Assembly: GCA_016125335.1 (NCBI GenBank)
Contig: WGLY01000011.1
Location: 1 to 64,000 of the forward strand
Reading direction: 5' to 3'
Source of the DNA: Frankiales bacterium
GTDB taxonomy: Bacteria > Actinomycetota > Actinomycetes > S36-B12 > CAIYMF01
Length of the DNA stretch: 64,000 nucleotides
A model generated the notes under the pieces. It worked only from the letters and a program-made list of their open reading frames with translations, made no database searches and had not been told where the DNA came from. Below are positions 1-64,000 of the stretch, one piece after another (position 1 is the first letter of the stretch; each line of letters begins with the position of its first letter). Both the position numbers and the translations under genes were made by a program.

Positions 1-102
1 AAACCGGCCGGTTCTCCGGTCATTCGGCCAGTTACGACGGGTGGGGCGGGTCGGGGCGGGGCGCCTGTCTCTCCGGGCGGTCAGGCTTGATCCCTGCGAG
101 CC
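1..102. repeat. Intergenic repeat, copy 1
   Basis: This block is repeated at 173..264 almost base for base; copy 1 has about 10 extra bases in a G-rich tract (around 45-60). Each copy opens with a 12-base perfect palindrome (AACCGGCCGGTT, 2..13) and ends with the shared stretch around TCAGGCTTGATCCCTGCGAG. The segment CAGGCGACCCGCCCC at 102..116 is the exact reverse complement of 215..229 in the second copy, so the unit can form hairpins. No coding gene fits the region. It looks like a REP-type or lineage-specific dispersed element lying downstream of the EF-G2 stop codon. Confidence 0.75.
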
Positions 103-172
103 AGGCGACCCGCCCCGCGACCCCTGCGCTCCTGCGGCCGGGAGGGTCGCACGTTACTGCCGGAGAGCGCGG

Positions 173-264
173 AAACCGGCCGGTTCTCCGGTCATTCGGC
201 CAGTAACGACGGGCGGGGCGGGTCGCCTGTCTCTCCGGGCGGTCAGGCTTGATCCCTGCGAGCC
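173..264. repeat. Intergenic repeat, copy 2
   Basis: Second copy of the element at 1..102, with a shorter G-rich tract and a few substitutions (for example TTACG to TAACG). It is preceded by a partial inverted version of its own left arm (ACGTTACTGCCGG around 151..163, compared with CCGGCCGTTACTGG-like reading on the other strand), which adds to the palindromic character. The remaining 265..397 is GC-rich and holds nothing I can identify apart from possible transcript-end structure for the minus-strand EF-G2 gene. Confidence 0.75.
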
Positions 265-397
265 GGGCGCCCCGCCCCGCCCCGCGCTGCCTCCAGCCCG
301 CCCTGTCCCCGCTGCTTCCCGGCGCGCGCTGCGTCGAGTGCCGGACGTGCGACGCCGGCGGCCCGCTTCCTCGTCGGGCCGCCGGCGCCGGTCGGGC

Positions 398-2548
398 CTA
401 GTGGGCGGCCGACTCGTCCTGGATCTTCTTGGCGATCTGGGGCGGCATCGGCTCGTGCCCGGAGTAGGCGCGGGTGAAGGTCGCGGTGCCGTGCGAGAGC
501 GAGCGCAGCTCGACGGCGTAGCGGGTCAGCTCGAGCTGGGGGACGTCGGCCACGATCTGGGTGCGCCCGGTGCCGACCGGCTCGCTGCCCGAGACGCGCC
601 CCCGCCGGCCGGACAGGTCGCTCATGACGGCGCCGACGTACTCGTCGGCCACGAGCACGCGGATCTGGTCCACCGGCTCGAGCAGGGAGACGGTCGCCGC
701 GGCGGCGGCCTCCTTGAGGGCGAGGCTGCCCGCCTGCTGGAAGGCCATGTCGGAGGAGTCCACCGAGTGGGCCTTGCCGTCGACGAGGGTGACCCGGATG
801 TCGATCACGGGGTAGCCGGCCGCGACGCCGCGCTCCATCTGGGCGCGCACGCCCTTCTCCACGCTGGGGATGAAGTTGCGCGGCACGGCGCCGCCGACGA
901 CCTTGTCGACGAACTCGAAGCCCGAACCCGAGGGCAGCGGCTCCACCTCGATGTCGCAGACGGCGAACTGGCCGTGCCCGCCGGACTGCTTGACCAGCCG
1001 GCCGTGACCCTTGCTGGCGCCGGCGAAGGTCTCGCGCAGGGAGACCCGGACGGGCACGGAATCGACCGCGACGCCGTAGCGGTTGCGCAGGCGGTCGAGC
1101 AGCACGTCGACGTGCGCCTCGCCCATGCACCACAGCACGAGCTGGTTGGTCTCCGGGTTGCGCTCCAGGCGCATCGTGGGGTCCTCAGCCACGAGGCGGC
1201 CGAGGCTGGTGGCCAGCTTGTCGTCGTCGGCCTTGGAGTGGGCGACGATCGCGACGGGCAGCAGTGGGTCCGGCATCACCCACGGCTCGACGAGCAGCGG
1301 GTTCTCCTTCTCCGAGAGGGTGTCGCCGGTCTCGGCGCGGGTCAGCTTGGCGACGGCGACGATGTCGCCGGCCACGGCCGAGCCCACGGTGCGCTGGGTC
1401 TTGCCCAGCGGCGAGGACAGCGCGCCGACGCGCTCGTCGACGTCGTGGTCCTCGTGCCCGCGGTCGGGCGCGAAGTGGCCGGACACGTGCACGGTCTGGT
1501 CCGGCCGCAGCGTGCCGCTGAACACGCGCACGAGCGAGACCCGGCCCACGTACGGGTCGGTCGTGGTCTTGACCACCTCCGCGCACAGCGGGCCCTCGGG
1601 GTCGCACGCCAGGGGGTCGCGGGGGTCGCCGTCGGGGGAGGTGACGGCGGGCAGCGGGTGCTCGAGTGGCGACGGGAAGCCGCGGACCACCACCTCGAGC
1701 AGCTCGGCGGTGCCGAAGCCGGCGGGCGCCGACGCCGCGGCGAGGACCGGGTAGAAGGTGCCGCGCGCGACGGCGGTCTCGAGGTCGGCGATGAGGGTGT
1801 CGAGGTCGATCTCCTCGCCGCCGAGGTAGCGGTCCATGAGGGTCTCGTCCTCGCTCTCGGCGATGATCCCCTCGATGAGGGCGCTGCGCGCCTCCTCGAT
1901 CAGCGGCAGGTGCTCGGCGTCCGGCTCGCGCGTGGTGCGGGTGCCGTCGGAGTAGTCCGAGACGGTCTGCGACAGCAGGCCCATGAGCCCGGCCACGCCG
2001 CCGTCGTCGCCGTGCATCGGCAGGTAGAGCGGCAGGACGCCGTCGCCGAACACGCGCTGGCAGATCGCCACCACGTCGGAGAAGTCGGACCGCTCCTTGT
2101 CGAGCTTGGTGACCACGACGGCGCGCGGCATGCCGACCGCGGCGCACTCCTCCCAGAGCAGCTGCGTCGACCCGTCGACGCCGTCGGCCGCGGACACCAC
2201 GAACAGTGCGGCGTCGGCGGCGCGCAGCCCGGCGCGCAGGTCGCCCACGAAGTCGGCGTACCCGGGGGTGTCGATGAGGTTGACCTTGACGCCGTCGACC
2301 TCGAGGGGCGCGAGCGCGAGGCCCACGGACCGCTGCTGGCGCAGCTCGGCCTCGTCGAAGTCCGACACCGTCGTGCCGTCCTCGACGCGGCCGGGGCGGG
2401 TGAGCGTCCCGGCAGCCACGAGGAGCTGCTCGACCAGCGTGGTCTTCCCGGATCCGGACGGGCCGACCAGCACGACGTTGCGGATCCTGTCGGGTCGGTC
2501 GGCCTCGGGTGCCCTGCCCGCGGCCCCTGCACTGCTCTTGTCGGCCAT
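398..2548 (-). CDS. fusA2: Elongation factor G-like protein EF-G2
   Basis: A 716-residue translational GTPase with EF-G architecture. The G domain shows G1 (GPSGSGKTT), G3 (DTPG) and G4 (TKLD); domains II-V follow, including the EF-G domain IV/V region with EPMPPQ-type C-terminus. I chose ATG 2548 because the longer in-frame extension has no EF-G homology. Actinomycetes typically carry the main fusA in the rpsL-rpsG operon plus this EF-G2 paralogue (Rv0120c type); for the mycobacterial EF-G2 ribosome binding without ribosome-stimulated GTPase activity has been reported. Here it stands alone, divergent from pgsA, so it is most likely the paralogue and not the housekeeping factor. Confidence 0.88.
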   Translation of the reverse strand: MADKSSAGAAGRAPEADRPDRIRNVVLVGPSGSGKTTLVEQLLVAAGTLTRPGRVEDGTTVSDFDEAELRQQRSVGLALAPLEVDGVKVNLIDTPGYADFVGDLRAGLRAADAALFVVSAADGVDGSTQLLWEECAAVGMPRAVVVTKLDKERSDFSDVVAICQRVFGDGVLPLYLPMHGDDGGVAGLMGLLSQTVSDYSDGTRTTREPDAEHLPLIEEARSALIEGIIAESEDETLMDRYLGGEEIDLDTLIADLETAVARGTFYPVLAAASAPAGFGTAELLEVVVRGFPSPLEHPLPAVTSPDGDPRDPLACDPEGPLCAEVVKTTTDPYVGRVSLVRVFSGTLRPDQTVHVSGHFAPDRGHEDHDVDERVGALSSPLGKTQRTVGSAVAGDIVAVAKLTRAETGDTLSEKENPLLVEPWVMPDPLLPVAIVAHSKADDDKLATSLGRLVAEDPTMRLERNPETNQLVLWCMGEAHVDVLLDRLRNRYGVAVDSVPVRVSLRETFAGASKGHGRLVKQSGGHGQFAVCDIEVEPLPSGSGFEFVDKVVGGAVPRNFIPSVEKGVRAQMERGVAAGYPVIDIRVTLVDGKAHSVDSSDMAFQQAGSLALKEAAAAATVSLLEPVDQIRVLVADEYVGAVMSDLSGRRGRVSGSEPVGTGRTQIVADVPQLELTRYAVELRSLSHGTATFTRAYSGHEPMPPQIAKKIQDESAAH

Positions 2549-2657
2549 GTCGATCGCCTCCGCGCCGTTGCCGATGGATCGTGCCCCCACCTTTCTCCTG
2601 CGGCTCGCGCGAGGCAACCGCTTCGTGCAGGACGCCCGCCACTACGCTCGGCACGTC

Positions 2658-3278
2658 ATGCTCAACAACACCTCAGCCCGCCGGGTGCTCGCGGTCGTCG
2701 TCGAGCCGCTGGCCCGCGGGCTCCTGCGGATGGGCGTCTCGCCGGACGCCGTCACGCTCGTCGGCACGCTCGGCGCCGCCACCGGTGCGCTGGTCTTCTT
2801 CCCGCGCCAGCAGTGGTTCGTGGGCACGATCGTGATCGTCGCCTTCATCTTCAGCGACATGCTCGACGGCACCATGGCCCGGCTGTCCGGCCGCCAGGGC
2901 CCGTGGGGGGCCTACCTCGACTCGACGCTCGACCGGGTGGGCGACGGCGCGATCTTCACCGGACTCGCGCTGGGCTTCATGGCCGCGGGCGACACCCGGA
3001 CGGCGGCCGTGGCGCTGGCCTGCCTCGTGGGCGGCGCCGTCGTCTCCTACGCCAAGGCCAGGGCCGAGGGCCTGGGCGCGACGGCCAACGTGGGCATCGC
3101 GGAGCGCGCCGAGCGCCTGCTCATCGCCCTGTTCGCCGCGGGCCTCTACGGGCTCGGCATCCCCTACCTGCTGCCGGCCGCGCTGTGGGTGCTGGCGGTG
3201 CTGTCGTGGGTGACGGTCGCGCAGCGAATGTGGCACGTGCGGGGGCAGCTGCGGACCACCACGGAGCCGGCCCCGTGA
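2658..3278 (+). CDS. pgsA: CDP-alcohol phosphatidyltransferase (phosphatidylinositol phosphate synthase)
   Basis: A 206-residue polytopic membrane enzyme that transfers a phosphatidyl group from CDP-diacylglycerol, most likely to inositol phosphate, the first step toward phosphatidylinositol and PIMs. The full family signature DG-x2-AR-x8-G-x3-D-x3-D is present (DGTMARL ... GAYLDSTLD). Several hydrophobic segments follow. ATG 2658 (MLNNTSARR) matches the usual start of actinobacterial PgsA1; an in-frame ATG at 2574 would add 28 residues that do not look like the family. The next two genes are patA and pimA, which makes the inositol substrate far more likely than glycerol phosphate. The patA start overlaps the stop by 4 bases. 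Confidence 0.9.
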   Translation: MLNNTSARRVLAVVVEPLARGLLRMGVSPDAVTLVGTLGAATGALVFFPRQQWFVGTIVIVAFIFSDMLDGTMARLSGRQGPWGAYLDSTLDRVGDGAIFTGLALGFMAAGDTRTAAVALACLVGGAVVSYAKARAEGLGATANVGIAERAERLLIALFAAGLYGLGIPYLLPAALWVLAVLSWVTVAQRMWHVRGQLRTTTEPAP

Positions 3279-4186
3279 GCACCGTCACGGACACCCTGGT
3301 GGCCTGGGGCTACGGCGCCGGCTGGTCAACGGTGCGCCGGATGCCCGAGCGCATGGCGTACGCCACGTTCGAGCGCATGGCCGACACCCTGTGGGCCCGC
3401 CGTGGCAAGGACGTGACCCGGCTCGAGGCGAACCTGCGCCGCGTGATCGGCCCGGAGCCCAGCGAGGCCGAGCTGCGGGTGCTCTCGCGGGAGGGGATGC
3501 GCTCATACTTCCGCTACTGGTGCGAGGCGTTCCGGCTCCCGGGCTGGAGCCGGGCCCGCATCCTGGAGTCGATCCGCATCGTGGACGGCCACCACCTCGC
3601 CGACGGCCTCGCCACGGGGCGCGGGGTCGTCGTCGCGCTGCCGCACATGGGCAACTGGGACCACGCCGGCGCGTGGGCCACGCTGGCGCATTCCCCGGTG
3701 ATCACGGTGGCCGAGCGGCTCAAGCCCGAGGACCTCTACGAGAAGTTCCTGGCCTACCGCCGCGGGCTCGGGATGGACGTCATCCCGCTCACCGGTGGCG
3801 ACCCGCCGTTCCCCTACCTCGCCGACAAGCTGCGCGGGGGCGGGCTGGTGTGCCTGCTGGGCGACCGCGACATCAGCAGGTCCGGCGTCCCGGTCACGTT
3901 CTTCGGCTCCCGCGCCAAGTTCCCGGCCGGCCCCGCCGCGCTGGCGGTCGACACCGGGGCGGTGCTGCTCACCGCGGCGCTCTACCTCGAGGACGGCCGC
4001 AACACCGTGCGCTTCCGCGAGCCCGTCGCGGTGCCCACCGAGGGCGAGCGCTCGCGGCGCATCTTCCGCTCGACGCAGCTGGTGGCCGACCAGCTCGAGG
4101 AGGGGATCCGCGCACATCCCGCCGACTGGCACATGCTCCAGCGGCTGTGGGTGGAGGACCTCGACCCGAGCAGGGCGCCGCGGTGA
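3275..4186 (+). CDS. patA: Phosphatidylinositol mannoside acyltransferase (HtrB/LpxL family)
   Basis: A 303-residue lysophospholipid-acyltransferase-family enzyme that acylates the mannose of PIM1/PIM2 at the inner leaflet. The catalytic HX4D motif is HMGNWD, followed by a conserved GDRDIS block and a C-terminal HPADWHMLQ segment typical of bacterial lipid A/PIM acyltransferases. The GTG start lies inside GTGA, overlapping the pgsA stop, so the two are translationally coupled. It sits between pgsA and pimA, as in mycobacteria (Rv2612c-Rv2610c order, from general knowledge). Confidence 0.9.
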   Translation: MSTVTDTLVAWGYGAGWSTVRRMPERMAYATFERMADTLWARRGKDVTRLEANLRRVIGPEPSEAELRVLSREGMRSYFRYWCEAFRLPGWSRARILESIRIVDGHHLADGLATGRGVVVALPHMGNWDHAGAWATLAHSPVITVAERLKPEDLYEKFLAYRRGLGMDVIPLTGGDPPFPYLADKLRGGGLVCLLGDRDISRSGVPVTFFGSRAKFPAGPAALAVDTGAVLLTAALYLEDGRNTVRFREPVAVPTEGERSRRIFRSTQLVADQLEEGIRAHPADWHMLQRLWVEDLDPSRAPR

Positions 4187-4211
4187 GCCCCCGCCGGCAC
4201 GGGGGCTGGCG

Positions 4212-5393
4212 ATGAGGGTCGGGATCGTCTGCCCGTACGACTGGTCGACGCCGGGCGGCGTCCAGTTCCACGTGCGCGACCTCGCGGTGGCGCTCCAGCG
4301 CCTCGGCCACGAGGTGTCGGTGCTCTCGCCGTGCGAGGACGAGTCGGACCTGCCGGACTACGTCGTGTCGAGCGGGCGGCCCGTGTCGGTGTCCTACAAC
4401 GGCTCCAAGGCCAAGGTCGCGCTCGGGCCGGTGTCGACGCGCCGCGTGCGGCGCTGGCTGCGCCACGGCGAGTTCGACGTCCTGCACGTGCAGGAGCCGG
4501 CCGCGCCGAGCATCTCGCTGCTGTCGCTGTGGTCCGCGCGCGGCCCGATCGTGGCCACGTGGCACTCGTCCATGGAGCGCTCGCGCGCGCTCTCCGCCGC
4601 CTACCCGGTCGTGCAGACCGCCCTCGAGAAGGTGAGTGCCCGCATCGCGGTGAGCGAGGCCGCGCGCCAGACCCTCGTCGAGCACATGGGCGGTGACGCC
4701 GTGCTCATCCCCAACGGCGTCGACTGCTCGGCCTTCGGGCACGCCGAGCCGCTCCCGGGCTGGCCGGGCGACGGGGGAGCGCTGTTCTTCATCGGCCGGA
4801 TCGACGAGCCGCGCAAGGGCCTGCCGGTGCTGCTCGCGGCCATGCCCGCCATCGCGGCTGCGCACCCGGGCGTGCGACTGCTGGTGGCCGGCCCGGGCGA
4901 CGACGCGGAGCTGCGGGCGGGACTGTCCCCGGACGTGTCGGCGCGGGTGGAGTACCTCGGCCTGGTGTCGGAGGAGGACAAGGCCCGCGCGTTCGTGTCG
5001 GCGGACCTCTACGTGGCGCCCAACACGGGCGGCGAGAGCTTCGGCATCGTGCTGCTCGAGGCCATGGCCAGCGGAACCCCCGTCCTGGCCAGCGACCTCG
5101 AGGCATTCCGGCGCGTCACCGCCGAGGGGCGGGCGGGGGCGTCGTTCGCCAACGAGGACCCGGCCGACCTCGCGCGGGCCGCGATCCGCCTGCTCGACGA
5201 CGCCGCGGAGCGCGAGCGGCTGCGCCGCGAGGGGCTCGTGCGGGTGCGCGACTACGACTGGCAGACGGTCGCCCGCCGGGTGGTCGAGGTGTACGAGGCG
5301 GTCACCGTCACGGGCGAGAAGGTCCGCGAGGACTTCCGCGGCCAGGTCATCGGCCGGCTGTCGACCCGTCCCGGCCGGACCGAGCCGGCATGA
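4212..5393 (+). CDS. pimA: Phosphatidylinositol alpha-mannosyltransferase
   Basis: A 393-residue GT4 glycosyltransferase of the GT-B fold that moves mannose from GDP-mannose to phosphatidylinositol on the cytoplasmic face. Features seen: N-terminal CPYDWSTPGGVQFH block, HVQEP and WHSSM in the acceptor domain, FIGRIDEPRKGL at the domain junction, and the EX7E donor motif ESFGIVLLE followed by AMASGTPV. ATG 4212 is preceded by a short 25-base gap after patA. The stop overlaps the next start (ATGA at 5390). Length agrees with mycobacterial PimA (about 380). Confidence 0.92.
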   Translation: MRVGIVCPYDWSTPGGVQFHVRDLAVALQRLGHEVSVLSPCEDESDLPDYVVSSGRPVSVSYNGSKAKVALGPVSTRRVRRWLRHGEFDVLHVQEPAAPSISLLSLWSARGPIVATWHSSMERSRALSAAYPVVQTALEKVSARIAVSEAARQTLVEHMGGDAVLIPNGVDCSAFGHAEPLPGWPGDGGALFFIGRIDEPRKGLPVLLAAMPAIAAAHPGVRLLVAGPGDDAELRAGLSPDVSARVEYLGLVSEEDKARAFVSADLYVAPNTGGESFGIVLLEAMASGTPVLASDLEAFRRVTAEGRAGASFANEDPADLARAAIRLLDDAAERERLRREGLVRVRDYDWQTVARRVVEVYEAVTVTGEKVREDFRGQVIGRLSTRPGRTEPA

Positions 5394-5956
5394 GCACCCT
5401 CGTCGACCTCCTGGTCGCGGCCCTCCTGCTCGGCGGGGTCGCGGTCTACCTCTCGTCGATGGCTGGCCGGCTCGACCGCCTGCACCACCGCATCGAGTCG
5501 ACCCACGCCGGGCTCGACGCCCAGCTCCTGCGGCGCGCCGCCGCGGCGCAGGACCTCGCGGCGTCCGGGCTGCTGGACCCCGCGTCGTCGGTGCTGCTCT
5601 CGGCGTCCGCCCAGGACGCTCTCGCCGCCGACCCGGAGGACTCCCGCGCGCGCACCGTGGCGGAGAGCGAGCTCACCCGCACGCTCGGCGCGGTCTTCTC
5701 CGACCCCGAGGACGCCGCCGCCGTGGTCGAGGCCGCGGGGCCGGACGACGCCGTGGCCGCCCAGATGGTGGACGAGCTCGCCGTGGCGTGCCGCCGGGTG
5801 GAGCTGGCCCGCCGGTTCCACAACGACGTCGTGCGCAGCACGCTCCAGCTGCGCCGCAAGCGGGTCGTGCGCTGGCTGCGCCTGGCCGGCTACACGCCGA
5901 TGCCCTCGACGGTGGACTTCGACGACACCGTCCCGGCGGGCCTCGCCGGCCGCTGA
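5390..5956 (+). CDS. LemA-like single-pass membrane protein
   Basis: A 188-residue protein with one N-terminal membrane segment (about residues 5-22), a helical, Ala/Asp-rich middle and a C-terminal ARRFHNDVV ... LRLAGYTPMPSTVDFDD stretch that recalls the LemA family signature (R-x-YN-x-x-V followed by P and an F-D/E ending). In mycobacteria the gene after pimA (Rv2609c) is a conserved membrane protein that also has a NUDIX domain; no NUDIX box is visible here. It overlaps pimA by 4 bases, so it belongs to the PI/PIM operon. Function unknown. Confidence 0.65.
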   Translation: MSTLVDLLVAALLLGGVAVYLSSMAGRLDRLHHRIESTHAGLDAQLLRRAAAAQDLAASGLLDPASSVLLSASAQDALAADPEDSRARTVAESELTRTLGAVFSDPEDAAAVVEAAGPDDAVAAQMVDELAVACRRVELARRFHNDVVRSTLQLRRKRVVRWLRLAGYTPMPSTVDFDDTVPAGLAGR

Positions 5957-5968
5957 GACACCGCGACG

Positions 5969-5974
5969 TAGGGT
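5969..5974 (+). promoter_or_regulatory. Possible -10 hexamer (TAGGGT) for the DUF3048 lipoprotein gene
   Basis: TAGGGT fits the actinobacterial TANNNT -10 pattern and lies 45 bases before the GTG at 6020, in the 63-base gap after the PIM operon. No convincing -35 box is visible. Confidence 0.25.
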
Positions 5975-6019
5975 CCCGGTGGTGGCCCCGGCGGGGGGCC
6001 GGGCGAAGCGAGGACGACC

Positions 6020-7099
6020 GTGCGAGGCGTGAGGCACCACCGGACCACCAGGACGGCCGGGCTGGCCGCCGTCGCCGCGGCCGCGCTGGCCCTCGCGGCC
6101 TGCTCCTCGGGCGACTCGTCGGCCCCGAGCAGCACGCCCGCGGCGGCGTCGTCGTCCACGTCGGCGGCCGCGGCCAGCGAGACGCCGAGCGCGAGCCCCA
6201 CGGTGGACACCGGCATCCCGGCCGGCGCGTCGCCGTTCTCCGGACGCGCCGGCGGAGCGGGCAAGCGGGTGCTGGTGGTCAAGTACGACAACACGCTCAA
6301 CGCGCAGCCGCAGACCGGGCTCAAGGACGCCGACATCGTCTACATCGAGGAGGTCGAGTACGGCCTCACCCGGATCGCGGCGGTGTTCTCGACCAAGCTC
6401 CCGCCCGTGGTGGGCCCGGTGCGCAGCGCCCGCATCTCCGACATCGACCTGCTCGCCCAGTTCGGCAAGCCGGCGTTCGCCTACTCCGGCAGCCAGCACC
6501 GGCTGCGTCCGGTGCTGGCGCGTGCGTCGATCTACGACGTCTCCGGCGACATGGGACCGGCGGGCTACTTCCGCGACCTGCACCGGCCCGCGCCCTACAA
6601 CTTCATGGGCAAGCCGGCCGAGCTCATGAAGCGCGCGCCGCACGCCTCGGTGGCCCGCGACATCGGCTTCGTCTTCGCCGTCCCGACGCCCAGCGGCGGC
6701 GTCAAGGTGCACAGCGCGAAGGTGCCCTACCCGGCGTCCTCGGCGCAGTTCGTGTGGGACTCCGCGGCGAAGTCCTTCGACGTCAGCATGAACGGGCGCC
6801 CCGCGCGGGCGACCGAGGGCGGCATCCAGCACGCCACCACCGTGGTGCTCCAGTTCGTCAAGCAGCGCGACTCCGGCTACCACGACAAGTTCGGTGGCCG
6901 GACGCCGCTGCTCACCACCACCGGCACGGGCAAGGCGTGGGTGCTGCGCGACGGCCGCGCCTACCTCGCCACCTGGTCGCGCCCGGTGGCGACCGGCGGC
7001 ACCACGTTCACCGACAAGGCGGGCAACGTCATCGACTTCGCGCCCGGACAGGTGTGGGTGGCCCTGGTGAACCGCAGCGCCAAGGTCACCTTCGGCTGA
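6020..7099 (+). CDS. DUF3048 (YerB-type) lipoprotein
   Basis: A 359-residue exported lipoprotein. It opens with charged residues, a hydrophobic stretch and a lipobox ending LALAAC near residue 30, then a Ser/Ala-rich linker. From about residue 90 the DUF3048 fold is recognisable: KYDN, YIEEVEYGLTR, GPVRSARISD and AYSGSQ. Bacillus YerB belongs to this family; the molecular function is not established. It is separated from the PIM genes by 63 bases that contain a possible promoter, and it precedes pdxS with a 130-base gap, so it is probably its own unit. Confidence 0.8.
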   Translation: MRGVRHHRTTRTAGLAAVAAAALALAACSSGDSSAPSSTPAAASSSTSAAAASETPSASPTVDTGIPAGASPFSGRAGGAGKRVLVVKYDNTLNAQPQTGLKDADIVYIEEVEYGLTRIAAVFSTKLPPVVGPVRSARISDIDLLAQFGKPAFAYSGSQHRLRPVLARASIYDVSGDMGPAGYFRDLHRPAPYNFMGKPAELMKRAPHASVARDIGFVFAVPTPSGGVKVHSAKVPYPASSAQFVWDSAAKSFDVSMNGRPARATEGGIQHATTVVLQFVKQRDSGYHDKFGGRTPLLTTTGTGKAWVLRDGRAYLATWSRPVATGGTTFTDKAGNVIDFAPGQVWVALVNRSAKVTFG

Positions 7100-7170
7100 T
7101 CCCTGGCCCGTCCGGCCACCCGGCGTCCGCGCAGGCTCCCGGGTGGACCGGCGGCGCGCGGCCGGGCCGG

Positions 7171-7176
7171 TATCCT
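7171..7176 (+). promoter_or_regulatory. Possible -10 hexamer (TATCCT) for pdxST
   Basis: TATCCT lies 53 bases upstream of the pdxS ATG in an otherwise very GC-rich gap and fits the housekeeping actinobacterial -10 pattern. A -35 box at the correct spacing is not obvious. Confidence 0.3.
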
Positions 7177-7229
7177 GAGCGGGCCGGGCGCACTCCGGCA
7201 CCCCGCCCCTGCGATCACCGAGGTCCCTG

Positions 7230-8162
7230 ATGCCCGACCAGCCCGAGTCCGCCACCCCCGGCACCGCCGCCGCCGGACGCCCCGAGGTGGGCACCGCGCG
7301 GGTCAAGCGCGGCATGGCCGAGATGCTCAAGGGCGGCGTGATCATGGACGTCGTCACGCCTGAGCAGGCGAAGATCGCCGAGGACGCCGGGGCCGTCGCG
7401 GTCATGGCGCTCGAGCGGGTCCCCGCCGACATCCGGGCCCAGGGCGGCGTCGCGCGCATGTCCGACCCGGACATGATCCAGGGGATCATCGAGTCCGTCT
7501 CGATCCCCGTGATGGCCAAGGCGCGCATCGGCCACTTCGCCGAGGCGCAGGTGCTCCAGGCTCTCGGCGTCGACTACATCGACGAGTCCGAGGTGCTCAC
7601 CCCCGCCGACTACGAGAACCACATCGACAAGTGGGGCTTCACCGTCCCCTTCGTGTGCGGCGCGACCAACCTCGGCGAGGCCCTGCGCCGGATCACCGAG
7701 GGCGCGGCGATGATCCGCTCCAAGGGCGAGGCCGGCACGGGCGACGTGTCGAACGCCACCACGCACATGCGCCGCATCCGCGGCGAGCTGGCCCGGCTGC
7801 GGTCGATGTCCAAGGACGAGCTGTACGTCGCCGCCAAGGAGCTGCAGGCCCCGTACGACCTCGTGGCCGAGGTGGCCGAGCTCGGCGAGCTCCCCGTGGT
7901 GCTGTTCACCGCCGGCGGCATCGCGACCCCGGCCGACGCCGCGATGATGATGCAGCTCGGTGCGCAGGGCGTGTTCGTCGGCTCCGGCATCTTCAAGTCC
8001 GGCAACCCGGCCCAGCGCGCCGACGCGATCGTGCAGGCGACCCTGCACTACGACGACCCCGGGATCGTGGCCAAGGTGAGCCGCGGGCTCGGCGAGGCCA
8101 TGGTGGGGATCAACGTCGCCGACCTTCCGGTCCACCACCGCCTCGAGGACCGCGGCTGGTGA
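7230..8162 (+). CDS. pdxS: Pyridoxal 5'-phosphate synthase subunit PdxS
   Basis: A 310-residue TIM-barrel synthase that makes PLP from ribose 5-phosphate, glyceraldehyde 3-phosphate and ammonia delivered by PdxT. K97 (VMAKARIGH) and K165 (RSKGEAGTG) align with the two catalytic lysines, Lys81 and Lys149 of Bacillus PdxS, with a constant offset of 16. That offset is the Ala/Pro-rich N-terminal extension typical of actinobacteria. The end reads HHRLEDRGW, as in other PdxS. pdxT starts in a 4-base overlap, so the two subunits are co-translated. Confidence 0.96.
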
Positions 8163-8767
8163 GCACGGCCCCGCTGGTCGGGGTCCTCGCCCTCCAGGGC
8201 GACGTGCGCGAGCACGTCCGGGCGCTCGCGGCCGCGGGCGCGCAGACGCGTGCCGTCCGTCGCCCCGAGGAGCTCGAGGGCCTCGACGGCCTCGTGATCC
8301 CCGGTGGCGAGTCCACCACCATGAGCAAGCTCGCGGTGCGCTGGGGGCTGCTCGAGCCGTTGCGCGACCTGGTGCGCCGCGGCGTGCCGGCCTACGGCTC
8401 GTGCGCCGGGATGATCATGCTGGCCGACCGGATCGAGGGCGGCCGGCCGGACCAGGAGACCGTGGGCGGGCTCGACGCCACGGTGCGGCGCAACGCCTTC
8501 GGCCGCCAGGTGGACAGCTTCGAGGCCGACCTCGACGTTCCCGTGCTCGGGCCGCCCGCCCTGCACGCGGTGTTCATCCGCGCGCCGTGGGTGGAGAGCG
8601 TGGGGCCGGACGTGACGGTGCTCGGGACGGTCGCCGCCGGTCCGGCCGCCGGTAGGATCGTGGCGGTGCGCCAGGGGACCGTGCTGGCGACCTCCTTCCA
8701 CCCGGAGCTGACCGGCGACCACCGGGTGCACGCGTACTTCGTCGAGATGGTGAGAGAGCAGGCATGA
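8159..8767 (+). CDS. pdxT: Pyridoxal 5'-phosphate synthase glutaminase subunit PdxT
   Basis: A 202-residue class I glutamine amidotransferase that feeds ammonia to PdxS. The nucleophile Cys82 is in [10 protein letters not shown], and the His/Glu pair is H181/E183 in SFHPEL; the glutamine-binding PGGESTT motif is also present. The GTG start overlaps the pdxS stop (GTGA). The stop codon overlaps the ATG of yebC by 4 bases, which couples vitamin B6 synthesis genes to yebC-ruvCAB. Confidence 0.95.
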
Positions 8768-9516
8768 GCGGCCACTCCAAGTGGGCGACCACGAAGCACA
8801 AGAAGGCCGTGGTCGATGCGAAGCGCAGCAAGCTGTTCGCGAAGCTGATCAAGAACATCGAGGTCGCGGCCCGCATGGGCGGCGGCGACCCCGACGCGAA
8901 CCCCACCCTCTACGACGCCATCTACAAGGCCAAGAAGAACTCGGTCCCGAACGACAACATCGACCGCGCGGTCAAGCGCGGGTCCGGCGCGGAGGCCGGC
9001 GGTGCCGAGTACTCCACGATCATGTACGAGGGCTACGGCCCCAACGGTGTCGCGGTGCTCGTCGAGTGCCTCACCGACAACCGCAACCGCGCGGCCTCCG
9101 ACGTGCGGGTCGCGATGACCCGCAACGGCGGGTCGATGGCCGACCCGGGGTCGGTGTCCTACCTGTTCAGCCGCAAGGGCGTCGTCATCGTCCCCAAGGG
9201 CACGCTCAGCGAGGACGACGTTCTCGGGGCCGTGCTCGACGCCGGTGCCGAGGAGGTCAACGACCTCGGCGAGGCCTTCGAGGTGGTCAGCGCCGCGGGC
9301 GACGTCGTCGCGGTCCGCACGGCGCTGCAGGCCGAGGGCATCGACTACGAGTCGGCCGAGACCTCGTTCCTGCCGAGCATGCAGGTGGAGGTCGACGAGG
9401 ACACCGCCCGCAAGGTGCTACGGCTCATCGACGCCCTCGAGGACAACGACGACGTCCAGAACGTCTTCGTCAACGCCGACTTCACCGACGAGGTCCTCGA
9501 GGCCATCGACGCGTAG
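8764..9516 (+). CDS. yebC: YebC/PmpR family protein
   Basis: A 250-residue member of the YebC/TACO1 family, beginning with the hallmark [14 protein letters not shown]. Other family blocks are [22 protein letters not shown] and [10 protein letters not shown]. Family members have been described as transcription regulators (PmpR) and, more recently, as translation factors that help ribosomes at proline stretches; EF-P is also encoded in this window. The gene overlaps pdxT and precedes ruvC, the usual actinobacterial order. An imperfect copy of its last 9 codons lies just downstream (9543..9574). Confidence 0.93.
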
Positions 9517-9574
9517 CGTCGGTGGCCTCCACTCCGAGTCGAGAAGTTCTCGAGGTAATCGACGCGTAGGGTCG
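9490..9574 (+). repeat. Partial duplication of the yebC 3' end
   Basis: 9490..9521 (the end of yebC) and 9543..9574 are about 85 percent identical over 32 bases. Read in phase with the gene, copy 1 encodes EVLEAIDA-stop and copy 2 encodes EVLEVIDA-stop. Three of the base changes fall in third codon positions (GAG/GAA, GTC/GTT and within GCC/GTA), so copy 2 looks as if it once evolved as coding sequence. No mobile gene is present between them (21 bases). It may be a scar of a site-specific integration or a decayed duplication. Confidence 0.6.
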
Positions 9575-9698
9575 CTCGTCCCCGTCCACCCCGGATCGGC
9601 TCCGTGGCGTCGGCGTGTCCTGGCGTGGGGTGGTCCCGGCGTCGGCTAGCATCCGAACACCTGTACGGGGCAGCTGGCGAGGAAGGGGTCGGAGGCGC

Positions 9699-10280
9699 AT
9701 GCGTGTGCTCGGGGTCGACCCCGGCCTGACCCGGTGCGGGGTCGGCGTGGTCGACGGCGCACCCGGCCGCGTGCTGTCGCTCGTGCACGTCGAGGTGGTG
9801 CGCACGGCTCCCGACGACGACCTCGCCACCCGGCTGCTGGCCGTCGAGCGCGGGATCGAGGCGGTGCTCGACGCCACGCGCCCGGACGCGCTGGCCGTGG
9901 AGCGGGTGTTCAGCCAGCACAACGTGCGCACGGTGATGGGCACCGCCCAGGCCGGCGCGATCGCCGTGGTCGCGGCCGCGCGCCGGGGCATCCCGGTCGC
10001 CGTGCACACCCCGAGCGAGGTCAAGGCCGCGGTGACCGGCCACGGACGTGCGGACAAGGCGCAGGTGGGCGCCATGGTGGCCCGGCTGCTGCGCCTGGCC
10101 GAGGCACCTCGCCCGGCCGACGCCGCCGACGCCCTCGCCCTGGCCATCTGCCACCTGTGGCGCGGCGACGCCTCGGCCCGCCTCGCGGCGGCCGCCGCGG
10201 CCGCGCCGCGCTCCCGCATCCCGGCCCGGGGCTCCCGGGCCGTCCCCGCCCGCGCGCACCTGTCCGGAGGCCGTCCGTGA
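9699..10280 (+). CDS. ruvC: Crossover junction endodeoxyribonuclease RuvC
   Basis: A 193-residue Holliday junction resolvase of the RNase H fold. Acidic catalytic positions are visible: Asp7 in [11 protein letters not shown], Glu in [10 protein letters not shown], and the aspartates of [15 protein letters not shown]. The ATG at 9699 follows GGAAGGGGTCGGAGG, a good ribosome-binding region; longer in-frame extensions are not family-like. The C-terminus has an Ala/Arg-rich tail of about 30 residues common in actinobacteria. ruvA begins 4 bases before the stop. Confidence 0.94.
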
Positions 10281-10882
10281 TCGCCTACGTCCGCGGGGCC
10301 GTGGCGTCCCTGGGTCCCGACACCGCCGTGGTGGACGTGGCCGGCGTCGGGCTCGAGCTGCAGTGCGCGCCGGGCACGCTCGCCGAGCTGCGCGTCGGGC
10401 AGACCGCCACGCTGGCCGCCTCCCTGGTGGTGCGCGAGGACTCGCTGACGCTCTACGGCTTCGCCGACGAGGACGAGCGCAGCGTGTTCGAGATCCTCCA
10501 GACGGTCAGCGGGGTGGGGCCGCGGCTGGCCCAGGCGCTGCTCGCCGTCCACTCTCCCGACGCCCTGCGCCAGGCCGTGGCCACCGAGGACGTCGCCGCG
10601 CTCATGCAGGTCTCCGGCGTCGGCCGCAAGGGCGCCCAACGGCTCGTGCTCGAGCTCAAGGACCGGCTCGGCGCCCCGAGCGGACCCGTCGTCGACCTCT
10701 CCGCGCCGCCGGCCGCCGCGGCGCCCGCCTGGCACGGGCAGGTGCACGCGGCGCTCGTGGGTCTGGGCTGGTCGGCCAAGGAGGCCGAGGCCGCGCTGGT
10801 CGCCGTCGCCGAGGACACCCCGCCCGACGCCGATGTCGCCGCCGTGCTGCGCGCGGCCCTGCGCTCGCTGGACCGCGGATGA
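10277..10882 (+). CDS. ruvA: Holliday junction branch migration protein RuvA
   Basis: A 201-residue DNA-binding subunit that forms a tetramer on four-way junctions and loads RuvB. The N-terminal OB domain ([12 protein letters not shown] ... [15 protein letters not shown]) is followed by helix-hairpin-helix motifs ([13 protein letters not shown] and [18 protein letters not shown]), then a linker and the C-terminal RuvB-contact domain ([15 protein letters not shown]). GTG start overlaps ruvC, and the stop overlaps the ruvB ATG. Confidence 0.95.
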
Positions 10883-12024
10883 CGGGCCGGCACCCCGATG
10901 CGGACCGGGCCGCGCTCGAGGTCGTGCACGAGGACGGCTCGCGCCTCGTGGCGCCCGAGCTGGCCGGCGACGACGCCGCGGTCGAGGGCGCCCTGCGTCC
11001 CCGCACGCTGGAGGCGTTCATCGGCCAGCAGCGGGTGAAGGACCAGCTCGGCCTGGTGCTCGAGGCGGCCGCGGCACGGGGCCGGGCCGCCGACCACGTG
11101 CTGCTCGCCGGCCCGCCCGGCCTCGGCAAGACCACGCTGTCGATGATCATCGCGGCCGAGCTCGGCGTGCCGATGCGGGTCACCAGCGGGCCGGCCCTGC
11201 AGCACGCGGGCGACCTCGCGGCGGTGCTGTCGAGCCTGGTGCCGGGGGAGGTGCTGTTCCCCGACGAGATCCACCGGATGTCGCGCGCGGCCGAGGAGAT
11301 GCTCTACCTCGCGATGGAGGACTTCCGGGTCGACATCATCGTGGGCAAGGGCCCGGGCGCGACGGCCATCCCGCTCGAGCTCCCGGCGTTCACCCTGGTG
11401 GGCGCCACCACCCGGGCCGGCCTGCTGCCCGGTCCGCTGCGCGACCGCTTCGGCTTCACGGCCCACATGGACTTCTACGAGCCGGGCGACCTGCGCGCGA
11501 TCCTCACCCGCAGCGCAGCCCTGCTCGACGTCGACCTCGACGGCGCCGCCGCAGACGAGATCGCCCTGCGCAGCCGGGGCACGCCCCGGGTGGCCAACCG
11601 GCTGCTGCGCCGGGTGCGCGACTACGCCCAGGTGCGCGCGGACGGCCGGGTCGACCTCGCCGTGGCCCGGGCCGCGCTCGCGCTCTACGAGGTCGACGGG
11701 ATCGGGCTCGACCGGATCGACCGCGCGGTGCTCGACGCGCTGCTGCGGCGCTTCGGCGGCGGTCCCGTCGGGCTGTCCACGCTCGCCGTGGCGGTGGGCG
11801 AGGAGCCCGAGACGGTCGAGAGCGTGTGCGAGCCGTTCCTCGTCCGCGCCGGCCTGCTGGCCCGCACCTCGCGCGGCCGGGCGGCCACGCCCGCGGCGTG
11901 GGAGCACCTGGGCCTCACCCCGCCCCGGGGCAGCACGCCCGTGCCGCCGTTCGCGGAGCTCGGCGACGCCGAGGACGCCCCCGACGGGCGCGAGGATTCG
12001 GGTCCGGGCGCCGGCCCTGCCTAG
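10879..12024 (+). CDS. ruvB: Holliday junction branch migration helicase RuvB
   Basis: A 381-residue AAA+ motor that pulls DNA through the RuvA tetramer. Walker A is GPPGLGKTT, Walker B/DEIH-type box is FPDEIHR, sensor region is [10 protein letters not shown], and the arginine finger region is PLRDRFG. The C-terminal winged helix is present ([17 protein letters not shown]). It extends about 30 residues past the normal end with an acidic tail. The gene overlaps ruvA by 4 bases; yajC starts 53 bases later. Confidence 0.95.
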
Positions 12025-12027
12025 ACT
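12022..12027 (+). promoter_or_regulatory. Possible -10 hexamer (TAGACT) for yajC
   Basis: TAGACT overlaps the ruvB stop codon and lies 50 bases before the yajC GTG. It fits TANNNT; the -35 region is weak. It would allow yajC-secDF expression independent of ruvCAB. Confidence 0.25.
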
Positions 12028-12077
12028 CGACGCTCCACGCCGGGCCGGACGGGCCCGCGCCGACGAAGGGCCCCGTT

Positions 12078-12458
12078 GTGGACCTGGGCGTTGTGCTGCC
12101 CCTCCTGCTGCTCGCGGCGGCGTTCTACCTGCTCATCCTGCGTCCCACCCGCACCCGCCAGGCGGCGGCGCGGGCCACGCAGGCGGCGCTCGCCCCCGGC
12201 CGTCGCGTCATGACCACCGCGGGCCTGTTCGGCACCGTGGTGAGCATCGAGGACGGCGAGGTCGAGCTCGAGATCGCCCCGGGGGTGGTCGTGCGCTACG
12301 TCGTGGCCGCCGTCGCGCAGGTGCTCGACGTCCCGGCCGGGCCGGATCTCGCCGACGACTCCTCGGGTGCGACCGGGCCCGGGGACGCCCGCCCGGAGCC
12401 GGGAACCGGCACGGGCGGCCCGGCGTCCTCACCGGGGGGCGACACGCCTGAGGGCTAG
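12078..12458 (+). CDS. yajC: Preprotein translocase subunit YajC
   Basis: A 126-residue single-span membrane protein, partner of SecDF at the Sec translocon. One hydrophobic helix (LPLLLLAAAFYLLIL) is followed by RPTRTRQ and the conserved block PGRRVMTTAGLFGTVV with an IEDGEVELEIAPGV strand region. The C-terminal 30 residues are Gly/Pro/Ser-rich. GTG 12078 has an AAGGG sequence about 8 bases upstream. A stem-loop lies just after the stop. Confidence 0.88.
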   Translation: MDLGVVLPLLLLAAAFYLLILRPTRTRQAAARATQAALAPGRRVMTTAGLFGTVVSIEDGEVELEIAPGVVVRYVVAAVAQVLDVPAGPDLADDSSGATGPGDARPEPGTGTGGPASSPGGDTPEG

Positions 12459-12466
12459 CCCCGGTC

Positions 12467-12489
12467 GGAGGACGGCCTCGTCGTCCTCC
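12467..12489 (+). terminator. Stem-loop after yajC
   Basis: GGAGGACG and CGTCCTCC form a perfect 8-bp stem with a 7-base loop, 8 bases past the yajC stop. There is no T-run, as is common in actinomycetes. It may attenuate transcription into secD, which starts 173 bases later. Confidence 0.45.
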
Positions 12490-12662
12490 ATACTTCTCAG
12501 GCACGACGTCGTGGGGAGCCCCGCAGCGCCGTGCCCGGGAGCAGCCCGGACACGGAACGACATCCGCCGGTCCCCGGGGCCGGCACCGCAGGTCCCGCGC
12601 AGGGCGGGCACGAGAGGTTCCCGCCGGGGGCGCGACGCGCCTCCGCGGGACGCACGGGAGAC

Positions 12663-14471
12663 ATGACGGTGGCAGCACCGACTCAGCGGCACACGGCGCC
12701 CGGCCGCACGCTGGCGATCCTGGGGGCCTTCATCGTCCTCCTCGGCGCCTGGACGTTCTGGCCCGGCGAGTCGCACACGCCGAAGCTCGGCCTCGACCTC
12801 CGCGGCGGCACCCAGGTCATCCTGACGCCGGTCCCGGAGCCGGGCACGAACGGCACGGTGAGCGACGACCAGCTCAACCAGACCGTGGAGATCATCCGCC
12901 AGCGCGTCGACGGGTTCGGCGTCGCCGAGGCCGAGGTGACCACCCAGGGCAGCGGCGCCAACGCCAGCATCCTGGTGTCGATCCCCGGCACCACCAACCA
13001 GCAGATCCTCGACTCCCTGGCCACGACGGCGAAGCTGGACTTCCGCCCCGTGCTCGAGGAGGCCGCCGGCGCCCCGACGCCCACCGCCTCGCCCACCCCG
13101 TCGGCCACCGGCTCCGGCACGGCGTCCCCGAGCGCCTCGCCGTCCGCCACTGCCTCGTCGTCGGCCACCGCCTCCGCCACGGCGTCGTCCACCGCGTCGG
13201 CCACCGCCTCGTCGTCGGCGTCGGGCAACGGGGCGCCGCTCACCGCGGCCCTGCGCGCTGGCACGGCCAACTCGGCCAGCCCCAGCGCGAGCCCCAGCAC
13301 GACCGCCAGCCCCAGCCCCTCGGCCAGCGGCTCGGCCACGGTGACGTCGGTGAACGGTCTGCCGCCGATCCAGTCCTCGGAGAACAACGCCGAACTCGAG
13401 CAGGCCTACCAGAGCCTCGACTGCAGCAAGACCGGCGCCACCAAGGGCGGCCCGGCCGACCCGAACAAGTTCCTGGTCACCTGCTCCAAGGACGGCGCGG
13501 TCAAGTACCTGCTCGACAAGGCCGCCGTCCAGGGCACCGAGATCGCCAGCGCCTCGGCCGGCATCAACACCCAGGGGGGCGGCGGCTGGGAGGTCAACCT
13601 GACCTTCACCAGCACGGGCGCCGAGCAGTTCGCGACGGTCACCGGCCAGCTGGCCCAGAAGCCGTCCCCGCAGAACCAGTTCGGCATCGTGCTCGACGGC
13701 CTGGTCGAGTCCTCGCCGTACGTCAGCAGCGCCATCCTGGGCGGCAGCGCGGTCATCACCGGCTCCTTCACCGCCGACGAGGCCAAGGCGCTGGCCAACG
13801 TGCTCAAGTACGGCTCGCTGCCGGTCACCCTCGAGGTGTCCTCGGTGGAGCAGATCTCGCCCACGCTCGGCCAGGACCAGCTCGACGCCGGTCTCATCGC
13901 CGGCGCCCTCGGCCTGCTCCTCGTCGTGATCTACCTCGTGATCTACTACCGCGCCCTCGGCCTGGTCGCGGTGGCGTCGCTGCTCGTGGCCGGCGCGATC
14001 AGCTACGGGCTGTTCGTCGTGCTGGGCCGCCAGCTGGGCTTCGCGCTCTCGCTGGCGGGCGTGGCCGGTGCGATCGTCGCGATCGGCATCACGGCCGACT
14101 CGTTCGTCGTGTACTTCGAACGCATACGTGACGAGATCCGCGAGGGTCGCAGCCTGCGCGCGGCCGGCGACGCCGGATGGATCCGGGCCCGGCGCACGAT
14201 CCTGGCGGCCGACTTCGTGTCGTTCCTCGCCGCGATCGTCCTGTACTTCCTGTCCGTCGGCAGCGTCCGCGGCTTCGCCTTCACGCTGGGCCTCACCACG
14301 CTCGTCGACGTCGCCGTCGCGTTCCTGTTCACGCGCCCGCTGGTGTCGATCCTGATGCGCACGGCGTGGTTCACCTCGGGGAGCCACTGGACCGGCCTGT
14401 CGCCGGACCGGCTGGGCGTCAAGCCCGAGGTGGTCCCCGTGGCCGCGCGACCCGTGAAGGAGCCGTCATGA
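12663..14471 (+). CDS. secD: Protein translocase subunit SecD
   Basis: A 602-residue RND-type membrane protein that uses the proton motive force to complete Sec export. Seen: first membrane helix near residues 18-34, LGLDLRGGTQVIL motif, P1 domain with IIRQRVDGFGVAEAEV, the FTADEAKALANVLKYGSLPV segment and the C-terminal five-helix block with GIVAIGITADSFVVYFERI. ATG 12663 begins a family-like N-terminus. Unusual: residues about 139-228 are an insertion made almost only of Ser, Thr, Ala and Pro within the periplasmic part. secF overlaps by 4 bases. Confidence 0.94.
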   Translation: MTVAAPTQRHTAPGRTLAILGAFIVLLGAWTFWPGESHTPKLGLDLRGGTQVILTPVPEPGTNGTVSDDQLNQTVEIIRQRVDGFGVAEAEVTTQGSGANASILVSIPGTTNQQILDSLATTAKLDFRPVLEEAAGAPTPTASPTPSATGSGTASPSASPSATASSSATASATASSTASATASSSASGNGAPLTAALRAGTANSASPSASPSTTASPSPSASGSATVTSVNGLPPIQSSENNAELEQAYQSLDCSKTGATKGGPADPNKFLVTCSKDGAVKYLLDKAAVQGTEIASASAGINTQGGGGWEVNLTFTSTGAEQFATVTGQLAQKPSPQNQFGIVLDGLVESSPYVSSAILGGSAVITGSFTADEAKALANVLKYGSLPVTLEVSSVEQISPTLGQDQLDAGLIAGALGLLLVVIYLVIYYRALGLVAVASLLVAGAISYGLFVVLGRQLGFALSLAGVAGAIVAIGITADSFVVYFERIRDEIREGRSLRAAGDAGWIRARRTILAADFVSFLAAIVLYFLSVGSVRGFAFTLGLTTLVDVAVAFLFTRPLVSILMRTAWFTSGSHWTGLSPDRLGVKPEVVPVAARPVKEPS

Positions 14472-15646
14472 GCCGCATCGGCAGCCTCGGTCACCGCCTC
14501 TACAGCGGCGAGGTCTCCTACGACTTCGTCGGCAAGCGCCGTCGCTGGTACGCCATCTCCGGCGCCATCGTGATCCTGGCGCTCATCGGGCTCTTCGGCC
14601 GCGGCCTCAACCTCGGCATCGAGTTCAAGGGCGGCTCGCAGTTCACGATCCCGTCCACCACCGCGACCGTCGAGCAGGCGCGCGCGGCGGTGGCGGCGTC
14701 GGGCGTGCCGGGAACCTCGGACGCCGTCGTCACGCAGATCGGCAGCGACAAGATCCAGATCCAGACGATCCCGCTGACGCCGACGCAGTCCGCGGCGGTC
14801 ACCCAGCAGCTCGCGAAGGACCTCGGGGTCTCGCAGGGCGACATCGGTGTCGAGCTGATCGGGCCCAGCTGGGGCGGTGAGATCACCAAACGCGCGGTCC
14901 AGGGCCTCATCGTGTTCCTGGTGCTCGTCGTGGTGTTCCTGTCCGCCTACTTCGAGTGGCGGCTCGCCGTCGCGGCGCTGATCGCCCTGATGCACGACCT
15001 CGTCATCACGATCGGCATCTACGCGCTGACCGGCTTCGAGGTCACGCCGGCCACCGTGATCGGCGTGCTCACGATCCTGGGCTTCTCGCTCTACGACACG
15101 GTCGTGGTGTTCGACAAGGTGAAGGAGAACACCCGCTCGATCACCTCGGGCAACCGGGTCACCTACAGCGAGGCCGCGAACCTGGCGCTCAACCAGACCC
15201 TGGTGCGGTCGATCAACACCTCCGTGGTCGCGCTGCTGCCGGTCACGGCGATCCTCGTGATCGGCGTGGGCCTGCTCGGCGCCGGCACGCTCAAGGACCT
15301 CGCGCTCGCCCTGTTCGTCGGCACCGCCGCGGGCACCTACTCGTCGATCTTCATCGCGACGCCGGTGGCCTGCCAGCTGCAGGAGCAGCGCCCGGAGATG
15401 AAGGCCCTGGCCGCCCGCGTGGCCGCCCGGCGTGCCGGCGGCGACTCGCGCCGCTCGTCGCGCCGCAGCGGCGGCGGTACGGCCACCGCCGTGCTCGAGG
15501 ACGTCGAGGTCGAGTCGGACGCCGAGTCCGACGGCCCCGCGACGGTCACCCGCGACGACCTCACGGCGTCGCCCGTGACCCAGACCGGCCCGCGGGCCCA
15601 GCCCCGGCGCAACCAGACCCGAAGCCAGCGCAAGCGCAAGCGGTGA
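14468..15646 (+). CDS. secF: Protein translocase subunit SecF
   Basis: A 392-residue partner of SecD. Six membrane helices can be placed, with the LGIEFKGGSQF motif after helix 1 and the signature block GFSLYDTVVVFDKVKEN between helices 4 and 5, then LNQTLVRSINTSVVALLPV. A C-terminal tail of about 75 residues is basic and ends in RSQRKRKR. ATG overlaps the secD stop; apt overlaps the secF stop. Confidence 0.95.
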   Translation: MSRIGSLGHRLYSGEVSYDFVGKRRRWYAISGAIVILALIGLFGRGLNLGIEFKGGSQFTIPSTTATVEQARAAVAASGVPGTSDAVVTQIGSDKIQIQTIPLTPTQSAAVTQQLAKDLGVSQGDIGVELIGPSWGGEITKRAVQGLIVFLVLVVVFLSAYFEWRLAVAALIALMHDLVITIGIYALTGFEVTPATVIGVLTILGFSLYDTVVVFDKVKENTRSITSGNRVTYSEAANLALNQTLVRSINTSVVALLPVTAILVIGVGLLGAGTLKDLALALFVGTAAGTYSSIFIATPVACQLQEQRPEMKALAARVAARRAGGDSRRSSRRSGGGTATAVLEDVEVESDAESDGPATVTRDDLTASPVTQTGPRAQPRRNQTRSQRKRKR

Positions 15647-16179
15647 GCGAGCTCGACGCCCTCCTCGACGCGCGGGTGAGGTCCATCCCGGACTGGCCCG
15701 TGCCGGGCGTCGTGTTCCGCGACATCACGCCGCTGCTGGCCGACCCGGCCGGGCTGCGCACCCTGTGCGCCGCGATGGCCGAGGGCCTCGACGGCCTGGG
15801 CGCCGGCGGGGTGGACCTCGTGGCCGGCGTCGAGGCGCGCGGCTTCGTGCTCGGCGCACCCCTGGCCCTCGACCTCGGCGTGGGCTTCGTGCCGGTGCGC
15901 AAGCAGGGCAAGCTGCCCGGCGACGTGCACACCGAGACCTACGACCTCGAGTACGGCAGCGCCACGCTCGAGATCCAGGTGGACGCCGTGGCCGCGGGCC
16001 ACCGGGTGGTGCTGGTCGACGACGTGCTGGCCACGGGCGGCACCGCGGCCGCCTCGGCGGCGCTCTTGCGCAGCGCGGGGGCCGAGGTGGTGGCCCTGGT
16101 GGTGCTGCTCGAGCTCGCCGCGCTCGGTGGCCGAGCCGCCCTGGGGGACCTGCCCGTGGTCGCGCTGCGCACGCTCTGA
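15643..16179 (+). CDS. apt: Adenine phosphoribosyltransferase
   Basis: A 178-residue purine-salvage enzyme making AMP from adenine and PRPP. Type I PRTase motifs: the PRPP loop VVLVDDVLATGGTAAA, the flexible-loop RKQGKLPG and the GVEARGF block; the N-terminal FRDITPLL is also typical. It begins with GTG within the secF stop. The secDF-apt-rel order is a familiar actinobacterial block. No terminator is obvious before rel, but a possible promoter is present. Confidence 0.94.
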   Translation: MSELDALLDARVRSIPDWPVPGVVFRDITPLLADPAGLRTLCAAMAEGLDGLGAGGVDLVAGVEARGFVLGAPLALDLGVGFVPVRKQGKLPGDVHTETYDLEYGSATLEIQVDAVAAGHRVVLVDDVLATGGTAAASAALLRSAGAEVVALVVLLELAALGGRAALGDLPVVALRTL

Positions 16180-16267
16180 GCGGACACCGCACGTGCCGCC
16201 CCGCCTCCGCGTGCCTGCCGGCCGGGCGTGCGGCCGAGCCGTGCGCGTGACCGGCGTCGTCCGAACG

Positions 16268-16273
16268 TAGACT
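16268..16273 (+). promoter_or_regulatory. Possible -10 hexamer (TAGACT) for rel
   Basis: TAGACT sits 31 bases before the rel GTG, flanked by the short inverted repeat TCCGA ... TCGGA. The 125-base gap between apt and rel supports an own promoter. The -35 box is not clear. Confidence 0.3.
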
Positions 16274-16304
16274 CGGACACCTCCCGACCCGACCAGGGGG
16301 CCAC

Positions 16305-18617
16305 GTGGCAGAGGACGTCGTCCGGGGGGCCGGCACCGAGGTGCCCGCCCCGCCGACACCCGCGCCCGTCACGTCCCCGGCCGTCGAGGCCACGAGCCGC
16401 CGCTCGCTGCTGCGCATCGCCCCCCGGCGCGGGTCCGGCCGGCAGAGCATGCACCCAGAGCTCGAGCCGCTGCTGCGCACGGTGCGCCAGTACCACCCCA
16501 AGGCCGACGTCAAGATCCTCGAGGCGGCCTACGAGCGGGCCGCCTACCTGCACCGCGACCAGCGCCGCCGCTCGGGCGACCCCTACATCACCCACCCGCT
16601 CGCGGTGGCGACGATCCTGGCCGAGCTCGGGATGACCCCGCCCACGCTCGCGGCCGCGCTGCTGCACGACACGGTCGAGGACACCGACTACTCCCTCGAC
16701 GCGCTGCGCGAGGACTTCGGCGACGAGGTGGCGGCGCTCGTCGACGGCGTCACGAAGCTCGACAAGGTCAAGTACGGCCAGGCCACCGCGGCCGAGACGG
16801 TGCGCAAGATGGTCGTCGCGATGGCCCGCGACATCCGCGTGCTCGTGATCAAGCTCGCCGACCGCCTGCACAACATGCGCACGCTGCGCTGGATGCCGCC
16901 GGAGAAGCAGGAGCAGAAGGCCCGCGAGACCCTCGAGATCTACGCGCCGCTGGCCCACCGCCTCGGCATGAACACCATGAAGTGGGAGCTCGAGGACCTC
17001 TCGTTCGCCACCCTCTACCCGAAGATGTACGACGAGATCGTGCGCCTGGTGGGGCAGCGGGCGCCGGAGCGCGACTCCTACCTCGCCGAGGTCAAGAAGA
17101 TCGTCGAGGCCGACCTGCACACGGCGAAGATCACCAAGGTCACCGTCACCGGGCGGCCGAAGCACTACTACTCCGTGTACCAGAAGATGATCGTGCGCGG
17201 CCGCGACTTCGCCGACATCTACGACCTGGTGGGCATCCGGATCCTCGTGGAGTCGGTGCGCGACTGCTACGCGGTGCTCGGCGTCATCCACGCGCGGTGG
17301 AACCCGGTCCCCGGCCGGTTCAAGGACTTCATCGCGATGCCCAAGTTCAACATGTACCAGTCGCTGCACACGACGGTGATCGGGCCGGGCGGCAAGCCCG
17401 TCGAGATGCAGATCCGCACGACGGACATGCACCGCGCCGCGGAGTACGGCGTCGCCGCGCACTGGCGCTACAAGCAGGGCAACGTCGGGGGCAAGAGCGG
17501 GCCGGACGACCTCGGGTGGCTGCGCCAGCTGCTGGAGTGGCAGCGCGAGACCGACGACCCGGACGACTTCCTCGACGCGCTGCGCTACGACCTCGGCTCG
17601 AGCGAGGTCTTCGTGTTCACGCCCAAGGGCGACGTGGTGGCGCTGCCCGGCGGCGCCACGCCCGTGGACTTCGCCTACGCCGTGCACACCGAGGTGGGGC
17701 ACCGCACCGTGGGGGCGCGGGTCAACGGCAAGCTGGTGCCGCTGGAGTCCTCGCTCACCTCGGGCGACGTCGTCGAGATCTTCACCTCCAAGTCCGAGAG
17801 CGCGGGACCGAACCGCGACTGGCTCCAGTTCGTCCAGAGCCCGCGCGCCCGCTCGAAGATCAAGGCCTGGTTCTCCAAGGAGCGGCGCGAGGAGGCCGTC
17901 GAGTCGGGCAAGGAGTCGCTCACCCGCGCGATGCGCAAGGCGGGGCTCCCGCTGCACCGGCTGCTGTCCGAGGGCGCCCTGCAGGGGCTGCTTGCCGACC
18001 TGCACTACCCCGACGTGACCGCCCTGTACATCGCCGTGGGGGAGGGGCGCGTGTCGGCGGCCAGCGTCGTCTCGCGGCTCATGGCCGCGCACGGCGGCGC
18101 GGACGGCGCCACGGAGGACCTGGCCGAGGCCATCACGCCGCAGCGCATCACCCAGGGCAAGGCCCGGCCGTCGGGCGACCCCGGCATCGTGGTCGACGGC
18201 GACGACGATGTGTGGGTCAAGCTGGCGCGCTGCTGCACGCCGGTGCCGGGCGACGAGGTGATCGGCTTCGTCACCCGGGGGCACGGCGTCTCGGTGCACC
18301 GGCGCGACTGCGTCAACGTCGAGTCGCTGCGCAAGGAGCCCGACCGCATCGTGTCGGTCACGTGGGCGCCCAAGGCCACCAGCGTGTTCCTGGTGAACAT
18401 CCAGGTGGAGGCGCTGGACCGTTCGCGCCTGCTCTCCGACGTCACGCGCGCGCTGTCCGACCAGCACGTGAACATCCTGTCGGCCTCGGTCAGCACCACC
18501 CGCGACCGCATCGCGCTCTCGCGCTTCACCTTCGAGATGGCCGACGCGACCCACCTGGGCTCGGTGCTCAAGGCCGTGCGCGGGGTCGAGGGCGTCTACG
18601 ACGTCTACCGCGTCTGA
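16305..18617 (+). CDS. relA: Bifunctional (p)ppGpp synthetase/hydrolase (RelA/SpoT homologue)
   Basis: A 770-residue long Rel protein that controls the stringent response. Order of domains: HD hydrolase ([11 protein letters not shown] and [14 protein letters not shown]), synthetase ([28 protein letters not shown]), TGS ([31 protein letters not shown]), zinc-finger-like region with [27 protein letters not shown] and a C-terminal ACT domain. Both catalytic halves look intact, so hydrolysis and synthesis are expected. The GTG start gives an N-terminal Pro/Ser-rich lead of about 45 residues, also seen in other actinomycetes. Confidence 0.96.
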
Positions 18618-18625
18618 GCAGCCGC

Positions 18626-18658
18626 GGGCCGCGTCCGCGCGTCGCCGGACCGCGGCCC
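18626..18658. terminator. Hairpin between convergent rel and DUF349 genes
   Basis: GGGCCGCGTCCG (18626..18637) pairs with CGGACCGCGGCCC (18646..18658) with one bulged base. It sits between the two converging stop codons and could end transcription from both sides. Confidence 0.5.
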
Positions 18659-18671
18659 TGCGACCCTGCGC

Positions 18672-20681
18672 TCAGCCGGAGAACTCCTGCGCGGCCTTCT
18701 GCGCCGCCTCGAGAAGGGCTCGGGTGGTGGCGATCCGGCCCTCGGCGTCGGCGGCCTTGCGCGCGTCGCCCGCTGCTGCGGCGGCGTCGCGCTGCTTGAC
18801 CAGCTTGTCGAGCGAGGCCTGGAACTGCTCCACCGTCGCCTCGGCCCGGGCCCGGGCCTCGGGGTTGCTGCGGCGCCACTGGTCCTGCTCGCCGCTGCGC
18901 AGCGCCTCCTCGACCCGCCGCAGCCGGCCCTCGACGCGATCCTTGTCGCCGCGTGGGACGTGGCCGATCTTCTCCCAGCGCTCCTGCACCGAGCGCAGCG
19001 CCGCCTTCGCGCTGCGCAGGTCGCGGGTGTCGATCGCCTCGGCCTCGGCGAGCAGCGCCTCCTTGGCCGCGAGGTTCTCGGCGTAGCCGGCGTCGCGCTG
19101 GCCCAGGGCGGCGTTGCGGGCGCCGAAGAAGGCGTCCTGCGCGGCGCGGAAGCGCGACCACAGGGCGTCCTCGTCGGCCTTGCCGGCGCGACCGGACGCC
19201 TTCCAGCGCGCCATGAGGTCGCGGTAGGCCCCGGCGGTGGCGCCCCAGTCGGTCGAGGAGGACAGCGCCTCGGCCTCGGCGACGAGCGCCTCCTTGACCT
19301 GCTTGGCCTCCGACCGCTCGCTGTCGAGGCGGGCGAAGTACTGGCGGCGGTGCTTGTCGAACTGGGACCGCGCGTGGCTGAAACGCTTCCACAGCGCCTG
19401 CTCCCCGGCACGGTCGGCGCGCGGGGCGGCCTTCCAGTCCTCGAGCAGCTGCTTGAACCGGTCGCCCGTGGACTTCCACTGGGTGGACTCCGCGAGCGCC
19501 TCCGCCTCGACGACGATCGCCTCCCGCGCCGCGAGCGCGGCCGCCTTGGCCTGGGCCCGGAGCTCGGCGGCGGCGGCCCGGCGCTCGCCCACGAGGGCGT
19601 CGAGGGCGTCGACGCGCGCGGTGAGCGAGGCGAGGTCGCCGACCATCGACGGGGACTCGAGCGACTCGCGCGCGCGCTTCACCACGGCGCCGGCCTGCTC
19701 GGGCGTGGCCTTGCCCTCGCGCAGCCGCCGGGTGGCGAGGTCGACCTCGACGGAGAGGTCGTCGTACTTGCGGACGAAGAAGGCCAGCCCCTCCGTGGGG
19801 GTGCCCGCGGCCCACTGGCCCACCGGCTGCTCGGAGCCGTCGGCGAGCGTGACGTGCACCGTGCCGTCGTCGTCGACCCGGCCGAAGGTGTGCGAGTCGG
19901 TGGGGGCCGGCACCGACTCCTCCGGCTCGGCCGCCGGGGCGGCGGCGGGCGCCGGCGCGGGGCTCTCCGGGGCCGCCGGGCGCGGCGGGGCGGGGCGGGT
20001 GAGCCCGGCCAGGGCCGCGGGGGAGGGCCGGGGCCCTGGGCGCGGGGCCGGGGGCTGGGGCGCCGGGGGCTGGGGCGCCGGGGCGGTGGTGCCCGCCGCG
20101 GGGGCGTCGGCCGCCGGAGCGTCCGCTGCGGGGGCCTCGGCCGCAGGAGCGTCCGCTGCGGGAGCCTCCGCCGCAGGGGCGTCTGCTGCCGGAGCGTCCG
20201 CTGCGGGGGCCTCGGCCGCAGGAGCGTCTGCTGCCGGAGCGTCCGCTGCGGGAGCCTCGGCTGCGGGAGCCTCGGCTGCGGGAGCCTCGGCTGCGGGAGT
20301 CTCGGCTGCGGGAGTCTCGGCTGCGGGAGTCTCGGCTGCGGGAGCCTCGGCTCCTTGAGCCTCGGGCTCCTCCGCCGGGGCCGCCTCAGCCTCGCCCGAC
20401 TCGGCCGCGGCCTCGGGTGCGGGAGCCTCCGCGGCGCCTGCCTCCTCGGCCGGGGCGGCGGGGGTCGGGGCCTCCTCGGCGGGGGCGGCCTGCTGCCCGG
20501 ACGGCTCGGCGGGGGACTCGGCAGCGGGAGCGGCGGGGGCCTCGGCGGGGCCGTCCGGCCCGGCGGGGACCTCGGGGACGCCCGCGGACGCCTGATCACC
20601 CTGGCCCGACGGCGTCCCGCCGGCGAGGGCGGGGTCGTGCGGGGCTGCCGGGTCTCCGGGCGCGCTCGTGGGGTCGCTCAT
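18672..20681 (-). CDS. DUF349 domain protein with long Ala/Pro/Glu repeat region
   Basis: A 669-residue cytoplasmic protein. Residues about 1-230 are low-complexity (Ala, Pro, Glu, Asp, including a run of AEAPA/ADAPA pentapeptides); a small beta-rich segment (DSHTFGRVDDDGTVHVT) follows; residues from about 330 hold several DUF349 repeats with the pattern W-x-x-x-GR-x-x-xA-x-x-xLW-x-RF-x-x-A (for example ADEDALWSRFRAAQDAFF) predicted to form helical hairpins. ATG 20681 has no family alternative. DUF349 proteins are widespread in actinobacteria near rel; their role is not settled. It is convergent with rel and follows the cyclophilin gene by 14 bases, probably co-transcribed with it. Confidence 0.85.
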   Translation of the reverse strand: MSDPTSAPGDPAAPHDPALAGGTPSGQGDQASAGVPEVPAGPDGPAEAPAAPAAESPAEPSGQQAAPAEEAPTPAAPAEEAGAAEAPAPEAAAESGEAEAAPAEEPEAQGAEAPAAETPAAETPAAETPAAEAPAAEAPAAEAPAADAPAADAPAAEAPAADAPAADAPAAEAPAADAPAAEAPAADAPAADAPAAGTTAPAPQPPAPQPPAPRPGPRPSPAALAGLTRPAPPRPAAPESPAPAPAAAPAAEPEESVPAPTDSHTFGRVDDDGTVHVTLADGSEQPVGQWAAGTPTEGLAFFVRKYDDLSVEVDLATRRLREGKATPEQAGAVVKRARESLESPSMVGDLASLTARVDALDALVGERRAAAAELRAQAKAAALAAREAIVVEAEALAESTQWKSTGDRFKQLLEDWKAAPRADRAGEQALWKRFSHARSQFDKHRRQYFARLDSERSEAKQVKEALVAEAEALSSSTDWGATAGAYRDLMARWKASGRAGKADEDALWSRFRAAQDAFFGARNAALGQRDAGYAENLAAKEALLAEAEAIDTRDLRSAKAALRSVQERWEKIGHVPRGDKDRVEGRLRRVEEALRSGEQDQWRRSNPEARARAEATVEQFQASLDKLVKQRDAAAAAGDARKAADAEGRIATTRALLEAAQKAAQEFSG
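20094..20350. repeat. 15-bp minisatellite inside the DUF349 gene
   Basis: About 17 units of 15 bases (GCCTCGGCTGCGGGA and variants) lie in frame and encode alternating AEAPA, AETPA and ADAPA pentapeptides. Neighbouring units near 20270-20345 are nearly identical, so unit number probably changes by slippage or recombination. Confidence 0.85.
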
Positions 20682-20695
20682 CGCTGGTTCACTCC

Positions 20696-21568
20696 TCAGC
20701 CGGCCTGCGTCGTGCGGGTCGATGCCTTCGTGATGACGATCTTCTGGTTCGGGGCCCCGTCGCCGGTCCCGGAGGCGTCTCCGGCGGAGGCGACCCGGGT
20801 GACGACGTCGAGCCCGGACACCACCTTGCCCCAGATCGTGTAGTCCGGCCCCAGAGTTGTGTCCTTGTACACGATGAAGAACTGGCTGCCGTTCGTGTTC
20901 GGGCCGGAGTTCGCCATGGCGACGGTGCCCGCGGGGTAGTTGTTCGTGCCCGACTTCGGGAGGTTCTCGTCCGGGATCTGGTACCCAGGCCCGCCCTGCC
21001 CGTCGTTGCTGGGGCTGCCGCACTGGAGCACGAACAGCCCGCTGGTGGTGAGCCGGAAGCAGTCGGAGTCGGTGTAGAAGCCCTGACCGGCCAGGAAGGC
21101 CATCGACTGCGTGGTCTTGGGCGCGGCCTTCGCGTCCATCTGCACGACGATCTCGCCGCAGTTGGTGCTGATCGCGAAGTACGTCGGGCTGTCGGTCGGC
21201 AGGGGGCTGCCGCCGGGCGCGGACCAGGTCTGGGTCTTCTTGGTGGGGGTCGGGGCCGTGGTGCAGCCCTTCACCGGGGTGGGCGAGAGCGCCGGGGACG
21301 CCGACGCCGAGGGGCTCGCGGCGGGCGGGGCCGACGCCGAGGTGGTGGGGGTCGGCGAGTCGGTGGGCGAGGCCACGGGCGTCTGGTCGCCGCCGCGGAC
21401 GGTCAGCAGGATCGCCACGACGGCGCCCACGACCACCACGAGGCTGGCCACCACCGCGGTCACGCGGTTGCGCCGGCGTCGTGCCGCCTCACGCTCGATG
21501 CGGCGCCGCTGCTGGCGCTCGAACTTCTGCCGGGCGAGCTCGCGCTCGCGCTTGTTGCTGGTGGCCAC
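20696..21568 (-). CDS. Membrane-anchored cyclophilin-type peptidyl-prolyl isomerase
   Basis: A 290-residue protein with a highly basic N-terminus (ERELARQKFERQQRRR), one membrane helix (about residues 36-58), a Ser/Thr/Pro-rich linker and a cyclophilin domain facing outside. Domain motifs: FYTDSDCFRLTTSGLFVLQ (the usual F-H-R-x-I region, here CFRL), GPNTNGSQFFI and LGPDYTIWGKVVSG. It probably assists folding of exported proteins. The start is GTG (VATSNKRERELA). It lies upstream of the DUF349 gene and near rel, a common actinobacterial neighbourhood. Confidence 0.88.
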   Translation of the reverse strand: MATSNKRERELARQKFERQQRRRIEREAARRRRNRVTAVVASLVVVVGAVVAILLTVRGGDQTPVASPTDSPTPTTSASAPPAASPSASASPALSPTPVKGCTTAPTPTKKTQTWSAPGGSPLPTDSPTYFAISTNCGEIVVQMDAKAAPKTTQSMAFLAGQGFYTDSDCFRLTTSGLFVLQCGSPSNDGQGGPGYQIPDENLPKSGTNNYPAGTVAMANSGPNTNGSQFFIVYKDTTLGPDYTIWGKVVSGLDVVTRVASAGDASGTGDGAPNQKIVITKASTRTTQAG

Positions 21569-21724
21569 GCCCCGAGGCTCCCGTCTGGTCTGCGGCGGAG
21601 GTCCGCACCGCGCCGAGTGTAGGGACGACTACCCGCAGGACCACCCTCGGGGCGGCGGGTAGGCTCTGGCGGTCGGGGCGGGAGCCCCGGCCCCACCCAC
21701 CCCGTCGCCTGGAGGCCCGCCCCC

Positions 21725-22429
21725 GTGCTCGTCGTCGGCTTCCCCGCGGGTCCCTGGGGGACGAACTGCTACGTCGTGGCCACGGGTCCCGGCGAGCAGT
21801 GCCTGGTGGTCGACCCGGGCAAGGACTCCGCGCCGGGCATCGAGGAGGCGGTCCGCGAGCACGGGCTGGCTCCCATGGCGGTGCTCCTCACCCACGGCCA
21901 CCTCGACCACACCTGGTCGGTGGTCCCCGTGTGCGGGGCCCGGGGCATCCCGGCCTACCTGCACCCCGACGACCGCGGCATGCTCACCGACCCGCTCGGG
22001 TCGCTCAGCGCGCAGGCCTCGGCCATGGTCGACGCCATGGGCGGCAGGCTGCCCGTCGGCGAGCCGGACGACGTCCGCCCCCTCGAGGACGGCGGCGTCC
22101 TCGAGCTGGCCGGCCTCACGCTGGTGGTGGACCACGCGCCGGGCCACACCCGCGGCTCGGTGATGTTCCGCCGCGCCGGCGAGGACGGCACCCCGCCGCT
22201 GCTGCTGTCCGGCGACGTGCTCTTCGAGGGGTCCATCGGCCGCACGGACCTGCCCGGCGGCGACCACGCCGCCATGCTGCGCAGCCTGGCGACCAAGGTG
22301 CTGCCGCTCGACGACGACACCGTCGTCCTGCCCGGGCACGGCGGCACCACGACCATCGGGCGGGAGCGGGCCGCCAACCCCTTCCTCACGGCGCTGTCGG
22401 AAACCCCTGCTCCGACCCGGGGGCTGTGA
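21725..22429 (+). CDS. MBL-fold metal-dependent hydrolase (glyoxalase II-like)
   Basis: A 234-residue metallo-beta-lactamase-fold enzyme. The metal-binding motif HGHLDH is complete, with later ligands in HAPGHTRGS, SGDVLFEGSIGRTD and LPGHGGTTTIGRE. The layout matches the hydroxyacylglutathione-hydrolase-like proteins found immediately before hisS in many actinobacteria; glutathione is absent from these organisms, so the substrate is probably another thiol ester (inference). The GTG start follows GGAGG about 10 bases upstream. hisS begins 1 base after the stop. Confidence 0.85.
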   Translation: MLVVGFPAGPWGTNCYVVATGPGEQCLVVDPGKDSAPGIEEAVREHGLAPMAVLLTHGHLDHTWSVVPVCGARGIPAYLHPDDRGMLTDPLGSLSAQASAMVDAMGGRLPVGEPDDVRPLEDGGVLELAGLTLVVDHAPGHTRGSVMFRRAGEDGTPPLLLSGDVLFEGSIGRTDLPGGDHAAMLRSLATKVLPLDDDTVVLPGHGGTTTIGRERAANPFLTALSETPAPTRGL

Positions 22430-22430
22430 C

Positions 22431-23798
22431 ATGAGCCGACCCACTGCCCTGTCGGGCTTCCCGGAGTGGCTGCCGGCCGAGCGCATCGTCGAGCTGGCGG
22501 TGCTCGACACCGTGCGGCGCGTCTTCGAGCTGCACGGCTTCGCCTCGCTGGAGACCCGCGCGGTGGAGCCGCTGGAGCAGATGCTGCGCAAGGGCGAGAT
22601 CGACAAGGAGGTCTACGTCCTGCGCCGGCTGCACGCCGACGAGGACGACGCCGAGGGCTCCGGGCTCGCGCTGCACTTCGACCTCACCGTGCCGTTCGCC
22701 CGGTACGTGCTCCAGAACGCCGGCCACCTCGAGTTCCCGTTCCGCCGCTACCAGGTGCAGAAGGCCTGGCGCGGCGAGCGGCCGCAGGAGGGCCGCTACC
22801 GCGAGTTCACCCAGGCCGACATCGACGTGGTCGGGCGCGACACGCTCGCGTTCCACCACGAGGTGGAGGTGGCCCTCGTGATGGCCGAGGTGTTCCGCGA
22901 GCTGCCGTGCCCGCCGGCGGTGATCCTGGTGAACAACCGCAAGCTGGCCGAGGGCTTCTTCCTGGGCGCGGGCGCGAGCGACGCCGCCGCGGCCCTGCGC
23001 GCCATCGACAAGCTCGACAAGATCGGCCCGGACGCGGTCGCCGCGCTCCTGCAGTCGGAGGCGGGCCTGTCCGCGGACGGGGCCGCGCTGTGCCTGCGGC
23101 TGGCCTCGGTGCGCAGCGCCGACACCTCGTTCGCCGACCAGGTGCGGGCGCTCGGGGTCGAGCACCCGCTGCTCGACGAGGGCCTCGCGGAGCTCGCCGC
23201 CGTCGTGGGGGCCGCTCACGCGCAGATGCCGGGCGCCCTCATGGCCGACCTCAAGATCGCGCGCGGCCTCGACTACTACACGGGCACGGTCTACGAGACG
23301 CAGCTCGTCGGCTACGAGTCCTTCGGCTCGGTGTGCTCGGGCGGGCGCTACGACGCCCTCGCCAGCGACGGGCGCACCACCTACCCGGGCGTCGGCATGT
23401 CCCTGGGCGTGAGCCGGCTGATGGGCGTGCTGGTCGGCCGCGGCCTGGTGACGGCGAGCCGCTCGGTCCCCACGTGCGTGCTGGTCGCCGTCTCCGACGA
23501 GGCCTCGCGGCCGGCGTCCGACGCCGTCGCCGCGCTGCTGCGCGCCCGCGGCATCAGCACCGAGGTCGCGCCACGGGCCGACAAGTTCGGCAAGCAGATC
23601 CGGCACGCGGACCGGCGGGGGATCCCCTACGTCTGGTTCGTCGACGCCGAGGGCGCGCACAGCGTCAAGGACATCCGCAGCGGCGACCAGGTGCCCGCCG
23701 ACCCCGCGGACTGGCGGCCCCCGGCCGAGGACCTGGCCCCCAGCGTCCACCTGGTCCACCCCGAGCACGGCCACGACGACGAGGAGAACCACCCGTGA
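22431..23798 (+). CDS. hisS: Histidine--tRNA ligase
   Basis: A 455-residue class II synthetase. The histidine-binding motif HisA is [13 protein letters not shown], motif 2 is [16 protein letters not shown]-like, and motif 3 is [13 protein letters not shown]. It belongs to the subgroup that starts with SGFPEWLP and carries [12 protein letters not shown] where most bacterial enzymes have LRPEGTA, similar to eukaryotic and archaeal HisRS; this subgroup is known from other actinobacteria. A C-terminal anticodon-binding domain follows, with a His/Glu-rich end. aspS overlaps by 4 bases. Confidence 0.93.
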
Positions 23799-25609
23799 TC
23801 CGCACGCACACCGCCGGGAGCCTCCGGACGGAGCACGTCGGAGGGTCCGTCACCCTGGCCGGCTGGGTGGCGCGTCGTCGCGACCACGGCGGCGTGGCGT
23901 TCCTCGACCTGCGCGACGCGTCCGGCGTCGTGCAGGTGGTCGTGCGCGACCCCGAGGTCGCCCACCCGTTGCGCAACGAGTTCTGCGTCAAGGTCACCGG
24001 CACGGTGTCGGTGCGTCCCGAGGGCAACGCCAACCCCGACCTGCCCACCGGTGAGATCGAGGTGGTCGCCGACGAGCTCGAGGTGCTCAGCACCGCGGCG
24101 CCGCTGCCCTTCCCGATCGACGAGCACGTCGAGGTGGGGGAGGAGGCGAGGCTGCGCCACCGCTACCTCGACCTGCGCCGTCCCGCCCCGGGTGCGGCGA
24201 TCCGGCTGCGCAGCCAGGTGAACCGGGCCGCGCGCGAGGTGCTCTACGCGCGCGACTTCGTCGAGATCGAGACGCCCACCCTCACCCGGTCCACCCCCGA
24301 GGGCGCGCGCGACTTCCTCGTGCCGGCGCGGCTCCAGCCGGGCAGCTGGTACGCGCTCCCGCAGAGCCCGCAGCTGTTCAAGCAGCTGCTCATGGTCGCG
24401 GGCATGGAGCGCTACTTCCAGATCGCCCGCTGCTACCGCGACGAGGACTTCCGGGCAGACCGCCAGCCGGAGTTCACCCAGCTCGACATCGAGATGTCCT
24501 TCGTCGACCAGGACGACGTGATCGAGGTGGGCGAGGCGGTCGTGGCCGAGCTGTGGCGGCTCGTGGGCCACGAGATCCCGCTGCCGATCCCGCGGATGAC
24601 CTACGCCGAGTCCATGGCGCGGTTCGGCAACGACAAGCCGGACCTGCGCTTCGGCCAGGAGCTCGTGGAGTGCACCGACTTCTTCGCCGACACCCCGTTC
24701 CGGGTGTTCCAGGCGCCCTACGTCGGCGCCGTGGTCATGCCGGGCGGCGCGTCCCAGCCCCGCAAGCAGCTCGACGCCTGGCAGGACTGGGCCAAGCAGC
24801 GCGGCGCGCGCGGCCTGGCCTACGTGCTGGTGCAGGACGACGGCGAGCTCGGCGGCCCGGTGGCCAAGAACCTGGCCGACGCCGAGCGCGCCGGCCTGGC
24901 CGAGCGCGTGGGCGCCGCCCCGGGCGACTGCGTGTTCTTCGCCGCCGGCGAGCCCGGGCCGTCGCGGGCGCTGCTCGGCGCCGCCCGGCTCGAGATCGGC
25001 CGGCGGCTCGGCCTCATCGACGAGTCGGCCTGGCGGTTCGTGTGGATCGTCGACGCCCCGCTGTTCGAGCCCTCCACCAAGGCGGTGGAGAGCGGCGACG
25101 TCGCGGTGGGCGCCGGGGCCTGGACCGCGGTGCACCACGCGTTCACCTCGCCCAAGCCCGAGTGGGTCGACCGGTTCGAGGAGGACCCGGGCGCCGCGCT
25201 GGCCTACGCCTACGACCTCGTGTGCAACGGCAACGAGATCGGCGGCGGGTCGATCCGTATCCACCAGCGCGAGGTCCAGCAGCGCGTCTTCGAGATCATG
25301 GGGCTCACCCGCGAGCAGCAGCAGGAGAAGTTCGGCTTCCTGCTCGACGCGTTCCAGTTCGGCCCGCCGCCGCACGGCGGCATCGCCTTCGGCTGGGACC
25401 GGATCTGCGCGCTGCTGTCCGGCACGGACTCGATCCGCGAGGTCATCGCCTTCCCCAAGACCGGGGGCGGCTACGACCCGCTCACCTCGGCGCCGGCGCC
25501 GATCACCCCGGAGCAGCGCAAGGAGGCCGGCGTCGACGCCGTGCCCGCCCACGCGAACGCCGGCGCGGCCACGGGCGACGCCGGCGAGGCGGCGGTCGAC
25601 CCGGCCTAG
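23795..25609 (+). CDS. aspS: Aspartate--tRNA ligase (AspRS or AspRS/AsnRS type)
   Basis: A 604-residue class IIb synthetase of bacterial type. Order: N-terminal OB anticodon domain ([23 protein letters not shown]), motif 1 around [15 protein letters not shown], motif 2 [13 protein letters not shown], the GAD insertion domain, and motif 3 [10 protein letters not shown]. Whether it also charges tRNA-Asn cannot be decided from this window. It ends with a short Ala/Gly-rich tail. GTG start overlaps the hisS stop. Confidence 0.95.
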
Positions 25610-25737
25610 CGCCACCCTCAACCGGGGCGAATCGGGTCCCTTCGGGCGCTGGGCGGCGCTCGCGGCCGCATACTGTGCGCCACGGGGCCGTGGCGCACGG
25701 TCCCGACGTCCGCGACCGCTCGACCGGAGGGGGTGCC

Positions 25738-26400
25738 GTGAGCGGACTCCCGCGTCGCCGGGCGGCCCTGGCCGGCGTCGCAGCGCTCGTGCTCGCCGGC
25801 TGCGGCGCGCCGGAGTTCCAGTACGCCGCCGAGCAGCCCGGCTCGGTCCCGGCGGGCACCGTGTACTTCAAGGTGCCGCAGGGCTGGACCCAGTTCCCCG
25901 CGGCCTCCATCGCTGCGGCGGAGAAGCAGTGGTCCGGCGGCGGCGACCCGGGCCTGATCGTGTCGGCCACCGCCTGGCAGGAGGCCTACGACGCCGCGGC
26001 GGACCCCTCGCTCGACCACGTGCTGGGGCGCACCACGCCGGACCACCCGGTGGTCTACGCCAGCCTGCGCTCGCTGTACACCGAGGAGCAGGCCGGGGCG
26101 ACCCGCGACGCCCTGCGCGACATGCTCGTCCCGGTGTCGACGGCAGGCTCCGGGGTCACGATCCGCACCGACCAGGACGTCGCCCAGGGCGGCGCCCAGG
26201 GCGTCCACCTGGTGTTCTCCTACGCTCCGTCACCAGGACAGCCCGAAGAGACCATCGACCAGACGGCGTACCTGTCCGACGGTACGGATGCGGTCTACCT
26301 GCTGGTGGTCCGCTGCACGAGCACCTGCTACGACCAGAACCAGGATGCGATCGAGGCCGTGACCTCGTCGTACACGATCCAGGAGGCCGGCCATGGCTGA
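25738..26400 (+). CDS. Putative lipoprotein of unknown function
   Basis: A 220-residue exported lipoprotein: an Arg-rich start, a hydrophobic core and a lipobox LVLAGC (Cys near residue 22). The mature part contains VYFKVPQGWTQFP and a region of alternating strands, with a likely disulfide pair in RCTSTCYDQN near the C-terminus. No named family is recognised. The ATG of the FtsH-like gene lies 8 bases inside its 3' end, so the two are translationally coupled. That suggests a surface protein working with, or monitored by, the downstream membrane AAA+ protein (inference). Confidence 0.8.
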   Translation: MSGLPRRRAALAGVAALVLAGCGAPEFQYAAEQPGSVPAGTVYFKVPQGWTQFPAASIAAAEKQWSGGGDPGLIVSATAWQEAYDAAADPSLDHVLGRTTPDHPVVYASLRSLYTEEQAGATRDALRDMLVPVSTAGSGVTIRTDQDVAQGGAQGVHLVFSYAPSPGQPEETIDQTAYLSDGTDAVYLLVVRCTSTCYDQNQDAIEAVTSSYTIQEAGHG

Positions 26401-28852
26401 CGAGAGCGACGTCGACCCGCGCACGGCGGAGCACGGCGCGAGCGGCCTGCCCGAGCCCGAGGTGGGTCCGGTGGTCTCGCCCATGCACGGCCGGCGCGAC
26501 AACCCCGACGACCTCACGCGCAAGCCGCTGGCGTTCTGGGACCGCGTGAAGATCCTGGTCTTCCTCGTCGCGGCGTTCCTGGTGCTCATCTGGGCGCAGA
26601 TGTCGGGCAACCCGCTGATGACCTTCCCCGAGGCCGAGCGCACCGTCGCGCAGACCGGCCTCGGCCAGATCCTGCTCGTGCTCGTCGTGGTCGAGGCGCT
26701 GCGCCAGATCCACTTCCTGCTCGCCGAGCACGTCGCCGCCTACCACCAGGGCTGGCTGCGGGTCTTCGGCCGTAGCGAGCGGTTCACTGCCCGCTACAGC
26801 GCCTGGACCCGCTTCCGCGTGGCCCGGGTCGTCAAGTGGGTGGTGGGGCTGGCCATCGTGTCGATGGTCCTCGCGGCGGTGTTCAAGACCTCGCCGATCC
26901 TCGCCCTGTTCCAGGTGCCGGCGTGGTTCATCGGCCAGCTCCCGCTGATCCTCCAGCTCACGATCTACCTGTTCATCGCGGTCGCGCAGTTCGCGCTCAT
27001 CTTCTGGTTCCTCTCCCGCGGCGGGGTCGACGTCTACTACCCGGACGACGTCAAGACCCGCTTCGACGACGTGTGGGGCCAGGACCGCGTGGTCGAGCGC
27101 GTGCGGGAGAACATCGTCTTCATGGAGAACCCCGAGGAGATCGAGGCCAAGGGGGGCTACGTGCCGGGCGGCATCCTGCTGTGGGGCCCGCCGGGCACCG
27201 GCAAGACGCTGCTCGCCGAGGCGGTCGCCGGCGAGACCGGCAAGCCCTACGTGTTCGTCGACCCGGGCGCCTTCATCAACATGTTCTTCGGGGTGGGCGT
27301 CCTCAAGGTCAAGGGCCTGTTCCGCAAGCTGCGCAAGCTGGCGCTGCGCTACGGCGGCGTCATCGTGTTCTTCGACGAGGCCGACACCCTCGGCAGCCGT
27401 GGTGGTGGCGTGAGCCAGGCGCGGCGGGCCGAGCTCGAGCGCGAGCGCACCCTGTCCGACGCGCTGCACGGGCCCGCCTGCAACGGTCGCCACTACGTCT
27501 CCGAGCCCACCCGGCAGTTCCTCGCCGCCTCCGACCTCGCGCAGCGCCAGCTGTTCGTGCCGACGGGCACCAACGCGGGCGGCGGCATGGGCGGCATGGG
27601 CACGCTCCAGGCGCTGCTCACCGAGCTCTCCGGCCTGAAGAAGCCGCGCGGCTTCGTCAACCGGGTGGTGCGCCGCACGCTGGGCATGCGGCCCAAGCCG
27701 CCGCCGAAGTACCGCATCCTCGTGATGATGGCGACGAACATGCCCGACGCCCTCGACCCCGCGCTGCTGCGGCCCGGGCGCATCGACCGCATCTTCCGGA
27801 TGGGCTACCCGTCCAAGGAGGGGCGCGTCGTCACCTACCGCAACTACCTCGACAAGGTGAAGCACGAGGTCACCGAGGAGCAGATCGAGACCCTCGCGAC
27901 GATCTCGCCGTACTCCACGGGCGCCACGATCAAGGACTCGGTCAACGAGGCGCTGGTCATCGCGATCCGCGACGGCCGCGACACGGTCACCTACTCGGAC
28001 CTGATCAAGGCCAAGTCGCTGAAGGAGCACGGGATCCCGGACGGCTTCAACTACGTCGACCGCGAGCGGCACTCGCTGGCGATCCACGAGGCGTGCCACG
28101 CCGTGACGATGTACCGGCTCCAGCACCAGAACCTCATCGACACCGCGACCATCGAGCGCCGCGGCGACGTCGGCGGGTTCGTGCAGCCGATCCCGATCGA
28201 GGAGCGCTTCGTCAAGTGGCGCAGCGAGATCGACATCGACGTCATGACCTTCCTCGCCTCGCTCGCCGGCGAGCGGATGTTCTACGACGGCGACCACACC
28301 CAGGGCGTCGGCGGCGACATGGCGGCAGCCACGGGCATCGTGACCCGGTCCTACCTCTCGCACGCGATGGGTCCGAACCTGCGGGCGTTCAACGCGGGCA
28401 TGCTGAGCCAGTCGGGGCTGGCCACGTCGGTGGGCACCCTCGTGGAGGGCGTGCCGTTCGAGGGCGAGACGGCGCGGGCGGTCGAGGCCAAGCTCGAGGA
28501 GCTCTACGAGCGCACCGTCGAGGTGCTGCGCGCCAACCGGCGCGAGGTGCTCGCGGTCACCCACGCCCTGGAGACGCACAAGACGCTCTCCGGCGAGGAC
28601 GTGGCCGCGGTCATCGAGGGCACCCAGGGCCCGCTCGTGGACGGCCGGGGCTACGTGGAGCCCGAGTTCGTCGCGCAGCTCGAGGAGTACCACCGGCAGG
28701 CGGTGGAGGCGCACAAGGTGGTGCACGAGCGGCCGCCGGCGCTGCCCGACCTGCCGGAGCCGCTGGCCGCGGCCCGCACGGCCGCCCCGGCGGTGCCGGC
28801 CGCGCCCGCGGGTGCGGGCCTGCCGGCGTCGGCCGAGGCGCCCGAGGGCTGA
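26393..28852 (+). CDS. FtsH-like membrane AAA+ protease, divergent type
   Basis: An 819-residue protein. About four hydrophobic segments lie between residues 50 and 205. The AAA+ domain has Walker A GPPGTGKT (265-272), Walker B VIVFFDEAD and ATNMPDALDPALLRPGRIDR. The zinc-protease domain has H565-E-A-C-H569 (HExxH; classic FtsH reads HEAGH) and a possible third ligand D642 in GVGGDMAAATG. Unlike FtsH, about 90 residues separate Walker B from the ATN motif, including a Gly/Met-rich stretch and a basic segment. It has more membrane segments than FtsH (2) and an Ala/Pro-rich C-tail. Substrates unknown. Confidence 0.85.
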   Translation: MADESDVDPRTAEHGASGLPEPEVGPVVSPMHGRRDNPDDLTRKPLAFWDRVKILVFLVAAFLVLIWAQMSGNPLMTFPEAERTVAQTGLGQILLVLVVVEALRQIHFLLAEHVAAYHQGWLRVFGRSERFTARYSAWTRFRVARVVKWVVGLAIVSMVLAAVFKTSPILALFQVPAWFIGQLPLILQLTIYLFIAVAQFALIFWFLSRGGVDVYYPDDVKTRFDDVWGQDRVVERVRENIVFMENPEEIEAKGGYVPGGILLWGPPGTGKTLLAEAVAGETGKPYVFVDPGAFINMFFGVGVLKVKGLFRKLRKLALRYGGVIVFFDEADTLGSRGGGVSQARRAELERERTLSDALHGPACNGRHYVSEPTRQFLAASDLAQRQLFVPTGTNAGGGMGGMGTLQALLTELSGLKKPRGFVNRVVRRTLGMRPKPPPKYRILVMMATNMPDALDPALLRPGRIDRIFRMGYPSKEGRVVTYRNYLDKVKHEVTEEQIETLATISPYSTGATIKDSVNEALVIAIRDGRDTVTYSDLIKAKSLKEHGIPDGFNYVDRERHSLAIHEACHAVTMYRLQHQNLIDTATIERRGDVGGFVQPIPIEERFVKWRSEIDIDVMTFLASLAGERMFYDGDHTQGVGGDMAAATGIVTRSYLSHAMGPNLRAFNAGMLSQSGLATSVGTLVEGVPFEGETARAVEAKLEELYERTVEVLRANRREVLAVTHALETHKTLSGEDVAAVIEGTQGPLVDGRGYVEPEFVAQLEEYHRQAVEAHKVVHERPPALPDLPEPLAAARTAAPAVPAAPAGAGLPASAEAPEG

Positions 28853-28866
28853 CCGGCCCCGGTCAG
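28849..28866. terminator. Palindrome at convergent stop codons
   Basis: CTGACCGG-CC-CCGGTCAG is a perfect inverted repeat that contains the TGA of the FtsH-like gene and the TCA (stop on the minus strand) of the GNAT gene. It could act as a very compact bidirectional terminator. Confidence 0.4.
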
Positions 28867-29693
28867 TCGCGAGCCAGCGGGCCCGAGGACTGCCCGCGCA
28901 CGCAGGTGAAGCCGAGCGCGTCGTAGACCCGCCGGGCGGCGTCGTTCTCGGCGTACATGCCGAGCGTCACCGCCGGGCTGCCCGCCCGCAGGGCGTCGGT
29001 CGTCACGCGGCCGCAGAGGGCCCGGGCGATGCGCCGCCCGCGCCGCTGCGGATGGGTCGCGACGTCGTTGAGGTGCGCCGCGCCGGAGCGGTGCGTGGTG
29101 ACCGCCAGCAGGGCCGCGAGGCCCCCGGTGTCGGGCAGCCCGCCCTCGGGGTCCTCCACGCCGGCCCAGCGCGTCACCCGCGCGTCGCCGGGGCGCAGCG
29201 GGGCGTCGGGGGAGGCGAGGTCGAGCAGCGGGCCGAGGCGGGGGTCGTCCGGGGCGAGGTCGACCACCTCGAGGTCGTCGCCGTAGGCCGAGCGCGCCTC
29301 GTGCGGGTCGGGCTCGCGGCGGGTGAACCAGTAGTCCCACTCCCAGTGCCGCACCGGCCGCAGCGGCTCGGGCAGCAGCTCGAGGCCGCCGCGCGACACG
29401 GTGATGCCCGACACCGGGCCGAGCTCCTCGGCCACCAGCCCGGCCAGGCGGACGGCGGCCCCCACGGCCGCGGCGATGTCGGTGCGCGAGTCGGGGTCGA
29501 GGGCGAGCGCGGTGAGCCACCGGACGCCGCGGACCGGGTGCGCGGACAGCCAGGCCGCGGCCTCGCCCGGGGCGCTGACCACCCGTTCGATGGTGGCGGG
29601 GTCGACGTCGAGCACGACGAAGGGGTCGTCGTGGAGGACGTCGCGGAGCTCGGCGAGCAGCGAGCGGTGACGCTCGTCGGGGACGGCTGGCAC
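28863..29693 (-). CDS. GNAT family N-acetyltransferase
   Basis: A 276-residue protein. The C-terminal half holds a GNAT fold: the acetyl-CoA binding motif A is [17 protein letters not shown], followed by [19 protein letters not shown], the typical end of the domain. The N-terminal half (about 130 residues) has no recognised motif and contains [13 protein letters not shown]. Substrate unknown. I chose GTG 29693 ([13 protein letters not shown]); rarA is divergent and 49 bases away. Confidence 0.8.
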
Positions 29694-29729
29694 GGGGCAA
29701 CCCTGGCAGACGCCCCGCACGCCACCACC

Positions 29730-29735
29730 TAGGGT
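29730..29735 (+). promoter_or_regulatory. -10 hexamer (TAGGGT) for a probably leaderless rarA transcript
   Basis: TAGGGT ends 7 bases before the rarA GTG. With the usual 6-8 base distance from -10 box to start point, transcription would begin at the start codon itself, as is frequent in actinobacteria. Confidence 0.4.
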
Positions 29736-29742
29736 TACGCCG

Positions 29743-31176
29743 GTGAGCGCGAGCCTGTTCGACGAGGGGGCGGCACCGACCCGGGCCGGGGCGCCGCTCG
29801 CGGTCCGCATGCGGCCGCGCAGCCTCGACGAGCTGGTGGGCCAGGCGCACCTGCTCCGCCCCGGCAGCCCGCTGCGCCGGCTGGTGTCGGCGGCCCAGGA
29901 CGCCGGCCCGGCGCCGACGAGCGTGATCCTCTGGGGGCCCCCGGGCACGGGCAAGACCACCCTCGCCTCCCTGGTGAGCACGGCCACCGGACGCCGGTTC
30001 GTCGAGCTGTCCGCCGTGACGGCCGGGGTCAAGGACGTGCGCGAGGTCGTCGAGCGGGCCCGCGACGCCCTGGGGATGCAGGGCACCGGCACGGTGCTGT
30101 TCGTCGACGAAGTGCACCGGTTCTCCAAGACGCAGCAGGACGCTCTGCTGCCCGCCGTCGAGAACGGCTGGGTCACCCTCGTCGCGGCCACCACCGAGAA
30201 CCCGTCCTTCTCCGTGATCTCGCCGCTGCTGTCGCGCTCGATCGTGCTCACGCTCGAGCCGCTCTCGGACGACGACGTCCTCGGCCTGCTGCGCCGGGCC
30301 GTCGCCGACCCGCGCGGCCTGGCCGGCACCGTCGAGGTCTCGGCGGAGGCCGAGCAGCACCTGCTGCGCATCGCCGGCGGCGACGCCCGCCGGGCGCTCA
30401 CGTCCCTGGAGGCGGCCGCGGGTGCGGCGCTCGACGCCGGCACGCACGAGGTGGACCTCGCCGCGGTCGAGCGGGCCGTGGACCGCGCGGCGCCCCGCTA
30501 CGACCGCGACGGCGACCAGCACTACGACGTGATCAGCGCGTTCATCAAGAGCATGCGCGGCTCCGACGTCGACGCCGCCCTGCACTACCTGGCGCGCATG
30601 CTCGAGGCGGGGGAGGACCCGCGCTTCATCGCCCGCCGCCTGGTGATCCTGGCGAGCGAGGACATCGGGCTGGCCGACCCCAGCGCGCTCCAGACCGCCA
30701 CGGCCGCGGCCGCCGCGATCGCCCTCATCGGCCTGCCCGAGGGGCGGCTGGTGCTCGCCCAGGCGGTGATCGCGCTGTGCCTGGCGCCCAAGTCCAACGC
30801 CGTCACGCTGGCCATCGGCGCGGCCCAGGCCGACGTGCGGGCCGGGCTCATCGGCCCGGTGCCGCCGCACCTGCGCGACAGCCACTACGCCCGGGCCGCG
30901 GACCTCGGGCACGGCGTCGGGTACGTCTACCCGCACGACCTGCCAGGCGCGGTCGCCGCGCAGCAGTACGGCCCGGACGGTCTCGGGGACCGGCAGTACT
31001 ACCGCCCGACGCGCTACGGCGCGGAGGCCCGGTACGCCGACGTGCTCGACCGGCTGCGGGTCGCGCTCGGCCGCGCGCCCGGCCCGGCCCCGGCGGCCGC
31101 CGGGAACGTCGACCAGCCCGCGGGCCCAGCGCAGGTAGGGTCGGACTCCGGTCGAGATGCAGGAGAGGCGGGCTGA
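29743..31176 (+). CDS. rarA: Replication-associated recombination protein A (RarA/MgsA)
   Basis: A 477-residue AAA+ protein of the clamp-loader clade that acts at stalled replication forks. N-terminus SLFDEGAA ... [21 protein letters not shown] is characteristic; Walker [10 protein letters not shown], Walker B FVDEVHRF, sensor 1 AATTENPSF, sensor 2 GGDARRAL. The C-terminal tetramerisation domain is present ([25 protein letters not shown]). The start is GTG. It is followed by a DUF6167 gene after 3 bases. Confidence 0.95.
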
Positions 31177-31179
31177 GCC

Positions 31180-31458
31180 GTGCGGCGGGTGTTCTGGGTG
31201 ACGGTCGGTGCCGTCGCGGGCTACTACGCCGCGCGCAAGGGTGCCGCCGTCGTCGAGGAGGCGCGCGAGCGCGGCGTGGTGGGCAACGTCACCCTGGCGG
31301 CGAGCACCGCCACCAAGGTCGCGACGACCGCCTCGCGCCTCACGCTGGCGGCGGGGGAGGCGCTCGGGTCCCGCACCCGGGCGCTGGCCGAGGGCCGTGA
31401 GGCTTCGGCGCCGCCCGCCCCGTCACCCGCCCCCGCACCCCGCCCCATCGAGCGCTGA
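31180..31458 (+). CDS. DUF6167 family small protein
   Basis: A 92-residue protein with an N-terminal amphipathic or membrane-associated segment (VFWVTVGAVAGYYAARKGAAVVEEARERG) and a Pro/Ala-rich end. Small proteins of this kind sit between rarA and alaS in many actinobacteria. No function is known. The GTG start is 3 bases after rarA, and alaS begins 13 bases after its stop, so the three are one operon. Confidence 0.75.
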   Translation: MRRVFWVTVGAVAGYYAARKGAAVVEEARERGVVGNVTLAASTATKVATTASRLTLAAGEALGSRTRALAEGREASAPPAPSPAPAPRPIER

Positions 31459-31471
31459 GAGGTCCGACCCG

Positions 31472-34140
<2,669 letters not shown>

Positions 34141-34144
<4 letters not shown>

Positions 34145-34668
34145 CCTCGCCCACATCCGGCGCCTTCCGGCGCGGAGTGCGGATCGGCGTCGACGTCGGG
34201 TCCGTCCGAGTCGGCGTGGCCCGCACCGACCCCGACGGCGTCCTCGCCGTGCCCGTGGCCACCCTCGCGCGCCCGCGCGCGGCCGCCGCGCCGCGCACGG
34301 ACCTGGAGGGCCTGGTGGCGCTCGTGGCCGAGCTCGAGCCCCTCGAGGTGGTCGTGGGCCTGCCCGTGGCCCTCGACGGCACGGAGGGGCCGGCGGCCGT
34401 CGCGGTCCGGGCCTACGCCGCCGACCTCGCAGCGGCGCTGCGCGGCGCCGGGAACCCCGTGGGCGTCCGGCTCGTCGACGAGCGGATGACGACCGCCGCC
34501 GCCACCCGCGGGCTGCGCGCCGCCGGGCGGGACGCCCGCAGCGGCCGCGACGTCGTGGACCAGGCGGCGGCTGTCATCATCGTGCAGGACGCGCTCGACG
34601 CCGAGCGGTCCACCGGGCGGCCTCCGGGCGAGCTGCTGTCCGACGACCCAGGGAGGATCCGGCCATGA
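34141..34668 (+). CDS. ruvX: Putative pre-16S rRNA nuclease / Holliday junction resolvase RuvX (YqgF)
   Basis: A 175-residue RNase H-fold nuclease. Motifs: GVDVGSVRVGVA (first catalytic Asp), VVVGLPVALDG, LVDERMTTAAA (Glu) and DVVDQAAAVIIVQDAL (last Asp). The family is now mainly linked to 16S rRNA 5'-end maturation. It overlaps alaS and mltG by 4 bases each; alaS-ruvX-mltG-aroE is a conserved order. Confidence 0.92.
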
Positions 34669-35753
34669 GCCAGCTCGGCCTCGGCATGGTGCACGACGAC
34701 CCCGGCACCGGGCGCCGCCGGCGCACCGGCCGCGGCGCCGGCGCGGTGCTGGTGGCGCTGCTGGCGCTCGTCGTCGTCGCCGCCGCGGTCGCTCTCGCCC
34801 TGCGCTCGGCGTCCGGCGGCTCCGTGGACGACTACACCGGCGACGGCACCGGCACGGTGTCCGTCGTCGTGGCCAAGGGCGACACCGTGCGGCAGATCGG
34901 GCGCACCCTCGCCGCGGCGGGCGTCGTCGCCACCGAGCAGGCGTTCGTGGACGCGGCCGCCAACGACCCGCGGTCGCAGAGCATCGTGCCGGGCACCTAC
35001 CAGATGCGCTCGCAGATGAGCGGCGCCGCCGCGGTCGCCCTGATGCTCGACCCGGCCTCCCGCCAGGTGGTGAAGATCGCCGTCCCTGAGGGCTGGCGCG
35101 TCGACCGCATCGTCGCGCAGGTGGTGCAGACCACCGGGCTGTCCGTCGACGAGGTCAAGGGCGCTCTGTCGCGGGCCGGCACGCTCGGGCTGCCTGCCTA
35201 CGCGGAGGGCGACCCGGAGGGCTTCCTGTTCCCGGCCACCTACGAGTTCCAGCCGGGGGTCGGCGCCGACGAGGTGGTCACGGCGATGCTCCAGCGCTTC
35301 GACCAGGCCGCCCAGCAGGCAGGGCTCGAGGCCGGGGCGCGGCGGCTCGGGCTCACCCCGCTCCAGGTGGTGACCGTCGCGAGCATCCTCCAGATCGAGG
35401 GCGACACCAGCGACTACCCCAAGGTCGCCCGGGTCATCTACAACCGGCTCGCCCAGGGGATGCCCCTGCAGATGGACTCCACGGTCAACTACGCGCTGGG
35501 CACCAACAACCTCAAGCTGAGCGCCAGCGACCTGAAGACCGACTCGCCCTACAACACCTACCTCAACACCGGGCTGCCGCCGGGCCCGATCAGCGCGCCC
35601 GGCGACGACGCCCTCCACGCCGCGCTGCACCCGGCCAAGGGCAGCTGGCTGTACTTCGTGGCCACGGACCCGGCCAACCACGTGACGGAGTTCGCCACCA
35701 CCTACGACCAGTTCCTCGCGCTGAAGCGCAAGTACCAGGCGAATGCCGGCTGA
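34665..35753 (+). CDS. mltG: Endolytic murein transglycosylase MltG
   Basis: A 362-residue membrane-anchored glycan-strand cleaving enzyme. It has a cytoplasmic lead of about 20 residues, one membrane helix (about 25-47), a LysM-like first subdomain (VAKGDTVRQIGRTLAAAGVV) and the YceG catalytic domain. The catalytic Glu appears to be E245 in ASILQIEGDTSDYPKVA, aligned with the usual ASIVEKET, followed by VIYNRL and LQMDSTVNYAL. The end shows YFVATDPANHVTEFATTYDQ. aroE begins 11 bases inside its 3' end. Confidence 0.93.
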   Translation: MSQLGLGMVHDDPGTGRRRRTGRGAGAVLVALLALVVVAAAVALALRSASGGSVDDYTGDGTGTVSVVVAKGDTVRQIGRTLAAAGVVATEQAFVDAAANDPRSQSIVPGTYQMRSQMSGAAAVALMLDPASRQVVKIAVPEGWRVDRIVAQVVQTTGLSVDEVKGALSRAGTLGLPAYAEGDPEGFLFPATYEFQPGVGADEVVTAMLQRFDQAAQQAGLEAGARRLGLTPLQVVTVASILQIEGDTSDYPKVARVIYNRLAQGMPLQMDSTVNYALGTNNLKLSASDLKTDSPYNTYLNTGLPPGPISAPGDDALHAALHPAKGSWLYFVATDPANHVTEFATTYDQFLALKRKYQANAG

Positions 35754-36567
35754 GCCGGCCCGTCGCCGTGCGGCGGTGCTCGGGCACCCGATCGCGCACT
35801 CGCTGTCGCCGGTGCTGCACCTCGCCGCCTACGGCGAGCTGGGCCTGGACTGGACCTACGAGCGGGTCGACGTCACCGAGGAGGCCCTGCCGGCGTTCGT
35901 GGCCGGGCTCGGCCCGGAGTGGGCCGGCCTGTCGCTGACCATGCCGCTCAAGCACGCCGTGCTGCCCCTGCTCGACTCCTACGACGACGTCGTGGCGGCC
36001 ACGGGCGCGGCCAACACCGTGCTGCTGGGCGAGGGCGGGAGGCGGGGCGCCAACACCGACGTGGAGGGCGTCGTCGCGGTGCTCGACGAGCTGGCGGCCG
36101 GCCGGGGTGACGCGGTGGTGCTCGGGGGCGGGGCCACGGCGCGCTCGACGGTGGCCGCGCTGGCCCGCCGCGGCACCGCGCGGGTGACGGCGTACGCCCG
36201 CCGGCCCGGCGCGGCCGACGACCTGCGGGCCACCGCCGAGGCGGTCGGGGTCGCGCTGGAGGTCCGCCCCTGGGATCAGGCCGGATCCGGCCTGAACGCC
36301 GGCGTCGTGGTGAGCACCGTGCCCCGCGGCGTCGCCGACGCGCTCTCCGGCGCCGTGCCGGCGCGCGCGGGCACGCTGCTCGACGTCGTGTACGACCCGT
36401 GGCCCACCCCGCTGGCCGGGGCGTGGGCGGCGGCGGGCGGCGCCGTCGGGTCGGGCCTGGACCTGCTGCTGCACCAGGCGGTCGCCCAGGTGCGGCTCAT
36501 GACCGGGCGCACGCCCACCGTGGCGGTCCTGCGCGCGGCGCTCGAGGCGGCCGCGGCCGCCCGCTGA
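35743..36567 (+). CDS. aroE: Shikimate dehydrogenase
   Basis: A 274-residue NADP-dependent enzyme that reduces 3-dehydroshikimate. Substrate side: GHPIAHSLSPVLH and the catalytic Lys in TMPLKHAV, plus Asp in GANTDVEG. Cofactor side: LGGGATARSTVAALA and the NADP-preferring YARRP stretch. It is the first aro gene of the window; the remaining aro genes (aroC-K-B-Q) resume at 55218, after the pilus locus. Confidence 0.93.
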   Translation: MPAEPARRRAAVLGHPIAHSLSPVLHLAAYGELGLDWTYERVDVTEEALPAFVAGLGPEWAGLSLTMPLKHAVLPLLDSYDDVVAATGAANTVLLGEGGRRGANTDVEGVVAVLDELAAGRGDAVVLGGGATARSTVAALARRGTARVTAYARRPGAADDLRATAEAVGVALEVRPWDQAGSGLNAGVVVSTVPRGVADALSGAVPARAGTLLDVVYDPWPTPLAGAWAAAGGAVGSGLDLLLHQAVAQVRLMTGRTPTVAVLRAALEAAAAAR

Positions 36568-36629
36568 CCCTCGCGCGGACCGCCGACGGCGCGTCGCGTC
36601 CCGCCCATCGGACGGCTCGGCGGCCCGCC

Positions 36630-36657
36630 TCAAGCCCGCCTCCCGGAGGGCCGATGG
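36630..36657 (+). promoter_or_regulatory. Sigma-28-like promoter of the roadblock/GTPase operon
   Basis: TCAA (36630..36633) then 16 bases then GCCGATGG (36650..36657), 53 bases before the roadblock ATG. The same element precedes seven pilus transcription units in this window. It is similar to FliA/WhiG promoters (TAAA-N15-GCCGATAA and the actinobacterial variant beginning CTCA). Confidence 0.6.
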
Positions 36658-36710
36658 GACACCGTGGCGTTCGTTCCTGTCGCCACGTCCGCGACGCGTC
36701 GAGGTGCTCC

Positions 36711-37553
36711 ATGTCCGATCCTGTGTCCGGCCGCGCCGCTCGGCTCGACCGCGCCCTGCGCGACCTGCTCAGCCAGGCACCCGAGCTCGAAGCCGCGGCG
36801 GTGGTCTCCTTCGACGGCCTGGCGATGGCGTCCGCGCTGCCGCCGGGCATGGACGAGGACCGGGTCGCGGCCATGAGCGCGGCGCTGCTCTCGCTGGGCG
36901 AGAAGGCGGCGCAGGGCCTGGGCCGGGGCGACCTGTCGCAGGTCTACGTCGAGGGGGAGACCGGCACGGTGTTCCTGGTCTCCTGCGACGAGGAGGCCGT
37001 GCTCGTGGCGGTGGCCGCCGCCGGCGCCAAGGCCGGCCTCATGCTCTTCGAGGTGCGCCACGCCGCCGCCGCCATCGCCGACGTGCTGCGCACGGAGTCG
37101 GTCCCGGTGCCCGCGACGGTGGACGAGGCGGCCCTGGCCGAGGCGGAGGCGGCGTACGCCGCGCACAAGGCGGCGCAGGCGGCCCAGGCCGCCGCTGCGG
37201 CCGAGCTCGAGGTGCCGGCCGAGGCCGACGAGCCCGCCGAGCAGCCGCTGCTGACCTCGGCCGAGGCGGCGGCAGCCGAGGCGCTGCCCCCGGCGCCGGC
37301 CGTCGCCGTGGAGCCGGAGCAGCCCGCCGAGGCCGCACCCGCCGCCCCGGTCCCGCCCGTGCTGCTGCCCGCGGACTCCCCGACGTCCCTCGCGCGCGGC
37401 ACCGGCACCTTCTTCCCCGAGGCCGGCGCAGACGGCCCGGACTCCGGCGCGCCGATGGTGCCCGACACCGTGCCCGACGACCTGGCCGACCCGGCGCCGA
37501 GCCTCTCGCTCGCGCCGTGGGAGGCCCCGCCGTCCGACCGCAGCTGGTCCTGA
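36711..37553 (+). CDS. Roadblock/LC7 domain protein (MglB/CvnB-like)
   Basis: A 280-residue protein. Residues 1-125 form a roadblock domain: LDRALRDLLSQAPELEAAAVVSFDGLAMAS, a central helix (MSAALLSLGEKAAQGLG) and strands QVYVEGETGTVFLV and AVLVAVAAAGAKAGLML. Roadblock proteins of this type (MglB, CvnB) act as partners or GTPase-activating proteins for small Ras-like GTPases. The rest is a long Ala/Pro/Glu-rich tail that is probably disordered. A GTPase gene lies two genes downstream. The preceding 143-base gap carries the shared pilus promoter motif. Confidence 0.88.
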   Translation: MSDPVSGRAARLDRALRDLLSQAPELEAAAVVSFDGLAMASALPPGMDEDRVAAMSAALLSLGEKAAQGLGRGDLSQVYVEGETGTVFLVSCDEEAVLVAVAAAGAKAGLMLFEVRHAAAAIADVLRTESVPVPATVDEAALAEAEAAYAAHKAAQAAQAAAAAELEVPAEADEPAEQPLLTSAEAAAAEALPPAPAVAVEPEQPAEAAPAAPVPPVLLPADSPTSLARGTGTFFPEAGADGPDSGAPMVPDTVPDDLADPAPSLSLAPWEAPPSDRSWS

Positions 37554-37617
37554 CCGGCCCGCCCGACCCCGACCGAGCACGAACCCGAGCACCTGACCGC
37601 GAGAGGAGGCCCGCCCC

Positions 37618-38865
37618 GTGAACCTCGAGGGTTCGCTGGACGCCTTCGGGCTGCCCGACGTGTTCGCGCTGCTGGCCTCCACCGGCAAGTCCGGCGGCCT
37701 GCTGCTGCGCGCCACCGGGGCGTCGCCGCAGGTCGAAGGCGTGGTCTGGTTCCGCGAGGGGCGTGTCTCCGGAGCCAGCTCGGACCGTTCGCGGGCCTCC
37801 CTCGTGCGCCGCGTGGTGGGCTCCGGCGCCGTCGACGACGCCGCCCTGCGCCAGGCCGTGGCCCGGGCCGCCGGTGGCGGCATCGGCGTCGCGCGGGCGC
37901 TGCTCGAGGCCGGGGCGGTCGAGCCGGAGCTGCTGCGGCAGGCGGCCACCGACCAGACCGTGGACGCCGTCTTCGACCTCCTGCGCTGGCCCGCGGGGGA
38001 GTTCGGGTTCGACCAGGCCGCCGTGGACGTCGACGACGTCGGCGTGAGCCTCGACCACGCCCGGGTGCTGGCCGAGGCCCAGGCCCGGTCGGAGGCCTGG
38101 GCCCAGCTCGAGGCGCTGGTGCCCAGCCGCGACAGCGTGCTGGCCGTGCCCGTGGTGCTCCACCACGACCCCGAGGTCTCCCGCGACGAGTGGGCGCTGC
38201 TCGCGCTGGTGGACGGCCGTCGCCGGGTGCGCGACCTGGTCGAGCTGACCGGCGCCGGCCAGTTCGCGGTCACCACCACGCTCGCCCACCTGGTGCAGCG
38301 CGGCCTGCTGCACGTGCGCGACGCCTCGACCCCCGACCACGTGGGGGTCGTCGAGCGCCGCCTCGCGCTGCTCGCCCCGGTCGAGGGCGGCGAGGTCGGC
38401 GCGCACGCGCCCGCCCAGGCCGAGCCGGTCGTGCCGGCGCTGCCGGATCGCGAGCACCCCGTGCCTGCGCCCGCGGCGGCGACGCTGCCGCCCGGACCCG
38501 GCGCCCAGGGGATCACCGCCGCCGCGGCGCTGGCCGCCGCGCGGGCGGCCCAGGGCGTCTCCGCACCGGCCGGCGCGGGTGCGCTCGCGCGGCCCGCCGC
38601 CCGGCGCGAGGTCGTGCCGCCGCGGCCCGAGCCGTTCCTGCCGGGCCGCCGCCCGGAGCACCCGGAGCCCGGGGAACCGGGTCACGCAGCCCGTGCGGCC
38701 ACCGGCACGGGCGGGGCCGTGTCCGGCACCGCCGTGGAGGGGGCCACGGCCCGGGCGCTGAGCGAGCCGGTGGCCGAGGCGGTCCCGGAGGGTGTCATCG
38801 AGCGCGATCCCGGCGTCAACCGCAGTCTGTTGTTGCGCCTGATCGCCGGGGTCCGGGGGTTGTGA
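37618..38865 (+). CDS. DUF4388 domain protein
   Basis: A 415-residue protein. It begins with a DUF4388 (PATAN-like) domain: LEGSLDAFGLPDVFALLASTGKSGGLLL and a VVWFREGRVSGAS strand pair. A second helical part has a winged-helix look (LVDGRRRVRDLVELTGAGQFAVTTTLAHLVQRGLL). The C-terminal third is Pro/Ala-rich and ends in a basic segment LLLRLIAGVRGL. DUF4388 proteins occur next to small GTPases, roadblock proteins and pili in Thermus, Myxococcus and others. The GTG start follows GAGAGGAGG. Likely an adaptor between GTPase and pilus machine (inference). Confidence 0.8.
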   Translation: MNLEGSLDAFGLPDVFALLASTGKSGGLLLRATGASPQVEGVVWFREGRVSGASSDRSRASLVRRVVGSGAVDDAALRQAVARAAGGGIGVARALLEAGAVEPELLRQAATDQTVDAVFDLLRWPAGEFGFDQAAVDVDDVGVSLDHARVLAEAQARSEAWAQLEALVPSRDSVLAVPVVLHHDPEVSRDEWALLALVDGRRRVRDLVELTGAGQFAVTTTLAHLVQRGLLHVRDASTPDHVGVVERRLALLAPVEGGEVGAHAPAQAEPVVPALPDREHPVPAPAAATLPPGPGAQGITAAAALAAARAAQGVSAPAGAGALARPAARREVVPPRPEPFLPGRRPEHPEPGEPGHAARAATGTGGAVSGTAVEGATARALSEPVAEAVPEGVIERDPGVNRSLLLRLIAGVRGL

Positions 38866-38867
38866 CC

Positions 38868-39443
38868 ATGGCCGCACGCAAGTCCCGGCGTCAGGGCGGC
38901 CAGGCCGTCAAGATCGTCGTCACCGGCCCCTTCGCGGCCGGCAAGACGACGCTCATCCGGACGATCTCGGAGATCACCGTGCTCTCGACGGAGCGCGGCA
39001 TCACCGACGAGACGCGCAGCCGCAAGGCCGAGACCACGGTCGCGATGGACTTCGGCCGCATCACGATCGACCGCGACCTCGTGCTCTACCTGTTCGGCAC
39101 GCCCGGCCAGGAGCGGTTCGACTTCATGTGGGAGATCCTCGGCGAGGGGATGCTCGGCTACGTCCTGCTCCTCGACGCCGACCGCCCGGAGACCCACCCC
39201 GAGGCGCTGACGATCCTCGAGGCGTTCCGGCGCATGGCCCGGGTGCCGTTCGTGGTCGCGCTCAACCGCGCCGACGGGCTCGACACGAGGACGGAGAACG
39301 AGCTGCGCGACGCGCTGCTGCTCGACGACGCCGTGCCGGTCGTCCCCTGCGACGCCACCGACAAGGAGTCGGTCAAGACCGTGCTGCTGGCGCTGCTCTA
39401 CTCGGTCCTCGACGAGATCGAGCAGACCGCGGCGCACGCGTAG
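38868..39443 (+). CDS. Small Ras-like GTPase (MglA/CvnD-like)
   Basis: A 191-residue GTPase. G1 is GPFAAGKTT, a switch I threonine pair is in KAETTVAMDFG, G3 is YLFGTPGQERF (Gly replaces the usual first Asp, typical of the CvnD group), and G4 is NRAD. These features match actinobacterial conservon GTPases and, more distantly, MglA, which sets cell polarity and pilus activity in Myxococcus. The ATG at 38868 is 2 bases past the DUF4388 stop; a GTG at 38862 is an alternative. Together with the roadblock protein it forms a plausible GTPase-regulator pair. Confidence 0.88.
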   Translation: MAARKSRRQGGQAVKIVVTGPFAAGKTTLIRTISEITVLSTERGITDETRSRKAETTVAMDFGRITIDRDLVLYLFGTPGQERFDFMWEILGEGMLGYVLLLDADRPETHPEALTILEAFRRMARVPFVVALNRADGLDTRTENELRDALLLDDAVPVVPCDATDKESVKTVLLALLYSVLDEIEQTAAHA

Positions 39444-39449
39444 GCCGCC

Positions 39450-39887
39450 ATGTGGAGGCGACTGCGCGCCTGGCTCGGCCGCTCCGGACGAGGCGCCCCG
39501 AGCAGCGGCGGCCGCCATGCCCGCACCGACGCGCTCCCCGGCCCGCGCCCGGACGGGGTCGAGACGCCCGCGCGGCTCGCGGCATCGGACGCCGCACCCC
39601 CGGCCGCAGCGGTCCCGGCCGCCGCGCCCCCGCCGCCGCAGCGTCCCGTGCCGCCCGAACCGTCGCTCCAGCCGTCCGTGGCCGAGGTCGTGGCGGTGGC
39701 CACCACCGGCGCGGACTCGCCGACGCCGGGGGAGCGGGTCCCGCCAGGAACCCCGCCCGCACCGGCCGGCGCCGGGGTGCGGCTCGGGTTCGCCGACGGG
39801 GCGCACGTGGAGCTCGCTCCCGACGACCCGCGGCTGGCGGGGTTCCGCGCCGCGGCGCAGGCGCTGCTGGACGGCCGCGGCCCCTGA
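39450..39887 (+). CDS. Pro/Ala-rich protein of unknown function
   Basis: A 145-residue protein with a basic N-terminus (MWRRLRAWLGRSGRG), a central region rich in Pro and Ala, and a short C-terminal segment that looks folded ([32 protein letters not shown]). No family is recognised. Its start is 6 bases after the GTPase stop, so it is the last gene of the roadblock-DUF4388-GTPase operon. Codon usage has the same high G/C third position as the neighbours, which supports a real gene. Confidence 0.65.
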   Translation: MWRRLRAWLGRSGRGAPSSGGRHARTDALPGPRPDGVETPARLAASDAAPPAAAVPAAAPPPPQRPVPPEPSLQPSVAEVVAVATTGADSPTPGERVPPGTPPAPAGAGVRLGFADGAHVELAPDDPRLAGFRAAAQALLDGRGP

Positions 39888-39943
39888 GGCCCGGTGGGGT
39901 CCCCGGCCGGCTGAGCCGGCGCGCCGGGAGGCCGCGACCCGGC

Positions 39944-39971
39944 TTCAGCCGGGCTCGCAGTGTGCCGAATG
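39944..39971 (+). promoter_or_regulatory. Sigma-28-like promoter of pilB
   Basis: TTCA (39944..39947), 16 bases, GCCGAATG (39964..39971), 66 bases before the pilB GTG. The TTCA lies in the loop of a 6-bp stem (CCCGGC-TTCA-GCCGGG), which together with GCCGGC-TGA-GCCGGC just upstream may end the GTPase operon. Confidence 0.5.
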
Positions 39972-40037
39972 GGTGAGGGTGAGGTCGCGCCTGCGCGCCC
40001 TCGTGACGGTCGACGTGACGGACCCGAGAGGACGATC

Positions 40038-41720
40038 GTGAAGCAGCTGGGCGACATCCTCCTCGAGGGCGGTCTGGTCACGCGCGACCAGCTCGAGGTG
40101 GCGATGTCCGAGCAGAACCGCCTGGGCCGCAGCCTGGGCCGGGTGCTCGTGGACCAGGGCGTCCTCACCGAGGCCCAGCTGGTCGCCTCGCTCGCGGCCC
40201 AGATCGGCATGCGCTTCGTCGACCTCAGCGACCTCCAGGTGGACGGGTCCGCGCTGGCCCGCGTGCCCGGGCACGTGGCGCGTCGGCACACGGCGATCCC
40301 GATCGGGTACGAGGACGGCAAGCTCGTCGTGGCCATGGCCGACCCGGCCAACGTGTTCGCCATCGACGACATCCGCACGGTGGCGGGCGCCGCCGCCGGC
40401 GCGCACATCGACGTCAAGCCGGTCGTGGCCACGCGCAACGACGTCGTCGCCGCGATCGACCGCTACTACCGGGCCGGCGACGAGCTCGACGACCTCACCA
40501 CCGAGCTCGACATGGGCGAGGAGGAGGAGGACCTCTCCAAGGTCAAGGAGATCACCGAGGACGCACCGATCGTCCGGTACGTGAACCTGCTCATCACGCA
40601 GGCCATCCAGGACCGCGCCTCGGACATCCACCTCGAGCCCACCGAGCAGGACCTCCGGGTGCGCTACCGCATCGACGGCGTGCTCCACGAGGTCATGCGC
40701 TCGCCCCGGGCGATCCAGTCCGGCGTCATCAGCCGGCTGAAGATCATGTCCGACATCAACATCGCCGAGCGCCGCATCCCGCAGGACGGCCGGCTCTCGG
40801 TGAACGCCAACGGCAAGAAGGTCGACCTGCGCGTGGCGACCCTCCCCACGGTGTGGGGCGAGAAGGTCGTCATGCGCATCCTGGACAACTCCACCGCGCG
40901 CATGGACCTCGAGGACCTCGGCTTCAGCCCGCACAACTTCGGCGTCTACGAGCAGTCGTACATCAAGCCGTACGGGATGATCCTGGTGACCGGGCCGACC
41001 GGCTCCGGCAAGTCCACGACGCTCTACGCCACGCTCAACGTGGTGAACAAGCCCGAGGTCAACATCATCACGGTGGAGGACCCGGTCGAGTACCGGTTGC
41101 CCGGCGTCAACCAGGTGCAGGTGAACAACAAGGCGGGGCTCAACTTCGCCGCGGCCCTGCGCTCGATCCTGCGGTCGGACCCCGACATCGTGCTCATCGG
41201 CGAGATCCGCGACCACGAGACCGCCCAGATCGCCATCGAGGCCTCGCTCACCGGTCACCTGGTGCTCTCGACCCTGCACACCAACGACGCCCCCAGCGCC
41301 ATCACCCGGCTCACCGAGATGGGCATCGAGCCGTTCCTCGTGGGGTCGGCCGTCGACTGCGTGCTCGCCCAGCGGCTCGCACGGCGGCTGTGCTCCAAGT
41401 GCAAGGAGCCGTACGAGCCCACCGAGGAGCAGCTCGAGAAGATCGGGTTCAACCCCCGTCCGGGCGACCCGGCGCCCACCTTCTACCGGCCGGTCGGGTG
41501 CTCCACGTGCGCCAAGACCGGCTACAAGGGCCGGCTGGCCCTGCACGAGGTCATGGCCATGGACGACGACATCGAGCGGCTGACGGTCGAGCGGGCCTCG
41601 GCCACCGCGATCGGGGCGGTCGCCATCGACCACGGCATGCGCGTGCTGCGCGAGGACGGCCTGCTCAAGGCCAGCCAGGGCATCACGTCCCTGGACGAGG
41701 TCTTCCGCGTCGTCGCGTGA
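40038..41720 (+). CDS. pilB: Type IV pilus assembly ATPase PilB
   Basis: A 560-residue hexameric motor that powers pilus extension. Residues 1-150 are an MshEN-type domain: two 24-residue motifs, 3-26 (QLGDILLEGG ... SEQ) and 32-55 (SLGRVLVDQG ... AAQ), with a 5-residue spacer, the layout known from c-di-GMP-binding MshEN domains, but the leading Arg is Gln/Ser. The ATPase core has Walker A GPTGSGKSTT, Walker B DIVLIGEIRD, His boxes around STLHTNDA and the zinc tetracysteine CSKC ... CSTC. GTG 40038 follows GAGAGGA; upstream in-frame codons are not family-like. Confidence 0.93.
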   Translation: MKQLGDILLEGGLVTRDQLEVAMSEQNRLGRSLGRVLVDQGVLTEAQLVASLAAQIGMRFVDLSDLQVDGSALARVPGHVARRHTAIPIGYEDGKLVVAMADPANVFAIDDIRTVAGAAAGAHIDVKPVVATRNDVVAAIDRYYRAGDELDDLTTELDMGEEEEDLSKVKEITEDAPIVRYVNLLITQAIQDRASDIHLEPTEQDLRVRYRIDGVLHEVMRSPRAIQSGVISRLKIMSDINIAERRIPQDGRLSVNANGKKVDLRVATLPTVWGEKVVMRILDNSTARMDLEDLGFSPHNFGVYEQSYIKPYGMILVTGPTGSGKSTTLYATLNVVNKPEVNIITVEDPVEYRLPGVNQVQVNNKAGLNFAAALRSILRSDPDIVLIGEIRDHETAQIAIEASLTGHLVLSTLHTNDAPSAITRLTEMGIEPFLVGSAVDCVLAQRLARRLCSKCKEPYEPTEEQLEKIGFNPRPGDPAPTFYRPVGCSTCAKTGYKGRLALHEVMAMDDDIERLTVERASATAIGAVAIDHGMRVLREDGLLKASQGITSLDEVFRVVA

Positions 41721-41747
41721 CCCGCTCACCCTGCGTGCTCGGAAGGC

Positions 41748-41775
41748 TCAAGCGGAGGTCTCCGCGAACCGATGC
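41748..41775 (+). promoter_or_regulatory. Sigma-28-like promoter of pilT-pilC
   Basis: TCAA (41748..41751), 16 bases, ACCGATGC (41768..41775), 48 bases before the preferred pilT start. Confidence 0.5.
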
Positions 41776-41823
41776 CACGAAGGACGCCCGAGGTGTGTCG
41801 GGCGCGGAGTCGTAGGAGTGCTC

Positions 41824-43497
41824 GTGGAGACCACGCCGTACACCGCGGTCCCGGCTGCACCGGGCTACCCCGCGCCCCCGGCAGAGCCCACCGAGTCGGT
41901 GCCGCTGACCGCGACCGGCGAGCCGGCCATCGTGTCCTTCGGCGGCCCCGCGCCGGCCGAGCCCGCGCCGTACTCGCCCGAGCCCCCCGCCGCGCCCTAC
42001 GAGCCCGCACCGTCCGCCGCGCCGGCCGAGCCGTACTCGCCGGTGCCCCCGGAGCAGCTCGCCCAGGCCTACGCCGAGCCCGCCTACGCCGAGCCCGCGT
42101 ACGCCGAGCCCGTCCCCGCGGAGCCCGCCTACGTCGCGCCGGCGTACGCCGCCCCCGAGGCCGTCGCCCCCGCCTACCCCGCGCCGGCGCCGGAGACGGC
42201 CGTGCCGGTCGACCTCCCGGCCCCGGCCACCGCCCCGGTGGCGGCCCCCGCGCCCGCGCCGGCGTACCCGGCGTCGGCCTACCCGGCCCCGGTGGCGCCG
42301 GCCGAGCCGGCCCCGGCCGAGCCCGCGCCCGCCGCGGTGCCGCACGACTCGCGCCCGCAGGCGTCGTCGGTGTCCGTCGGGCACGAGGCGCTGATCGGGC
42401 GGCAGAGCACCGAGCAGCAGGTGCGCGACGACGACTTCAGCCTCGCCGACGCGCTCAACCAGATGCTCGACCGCGGCGCCTCCGACCTGCACCTGACGTC
42501 CGCCGCCAAGCCCACGGTCCGGGTGAGCGGCTCGCTGGTGCCGCTCGAGGACTTCGAGGTGCTGACCCCGCCCGTGCTCCAGCGGGTCATCTACGCGATC
42601 CTCACCCAGGCGCAGCGGCTGAAGTTCGAGGAGCAGCTCGAGCTCGACTTCGCGTACTCGCTGCCCGGGCGGGCGCGCTTCCGCGTCAACATCTACCGGC
42701 AGCGCGACGCGCTCGGCGCCGCGTTCCGCATCATCCCGTTCGAGATCAAGTCCCTGGAGAGCCTCGGCATCCCGCCGGCGGTGGCGAACTTCGCGAACCT
42801 GCCCCGCGGCTTCGTGCTGGTCACCGGGCCGACCGGCTCGGGCAAGTCCACCACGCTGGCCTCGGTGATCGACCTCGCGAACCGCACCCGGCGCGACCAC
42901 ATCATGACCGTCGAGGACCCGATCGAGTTCCTCCACCGGCACAAGAGCTGCCTGGTCAACCAGCGCGAGGTGGGGGAGGACACCTGGTCGTTCTCCAACG
43001 CGCTCAAGCACGTGCTGCGCCAGGACCCCGACATCATCCTCGTCGGCGAGATGCGCGACCTCGAGACCATCTCGGTGGCCCTCACCGCGGCCGAGACCGG
43101 CCACCTCGTCTTCGCCACCCTGCACACGCAGGACGCCGCCCAGACGATCGACCGCATCATCGACGTGTTTCCGCCGCACCAGCAGACGCAGGTGCGGGCG
43201 CAGCTCGCGATGGCGCTGCAGGGCGTCGTGTGCCAGACGCTGGCCAAGTCGGCCGACGGGCACGGCCGCGTGGTCGCCACCGAGGTGCTCGTCGTCACGC
43301 CTGCGGTGCGCAACCTGATCCGCGAGGGCAAGACGCACCAGATCTACTCCGTCATGCAGGCAGGAGCCGCGCACGGCATGCACACCCTCGACCAGCACCT
43401 GGCCGAGCTCGTCCGCACCCGCCGGATCACCTACGAGGTCGGTCTGGAGAAGTGCCACCACATCGAGGACTTCAACCGGCTCTGCGGCCGGGCCTGA
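41824..43497 (+). CDS. pilT: Type IV pilus retraction ATPase PilT with long Pro-rich extension
   Basis: A 557-residue protein. Residues 1 to about 200 are low-complexity (Pro, Ala, Glu, Tyr) with AYAEP repeats; the PilT core starts near residue 202 (DDFSLADALNQMLDRGASDLHL). Core motifs: Walker A GPTGSGKSTT, ASP box TVEDPIEF, Walker B DIILVGEMRDLETI, HIS box ATLHTQDA. PilT drives pilus retraction and twitching. I prefer GTG 41824 since AGGAG (41814..41818) sits 5 bases upstream; GTG 41818 would overlap that site. pilC follows after 23 bases. Confidence 0.9.
   Translation: METTPYTAVPAAPGYPAPPAEPTESVPLTATGEPAIVSFGGPAPAEPAPYSPEPPAAPYEPAPSAAPAEPYSPVPPEQLAQAYAEPAYAEPAYAEPVPAEPAYVAPAYAAPEAVAPAYPAPAPETAVPVDLPAPATAPVAAPAPAPAYPASAYPAPVAPAEPAPAEPAPAAVPHDSRPQASSVSVGHEALIGRQSTEQQVRDDDFSLADALNQMLDRGASDLHLTSAAKPTVRVSGSLVPLEDFEVLTPPVLQRVIYAILTQAQRLKFEEQLELDFAYSLPGRARFRVNIYRQRDALGAAFRIIPFEIKSLESLGIPPAVANFANLPRGFVLVTGPTGSGKSTTLASVIDLANRTRRDHIMTVEDPIEFLHRHKSCLVNQREVGEDTWSFSNALKHVLRQDPDIILVGEMRDLETISVALTAAETGHLVFATLHTQDAAQTIDRIIDVFPPHQQTQVRAQLAMALQGVVCQTLAKSADGHGRVVATEVLVVTPAVRNLIREGKTHQIYSVMQAGAAHGMHTLDQHLAELVRTRRITYEVGLEKCHHIEDFNRLCGRA
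42067..42141. repeat. 15-bp tandem repeat in pilT
   Basis: Units of GCCTACGCCGAGCCC, repeated about five times with decay, encode AYAEP pentapeptides in the N-terminal extension of PilT. Confidence 0.75.
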
Positions 43498-43520
43498 GCG
43501 GTCGGGAGAGGACCAGGATC

Positions 43521-44747
43521 ATGGCAGCAACCGCCACCTACGAGTACGCCGTCCGGGACCGCTCGGGCTCCATCGTCACGGGCAAGATCGACGCCGACTC
43601 GCCGGCGGCCGTGGCCTCCAAGCTCAAGAGCATGGGCTACGCCCCGGTCAAGATCTCCGTGGTCAAGAACAGCGGCCTCCAGATGGAGCTCAAGCTCCCC
43701 AAGCTGGGCGCCAAGGTGTCGCTCAAGGAGCTCGCGGTCTTCTCGCGGCAGTTCTCGACGATGATCAACTCCGGTCTGTCGATGCTGCGCGCCCTGTCGA
43801 TCCTCGAGGAGCAGCAGCCCAACAAGACCTTCGCCGAGATCCTCACCGAGATCCGCCTCGAAGTGGAGTCCGGCTCGGCGCTGTCGATCTCGATGGGCCA
43901 CCACCCCGAGGTCTTCCCGCCCCTCATGGTGAACATGATCCGGGCCGGCGAGGTGGGCGGCTTCCTCGACAAGGTGCTCAGCCAGATCGCCGACAACTAC
44001 GAGGCCGAGGTCCGCCTGCGCGGCAAGGTGAAGTCCGCGATGACCTACCCGGTCGTCGTCCTCATCATGGCGATCCTCATGTCGATCGGCATGCTGCTGT
44101 TCATCGTGCCGACCTTCGCGGGCCTGTTCACCTCGCTCGGCGGCGAGCTGCCGGCGCCCACGCAGATGCTGGTGAACCTCTCCAACTTCCTCAAGGTCGC
44201 GATCATCCCGCTGGTCATCGTCGCGATCGTCGGCTCGGTCGTCTGGCGGCGGGTCAAGCACACCGAGCGCGTGCGCGAGGTGGTCGACCCGATCAAGCTC
44301 AAGGTGCCGATCTTCGGCCAGCTGTTCCGCAAGATCGCGCTGGCGCGGTTCTGCCGCAACCTCGGCACCATGCTCGCTTCGGGCGTGCCGATCCTCCAGA
44401 GCCTCGACATCGTGGCCGACACCTCGGGCAACGTGGTGGTCGCGCACGCGGTGCGCGACATCCAGGAGAGCGTCCGCAGCGGTGAGAGCCTCACCGAGCC
44501 GCTGAGCAAGCACGACATCTTCCCGGCCATGGTGGTGCAGATGCTGGCGGTCGGCGAGGACACCGGCGCGCTGGACACGATGCTGCACAAGATCAGCGAC
44601 TTCTACGACGCCGAGGTGGAGTCGACGACGGAGCAGCTGACGGCGCTCATCGAACCGCTGATGATCGCCGTGCTCGGCGGCCTGGTCGGGTCGATGATCA
44701 TCGCCCTCTACATGCCGATCTTCAAGATCTTCGACCTCATCAAGTAG
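43521..44747 (+). CDS. pilC: Type IV pilus inner-membrane platform protein PilC
   Basis: A 408-residue GspF-family protein. N-terminal cap (YEYAVRDRSGSIVTGKIDADSPAAVASKLKSMG), then two GspF domains, each with the pattern FSRQFSTMINSGLSMLRAL and FCRNLGTMLASGVPILQSLDIV, and the G-E-x-G motif (RAGEVGGFL and VGEDTGALD). Three membrane helices fit the family. It transmits force from PilB/PilT to pilin insertion. It sits directly after pilT and is followed by a strong hairpin. Confidence 0.94.
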   Translation: MAATATYEYAVRDRSGSIVTGKIDADSPAAVASKLKSMGYAPVKISVVKNSGLQMELKLPKLGAKVSLKELAVFSRQFSTMINSGLSMLRALSILEEQQPNKTFAEILTEIRLEVESGSALSISMGHHPEVFPPLMVNMIRAGEVGGFLDKVLSQIADNYEAEVRLRGKVKSAMTYPVVVLIMAILMSIGMLLFIVPTFAGLFTSLGGELPAPTQMLVNLSNFLKVAIIPLVIVAIVGSVVWRRVKHTERVREVVDPIKLKVPIFGQLFRKIALARFCRNLGTMLASGVPILQSLDIVADTSGNVVVAHAVRDIQESVRSGESLTEPLSKHDIFPAMVVQMLAVGEDTGALDTMLHKISDFYDAEVESTTEQLTALIEPLMIAVLGGLVGSMIIALYMPIFKIFDLIK

Positions 44748-44760
44748 GTCCTCACCTCCC

Positions 44761-44799
44761 CGACGGGGGCTTCGGCGAGCGGCGCCGGGGCCCCCGTCG
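44761..44799 (+). terminator. Terminator-like hairpin after pilC
   Basis: CGACGGGGGC (44761..44770) and GCCCCCGTCG (44790..44799) form a perfect 10-bp stem with a 19-base loop, 13 bases past the pilC stop. Confidence 0.6.
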
Positions 44800-44901
44800 C
44801 TGCGCCCCCCGGGGGAGGTCGTTCGTCGGGCCGGCCCCCGCCGAACGGACGAGATCGGCCCCCAGCGGGCACCGAACGGGTGACCTGCGGGCGTGGCGGT
44901 C

Positions 44902-44929
44902 TCAATGGAGGAGCACCGGGGCCCGACGT
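44902..44929 (+). promoter_or_regulatory. Sigma-28-like promoter of pilA1
   Basis: TCAA (44902..44905), 16 bases, CCCGACGT (44922..44929). It is the weakest match of the set and lies 162 bases from the start codon, much farther than the others (37-66). Confidence 0.35.
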
Positions 44930-45091
44930 TCCCAGGGTCATAGCAGTTCGTCGGTCGACCCCGACGCGCACGGGCGCACCCGCCGCGAGGCGGGCGGGCC
45001 GGCTCGGTGCACGCCTTCGTCGTGAGGCGCGTGCCGGGTCGGCACGGCACGGGCGCGCCGGGCCGGCCGTCCCCCAGAAGGGCTCGGGCAC

Positions 45092-45574
45092 ATGATCGCT
45101 CGCCTCAGCACACAGACCGACGAGAGGGAAGGGGGCTTCACGCTCATCGAGCTCCTCGTCGTCATGATCATCATCGGCATCCTCGCCGCCATCGCGATCC
45201 CGGTGTTCCTCAACCAGCGCAAGAACGGCTGGAACGCTGCCGCGAAGACCGACCTGGCCAACTTCGGCCTGGCCGTCGAGTCCTCCGGTGTCGACCACGG
45301 CGGCAGCTTCACGGCCGTCCTGCTCACCACGCCGGGCAACGTCCTGGCCTCCGGGCAGACCCTCTACGCCGCGAAGCTGGCGTCCGGCTTCGAGTTCAGC
45401 GGCACCACGGACGTGACCGTCGTCCTGGGCGCGGCACCGTCGCCCACGGACTTCTGCATCATCGCCAACAACTCCAACGTGAGCGACGCGTGGTGGACCT
45501 ACAGCCGCAAGCACGGCGGCCTCATGCCACTGCCGAAGGCCACACCGGTGGCGGCCGCCGCCCAGTGCGCGTGA
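45092..45574 (+). CDS. pilA: Type IVa major pilin PilA, copy 1
   Basis: A 160-residue prepilin: a 15-residue leader ending in Gly, then FTLIELLVVMIIIGILAAIAIP with Glu at +5, the class III signal cut and methylated by PilD. The globular part has a C-terminal Cys pair (DFCIIANN ... QCA) that can close the D-loop. It is about half identical to the next two pilins, sharing FLNQRKNGWN and NVSDAWW. An AGAAGG ribosome site lies before ATG 45092. It is flanked by its own promoter-like element and a very strong hairpin. Confidence 0.93.
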   Translation: MIARLSTQTDEREGGFTLIELLVVMIIIGILAAIAIPVFLNQRKNGWNAAAKTDLANFGLAVESSGVDHGGSFTAVLLTTPGNVLASGQTLYAAKLASGFEFSGTTDVTVVLGAAPSPTDFCIIANNSNVSDAWWTYSRKHGGLMPLPKATPVAAAAQCA

Positions 45575-45590
45575 GCCGATCGCTGGACGG

Positions 45591-45632
45591 GCGGGACGGC
45601 CCGGGACCCCTGGTGGTCCCGGGCCGTCCCGC
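45591..45632 (+). terminator. Strong terminator hairpin after pilA1
   Basis: A perfect 18-bp stem: 45591..45608 (GCGGGACGGCCCGGGACC) with 45615..45632, 6-base loop. It begins 16 bases past the pilA1 stop. Confidence 0.75.
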
Positions 45633-45700
45633 GTCCCGGTCCCCTCGACGCCGGCGCTACGCCGTCCGGCGTACTCCCGGCAGGTCGTGGCAGCCGACCG

Positions 45701-45729
45701 TCAAGACCGGGTGGCGCCGGAGCCGATCA
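45701..45729 (+). promoter_or_regulatory. Sigma-28-like promoter of pilA2
   Basis: TCAA (45701..45704), 17 bases, GCCGATCA (45722..45729), 58 bases before the pilA2 ATG. Confidence 0.5.
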
Positions 45730-45787
45730 CACGGTGTCGGACCGGCCGTCCAGGGCCGCTCCAGCACCAGCACGGAAGGGGACGGGC

Positions 45788-46267
45788 ATGCTCGCTCGTA
45801 TCCGCACCACCCGCGACGAGGGGGAGCAGGGCTTCACCCTGATCGAGCTCCTCGTCGTGATGATCATCATCGGCATCCTCGCCGCGATCGCGATCCCGAC
45901 GTTCCTCAACCAGCGCAAGAACGGCTGGAACTCGGCGGCCAAGACCGACGTGTCGAACTTCGGCCTCGCGGTCGAGTCCTCCGCCGTCGACCAGGGCGGC
46001 GACTTCACCGCGGTCCTGCTCGGCGCCCAGGGCGACAAGCTCGCGGCCAACGGCGTGCTCGACGGCACCAAGGTGATCGCCGGCTTCGAGTTCACCGGCT
46101 CGCAGAACGTCGACGTCTACCTCGGCGCCGCCCCGGCCGGCTCGGACTTCTGCCTGGTCGGGAACAACACCAACGTCTCCGACGCGTGGTGGGTCTACAG
46201 CAAGGGCAAGGGCGGCCTGCAGCCGACCTCGTACGCCGACCTGGCGACCGCCGAGAGCAAGTGCTGA
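45788..46267 (+). CDS. pilA: Type IVa major pilin PilA, copy 2
   Basis: A 159-residue prepilin with a 15-residue leader (MLARIRTTRDEGEQG), F at +1, Glu at +5 and C-terminal Cys pair (DFCLVGN ... ESKC). It is nearly identical to copy 3 over residues 15-115 and differs mainly in the leader and around residues 118-130, so the two arose by recent duplication. ATG 45788 follows GGAAGGGG; an upstream in-frame extension from 45734 would spoil the prepilin leader. It is separated from both neighbours by terminator hairpins. Confidence 0.93.
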   Translation: MLARIRTTRDEGEQGFTLIELLVVMIIIGILAAIAIPTFLNQRKNGWNSAAKTDVSNFGLAVESSAVDQGGDFTAVLLGAQGDKLAANGVLDGTKVIAGFEFTGSQNVDVYLGAAPAGSDFCLVGNNTNVSDAWWVYSKGKGGLQPTSYADLATAESKC

Positions 46268-46287
46268 CCGGCACCGCACCGCACCGA

Positions 46288-46316
46288 GAGGACCCGGGAC
46301 TCGATCCCGGGTCCTC
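46288..46316 (+). terminator. Strong terminator hairpin after pilA2
   Basis: Perfect 12-bp stem GAGGACCCGGGA / TCCCGGGTCCTC with a 5-base loop, 20 bases past the pilA2 stop. Confidence 0.75.
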
Positions 46317-46396
46317 GTGCGTGGGCCTGCGTCGCGCGCCCGGTCACGGGGACGTCACGACCGACCGGTGGAGGCGAAATCAACCTCTCGGAGGAC

Positions 46397-46423
46397 TCAA
46401 GGTCCCCGGGGCAGCGCCGATGC
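46397..46423 (+). promoter_or_regulatory. Sigma-28-like promoter of pilA3
   Basis: TCAA (46397..46400), 15 bases, GCCGATGC (46416..46423), 59 bases before the pilA3 ATG. This is the best match in the window to the classical TAAA-N15-GCCGATAA layout. Confidence 0.6.
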
Positions 46424-46482
46424 CTTGATCACGGTGCGGCCGACGCGGGTCGGTCGAAAACCTCATCCGGAAGGACAAGACC

Positions 46483-46962
46483 ATGCTCTCTCGCGTCCGC
46501 ACGGCGATCGAGAAGAAGGACGAGGGCTTCACCCTCATCGAGCTCCTCGTCGTCATGATCATCATCGGCATCCTCGCCGCGATCGCGATCCCGACGTTCC
46601 TCAACCAGCGCAAGAACGGCTGGAACTCGGCCGCCAAGACCGACGTGTCGAACTTCGGCCTCGCGGTCGAGTCCTCGGCCGTCGACCAGGGCGGCGACTT
46701 CACCAAGGTCCTGCTCGGCGCCCAGGGCGACAAGCTCTCGGCCAGCGGCGTGCTCGACGGCACCAAGGTGATCGCCGGCTTCGAGTTCACCGGCTCGCAG
46801 AACGTCGACGTCTACCAGGGCGCCGCCGCGGGCAGCAACACCTTCTGCCTGATCGCGAACAACACCAACGTCTCCGACGCCTGGTGGGTCTACAGCAAGG
46901 CCAAGGGCGGCCTCCAGCCGACTTCGTACGCCGACCTCGCGACCGCCGAGGGCAAGTGCTGA
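46483..46962 (+). CDS. pilA: Type IVa major pilin PilA, copy 3
   Basis: A 159-residue prepilin, leader MLSRVRTAIEKKDEG (15 residues), then the same FTLIELLVVM helix and a body almost identical to copy 2, ending in a Cys pair (TFCLIANN ... GKC). A GGAAGGA ribosome site lies 9 bases before ATG 46483. Own promoter-like element and own hairpin suggest it can be expressed independently of copies 1 and 2. Which copy forms the main fibre cannot be told from sequence. Confidence 0.93.
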   Translation: MLSRVRTAIEKKDEGFTLIELLVVMIIIGILAAIAIPTFLNQRKNGWNSAAKTDVSNFGLAVESSAVDQGGDFTKVLLGAQGDKLSASGVLDGTKVIAGFEFTGSQNVDVYQGAAAGSNTFCLIANNTNVSDAWWVYSKAKGGLQPTSYADLATAEGKC

Positions 46963-46982
46963 TTGCGCACAACGCGCACCTC

Positions 46983-47025
46983 GTGCGGGGTGGTGCCCGG
47001 GAGCTTCCCGGGTGCCACCCCGCAC
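46983..47025 (+). terminator. Terminator hairpin after pilA3
   Basis: 46983..47002 (GTGCGGGGTGGTGCCCGGGA) pairs with 47006..47025 at 18 of 20 positions, 3-base loop, 20 bases past the pilA3 stop. Confidence 0.7.
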
Positions 47026-47096
47026 CGCGTGACGGGGCGGACCGCACGGTCGTGGGCCCGGGTCACCCACTCGCTCCATCGGGGCGCACCGCTGGC

Positions 47097-47124
47097 TCAA
47101 GCCGCGCGCACGCCCGTCCGATGA
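47097..47124 (+). promoter_or_regulatory. Sigma-28-like promoter of the minor pilin operon
   Basis: TCAA (47097..47100), 16 bases, TCCGATGA (47117..47124), 37 bases before ATG 47162. Confidence 0.5.
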
Positions 47125-47161
47125 CCGCAAGAGCCGATCGAGATCCTGGGAGGGGCGCCGC

Positions 47162-48475
47162 ATGCGCATCGACTCGCTGGCCACGCGCGTCGCACGGTGC
47201 CGCGACGACGACGGCGTGACCCTCATCGAGATCATGGTCGCGTTCTCGCTGCTGCTGGTGCTCTCCGCCGCCGTGGGCGCCGGACTGCTCGCCGTGCAGA
47301 AGTCGGCCATGACGTCCAAGGAGCGCAGCGCCGCCGCGAACCTCGCCACACGCGAGATCGAGGTGGTGCGCAACTGGTTCCACTCCAGCGACACCGCGCC
47401 CCTGGACGTGATGAACACCGGCGACACCGTCGACGGGGCGCCGCTGCCCGGCCAGACCGGGGCGCTCGTGGTCGACAACGTGCCCTACACCGTCAAGCGG
47501 CAGGTGGCCTGGCTGGTCACCGGCAACGGCGTCAGCGCCTGCGACGGCGGCAGCATCGTGACGTACCCGAGCATCAGCGTCCACGTCGAGGTGACCTGGC
47601 CGAACATGGGAAGTGTCCCGCCGGTGACCTCCGACACCGTGCTCACCCCGCCCAAGAGCGTGCTCAACTCGAGCAACGGCTACCTCGCCATCAAGGTGGT
47701 CAACCGCGACGGCAACGCGAACGCCGGCCGCACGGTGACCGCCACCGGCCCCGCGGGCACCTTCTCCGACACCACAGGCCCCGACGGGTGCGCGACGTTC
47801 GTGCTGAGCAAGGCAGGCACCTACACCGTGTCGCTCACCGAGGGCTCGAGCGGCTACATCGCCTTCAACGGCTCGACCAGCCAGGCCGTCGCCGTCAGCA
47901 TCGGCAGCCTCGTGGTGCGCAGCTTCACCTACGACCTCGGCGTCTCGTTCCGCGCGACCCTGACCCCGCCGGCCGGGTTCTCGCTCCCGGCCACGCTGCC
48001 CGCCGTGGCGTTCGGCAACGCCGGCATCCTGCCCAGCGGCGTCTCGACGTTCGCTCCTGACGCGACCGGCACGGCACAGGTCGGGCCGCTCTGGCCGTTC
48101 GCCTCCGGCTACTCGGTCTGGGCCGGCAGCTGCACGGACAGCGACCCCGGCCTGACCGGCACGCGTCCGGCGCCCCTGAAGCCGGCCAAGGGCACCACCA
48201 CCAACACCACGGCAGCACTCCAGGCCGTCGCCATCACGACCACCTACCTGGGGGCCCCCGTGGACGTCCCGGTCACCGCCACCTACAGCGGGTCGGGCAG
48301 CTGCCCGGCCGGCGACGGCACGCTCACGCTGGGCACAAGCGCTGCGGGCGTGCTCAACACCTCGCTCCCGTACGGGACGTGGACGCTCACCGCCACCATC
48401 GGCAGCGGCCCGGTGACCGGCATCGTGCAGCTCGACGCCTCCACCGGCGGCGTCGTCACCCTGGACGGTGCGTGA
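47162..48475 (+). CDS. Large minor prepilin with adhesin-like domains (PilV-like)
   Basis: A 437-residue protein. An 18-residue leader ends in Gly and is followed by VTLIEIMVAFSLLLVLSAAV, the prepilin helix with Glu at +5 (Val instead of Phe at +1). After about 140 pilin-like residues come repeated beta-sandwich-like stretches: LAIKVVNRDGNANAGRTVTATGPAGT...DTTGPDGCATFVL recalls carboxypeptidase-regulatory/Ig-like modules of adhesins. The size is about three times a normal pilin. It is probably a minor pilin at or near the fibre tip with a binding role (inference). The next gene overlaps its stop by one base. Confidence 0.8.
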   Translation: MRIDSLATRVARCRDDDGVTLIEIMVAFSLLLVLSAAVGAGLLAVQKSAMTSKERSAAANLATREIEVVRNWFHSSDTAPLDVMNTGDTVDGAPLPGQTGALVVDNVPYTVKRQVAWLVTGNGVSACDGGSIVTYPSISVHVEVTWPNMGSVPPVTSDTVLTPPKSVLNSSNGYLAIKVVNRDGNANAGRTVTATGPAGTFSDTTGPDGCATFVLSKAGTYTVSLTEGSSGYIAFNGSTSQAVAVSIGSLVVRSFTYDLGVSFRATLTPPAGFSLPATLPAVAFGNAGILPSGVSTFAPDATGTAQVGPLWPFASGYSVWAGSCTDSDPGLTGTRPAPLKPAKGTTTNTTAALQAVAITTTYLGAPVDVPVTATYSGSGSCPAGDGTLTLGTSAAGVLNTSLPYGTWTLTATIGSGPVTGIVQLDASTGGVVTLDGA

Positions 48476-49206
48476 TGCTGACGCGCACCCGTCGCCGCCT
48501 CGAGGCGGCCCGCCGCGGCGACGCCGGCGTCACCATGGCAGAGCTGTCCGTCACTGCGCTGGTCCTCGGCATGCTGGTGACGGTGCTCATCACCATGGTC
48601 ACCGCCGGCCAGCGCATCTCGCTCGGCGTGCACGAGCGGCTCGACCAGACCAACCAGGCGACCATCGCGATGGAGCGGGTCACGCGCAACCTGCGCACGG
48701 CGGTGCTCCAGAGCCAGCTGACCACCACTTGCACGCTCTCGGTCTGCACCGACGCGGCGTTCCTCGTGGGATCGCCCACCTCCGTGCAGTTCTACGCCGA
48801 CGTGAACAACCCCAAGAACAGCGTGGGCCCGAGCCGCGTGACCTACCAGGTGGTCAACGGCGTGCTCAGCGAGACGATCCAGAAGCCGGACTCGCCGACG
48901 CCGGACGCCAGCGGCTACCACTACTGCACGCCCAGCGCGACGTGCATCGTGCGCTCCACCGTGCTGGCCACCGGGGTCCAGACGACGAGCCCGGTCTTCA
49001 GCTACTACACCGCCCTGAACCCCAACACCGCGATGGCGATGGGATCGGGCGGGGTGCTCACCTCCGGCCAGCTCAAGCTCGTGGACAGCATCGACGTCCA
49101 GCTCACGGTGCTCGACGCCGGGGGCGCCAACGTCGCCGGCGCCACGCTGCTCCAGCGCGTCGCCCTGCCCAACGCCGACAGCGTCGTCCGCACGGATGGG
49201 ACCTGA
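48475..49206 (+). CDS. Minor prepilin (PilW-like)
   Basis: A 243-residue protein. Leader of 18 residues (ending RRGDAG), then VTMAELSVTALVLGMLVTVLI with Glu at +5. The body resembles PilW/GspJ-type minor pilins only in general layout (QTNQATIAMERVTRNLRTAV, a long N-terminal helix, then strands), with Cys residues in TTTCTLSVCTD and YHYCTPSATC. ATG 48475 shares one base with the stop of the previous gene. It is part of the three-gene minor pilin operon that ends in pilD. Confidence 0.82.
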   Translation: MLTRTRRRLEAARRGDAGVTMAELSVTALVLGMLVTVLITMVTAGQRISLGVHERLDQTNQATIAMERVTRNLRTAVLQSQLTTTCTLSVCTDAAFLVGSPTSVQFYADVNNPKNSVGPSRVTYQVVNGVLSETIQKPDSPTPDASGYHYCTPSATCIVRSTVLATGVQTTSPVFSYYTALNPNTAMAMGSGGVLTSGQLKLVDSIDVQLTVLDAGGANVAGATLLQRVALPNADSVVRTDGT

Positions 49207-49207
49207 G

Positions 49208-51037
49208 ATGAACCGAGTGCTCCGCAGGCTCCGGCGCTCCGACGCCGGTGTCGCGCTCGTCATGGTGATGGGCTGGATGATGGTGGTGGCCATGCTCGTG
49301 GCCGCCGCTACCGCCTACGCGATCCAGACCAACGTCGTGGCCCACAAGGGCCAGGACTGGGGCAGCGCGCTGTCCGCTGCCCAGGCCGGCATCGAGGACT
49401 ACGTCGCCCGGCTCAACCGCAACGACAACTACGGCCGCATCTGGGACTGCACCAACCCGGCGCTCAAGGGCCCCAACCAGCCGGGCAACACCTGCGGCTG
49501 GACCTCCGCCACCCCCACCGGATGGGTGCCCGTGGTGGCGACCGAGCCCAACGGCCCCGCGTTCCACTACGACGTCGACGCGAGCAACCTGGACAAGAAC
49601 GGCACGATCAGCGTGAGCTCGACCGGGCGCTCGGGCAACGAGACGCGCACCGTCGAGGCGGCCATCGGCCGCGGCGGCTCCACCGACTTCCTCTACTACA
49701 CCGACCTCGAGCACGCGGACCCGGCCAACCAGTTCGTCTACCCCAGCGGCACGAACAAGTACTTCTGCGGCTCCAACGGCGCCCAGAAGGACATCTACTG
49801 GTACAGCCCGCCCATCGGCGGCTACGACCGGGCGAACTCCGGTTGCGTGGAGATCGGCTTCGCCAGCGGTGACGTGCTCGACGGCAAGGTGCACTTCAAC
49901 GACCTGCCCAAGATGAACGCGGCGGGCGCGACGTTTCAGGCCTCCTACGAGACCTCCGCCCCGTCGTGCGCCACCGCCACGCCGCCGAGCTACGCCGGCT
50001 GCGTGCGCAGCGGCGGCCCCACGCCGATCTTCGGCTCGGTGTCGAACCCGATCCCGCCGAAGTACGTCGACCCGCTCTACCTCGACGACACGTCCGCCAA
50101 GTTCGCCACCTACCCCGGCTGCCACTACTACGGTGCTACCCGGATCAAGTTCAACGCCTCGCCGGCGGGGACGATGACGGTCTGGAGCAAGGACAGCGCC
50201 GGCAAGTCGGTGGGCGCCAACTGCGGGACGTTCACCGCGGCCAACGGCTACATGCAGTCCAACCTGCCCGTGCCCAACGACATGGTGATCTACGACAGCG
50301 CCGGCAGCGCCGCGCACCGGTGCCTGTCCGGCGAGATCGGCGACGGCCTGCCCCTGGGCACGTACGCGGGCAGCGACACCACGTCCTACACCTACGACCA
50401 GAACATGCTCCGGCCGAGCCAGTTCTGCGGTGTCGGGAACCTCTACATCGAGGGCAACGTGAAGGGCCGCGTGACGCTGGCGGCGGAGAACTCGATCACC
50501 GTCACGGGCGACCTCGTGCTCTCGAACGGGATCAACGGCACGGACCTGGTCGGCCTCGTCGCGGGCAACTCGGTCGAGGTGTACCACCCGTACGTCGACA
50601 CCTGGGTCAGCACCACCGTGACGACGGGCTCCGGGAAGAAGCAGACCACCACCACCACGTGGGACTGGAAGGGCTCCCCCTCCGAGGTGTCCGGCTGGCC
50701 GCACCGCTACACCGACCCGTCGACCGGCACGGTCAACCCCACCAAGGGGATCCAGATCGACGCCTCGATCCAGACCCTCCAGCACAGCTTCTGGGTGCAG
50801 GAGTACAACAAGGGCAGCGGCTCCGGGACGCTCATGGTGCTCGGGTCGATCGCCCAGCGCTGGCGCGGCATCGTCGGCCAGGGCTCGGCCGGGTACATCA
50901 AGCTGTACAAGTACGACTCCCGCCTGAAGTACTCCTCGCCGCCCTACTTCCCGCAGTGGACCAACGCCAAGTGGGGCCCGCGACACACCGGTGAGCTCAC
51001 GCCGGCGTACGACCCGTCCGGCAACTACCTAGGCTGA
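49208..51037 (+). CDS. Very large minor prepilin lacking Glu+5 (PilX/GspK-like)
   Basis: A 609-residue protein. A 14-residue basic leader ends in Gly, followed by VALVMVMGWMMVVAMLVAAA: a pilin-type membrane helix in which position +5 is Met, not Glu. Loss of Glu+5 is the mark of tip subunits such as GspK. The ectodomain of about 550 residues is rich in Gly, Ser, Thr and Tyr, with several Cys pairs, a stretch NLYIEGNVKGRVTLAAENSITVTGDLVL that looks like a beta-helix or DUF-type repeat, and many aromatic residues. Function likely tip or adhesin. pilD follows after 6 bases. Confidence 0.78.
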   Translation: MNRVLRRLRRSDAGVALVMVMGWMMVVAMLVAAATAYAIQTNVVAHKGQDWGSALSAAQAGIEDYVARLNRNDNYGRIWDCTNPALKGPNQPGNTCGWTSATPTGWVPVVATEPNGPAFHYDVDASNLDKNGTISVSSTGRSGNETRTVEAAIGRGGSTDFLYYTDLEHADPANQFVYPSGTNKYFCGSNGAQKDIYWYSPPIGGYDRANSGCVEIGFASGDVLDGKVHFNDLPKMNAAGATFQASYETSAPSCATATPPSYAGCVRSGGPTPIFGSVSNPIPPKYVDPLYLDDTSAKFATYPGCHYYGATRIKFNASPAGTMTVWSKDSAGKSVGANCGTFTAANGYMQSNLPVPNDMVIYDSAGSAAHRCLSGEIGDGLPLGTYAGSDTTSYTYDQNMLRPSQFCGVGNLYIEGNVKGRVTLAAENSITVTGDLVLSNGINGTDLVGLVAGNSVEVYHPYVDTWVSTTVTTGSGKKQTTTTTWDWKGSPSEVSGWPHRYTDPSTGTVNPTKGIQIDASIQTLQHSFWVQEYNKGSGSGTLMVLGSIAQRWRGIVGQGSAGYIKLYKYDSRLKYSSPPYFPQWTNAKWGPRHTGELTPAYDPSGNYLG

Positions 51038-51043
51038 CCCCTC

Positions 51044-51823
51044 GTGGCCTTCCTCGTCGTCGCGGCGGGGGTGCTCGGCCTGCTCATCGGCTCGTTCCTC
51101 AACGTGGTGATCCACCGCGTGCCGAGGGGCGAGTCGGTGGTGCGGCCGCGCTCCCGCTGCCCCCGGTGCGGCACCGAGCTCGGTGCGCGCGACAACGTCC
51201 CCGTGGTCTCGTGGCTGGTGCTGCGCGGGCGCTGCCGCACCTGCGGCGAGCCGATCTCCGCGCGCTACCCGCTGGTCGAGCTCGGCACGGGCCTGCTGTT
51301 CGCCCTCACCGCCTGGTGGGCCGGCTGGTCGTGGGAGCTGCCGGCCTACCTCTACCTCGCCGGCATCGCCGTCGCCCTGGCCGCCATCGACCTCGACGTC
51401 CGACGCCTCCCCGACGCCATCGTGCTCCCGTCCTACGTCGTGACGTTCGCGCTGCTGCTTCTCCCTGCCGTCGTGGAGGGCAGGTGGGACGACCTGCTGC
51501 ACGCGGTGCTCACCGGCGCGGGGCTGTTCGCCTTCTACTTCCTGCTGGCCTTCATCTACCCGGCCGGCATGGGGTTCGGCGACGTGAAGCTCGCCGGCGT
51601 GCTCGGCATGTACCTCGGATGGGTCAACTGGCCGCTGGCCGTCATCGCGACGTTCTTCGCGTTCCTCATCGGCTCGGTCGTGGGGGTGGTGGTCATGGTC
51701 CGCAGCCGCAGCGGGCGCAAGACCAAGGTGCCCTTCGGCCCGTTCATGCTGCTCGGGACCTACCTGGCGCTGCTGTGGGGCCAGGACGTCATCGACTGGT
51801 ACACCTCGCTCGCCGGTCTGTGA
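51044..51823 (+). CDS. pilD: Prepilin leader peptidase / N-methyltransferase PilD
   Basis: A 259-residue polytopic enzyme that cuts prepilins after Gly and methylates the new N-terminus. N-terminal GSFLNVVIHRVPRGES and the zinc-binding pairs CPRCGTEL and CRTCGEPIS belong to the methylase region; catalytic aspartates are in AAIDLDVRRLPD and GFGDVKLAGVLG. Eight or so membrane helices. The GTG start is 6 bases past the large minor pilin, so it is expressed with its substrates. Confidence 0.94.
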   Translation: MAFLVVAAGVLGLLIGSFLNVVIHRVPRGESVVRPRSRCPRCGTELGARDNVPVVSWLVLRGRCRTCGEPISARYPLVELGTGLLFALTAWWAGWSWELPAYLYLAGIAVALAAIDLDVRRLPDAIVLPSYVVTFALLLLPAVVEGRWDDLLHAVLTGAGLFAFYFLLAFIYPAGMGFGDVKLAGVLGMYLGWVNWPLAVIATFFAFLIGSVVGVVVMVRSRSGRKTKVPFGPFMLLGTYLALLWGQDVIDWYTSLAGL

Positions 51824-51882
51824 CCCCAGGTGCCCGTCCCGGCGGGCTCACAGGTTCCCTCTCGTTCGTCCGCTCGTGACGC

Positions 51883-51910
51883 TCAAGCCCGGCTCACCAT
51901 CCGCCGAAAG
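51883..51910 (+). promoter_or_regulatory. Sigma-28-like promoter of pilM-N-O-P
   Basis: TCAA (51883..51886), 16 bases, GCCGAAAG (51903..51910), 50 bases before the preferred pilM start. Just upstream (about 51828-51855) an imperfect inverted repeat (GTGCCCG ... CGGGCTCAC) may end the pilD transcript. Confidence 0.55.
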
Positions 51911-51960
51911 CGGAGAGGAAGAGTCACCGCATCCGTGGTGGCGGGCGAGAGGTGAGAACC

Positions 51961-53007
51961 GTGGCTGGTCGAACCGCGATCGGACTCGACATCGGCACGT
52001 CGAGCGTACGAGCGGCGCAGGTGACTGTGGCGAAGGGCTCTGCCGTCCTGGACCGGTTCGGTCAGGTAGGGCTCCCTCCCGGCGCCGTGCGTGACGGGGA
52101 GGTTGCCGACCCCGACGCCGTGGCCGACGCGCTCAAGGTGCTGTGGTCGCGCGCCAAGTTCACCAAGAAGGACGTCGTCCTCGGCATCTCCAACCAGAAG
52201 GTGTTCGTGCGCCTGGTGCAGGTGCCCTGGATGCCCGAGTCGGAGCTGCGCGCGTCCCTGAAGTTCCAGGTCGCCGACCTGGTGCCGATGCCGATCGACG
52301 AGGCGGTGCTCGACTTCGTCCCGCTCGAGGAGACGACGGCGGAGAGCTCGCGGCTGATCCGCGGTCTGCTGGTCGCCGCGAGCGAGGACATGGTCCTCGG
52401 CTCGATCCGGGCCTGCCAGAAGGCCGGGCTCAAGGTGACCACGGCCGACCTCACGCCCTTCGCGGTCCTGCGCTCCGCCGGCACCAACGACCCGCTGGGG
52501 CTCTCCGGCCCCGAGGCCGTGGTCGATGTCGGCGCCCGCGTGACCAACATCGTGGTCCACGAGGCCGGCGTGCCCAAGTTCGTGCGCATCCTGCTGCTCG
52601 GCGGCGACGACATCACCGGCGTCATGGTCGAGCGGCTCGGCATCCCCACCGCCGAGGCCGAGCGGCTCAAGCGCGACCACGCGGCGCTGTCCGCCCCGGC
52701 CGCCGGCGAGGCCAAGCGCGTCATCGACCAGGCCCTCGCCGAGTTCGTCGACGAGGTGCGCGGATCGGTCGACTACTACATCGCCACCAGCGGCAGCCGG
52801 CCGCTGTCGCGGCTCGTGCTCAGCGGCGGCGGCTCGCTCGCCGACGGGCTCGCCCAGCGGCTCGCGACCGCGGTGCGCACGCAGGTGGAGTACGGCCGGG
52901 CGTTCCAGACGCTGACGGTCGGCAAGACGGGCCTCGCGCCCGAGCAGGTGCAGTTCGTCGAGCCGCTGGCCGCCGTGCCCGTCGGCCTCGCGATGGGAGC
53001 GGTGTGA
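51961..53007 (+). CDS. pilM: Type IV pilus assembly protein PilM
   Basis: A 348-residue actin-like cytoplasmic protein that docks on the PilN N-terminus. Actin-fold phosphate motifs are visible: AIGLDIGTSSVRAAQV at the start, AVVDVGARVTNIVV in the middle and LVLSGGGSLADGLAQRL near the end. I prefer GTG 51961 because GAGAGG lies 8 bases upstream; GTG 51952 would overlap it. The next gene overlaps the stop by one base. Confidence 0.9.
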   Translation: MAGRTAIGLDIGTSSVRAAQVTVAKGSAVLDRFGQVGLPPGAVRDGEVADPDAVADALKVLWSRAKFTKKDVVLGISNQKVFVRLVQVPWMPESELRASLKFQVADLVPMPIDEAVLDFVPLEETTAESSRLIRGLLVAASEDMVLGSIRACQKAGLKVTTADLTPFAVLRSAGTNDPLGLSGPEAVVDVGARVTNIVVHEAGVPKFVRILLLGGDDITGVMVERLGIPTAEAERLKRDHAALSAPAAGEAKRVIDQALAEFVDEVRGSVDYYIATSGSRPLSRLVLSGGGSLADGLAQRLATAVRTQVEYGRAFQTLTVGKTGLAPEQVQFVEPLAAVPVGLAMGAV

Positions 53008-53804
53008 TGGTGTCCTTCGGCCGCAGGGGCCAGACCGCCGAGGTCGAGGCCCCCCAGAGCGCGGCGGTGCACGAGCCCGCCCCGATGGACGCGCCGGCCG
53101 CGTCCTTCCCGAGGGTCAACCTCATCCCCGAGCAGATCGCCCGCGAGGTCCAGGTGCGGCGCGCCCGCGGGGTCCTCGTGGTCGCAGCGGCGGCCTCCGT
53201 CGCGGTCGTCGGCGGCCTCTACATGATGGCGGCGGGCGAGGTCAGCTCGGCCCAGGAGCAGCTGGACTCGGCCCAGGCGCGCAGCGCGCAGCTGGCCGCC
53301 GAGGCCGCGAAGTACGCCGACGTGCCCAAGGTGCAGGCCGAGCTCGTGGCGGCGCAGACCCAGCAGGTCACGGCGCTCGGCGGCGAGGTGCGCTGGTCGA
53401 CGATCCTCAACAACCTCGCGCTCACGATGCCGTCCGGCGCCTCGCTCACCAGTCTCAAGGGCACGGTGAGCGGCCAGGCGCCGCAGGCGGCCAGCACGAC
53501 CGGGGCGCCCGCCTCGACCAGCTCGACGAGCAGCGTGCTGGGCAACCCCGGCATCGGGACGATCAGCTACGAGGGCGAGGCGCTCACCAACGGCCGCCTC
53601 GCCGCCTTCCTCGAGGCGATCAGCCGCAACACCGGCCTCATCGACCCGTTCGCCACGACGGCCCAGGCGGCGCAGAACAGCACGGCCGCGGCGGGTTCCT
53701 CCGCCGCCACCACGAGCACGCAGCCGAAGTCGATCACCTTCGCCGCCTCGGCGACCGTGAGCAGCAAGGCGCTCAGCCACCGCTATGACGTGAAGGGCAG
53801 CTGA
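53007..53804 (+). CDS. pilN: Type IV pilus assembly protein PilN
   Basis: A 265-residue bitopic membrane protein. About 35 residues in, the sequence FPRVNLIPEQI matches the conserved INLLP-type PilM-binding motif of PilN; a membrane helix follows (about residues 53-73) with a coiled coil (SSAQEQLDSAQARSAQLAAEAAKYAD) outside, then a ferredoxin-like domain interrupted by Ser/Thr/Ala-rich loops. The N-terminal 35 residues are an extension. Starts with ATG overlapping the pilM stop. Confidence 0.87.
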   Translation: MVSFGRRGQTAEVEAPQSAAVHEPAPMDAPAASFPRVNLIPEQIAREVQVRRARGVLVVAAAASVAVVGGLYMMAAGEVSSAQEQLDSAQARSAQLAAEAAKYADVPKVQAELVAAQTQQVTALGGEVRWSTILNNLALTMPSGASLTSLKGTVSGQAPQAASTTGAPASTSSTSSVLGNPGIGTISYEGEALTNGRLAAFLEAISRNTGLIDPFATTAQAAQNSTAAAGSSAATTSTQPKSITFAASATVSSKALSHRYDVKGS

Positions 53805-53806
53805 CC

Positions 53807-54484
53807 ATGGCCATCTCCGCCACGCAGAAGTGGTACGCCGGAGCCGCCGCCGCGTCGCTCGGCGTGCTGGCCGCCGGCTGGTTCCTGCTCGTCTCGCCGC
53901 AGCAGAGCAACGCCGAGGACATCAACGCGCAGGCCGACCGTGTCGCCGTGGCCAACCAGGCCGCGGAGTCGCAGATCGCCCAGCTCAAGGCGCAGTACTC
54001 CGACCTGCCCAGCCTGCAGAGCAAGATCGCGTCGATCCGCACCCGGATCCCGCAGACGCCGGACGAGCCGTCGCTGCTGCGCCAGATCTCGAAGGTCGCC
54101 AAGGCGTCCGGCGTCACGCTGGTGTCCATCCAGCTCCAGACCCCCGGCGTGATCGCGTCGGGCCAGGCGGGCGCGGCCGCGGCCAAGGGCGACAGCAACC
54201 CGCTGTCCGCCCCGGGCGCCGTGTCGTCGATCCCGATCTCGATGCAGGTCGAGGGCACCTTCGCGAACACGCGGCTGTTCCTCAACGCGGTCGAGGGCAT
54301 GCAGCGCGCGATGCTCGTCACCGGGCTGGACATCAGCCGGTCGGTCGACAACACCACCGGTGCCGTGTCGCTCACCACCAACGTCTCCTCGGCCGTGTTC
54401 ATGGCCAACCCCGGCGGGATCGTGGCGCCTCCGGCGTCGTCGTCCGCCTCCGTCCCCGTCACCAACGCCGTCTCCCCGAGCTGA
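53807..54484 (+). CDS. pilO: Type IV pilus assembly protein PilO
   Basis: A 225-residue bitopic protein: one membrane helix (about residues 10-28), a coiled coil (INAQADRVAVANQAAESQIAQLKAQY) and a C-terminal ferredoxin-like domain with SIPISMQVEGTFANTRLFLNAVEGMQRAMLV, the typical PilO pattern. It pairs with PilN. It starts 2 bases after pilN. Confidence 0.88.
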   Translation: MAISATQKWYAGAAAASLGVLAAGWFLLVSPQQSNAEDINAQADRVAVANQAAESQIAQLKAQYSDLPSLQSKIASIRTRIPQTPDEPSLLRQISKVAKASGVTLVSIQLQTPGVIASGQAGAAAAKGDSNPLSAPGAVSSIPISMQVEGTFANTRLFLNAVEGMQRAMLVTGLDISRSVDNTTGAVSLTTNVSSAVFMANPGGIVAPPASSSASVPVTNAVSPS

Positions 54485-54499
54485 GGGTCTGGAGCCACG

Positions 54500-55129
54500 A
54501 TGTCCGAGCCCATGTTCCCCAGTCCTGACGGCGGCGCCGCCGCGCCGGCGCCCGCAGCGACGAGCGTCGAGTCCGGCAGCAACCGCCGGGCGCTGCTCGC
54601 CGTCGGCGGTGTCGCCGCCGCCCTCGTGGTCGGTGCCGGTGCCTACTTCCTCATGAGCTCCGGGTCCTCGGACCCGGTGCCCACTGCGGCACCGCCGGCC
54701 AGCGCGCCCGCCGCGGCCGCCTCGCCGTCGGCGAGCCCGACCAAGGCCAAGCCCGCCGTCGTGCGGCCGGCCTCGGCGTCGCTCACCAACCGCGACCCGT
54801 TCAAGCCGCTGTTCGCGCCGAAGCCGGCCAGCACGGCCTCGAGCGGCAGCGGGTCGGCCGGGACGCCGTCGAGCGCCCCCACCAGCCCGGTGACCCCGGC
54901 GACGCCGCCGGCCACGCCCTCGGTGACCCTGGCCGTGTCGAAGATCGACGCGAAGGGGCAGAAGGCGACGATCGCGGTGGACGGCAAGCCCTACAGCGTC
55001 GGCGTCGGCCAGTTGTTCGCGACGAACTTCATGATGTACTCGGTCTTCAACGGCCAGTGCGTCGGAGTGCTCTTCGGCGACCAGAGCGTGCCGGTGTGCG
55101 TGAACTCGCCGCAGACGGTCAGCCCCTGA
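54500..55129 (+). CDS. PilP-like (or GspC-like) pilus alignment protein
   Basis: A 209-residue bitopic protein: short cytoplasmic N-terminus, one membrane helix (about residues 30-52), a Pro/Ser/Ala linker with [11 protein letters not shown], and a small C-terminal beta domain ([26 protein letters not shown] ... [15 protein letters not shown]). The RDPF-x-P box and small beta domain recall PilP/GspC homology regions, which bind the secretin in diderm bacteria; no secretin is encoded here. One disulfide pair is possible (C ... C near residues 188 and 200). The gene ends the pilM-N-O operon before a terminator. Confidence 0.65.
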
Positions 55130-55147
55130 CCGTCACCCCCAGCACCA

Positions 55148-55179
55148 CGAGGGCCGTCCCGTCCGCGGGGCGGCCCTCG
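55148..55179 (+). terminator. Terminator hairpin closing the pilus locus
   Basis: CGAGGGCCG (55148..55156) and CGGCCCTCG (55171..55179), 9-bp perfect stem with a 14-base GC-rich loop, 18 bases past the PilP-like stop and before aroC. Confidence 0.65.
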
Positions 55180-55217
55180 TCCGTGCCGGGACCTCCGCGC
55201 ATGACAGGATTCGGGCC

Positions 55218-56396
55218 ATGCTGCGCTGGCTGACCGCGGGGGAGTCGCACGGCCCTGCCCTCGTCGCGATCCTCGAGGGGCTCCCGGCCGGTGTCGAGGT
55301 CACCACGGCGGACCTCGAGCGCGACCTCGCCCGCCGCCGGCTCGGGATCGGTCGCGGTGCGCGGATGAAGTTCGAGCGCGACGAGGTGCGGCTGCTCGGC
55401 GGTGTGCGGCACGGTCGCACGATGGGCGGTCCGGTCGCGGTCGAGGTGGGCAACACGGAGTGGCCCAAGTGGGAGACCGTGATGTCGGCGGACCCGGTGG
55501 ATCCGGCCGAGCTCGAGGGCGTGGCGCGCAACGCGCCGCTCACCCGGCCCCGCCCCGGCCACGCCGACCTCGTGGGCATGCAGAAGTACGGCTTCGACGA
55601 CGCCCGTCCGGTGCTCGAGCGTGCGAGCGCGCGGGAGACCGCCGCCCGCGTGGCGCTCGGCGCCGTGGCCAAGGCCTTCCTCGCGCAGACCGTCGGCGCG
55701 CACGTGCTCTCGCACGTCGTCGAGCTCGGCGCGGCGTCGGCCCCGCCCGGCTCGGTGCCCGGGCCCGACGACCTCGACCGGATCGACGCCGACCCGGCGC
55801 GCTGCCTGGACCCCGGCGCGAGCGCGGCCATGCAGGCGGAGGTGGAGTCCGCGCACAAGGACGGCGACACCCTCGGGGGAGTCGTGGAGGTCGTCGTCCA
55901 CGGGCTCCCGCCGGGCCTCGGCAGCCACGTGCACTGGGACCGGCGGCTCGACGCGCGCCTCGCCGCCGCGCTCATGGGCATCCAGGCCATCAAGGGCGTG
56001 GAGGTCGGCGACGGCTTCGACCTCGCCCGCACCCGGGGCTCGCTGGCGCAGGACGAGATCGTGCCGGGGGAGTCCGGCGTGCGTCGGCTGTCCGGACGCA
56101 GCGGCGGCACCGAGGGCGGCATGACGACGGGCGAGGTGCTGCGCGTGCGCGCCGCCATGAAGCCGATCTCGACGATCCCGCGCGCGCTGCGGACCGTCGA
56201 CGTCGCGACCGGTGAGCCGGCCCAGGCGATCAACCAGCGCTCCGACGTGTGCGCCGTGCCGGCCGCCGGCGTGGTGGCCGAGGCGATGGTGGCCCTCGTG
56301 CTCGCCGACGCCGTGCTCGAGAAGTTCGGCGGCGACTCGGTCGCCGAGACCGCCCGCAACGCGGCTGCCTACCGGGCCGCACTCGTGGTGTCGTAG
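55218..56396 (+). CDS. aroC: Chorismate synthase
   Basis: A 392-residue FMN-dependent enzyme that converts EPSP to chorismate. Family signatures: [18 protein letters not shown] at the start, [12 protein letters not shown], and the later [10 protein letters not shown]-type block ([15 protein letters not shown]) plus [16 protein letters not shown] 55218 is preceded by CAGGAT and a short leader. It opens the aroC-K-B-Q block; aroK starts 4 bases later. Confidence 0.96.
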
Positions 56397-56400
56397 TCCG

Positions 56401-56919
56401 GTGGCTCCTCGCGTGGTGCTCGTCGGCGTCCCCGGCTCGGGCAAGACGACGGTGGGCACGCTGCTGGCCGAGCGCCTCGGCGTCGCCTTCCGCGACACGG
56501 ACCAGGACGTCGAGCGCGCGGCGGGGACCAGCGTGCCGGACATCTTCGTGGAGCATGGCGAGGCGCACTTCCGCGACCTCGAGCGCAGCGCCGTGGCGCG
56601 CGCGCTCGACGAGCACGACGGCGTGCTCGCCCTCGGCGGCGGCGCGGTGCTCGACGCCGGCACCCGCGCGCTGCTCGCGGACCAGCCCACCGTGTGGCTC
56701 CAGGTGGGCGCGGCGGCGGGGGCGCACCGCGTGGGCCTGGACGTGCCGAGGCCGGTGCTGCTCGGCAACGTGCGCGGCCGGCTCGCGACGCTCGTGGGCG
56801 AGCGGGCACCGCTCTACGCCGAGGTGGCCCGGCTCGTGGTCGACACCGAGGACCGCACCCCCGACGAGGTGGCCGACCTCGTCCTCGCCGGACTCGGGCT
56901 GGACCGGGCCGATGGCTGA
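56401..56919 (+). CDS. aroK: Shikimate kinase
   Basis: A 172-residue NMP-kinase-fold enzyme. Walker A is GVPGSGKTT, the shikimate-binding Asp pair lies in FRDTDQDVE, the LID/GGG region is ALGGGAVLD and the C-terminal RAPLYAEVA block is present. It begins with GTG 4 bases after aroC; aroB begins 8 bases inside its 3' end. Confidence 0.94.
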   Translation: MAPRVVLVGVPGSGKTTVGTLLAERLGVAFRDTDQDVERAAGTSVPDIFVEHGEAHFRDLERSAVARALDEHDGVLALGGGAVLDAGTRALLADQPTVWLQVGAAAGAHRVGLDVPRPVLLGNVRGRLATLVGERAPLYAEVARLVVDTEDRTPDEVADLVLAGLGLDRADG

Positions 56920-58012
56920 GAGCACCCGCATCACCGTCGCCGGCGAGCGGCCCTACGACGTCGTCGTCGGCCGCGGCCTCGACCACCTGCTCGCCGAGGC
57001 GCTGACCCCGTCCACGAGGCGGGCGGCGGTGATCCATCCCGCCTCGCGCGAGGGCGACGGCCGCCGGCTGGCGCAGGCCCTGGCGGAGTCCGGCGTCGAG
57101 CCGCTGCCGCTCGCCATCCCCGACGCCGAGGCCGGCAAGACCGCGCGGGTGGCCGAGCAGTGCTGGGCCGCGCTGGGCCGGGCCGGGTTCACCCGCTCCG
57201 ACCTCGTGGTGGGCGTCGGCGGGGGAGCCACCACCGACCTCGCCGGGTTCGTGGCCGCCACGTGGCTGCGCGGCGTGCGGTTCGTGTCCGTGCCCACGTC
57301 GCTGCTCGGCATGGTCGACGCGGCCGTGGGCGGCAAGACCGGGATCAACACCGCCGAGGGTAAGAACCTCGTGGGCGCGTTCCACGAGCCCGCGCTGGTG
57401 CTCTGCGACCTCGACGCCCTCATGACCCTGCCCGCCGACGACCTCGTGGCCGGGCTCGCCGAGGTGGTCAAGGTGGGGCTCACCTCGGACCCGGTGATCC
57501 TCGACCTCGTGGAGCAGGACCCCGCCGTGGCGGTCGACGCCGAGGGGCCGGTGCTGCGCGAGCTGGTCGAGCGCGCGGTGACCGTGAAGGCCGTCGTCGT
57601 GGCCGACGACCTGCGCGAGTCGCGCGCCGGCGGCCTGGGCCGCGAGGTGCTCAACTACGGCCACACCTTCGGGCACGCGGTGGAGCTCGTCGAGGGGTAC
57701 CGCTGGCGGCACGGCCACGCGGTGAGCGTCGGGCTCTGCTACGTCGCCGCGCTCGCCCGGCTGGCCGGCCGCCTGCCCGACGCCGACGCCGAGCGGCACG
57801 CCAGCATTCTGCGCTCGCTCGCCCTGCCGACCCGGTACGCCGGGGGCCGCTTCGACGCGCTGCTCGAGGCGATGCGTGTGGACAAGAAGTCCCGCGGCGA
57901 CCTCCTGCGGTTCGTCGTGCTCGACGGCATCGGCCGCCCGGGGCTGCTCGAGGGCCCGGACCCGGACCTTCTCGTCGCGGCCTACCGCGAGATCTCGGAG
58001 GAGACCCCATGA
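56912..58012 (+). CDS. aroB: 3-Dehydroquinate synthase
   Basis: A 366-residue NAD- and metal-dependent enzyme forming dehydroquinate from DAHP. Seen: [21 protein letters not shown] (NAD site), [30 protein letters not shown], and the metal-binding [12 protein letters not shown]. It overlaps aroK (8 bases) and aroQ (4 bases), so all four aro genes are coupled. Confidence 0.96.
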
Positions 58013-58440
58013 CCCGCGTGCTCGTCCTCAACGGCCCGAACCTCGCGCGGCTCGGCTCGCGGGAGCCCGACGTCTACGGCGCCTCCACGTACGACGACCT
58101 GCGCGAGCTGTGCGTCTCCGAGGGCGCCGCGCTCGGGCTCGAGGTGGAGGTGCGCCAGACCGACGACGAGGCCGAGCTCGTCCGGTGGCTGCACGAGGCG
58201 GCCGACTCGGCCACCCCGGTGGTGCTCAACCCGGCGGCGTTCACCCACTACTCGTACGCCCTGCGCGACGCGTGCGCGCAGGCGACCGCCCCGCTGGTGG
58301 AGGTGCACATCTCCAACCCCGCGGCGCGCGAGGAGTTCCGGCACACCAGCGTGGTGGCCGCCGTCGCGACCGGCACCATCGCCGGGTTCGGGCTCGACTC
58401 CTACGTGCTGGCGCTGCGCGCCGTCGCCGCCCGGGTCTGA
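58009..58440 (+). CDS. aroQ: 3-Dehydroquinate dehydratase, type II
   Basis: A 143-residue type II dehydroquinase. [17 protein letters not shown] includes the catalytic Arg18 and Tyr23; [16 protein letters not shown] and [17 protein letters not shown] hold the Asn, His and Arg of the active site. The start ATG overlaps the aroB stop. The next gene has its own promoter-like -10 box. Confidence 0.95.
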
Positions 58441-58478
58441 CCCCCGCCGCCCACCGCGGGCGCGGGCAGCCCCGCCCC

Positions 58479-58484
58479 TAGGCT
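58479..58484 (+). promoter_or_regulatory. -10 hexamer (TAGGCT) for a probably leaderless peptidase transcript
   Basis: TAGGCT ends 7 bases before GTG 58492, the spacing expected when transcription starts at the initiation codon. Confidence 0.4.
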
Positions 58485-58491
58485 GACGGCC

Positions 58492-59607
58492 GTGACCACG
58501 AGCACCGCGTCCCCTGCCGGGGCGGCCCCGCCCGGGACGGCCCGCCGCGAGCGGGTCCGGGACCTGCTGCGGGAGGCGGGGCTCGACGCCCTGCTCGTCT
58601 CGGCGCCCTCCAACGTCCGCTACCTCACCGGCTTCACCGGGTCGAACGGCGCCGTCGTCGTCGCACAGGACGCGGACGGGGACCGGCTCGTGACGGACTT
58701 CCGCTACCGCACCCAGGTAGAGACCGAGTGCCCCGGCATCGACGTCGTGATCGACCGCGGCGTGGTGCTCGGCGGAGCGGCGTACGCGACGGGCGCAGGG
58801 CTCTCCCGGCTGGGCTTCGAGGCCGAGCACCTCACGGTGTCGCTGCACGCCGCGGTGCAGGCGGCCCACCGCGACCTCGGGCTGACCGCGACGAGCGGGC
58901 TCGTCGAGGGCCTGCGCGTGGTGAAGGACGACGCCGAGCTCGCGGCGCTCGCCGAGGCGTGCCGCATCAGCGACGCCGCGCTCGCCGACCTGCTGCCGCA
59001 GGTGCGGCCCGGGCTCACGGAGCGCGAGCTCGCCCGCCGGCTCGAGGCGCTCATGCTCGACCACGGCGCCGAGGCCGTGTCCTTCGACAGCATCGTGGCC
59101 GCCGGCCCGCACTCGGCGATCCCGCACCACAGCCCCACCGACCGGCCGGTCGAGGCGGGCGACCTGCTCAAGATCGACTTCGGCGCCCTCTCCGCGGGAT
59201 ACCACGCGGACGAGACCCGCACCTTCGTGGTGGGCCGGCCCCCCGCCGCGTGGCAGAGCGAGCTGCACGCGCTCGTGGCCGAGGCGCAGCGGGCCGGCGT
59301 CGCAGCCCTCGGGGTGGGGGCCGGCCTGCGTGACGTCGATCACGCGGCACGGTCGGTGATCGCGGCGGCCGGGCACGCCGAGCACTTCGGTCACGGCCTG
59401 GGCCACGGGGTGGGCCTGGACATCCACGAGGCGCCGATGATCGGGTACGCCGCGGACGGTATCCTCGTGGACCGCACGCCGGTGACCGTCGAGCCGGGGG
59501 TCTACCTCCCCGGACGCGGCGGGGTCCGCATCGAGGACACCCTCGTCGTGCGGACCGGCGGGCCCGTGTCGCTCACCACGACCACCCGCGAGCTTCTCGT
59601 CCTCTAG
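58492..59607 (+). CDS. Xaa-Pro aminopeptidase family protein (M24B)
   Basis: A 371-residue metallopeptidase. An N-terminal creatinase-like domain ([20 protein letters not shown]) is followed by the pita-bread domain whose metal ligands all appear: two Asp in [21 protein letters not shown], His in [13 protein letters not shown], Glu in VEPGVYLPG and Glu in RIEDT. It likely cleaves X-Pro dipeptides or peptides in the cytoplasm. pepP/pepQ-type genes next to efp are common in actinobacteria and firmicutes. Confidence 0.92.
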
Positions 59608-59651
59608 ACCTCGTCCTCCCGCCCCGGGACGGACCCGACCGGGAGACCCCA

Positions 59652-60212
59652 GTGGCCACCACCAACGACCTCAAGAACGGCCTCGTGCTCAACATCGACG
59701 GCCAGCTGTGGACCGTCGTCGAGTTCCAGCACGTCAAGCCCGGCAAGGGCCCGGCCTTCGTCCGCACCAAGCTCAAGGCGGTGCTCAGCGGCAAGGTCGT
59801 CGACAAGACGTTCAACGCCGGCGTGAAGGTCGAGACCGCCAACGTCGACAAGCGCGACATGCAGTACCTCTACCGCGACGGCGACGACTGGGTGTTCATG
59901 GACACCGACTCCTACGAGCAGCTGCACGTCCCGGACGACGTCGTCGGCGACAACTCCAAGTGGATGCTCGAGGGGCAGACCGCGATCGTGGCCACCCACG
60001 ACGGCGCGCCGCTCTACGTCGAGCTCCCCGCCGCGGTCGAGCTGATGATCACGTACACCGAGCCGGGCCTTCAGGGCGACCGCTCCACCGGCGGCACCAA
60101 GCCCGCGACCCTCGAGACCGGCGCCGAGATCGCGGTGCCGCTGTTCATCGAGTCCGACACCAAGGTGAAGGTCGACACCCGCGACGGCTCCTACCTGGGC
60201 CGGGTCAACTAG
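59652..60212 (+). CDS. efp: Elongation factor P
   Basis: A 186-residue three-domain factor that rescues ribosomes stalled at polyproline. The tip loop in domain I is PGKGP with Lys32, the version described for an actinobacterial subfamily that works without Lys modification. C-terminal OB domain ends with the signature [13 protein letters not shown]. The start is GTG ([10 protein letters not shown]). The many Pro-rich proteins here (PilT, DUF349 and others) are plausible clients. Confidence 0.96.
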
Positions 60213-60214
60213 CC

Positions 60215-60628
60215 GTGACCGCCCGGGGCAAGGCCCGCAAGAGGGCGCTCGACGTCCTGTTCGAGGCCGACGTCCGCGGGGTGCCGGCCGTCGAGGTGCT
60301 CGACGCCCGCGCCGAGCAGGTCGACCCGCCGCTGAACCCCTACACCTCCGAGCTCGTGTGGGGCGTCGTCGAGCACCGCGAGCGCATCGACGACCTCCTC
60401 TCCACCTACTCCGAGGGGTGGACGCTCGACCGGATGCCCGCGGTGGACCGCAACGTGCTGCGCATCGCGACCTACGAGCTGCTGTGGTCCGACGACGTGC
60501 CGGCCGGCGTCGCGATCTCCGAGGCGGTCGAGCTCGTGCGGTCGCTGTCGACCGAGGAGTCCGGCGCGTTCGTCAACGGGCTGCTCGCCCGCATCCTCGA
60601 CGTCAAGCCGCTGCTGACCCTGGACTGA
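60215..60628 (+). CDS. nusB: Transcription antitermination factor NusB
   Basis: A 137-residue helical RNA-binding protein, part of the NusB-NusE complex on rRNA leaders. ARGKARKRALDVLFEADVR at the start and MPAVDRNVLRIATYELLW and VAISEAVELVRSLSTEESGAFVNGLLARI are typical. GTG start 2 bases after efp; a hairpin ends the operon. Confidence 0.93.
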   Translation: MTARGKARKRALDVLFEADVRGVPAVEVLDARAEQVDPPLNPYTSELVWGVVEHRERIDDLLSTYSEGWTLDRMPAVDRNVLRIATYELLWSDDVPAGVAISEAVELVRSLSTEESGAFVNGLLARILDVKPLLTLD

Positions 60629-60638
60629 GCACGGGCAC

Positions 60639-60664
60639 CTGCCGCGGAAGGTTCGGCGCGGCAG
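60639..60664 (+). terminator. Terminator hairpin after nusB
   Basis: CTGCCGCG / CGCGGCAG, a perfect 8-bp stem with a 10-base loop, 10 bases past the nusB stop and followed by TTGT. Confidence 0.6.
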
Positions 60665-60769
60665 TTGTCGTCGCAGTCGCGTCACGACCCGCGGCTGCAC
60701 GGCCTCCTCGCACCCGCGACTGGGTACGTTGCTGTTCGGGTCCGCGTCCGCGCCACGGAGAGGTCCGAC

Positions 60770-62212
60770 ATGCTGCGGCAGCTGGTGGCCGTCCTCGCGC
60801 TCGGCCTCGGGTCCGCAGTGCCCCAGGGCTCGATCGACGACGTGATCGACGCCGAGATGGCCGCCTCGGGCGCACCCGGGATGGCCTACGCGGTGGTGTC
60901 CGACGGCGAGGTCACCGAGGTGGGCGCGCGCGGTGTGGTCCGGGCCGGGGGCGACACCGCCGTCACCCCGGACACGCCGTTCATGTCCGGCTCGATCACC
61001 AAGAGCGTCACGGCGCTGGCGGTGATGCAGCTGGTCGAGGCCGGGGACGTCGCCCTGGACGCCCCGGTGTCGGACTATCTCGAGCCCTTCTCGGCCGGCC
61101 CTGGCGCCGCCATCACCGTGGAGCAGCTGCTCAGCCACACGAGCGGGTTCTCCACGATGCAGGGGAACTCCTCGTTCGCCGACGGCGAGGGCGGCGCCGA
61201 CGAGCTGGCCCGGCGGGTCGAGGGGCTCGCCACGACCGCCCCGGCCCACGCGCCGGGGGAGACGTGGGAGTACTCCAACGCCAACTACCTCGTGCTCGGC
61301 CGGCTGGTGGAGGTCGTGAGCGGGCTCGACTACCAGGCGTACGTGAGGACCCACGTCCTCGACCCGATCGGCATGACGGACAGCTTCGTGTCCGACGGCG
61401 AGGTGCACGAGTCGATGGCCACCGGGCACACGCCGTGGTTCCTCGGCAAGCGGGCCCTGCCGGAGAACACGACGAGCCGCGGCATGGCTCCCGCCGGCGG
61501 GGTCGTCGCGAGCGCCCGCGACCTGGCGCGCTTCCTCGCGGTGATGATGGACGGCGAGGACGACGTCCTCAGCGCCGACGGGAAGGCGCAGATGATGCGT
61601 CCGGCCGGCCCGGGGTCGCCCTATTACGGCTTCGGCTGGTTCGTCGACCCGGGCAACGGCACGGTGTGGCACTCCGGATCGACCCCCGGTGTCGAGACCC
61701 TCGCGACCATGGTCCCCTCGCAGGGGGCGGGCGTCGTGGTGCTGGTGAACGCCGGCAGCGGCGTCGGCTTCGGCGAGACCGCGCAGCTGCGCGACGCCGT
61801 CACCGCGCAGGCGCTCGGGCTCGACTACGAGGGCGAGGGCTCCCGGCTGCCGCAGCAGGCCCTGTTCCTGGGCCTGGTCCTGCTTCCCGTCGTGTACCTG
61901 CTGAGCATCGTGTGGGCGTGGCGCCATCGCGCCCGTATCCGGGCCAAGCGGAGAGGTGGGGCGGCCGGCCTGTTCAGCCTGTGGTTCCCGCTGCTGACCA
62001 CGCTCGTGGCCGCCTGGGTCGTGCTCGTGCTCGTGCCGGGACTGATGGGCGCACCGATCGCCACGATCAGCCTGTTCCAGCCCGATCTCGGGCTCGCGAT
62101 GGTGGCTACCGCGGTGTGCGGCGTGCTCTGGGCCGTGGTCAGGCTGGGCGTGGCGTACACGGGCGGCGCCGGAGCGCGGCCCGAGGGAATCGACCAGCCG
62201 GCCGGCGCCTGA
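60770..62212 (+). CDS. Beta-lactamase-fold serine hydrolase with C-terminal membrane helices
   Basis: A 480-residue class C beta-lactamase/PBP-like hydrolase. Signal-like N-terminus (LRQLVAVLALGLGSAV), active-site Ser in SITK (SxxK), Tyr in EYSNANY (YxN) and HSGSTPG in place of the KTG box. After about residue 350 come three or four hydrophobic segments, so the enzyme domain faces outside and the C-terminal part anchors it. Substrate is unknown; such proteins include esterases and D-amino-acid peptidases. ATG 60770 has GGAGAGG upstream. Confidence 0.85.
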   Translation: MLRQLVAVLALGLGSAVPQGSIDDVIDAEMAASGAPGMAYAVVSDGEVTEVGARGVVRAGGDTAVTPDTPFMSGSITKSVTALAVMQLVEAGDVALDAPVSDYLEPFSAGPGAAITVEQLLSHTSGFSTMQGNSSFADGEGGADELARRVEGLATTAPAHAPGETWEYSNANYLVLGRLVEVVSGLDYQAYVRTHVLDPIGMTDSFVSDGEVHESMATGHTPWFLGKRALPENTTSRGMAPAGGVVASARDLARFLAVMMDGEDDVLSADGKAQMMRPAGPGSPYYGFGWFVDPGNGTVWHSGSTPGVETLATMVPSQGAGVVVLVNAGSGVGFGETAQLRDAVTAQALGLDYEGEGSRLPQQALFLGLVLLPVVYLLSIVWAWRHRARIRAKRRGGAAGLFSLWFPLLTTLVAAWVVLVLVPGLMGAPIATISLFQPDLGLAMVATAVCGVLWAVVRLGVAYTGGAGARPEGIDQPAGA

Positions 62213-62272
62213 CGCCGACGACGCGCGGCGGGGCTGCCCGTCGGCCGCCCGGCGGCGCCCGGGCCGCAGCGG

Positions 62273-62346
62273 TGCCCCGAGTGGGAGTCGAACCCACACT
62301 GGATGGTGTTTGAGACCACTGCCTCTGCCGGTTGGGCTATCGGGGC
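62273..62346 (-). tRNA. tRNA-Leu(CAA)-like, short variable loop
   Basis: Read on the minus strand: 7-bp acceptor stem GCCCCGA/TCGGGGC, D arm with GG at the usual place, anticodon stem GTGGT/ACCAT (one G-U), loop CTCAAAC giving anticodon CAA, a variable loop of only 5 bases (CCAGT), T arm GTGGG-TTCGACT-CCCAC and discriminator A. CCA is not fully encoded (genome reads CCG). The anticodon means leucine, but bacterial tRNA-Leu should have a long variable arm. The neighbour is pdtaR; I recall the mycobacterial leuU gene being beside Rv1626 (pdtaR), so this may be a conserved actinobacterial gene. Confidence 0.88.
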
Positions 62347-62389
62347 GGCGTGCTCAGACTACCGGCCGGAGGCAGACGGTCCCGTTCCG

Positions 62390-62395
62390 TAGGCT
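62390..62395 (+). promoter_or_regulatory. -10 hexamer (TAGGCT) for a probably leaderless pdtaR transcript
   Basis: TAGGCT ends 6 bases before the pdtaR GTG at 62402, so the transcript would start at or next to the initiation codon. Confidence 0.4.
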
Positions 62396-62401
62396 TCGCC
62401 C

Positions 62402-62998
62402 GTGACCGAGACGCCCGCACCCGCCGTCCGCCGCGTCGTCGTGGCCGAGGACGAGGCCCTCATCCGGCTCGACCTCGTCGAGATGCTGCGCGAGGAGGGC
62501 TACGACGTGGTGGGCGAGGCCGGCGACGGTGAGAGCGCCGTCGCCCTGGCCGAGGAGCACCGCCCGGACCTCGTGATGCTCGACGTCAAGATGCCGGTGC
62601 TCGACGGGATCAGCGCGGCGGAGCGGATCGCCGGCGCGCGGCTGGCCCCCGTGGTGATGCTGACGGCGTTCAGCCAGCGCGAGCTCGTCGATCGCGCCCG
62701 CGACGCCGGGGCGATGGCCTACCTCGTGAAGCCGTTCACGAAGAGCGACCTCGTGCCGGCGATCGAGCTGGCGGTGAGCAGGTTCGCCGAGATCACCGCG
62801 CTCGAGGCCGAGGTGTCCGACCTCGAGGAGCGGCTCGAGACCCGCAAACGGGTGGAACGCGCCAAGGCTTTGCTGCAACAGACCTACGGGATGTCGGAGA
62901 CCGACGCCTTCCGGTGGCTGCAGAAGTCGGCCATGGACCGGCGCCTGAGCATGCGCGAGGTGGCCGACGTCGTGATCCGCGAGGTTTCGCCGAGGTAA
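62402..62998 (+). CDS. pdtaR: ANTAR-domain response regulator (PdtaR-like)
   Basis: A 198-residue protein. The receiver domain has the acidic pair AEDEAL, the phosphoacceptor Asp in LVMLDVKMP, Thr in MLTAF and Lys in LVKPF. A short coiled coil (LEAEVSDLEERLETRKRVERAKALL) leads into an ANTAR domain (YGMSETDAFRWLQKSAMDRRLSMREVADVVI). ANTAR proteins bind paired RNA hairpins and prevent termination. It matches Rv1626/PdtaR, normally activated by the separately encoded kinase PdtaS, not present here. Upstream tRNA is divergent; downstream is a transporter gene. Confidence 0.93.
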   Translation: MTETPAPAVRRVVVAEDEALIRLDLVEMLREEGYDVVGEAGDGESAVALAEEHRPDLVMLDVKMPVLDGISAAERIAGARLAPVVMLTAFSQRELVDRARDAGAMAYLVKPFTKSDLVPAIELAVSRFAEITALEAEVSDLEERLETRKRVERAKALLQQTYGMSETDAFRWLQKSAMDRRLSMREVADVVIREVSPR

Positions 62999-63040
62999 CG
63001 CTCCGGCGTCGGTGGGGGTCCCGGGGCCCTGATCAGCGCC

Positions 63041-63064
63041 GTCGTGTCCAAAGCGTGACACGAC
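63041..63064 (+). promoter_or_regulatory. Inverted repeat in the leader of the substrate-binding protein gene
   Basis: GTCGTGTC and GACACGAC form a perfect 8-bp inverted repeat around CAAAGCGT. It may be an operator, the pdtaR terminator or an RNA hairpin. If the C/T pair is left open, the inner six bases AAAGCG have A at 1 and G at 4, as in ANTAR target hexaloops; a clear second hairpin is not seen. Confidence 0.4.
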
Positions 63065-63172
63065 CGGTCGGGAATGTTGGCTCAGCCGTGACCCCTCGGC
63101 CCTGCATCGCTGCTAGGTTCACGGACATTCCAGACCCGGTAGTGCCGGGCGTTTCTCACGCTAGGACGGGAT

Positions 63173-64000
63173 ATGCGTAACGCTTACAAGATCGGGGCGC
63201 TGGCGATCGCCGGAAGCCTCGCGCTCGCCGCGTGCGGCAGCTCGACGTCGAACGGCTCGTCGAGCGGGGGCGGCGGCGGCGGCGGCAAGACGGTCACGAT
63301 CTCCACCGACCTCCCGCTGCAGGGCTCGTCGAAGGACGCGTCCGACGCCACCAACCAGGCGATCGAGCTCTACCTCGACCAGATCGGCTACAAGGCCGGC
63401 GACTACACGATCGAGCTCAAGAAGTACGACGACTCGACCGCGGCCGCGGGCAAGTGGGACCAGGCGCAGTGCACCAAGAACGCGCAGGACCACGTGGCCA
63501 ACACTGCCGAGGTCGCGGTCATGGGCACCTACAACTCCGGGTGCGCGCAGATCCAGATCCCGATCCTCAACCAGGACCCCAGCGGCCCGATGCTGATGGT
63601 CTCGCAGGCCAACACCTACCCCGGCCTGACCAAGTCGTGGGCCCCTGGCGACCCTGACAAGTACTACCCGACGGGCAAGCGCAACTACGCCCGCGTCGTC
63701 ACCACCGACGACAACCAGGGCCGCGCCGCCGCGCAGTTCATGGCGAAGGACCTCGGCGTCAAGAAGTGCTACGTGCTCAACGACAACGAGACCTACGGCC
63801 AGGGCATCGCGAAGGCGTTCGCCGACGAGGCCGCCAAGCAGGGCATCACGGTGCTCGGCAACGACCCGTGGGACGCCAAGCAGCCGAACTACACCGCTCT
63901 CTTCGAGAAGATCAAGTCGCAGAGCCCCGACTGCATCTACCTCGGCGGCATCTTCGACAACAACGGCGGCCAGCTGATCAAGGACAAGGTCTCGGTCCTC
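63173..64000 (+). CDS. Periplasmic-binding-type lipoprotein of a branched-chain amino acid/amide ABC transporter (5' part)
   Basis: The first 276 codons are present; the gene runs off the window. Signal peptide with lipobox SLALAAC (Cys near residue 21), a Ser/Gly linker, then a type I binding-protein fold: TVTISTDLPLQGSSKDASDATNQAIELYL, AVMGTYNSGCAQIQIPILNQ and KKCYVLNDNETYGQGIAKAF. These match LivK/UrtA/AmiC-like proteins. Membrane and ATPase subunits are expected beyond the edge. ATG 63173 follows AGGACGGG. Location after the ANTAR regulator suggests antitermination control (inference). Confidence 0.88.
   Translation, partial: MRNAYKIGALAIAGSLALAACGSSTSNGSSSGGGGGGGKTVTISTDLPLQGSSKDASDATNQAIELYLDQIGYKAGDYTIELKKYDDSTAAAGKWDQAQCTKNAQDHVANTAEVAVMGTYNSGCAQIQIPILNQDPSGPMLMVSQANTYPGLTKSWAPGDPDKYYPTGKRNYARVVTTDDNQGRAAAQFMAKDLGVKKCYVLNDNETYGQGIAKAFADEAAKQGITVLGNDPWDAKQPNYTALFEKIKSQSPDCIYLGGIFDNNGGQLIKDKVSVL

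Follow-up and report, generated by a model that had tools for sequence, protein, structure and literature searches.

The type IV pilus genes of a Frankiales bacterium (GenBank assembly GCA_016125335.1) lie next to an operon encoding a roadblock protein, a DUF4388 protein and a small Ras-like GTPase, and a preliminary description of this DNA placed a single sigma-28-type promoter element in front of eight transcription units of the locus. This raises the question of whether these units share one promoter type and, if so, which sigma factor reads it and what controls that factor. We analysed positions 1 to 64,000 of contig WGLY01000011.1, the whole stretch of 64,000 nucleotides being called the window here. 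The candidate sites, with their scores against a matrix trained on the window sites, and the genes of the locus are as follows.

36629..36655, + strand: putative WhiG-type promoter of the roadblock-DUF4388-GTPase operon, CTCAAG-N16-CCGAT (score 20.5; ATG 36711 56 bases on)
36711..37553, + strand: Roadblock/LC7 protein, MglB-like (Pfam PF03259, 4.7e-17)
37618..38865, + strand: DUF4388 protein (Pfam PF14332, 4.7e-20)
38862..39443, + strand: small Ras-like GTPase, MglA/CvnD-like (Pfam PF03029, 1.1e-21; PF00071, 3.8e-6)
39943..39969, + strand: variant site before pilB, CTTCAG-N16-CCGAA (score 8.1)
40038..41720, + strand: pilB, extension ATPase (name from the preliminary description; 54-92% identical to its matches in other genomes' pilus loci)
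41747..41773, + strand: putative WhiG-type promoter before pilT, CTCAAG-N16-CCGAT (score 19.9; GTG 41818 45 bases on)
41818..43497, + strand: pilT, retraction ATPase (name from the preliminary description; gene call, synteny)
43521-44747, + strand: pilC, downstream of pilT (gene call, synteny)
44901..44927, + strand: listed pilA1 site, CTCAAT-N16-CCGAC, unsupported (score 10.4; 165 bases from the start)
45092..45574, + strand: pilA1, pilin (ORF; by eye, the N terminus GFTLIELLVVM is of pilin type)
45700..45727, + strand: putative WhiG-type promoter before pilA2, GTCAAG-N17-CCGAT (score 16.8; ATG 45788 61 bases on)
45788..46267, + strand: pilA2 (gene call)
46396..46421, + strand: putative WhiG-type promoter before pilA3, CTCAAG-N15-CCGAT (score 20.0; ATG 46483 62 bases on)
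46483..46962, + strand: pilA3 (gene call)
47096..47122, + strand: putative WhiG-type promoter before the minor pilin operon, CTCAAG-N16-CCGAT (score 19.9; ATG 47162 40 bases on)
47162..51823, + strand: minor pilin operon (47162, 48472, 49208) and pilD (PF07963 on 47162; synteny)
51044-51823, + strand: pilD, prepilin peptidase-like (named by eye)
51882..51908, + strand: putative WhiG-type promoter before pilM, CTCAAG-N16-CCGAA (score 17.9; GTG 51961 53 bases on)
51961..55129, + strand: pilM, pilN, pilO and the gene 54500-55129 (ORFs, synteny; names partly from the preliminary description)

The exact pattern TCAAG-N15/16/17-CCGAT was read at five of the eight listed sites, those before the roadblock gene (36630), pilT (41748), pilA2 (45701), pilA3 (46397) and the minor pilin operon (47097). 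The pilM site (51883) is TCAAG-N16-CCGAA and differs by one base. At 39944, before pilB, the TTCA box was present as originally described, within CTTCAG-N16-CCGAA. The eighth site, TCAAT-N16-CCGAC at 44902, is indistinguishable from chance and was not accepted as a copy of the element. The proposal of one element before eight units thus stands for the five exact sites, for pilM and, as a recurring variant, for pilB, and is unproven for pilA1. The near-constant distance to the start codon was reproduced at the seven sites other than that of pilA1 (40-69 bases measured; 37-66 given before). When the whole window was scanned at a score of 14, eight matches were found: the six sites of the matrix, each of them upstream of a gene, and two matches within genes. 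No further promoter region of the window had a match at this score. In the roadblock operon, the middle protein has PF14332 as its sole Pfam match; an aroE-like gene lies upstream of the operon and 39450/pilB downstream.

To follow the element into other genomes, we scored 40 pilus loci, with genes called by a custom codon model that had the window as its training set; two loci (L053 and L056) had no scorable target gene. At a score of at least 14, sites were present upstream of 69 of 151 target genes compared to 9 of 316 other genes, giving a Fisher p of 5e-30 for conservation in loci outside the training set, a value that ignores relatedness among loci that are mutually non-independent. Thresholds of 10, 12, 14, 15 and 16 were tried, and 14 is reported because the controls are near zero there; at 10 the counts were 91/151 for targets and 31/316 for other genes (14/316 after shuffling). 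The spacer was 16 bases in 65 of the 69 conserved sites, which lie a median of 55 bases before starts. The roadblock ortholog had a site of at least 14 upstream in all nine loci (9/9) and pilM in 16 of 19. Of 25 regions upstream of pilB in other genomes, 9 had CTWCAG-N16-CCGA as their top-scoring site, a count for which the variant had no control run, and this recurrence favours the pilB variant site. Across the 65 N16 sites the -35 letters were CTCAAG (C54/65, T65, C63, A65, A64, G64) and the -10 letters G50/65, C56, C65, G65 and A65 followed by T39 or A20, counts biased towards the matrix since a window-derived matrix picked the sites.

We also counted the pattern across the Frankiales genome. 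TCAAGN{15,17}CCGAT had 30 matches compared to 4 for the reversed control pattern, and CTCAAGN{15,17}CCGAT had 14 compared to 2. Summed over 17 family genomes the latter gave 184 versus 54, with one genome (G014) showing no enrichment (6 versus 7). The looser CTCAAG-N16-CCGA was hardly enriched (23 versus 16); weak sites therefore cannot be called from the pattern alone, and it was left out of the regulon calls. Among the exact matches outside the window, 10 of 25 are non-coding and have a start codon 0-100 bases further on, compared to 2.2% expected (p 8e-11), an approximate figure since its background was the window plus ten stretches picked around matches. The count excludes a match 33 bases before an rpmG-like gene (L011), where TCAAG resembles a tRNA T-loop by eye; it would be 11/25 if this match were kept. 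Among 30 sampled family sites, nine were followed within 0-100 bases by a called start, six were inside genes and several had no called gene. The exact pattern also precedes two GGDEF-EAL genes, an HD_5 gene followed by another HD_5 gene, and a second PilT gene, and 4 of 13 GGDEF genes examined had a site of at least 14 located 30-62 bases from the start. The genome scan that had been proposed as a check thus returned both a positional bias and a functional one, towards c-di-GMP enzymes and a second PilT.

The element has the GCCGAT -10 box and the fixed spacer of WhiG/FliA sigma-28 promoters. Its -35 box is CTCAAG rather than the TAAA given as the consensus in PMC8325347 and used in the Rubrobacter search there, with two A alone in common if CAAG is aligned on TAAA. 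The genome encodes one strong WhiG-class sigma factor (TIGR02479, 283.9 bits against a cut-off of 189.6). Its best PDB match was 6pfj_A (7e-115), which we take to be Streptomyces venezuelae WhiG, with high similarity across 249 residues. Two further proteins fell below the profile cut-off (120 and 111 bits) and by eye resemble a SigB/F-type and a principal sigma factor. The whiG gene adjoins a xerC-like gene and is near rpsB/tsf-like genes, these neighbours being named by eye. WhiG was detected in 17 of 17 family genomes. Among genomes with a sigma match of at least 250 bits and scorable targets, 3 of 24 had no element; among those with no sigma match, the element was still present in 4 of 5, and these are drafts, so assembly gaps are possible. 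A prediction that loci without the element lack WhiG mostly failed: among the eight loci named, L059 alone had no sigma match, and two taken to be element-free (L055 and L058) carry a site before a pilin gene. A flagellar regulon was rejected for the Frankiales genome on the missing match to the export gene flhA (PF00771), the one flagellar gene searched for. FlhA matched in 13 of 51 compared genomes, and the sigma factor of some relatives may therefore also serve flagella. The original assignment to a sigma-28-type promoter is thus supported by the sigma gene, the bias of the sites and their conservation before orthologous pilus genes.

The RsiG anti-sigma family (PF22802) was matched at two loci of the genome, C28 and C26. 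Both E-x3-S-x2-R-x3-Q/H-x3-D motifs are exact in C28, and in C26 motif 2 is exact and motif 1 has D changed to A. C26 matched 6pfj_T (3e-30), presumably Streptomyces RsiG, and C28 matched a chain named RsiG, 7lq4_D (2.5e-7). We examined 40 rsiG stretches; no motif was read in four (L171, L172, L173 and L183), leaving 36 scored genes, 35 of them different. All but one of the 17 family genomes had an RsiG match (16/17), and the type A gene, rsiG-A, was preceded by a WhiG-type site of score at least 11 in 15 of 22 loci. When the upstream regions of both rsiG genes of the Frankiales genome were scored, neither had such a site.

Collectively, the cross-genome conservation, the single strong WhiG, the twin-motif RsiGs, the 30 to 4 enrichment and the sites before c-di-GMP genes make it very probable that WhiG reads these sites as the promoters of a regulon for pili and c-di-GMP turnover, one likely gated by RsiG. 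In this model, the element would be a WhiG promoter (-35 CTCAAG, 15 bases, -10 GCCGAT/A), and the single WhiG, encoded elsewhere in the genome, would transcribe the roadblock-DUF4388-GTPase operon, pilB, pilT-pilC, at least two of the three pilin genes, the minor pilin operon and pilM-O, together with unlinked c-di-GMP turnover genes and the second pilT. At high c-di-GMP, one or both RsiGs would bind c-di-GMP through their motifs and hold WhiG; a fall in c-di-GMP would free WhiG and pili would be made, with the regulon's own c-di-GMP enzymes feeding back on the signal. We infer that WhiG uses the sites, that RsiG gates it and in which direction c-di-GMP acts, and consider the model as a whole well supported and the best explanation of the data.

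A low probability belongs to the reading that the sites are WhiG promoters with no gating by RsiG or c-di-GMP, WhiG level or another anti-sigma factor being in control. This may hold in lineages that have the sigma factor and the sites without RsiG: pilus loci of Actinotalea, Sanguibacter and Cellulomonas carry the element while RsiG matches in their genomes were below the cut-off or none, and in L073, L080 and L082 the element was present and an RsiG match absent. Actinoplanes likewise has WhiG and no RsiG according to PMC8325347. For the Frankiales genome, the two encoded RsiG proteins that carry the c-di-GMP motif argue against this reading, as do the near-universal RsiG of the family and the WhiG-type sites before rsiG-A in most loci.

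That the element is the operator of a pilus transcription factor and not a sigma promoter is very improbable, given its two boxes at a nearly invariant spacing and a median of 55 bases before starts, the presence of a whiG gene, and a -10 box resembling the consensus GCCGATAA quoted in PMC8325347. Least credible of all is a motif picked by eye from GC-rich intergenic DNA. Two of the eight sites are weak and the looser pattern is little above its control, as chance would predict, but chance does not account for the genome-wide excess or the biased position of the matches outside the window, and conservation in loci outside the training set already contradicts it.

The core of this logic is not new. 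When the element was first described, its use for a type IV pilus regulon with its own Ras-like switch was put forward as possibly new; PMC8325347 reports sigma-28-type control of these pili in Rubrobacter, where start sites were mapped, and cites such control for Actinoplanes. The Rubrobacter (RsiG)2-(c-di-GMP)2-WhiG switch described there shares with the Frankiales genome a WhiG-class sigma factor, a GCCGAT-type -10 box, RsiG, and sites that precede both pil operons and genes for DGC/PDE enzymes. In contrast, Rubrobacter RsiG has one motif and dimerises, whereas the Frankiales genome has two twin-motif RsiGs, and the roadblock-DUF4388-GTPase operon is a candidate target here. Actinoplanes missouriensis, with zoospore pili and flagella under WhiG-like sigmas, is similar in its sigma-28-class control of type IV pili, as cited in PMC8325347; the genus is flagellated at the zoospore stage and without RsiG according to that source, whereas the Frankiales genome has RsiG and no FlhA match.

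By structure match, the Frankiales WhiG and C26 RsiG are closest to the chains of 6pfj, presumably the Streptomyces RsiG-WhiG complex. The output of the Streptomyces RsiG-(c-di-GMP)2-WhiG switch is sporulation, whereas the candidate output here is pili and c-di-GMP enzymes, with a second RsiG type in addition. MglA/MglB modules and actinobacterial conservons, like the Frankiales operon, combine a roadblock protein and a small Ras-like GTPase in one operon. Conservons also hold a histidine kinase and CvnC (PMC4316618); unlike them, the Frankiales operon has no CvnA kinase or CvnC assigned, places a DUF4388 protein between the roadblock protein and the GTPase, and is followed by pilB. A literature search judged on listings, with subscription literature mostly outside it, turned up neither a lineage described as having two RsiG types nor a roadblock operon named as a WhiG target, although PMC8325347 mentions a second copy in Acidothermus. 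The additions to the published logic are a twin-motif RsiG lineage, the roadblock-DUF4388-GTPase operon as a target across relatives, the co-occurrence of two diverged types of RsiG, and, in relatives of the Frankiales genome, rsiG-A genes preceded by WhiG-type sites.

Together, these results suggest that pili, a GTPase module and several c-di-GMP enzymes are placed under one WhiG promoter type in an actinobacterium in which no flagellar export gene was detected, with RsiG probably acting as the c-di-GMP-binding brake on this shared regulon, an extension of the switch known from Rubrobacter and Streptomyces. More tentatively, and as a picture we regard as possible rather than favoured, a broad lineage of actinobacteria, in most of which no flagellar export gene is detected, might combine one WhiG with two anciently diverged twin-motif RsiGs (A and B) that perhaps sense different c-di-GMP levels. 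WhiG would drive the type A brake in most relatives as negative feedback, and the pilus with its own roadblock-GTPase module would form a two-brake c-di-GMP switch that governs attachment or movement on surfaces and may be older than the role in Streptomyces sporulation. The promoter matrix can be used to find similar regulons, and a second RsiG type is indicated. If the RsiG-gated model is true, it would link c-di-GMP, via WhiG, to the type IV pili of actinobacteria that are mostly known from metagenome assemblies, extend the Rubrobacter result to twin-motif RsiG lineages, and make a role of WhiG/RsiG before its use in sporulation testable.

The element TCAAG-N15-17-CCGAT, a candidate promoter for the sigma-28-class factor WhiG, had been listed before eight pilus and roadblock genes of the window in the preliminary description. 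Reading all eight sites at their coordinates gave the following.

36630, before the roadblock gene: exact TCAAG-N15-17-CCGAT
41748, before pilT: exact
45701, before pilA2: exact
46397, before pilA3: exact
47097, before the minor pilin operon: exact
Before pilM: CCGAA instead of CCGAT
Before pilB: CTTCAG-N16-CCGAA
Before pilA1: TCAAT-N16-CCGAC, 165 bases from the start codon

Five sites of the list are exact, pilM has an altered second box, and pilB and pilA1 deviate. The near-constant start-codon distance held at 40-69 bases for every site except pilA1. A matrix was built from the five exact sites and pilM. Scanning the window at a score of at least 14 returned eight places, the six matrix sites (all upstream) and two intragenic ones. 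Three pilin genes lie in tandem at 45092-46962, each preceded by its own gap; strong sites are confined to pilA2 and pilA3.

The preliminary description had looked for support to positional and functional bias in a genome scan and to a sigma-28-family gene, and all three were found. In the window's own genome (3.93 Mb, 41 contigs), TCAAGN{15,17}CCGAT matched 30 times compared to 4 for the reversed control, and 14 compared to 2 with a leading C; the looser CTCAAG-N16-CCGA was not clearly enriched (23 versus 16). The window holds five of the 30. Ten of the other 25 are non-coding and precede a same-strand start by 3-83 bases, a count that leaves out L011 as tRNA-like; the other 14 are in or across genes or lack a called start 0-100 bases downstream. 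Since random placement would yield 2.24%, this upstream bias has p ~ 8e-11. Two of the ten targets encode GGDEF-EAL proteins and one an HD_5 protein, with another HD_5 gene behind it; a second PilT, a LuxR-type (GerE) protein and a DUF2510 protein account for one target each. The other four products have no Pfam match above the cut-off and are, by eye, two secreted-looking proteins, a zinc-ribbon-like protein and a small membrane protein. The genome has 14 GGDEF matches, one of which (L097/L190) was excluded for too little upstream sequence. A site scoring at least 14 lay 30-62 bases before the start in four of the 13 genes examined (L088, L089, L092, L096), and none was found upstream of the other nine.

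At the second pilT-like gene (L036:6264-7460, contig C3, unlinked), the end of the element is separated from the called ATG by 3 bases and from a GTG by 9, which would allow leaderless initiation at the GTG; targets L040 and L042 likewise start 9 bases past CCGAT. Elsewhere on C3 (L038:4296-7569), names being given by eye, two similar secreted-looking proteins are encoded with a signal-peptidase-like protein downstream, and a WhiG-type site precedes one of the pair. A similar protein in family genome G008 (L146) has a site 49 bases upstream.

One FliA/WhiG-family sigma gene exceeded the cut-off in the own genome (C16:128389, 283.9 bits), and no FlhA (PF00771) match was found there. By eye, a xerC-like gene precedes it, and rpsB- and tsf-like genes follow after one minus-strand gene. 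Its closest solved relatives, with similarity across 249 residues, were 6pfj_A and 6pfv_A, which we take to be Streptomyces WhiG. The anti-sigma factor RsiG (PF22802) was found on C28 (motifs ETRVSYWRRIIQARLD and EEELSDYRRELHRRID) and C26 (motifs EADLSFLRRMLHGRIA and EAAVSEVRREVQAVMD). The C26 protein matched 6pfj_T (labelled AmfC protein, presumably Streptomyces RsiG) at 3e-30; for the C28 protein, the matches were 7lq4_D (2.5e-7, labelled RsiG) and 6pfj_T (5e-6). On C26, an opposite-strand gene after rsiG-B (L044:1195-3201) encodes a product resembling, by eye, the roadblock operon's DUF4388 protein. We take DUF4388 to be the PATAN domain. Some MglA-family genes neighbour PATAN proteins, according to the available part of PMC4316618.

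To examine conservation, 200 bases upstream of called starts were scored at 40 loci from one PilC scan. Scores of at least 14 preceded roadblock (9/9), pilM (16/19), pilT (15/36), pilA (18/50), pilB (7/25) and minor pilin genes (4/12), in rows that are not independent (five loci apparently come from the window's genus, and some pilT rows are paralogs or fragments). Other pilus genes gave 0/137 and remaining genes 9/179, at least one of these nine (L049) being an unnamed gene within a pilus cluster. Controls over 151 target regions gave one shuffled and two opposite-strand matches. The spacer was 16 in 65 of the 69 target-gene sites, at a median distance of 55. Summed over 17 family genomes, CTCAAGN{15,17}CCGAT matched 184 times versus 54 for the control; G014 was unenriched (6 versus 7). 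Of 30 family sites listed, nine are followed within 0-100 bases by a called start (two of the nine are in the own genome) and six fall within called genes; for the remainder, the start is more distant or none was called.

All 17 family genomes had a sigma above the cut-off, 16 had RsiG, and 11 yielded sequences of both RsiG types. The types were named by first motif before a tree of 36 rows was built, in which one branch (support 100/99) split type A (22) from type B (14) and L175 formed a very long branch. L175 (G009:C7) is a third, very divergent RsiG-like protein of G009 with one clear motif. Among the 40 pilC-locus genomes, five of which appear to duplicate family genomes judging by identical RsiG places, 22 had at least two separate RsiG places, 10 had one and eight had none. 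The available part of PMC8325347 gives a second copy, among 134 genomes, for Acidothermus only. FlhA was present in 13 of 51 genomes. Within the family, only G007 and G014, of the same genus, have FlhA and, on the contig that carries it, an additional match to the FliA/WhiG family (207.6 and 179.4 bits).

WhiG-type sites were scored 150-320 bases before rsiG motif 1, zones that are not equivalent because type B motif 1 sits nearer the start. Type A loci, several of them close relatives, reached 11 in 15/22 and 14 in 10/22; type B loci did so in 3/14 and 1/14. Controls, run at score 14 alone, gave 0/22 and 0/14 on the reverse strand and 0/22 and 1/14 after shuffling (A and B, respectively). Eight type A genes have both a site and a called start; the site precedes the start by 27-56 bases in seven of them and by 159 in the eighth, L184. 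Neither rsiG gene of the own genome had a site in the upstream sequence scored.

Where the sigma reached 250 bits and targets were scorable, the element (score at least 14) was present in 21 of 24 genomes and absent from three (L051, L061, L085); two further such genomes had no scorable target. It was present in two of five genomes at 189.6-250 bits, two of four below the cut-off and four of five with no sigma match. This last count speaks against a straightforward interpretation, unless whiG is missing from these draft assemblies. Of eight genomes without an RsiG match, five (L075-L079) lacked the element in scanned targets and three (L073, L080, L082) had it.

Sigma-28 control of type IV pili, unfamiliar to the author of the preliminary description, is not new: in the available part of PMC8325347, Rubrobacter follows the same logic of regulation, with mapped start sites. 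Relative to Rubrobacter, what is added here is the lineage, the CTCAAG -35 box, a further RsiG type together with the WhiG-type site in front of it, and the roadblock-DUF4388-GTPase operon, which is a target throughout. From the Streptomyces and Rubrobacter work, as far as the available parts of PMC8325347 and PMC13232838 go, we infer WhiG binding, gating by RsiG and its direction. In Streptomyces, according to the available part of PMC13232838, WhiG is reportedly bound by a GGDEF-EAL protein that shields it from RsiG; by analogy, and speculatively, the GGDEF-EAL proteins encoded in this regulon might target WhiG directly. RsiG would free WhiG at low c-di-GMP, and WhiG would then read the element promoters. 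Collectively, the evidence is compatible with WhiG promoters that are read once RsiG has let go of WhiG at low c-di-GMP.
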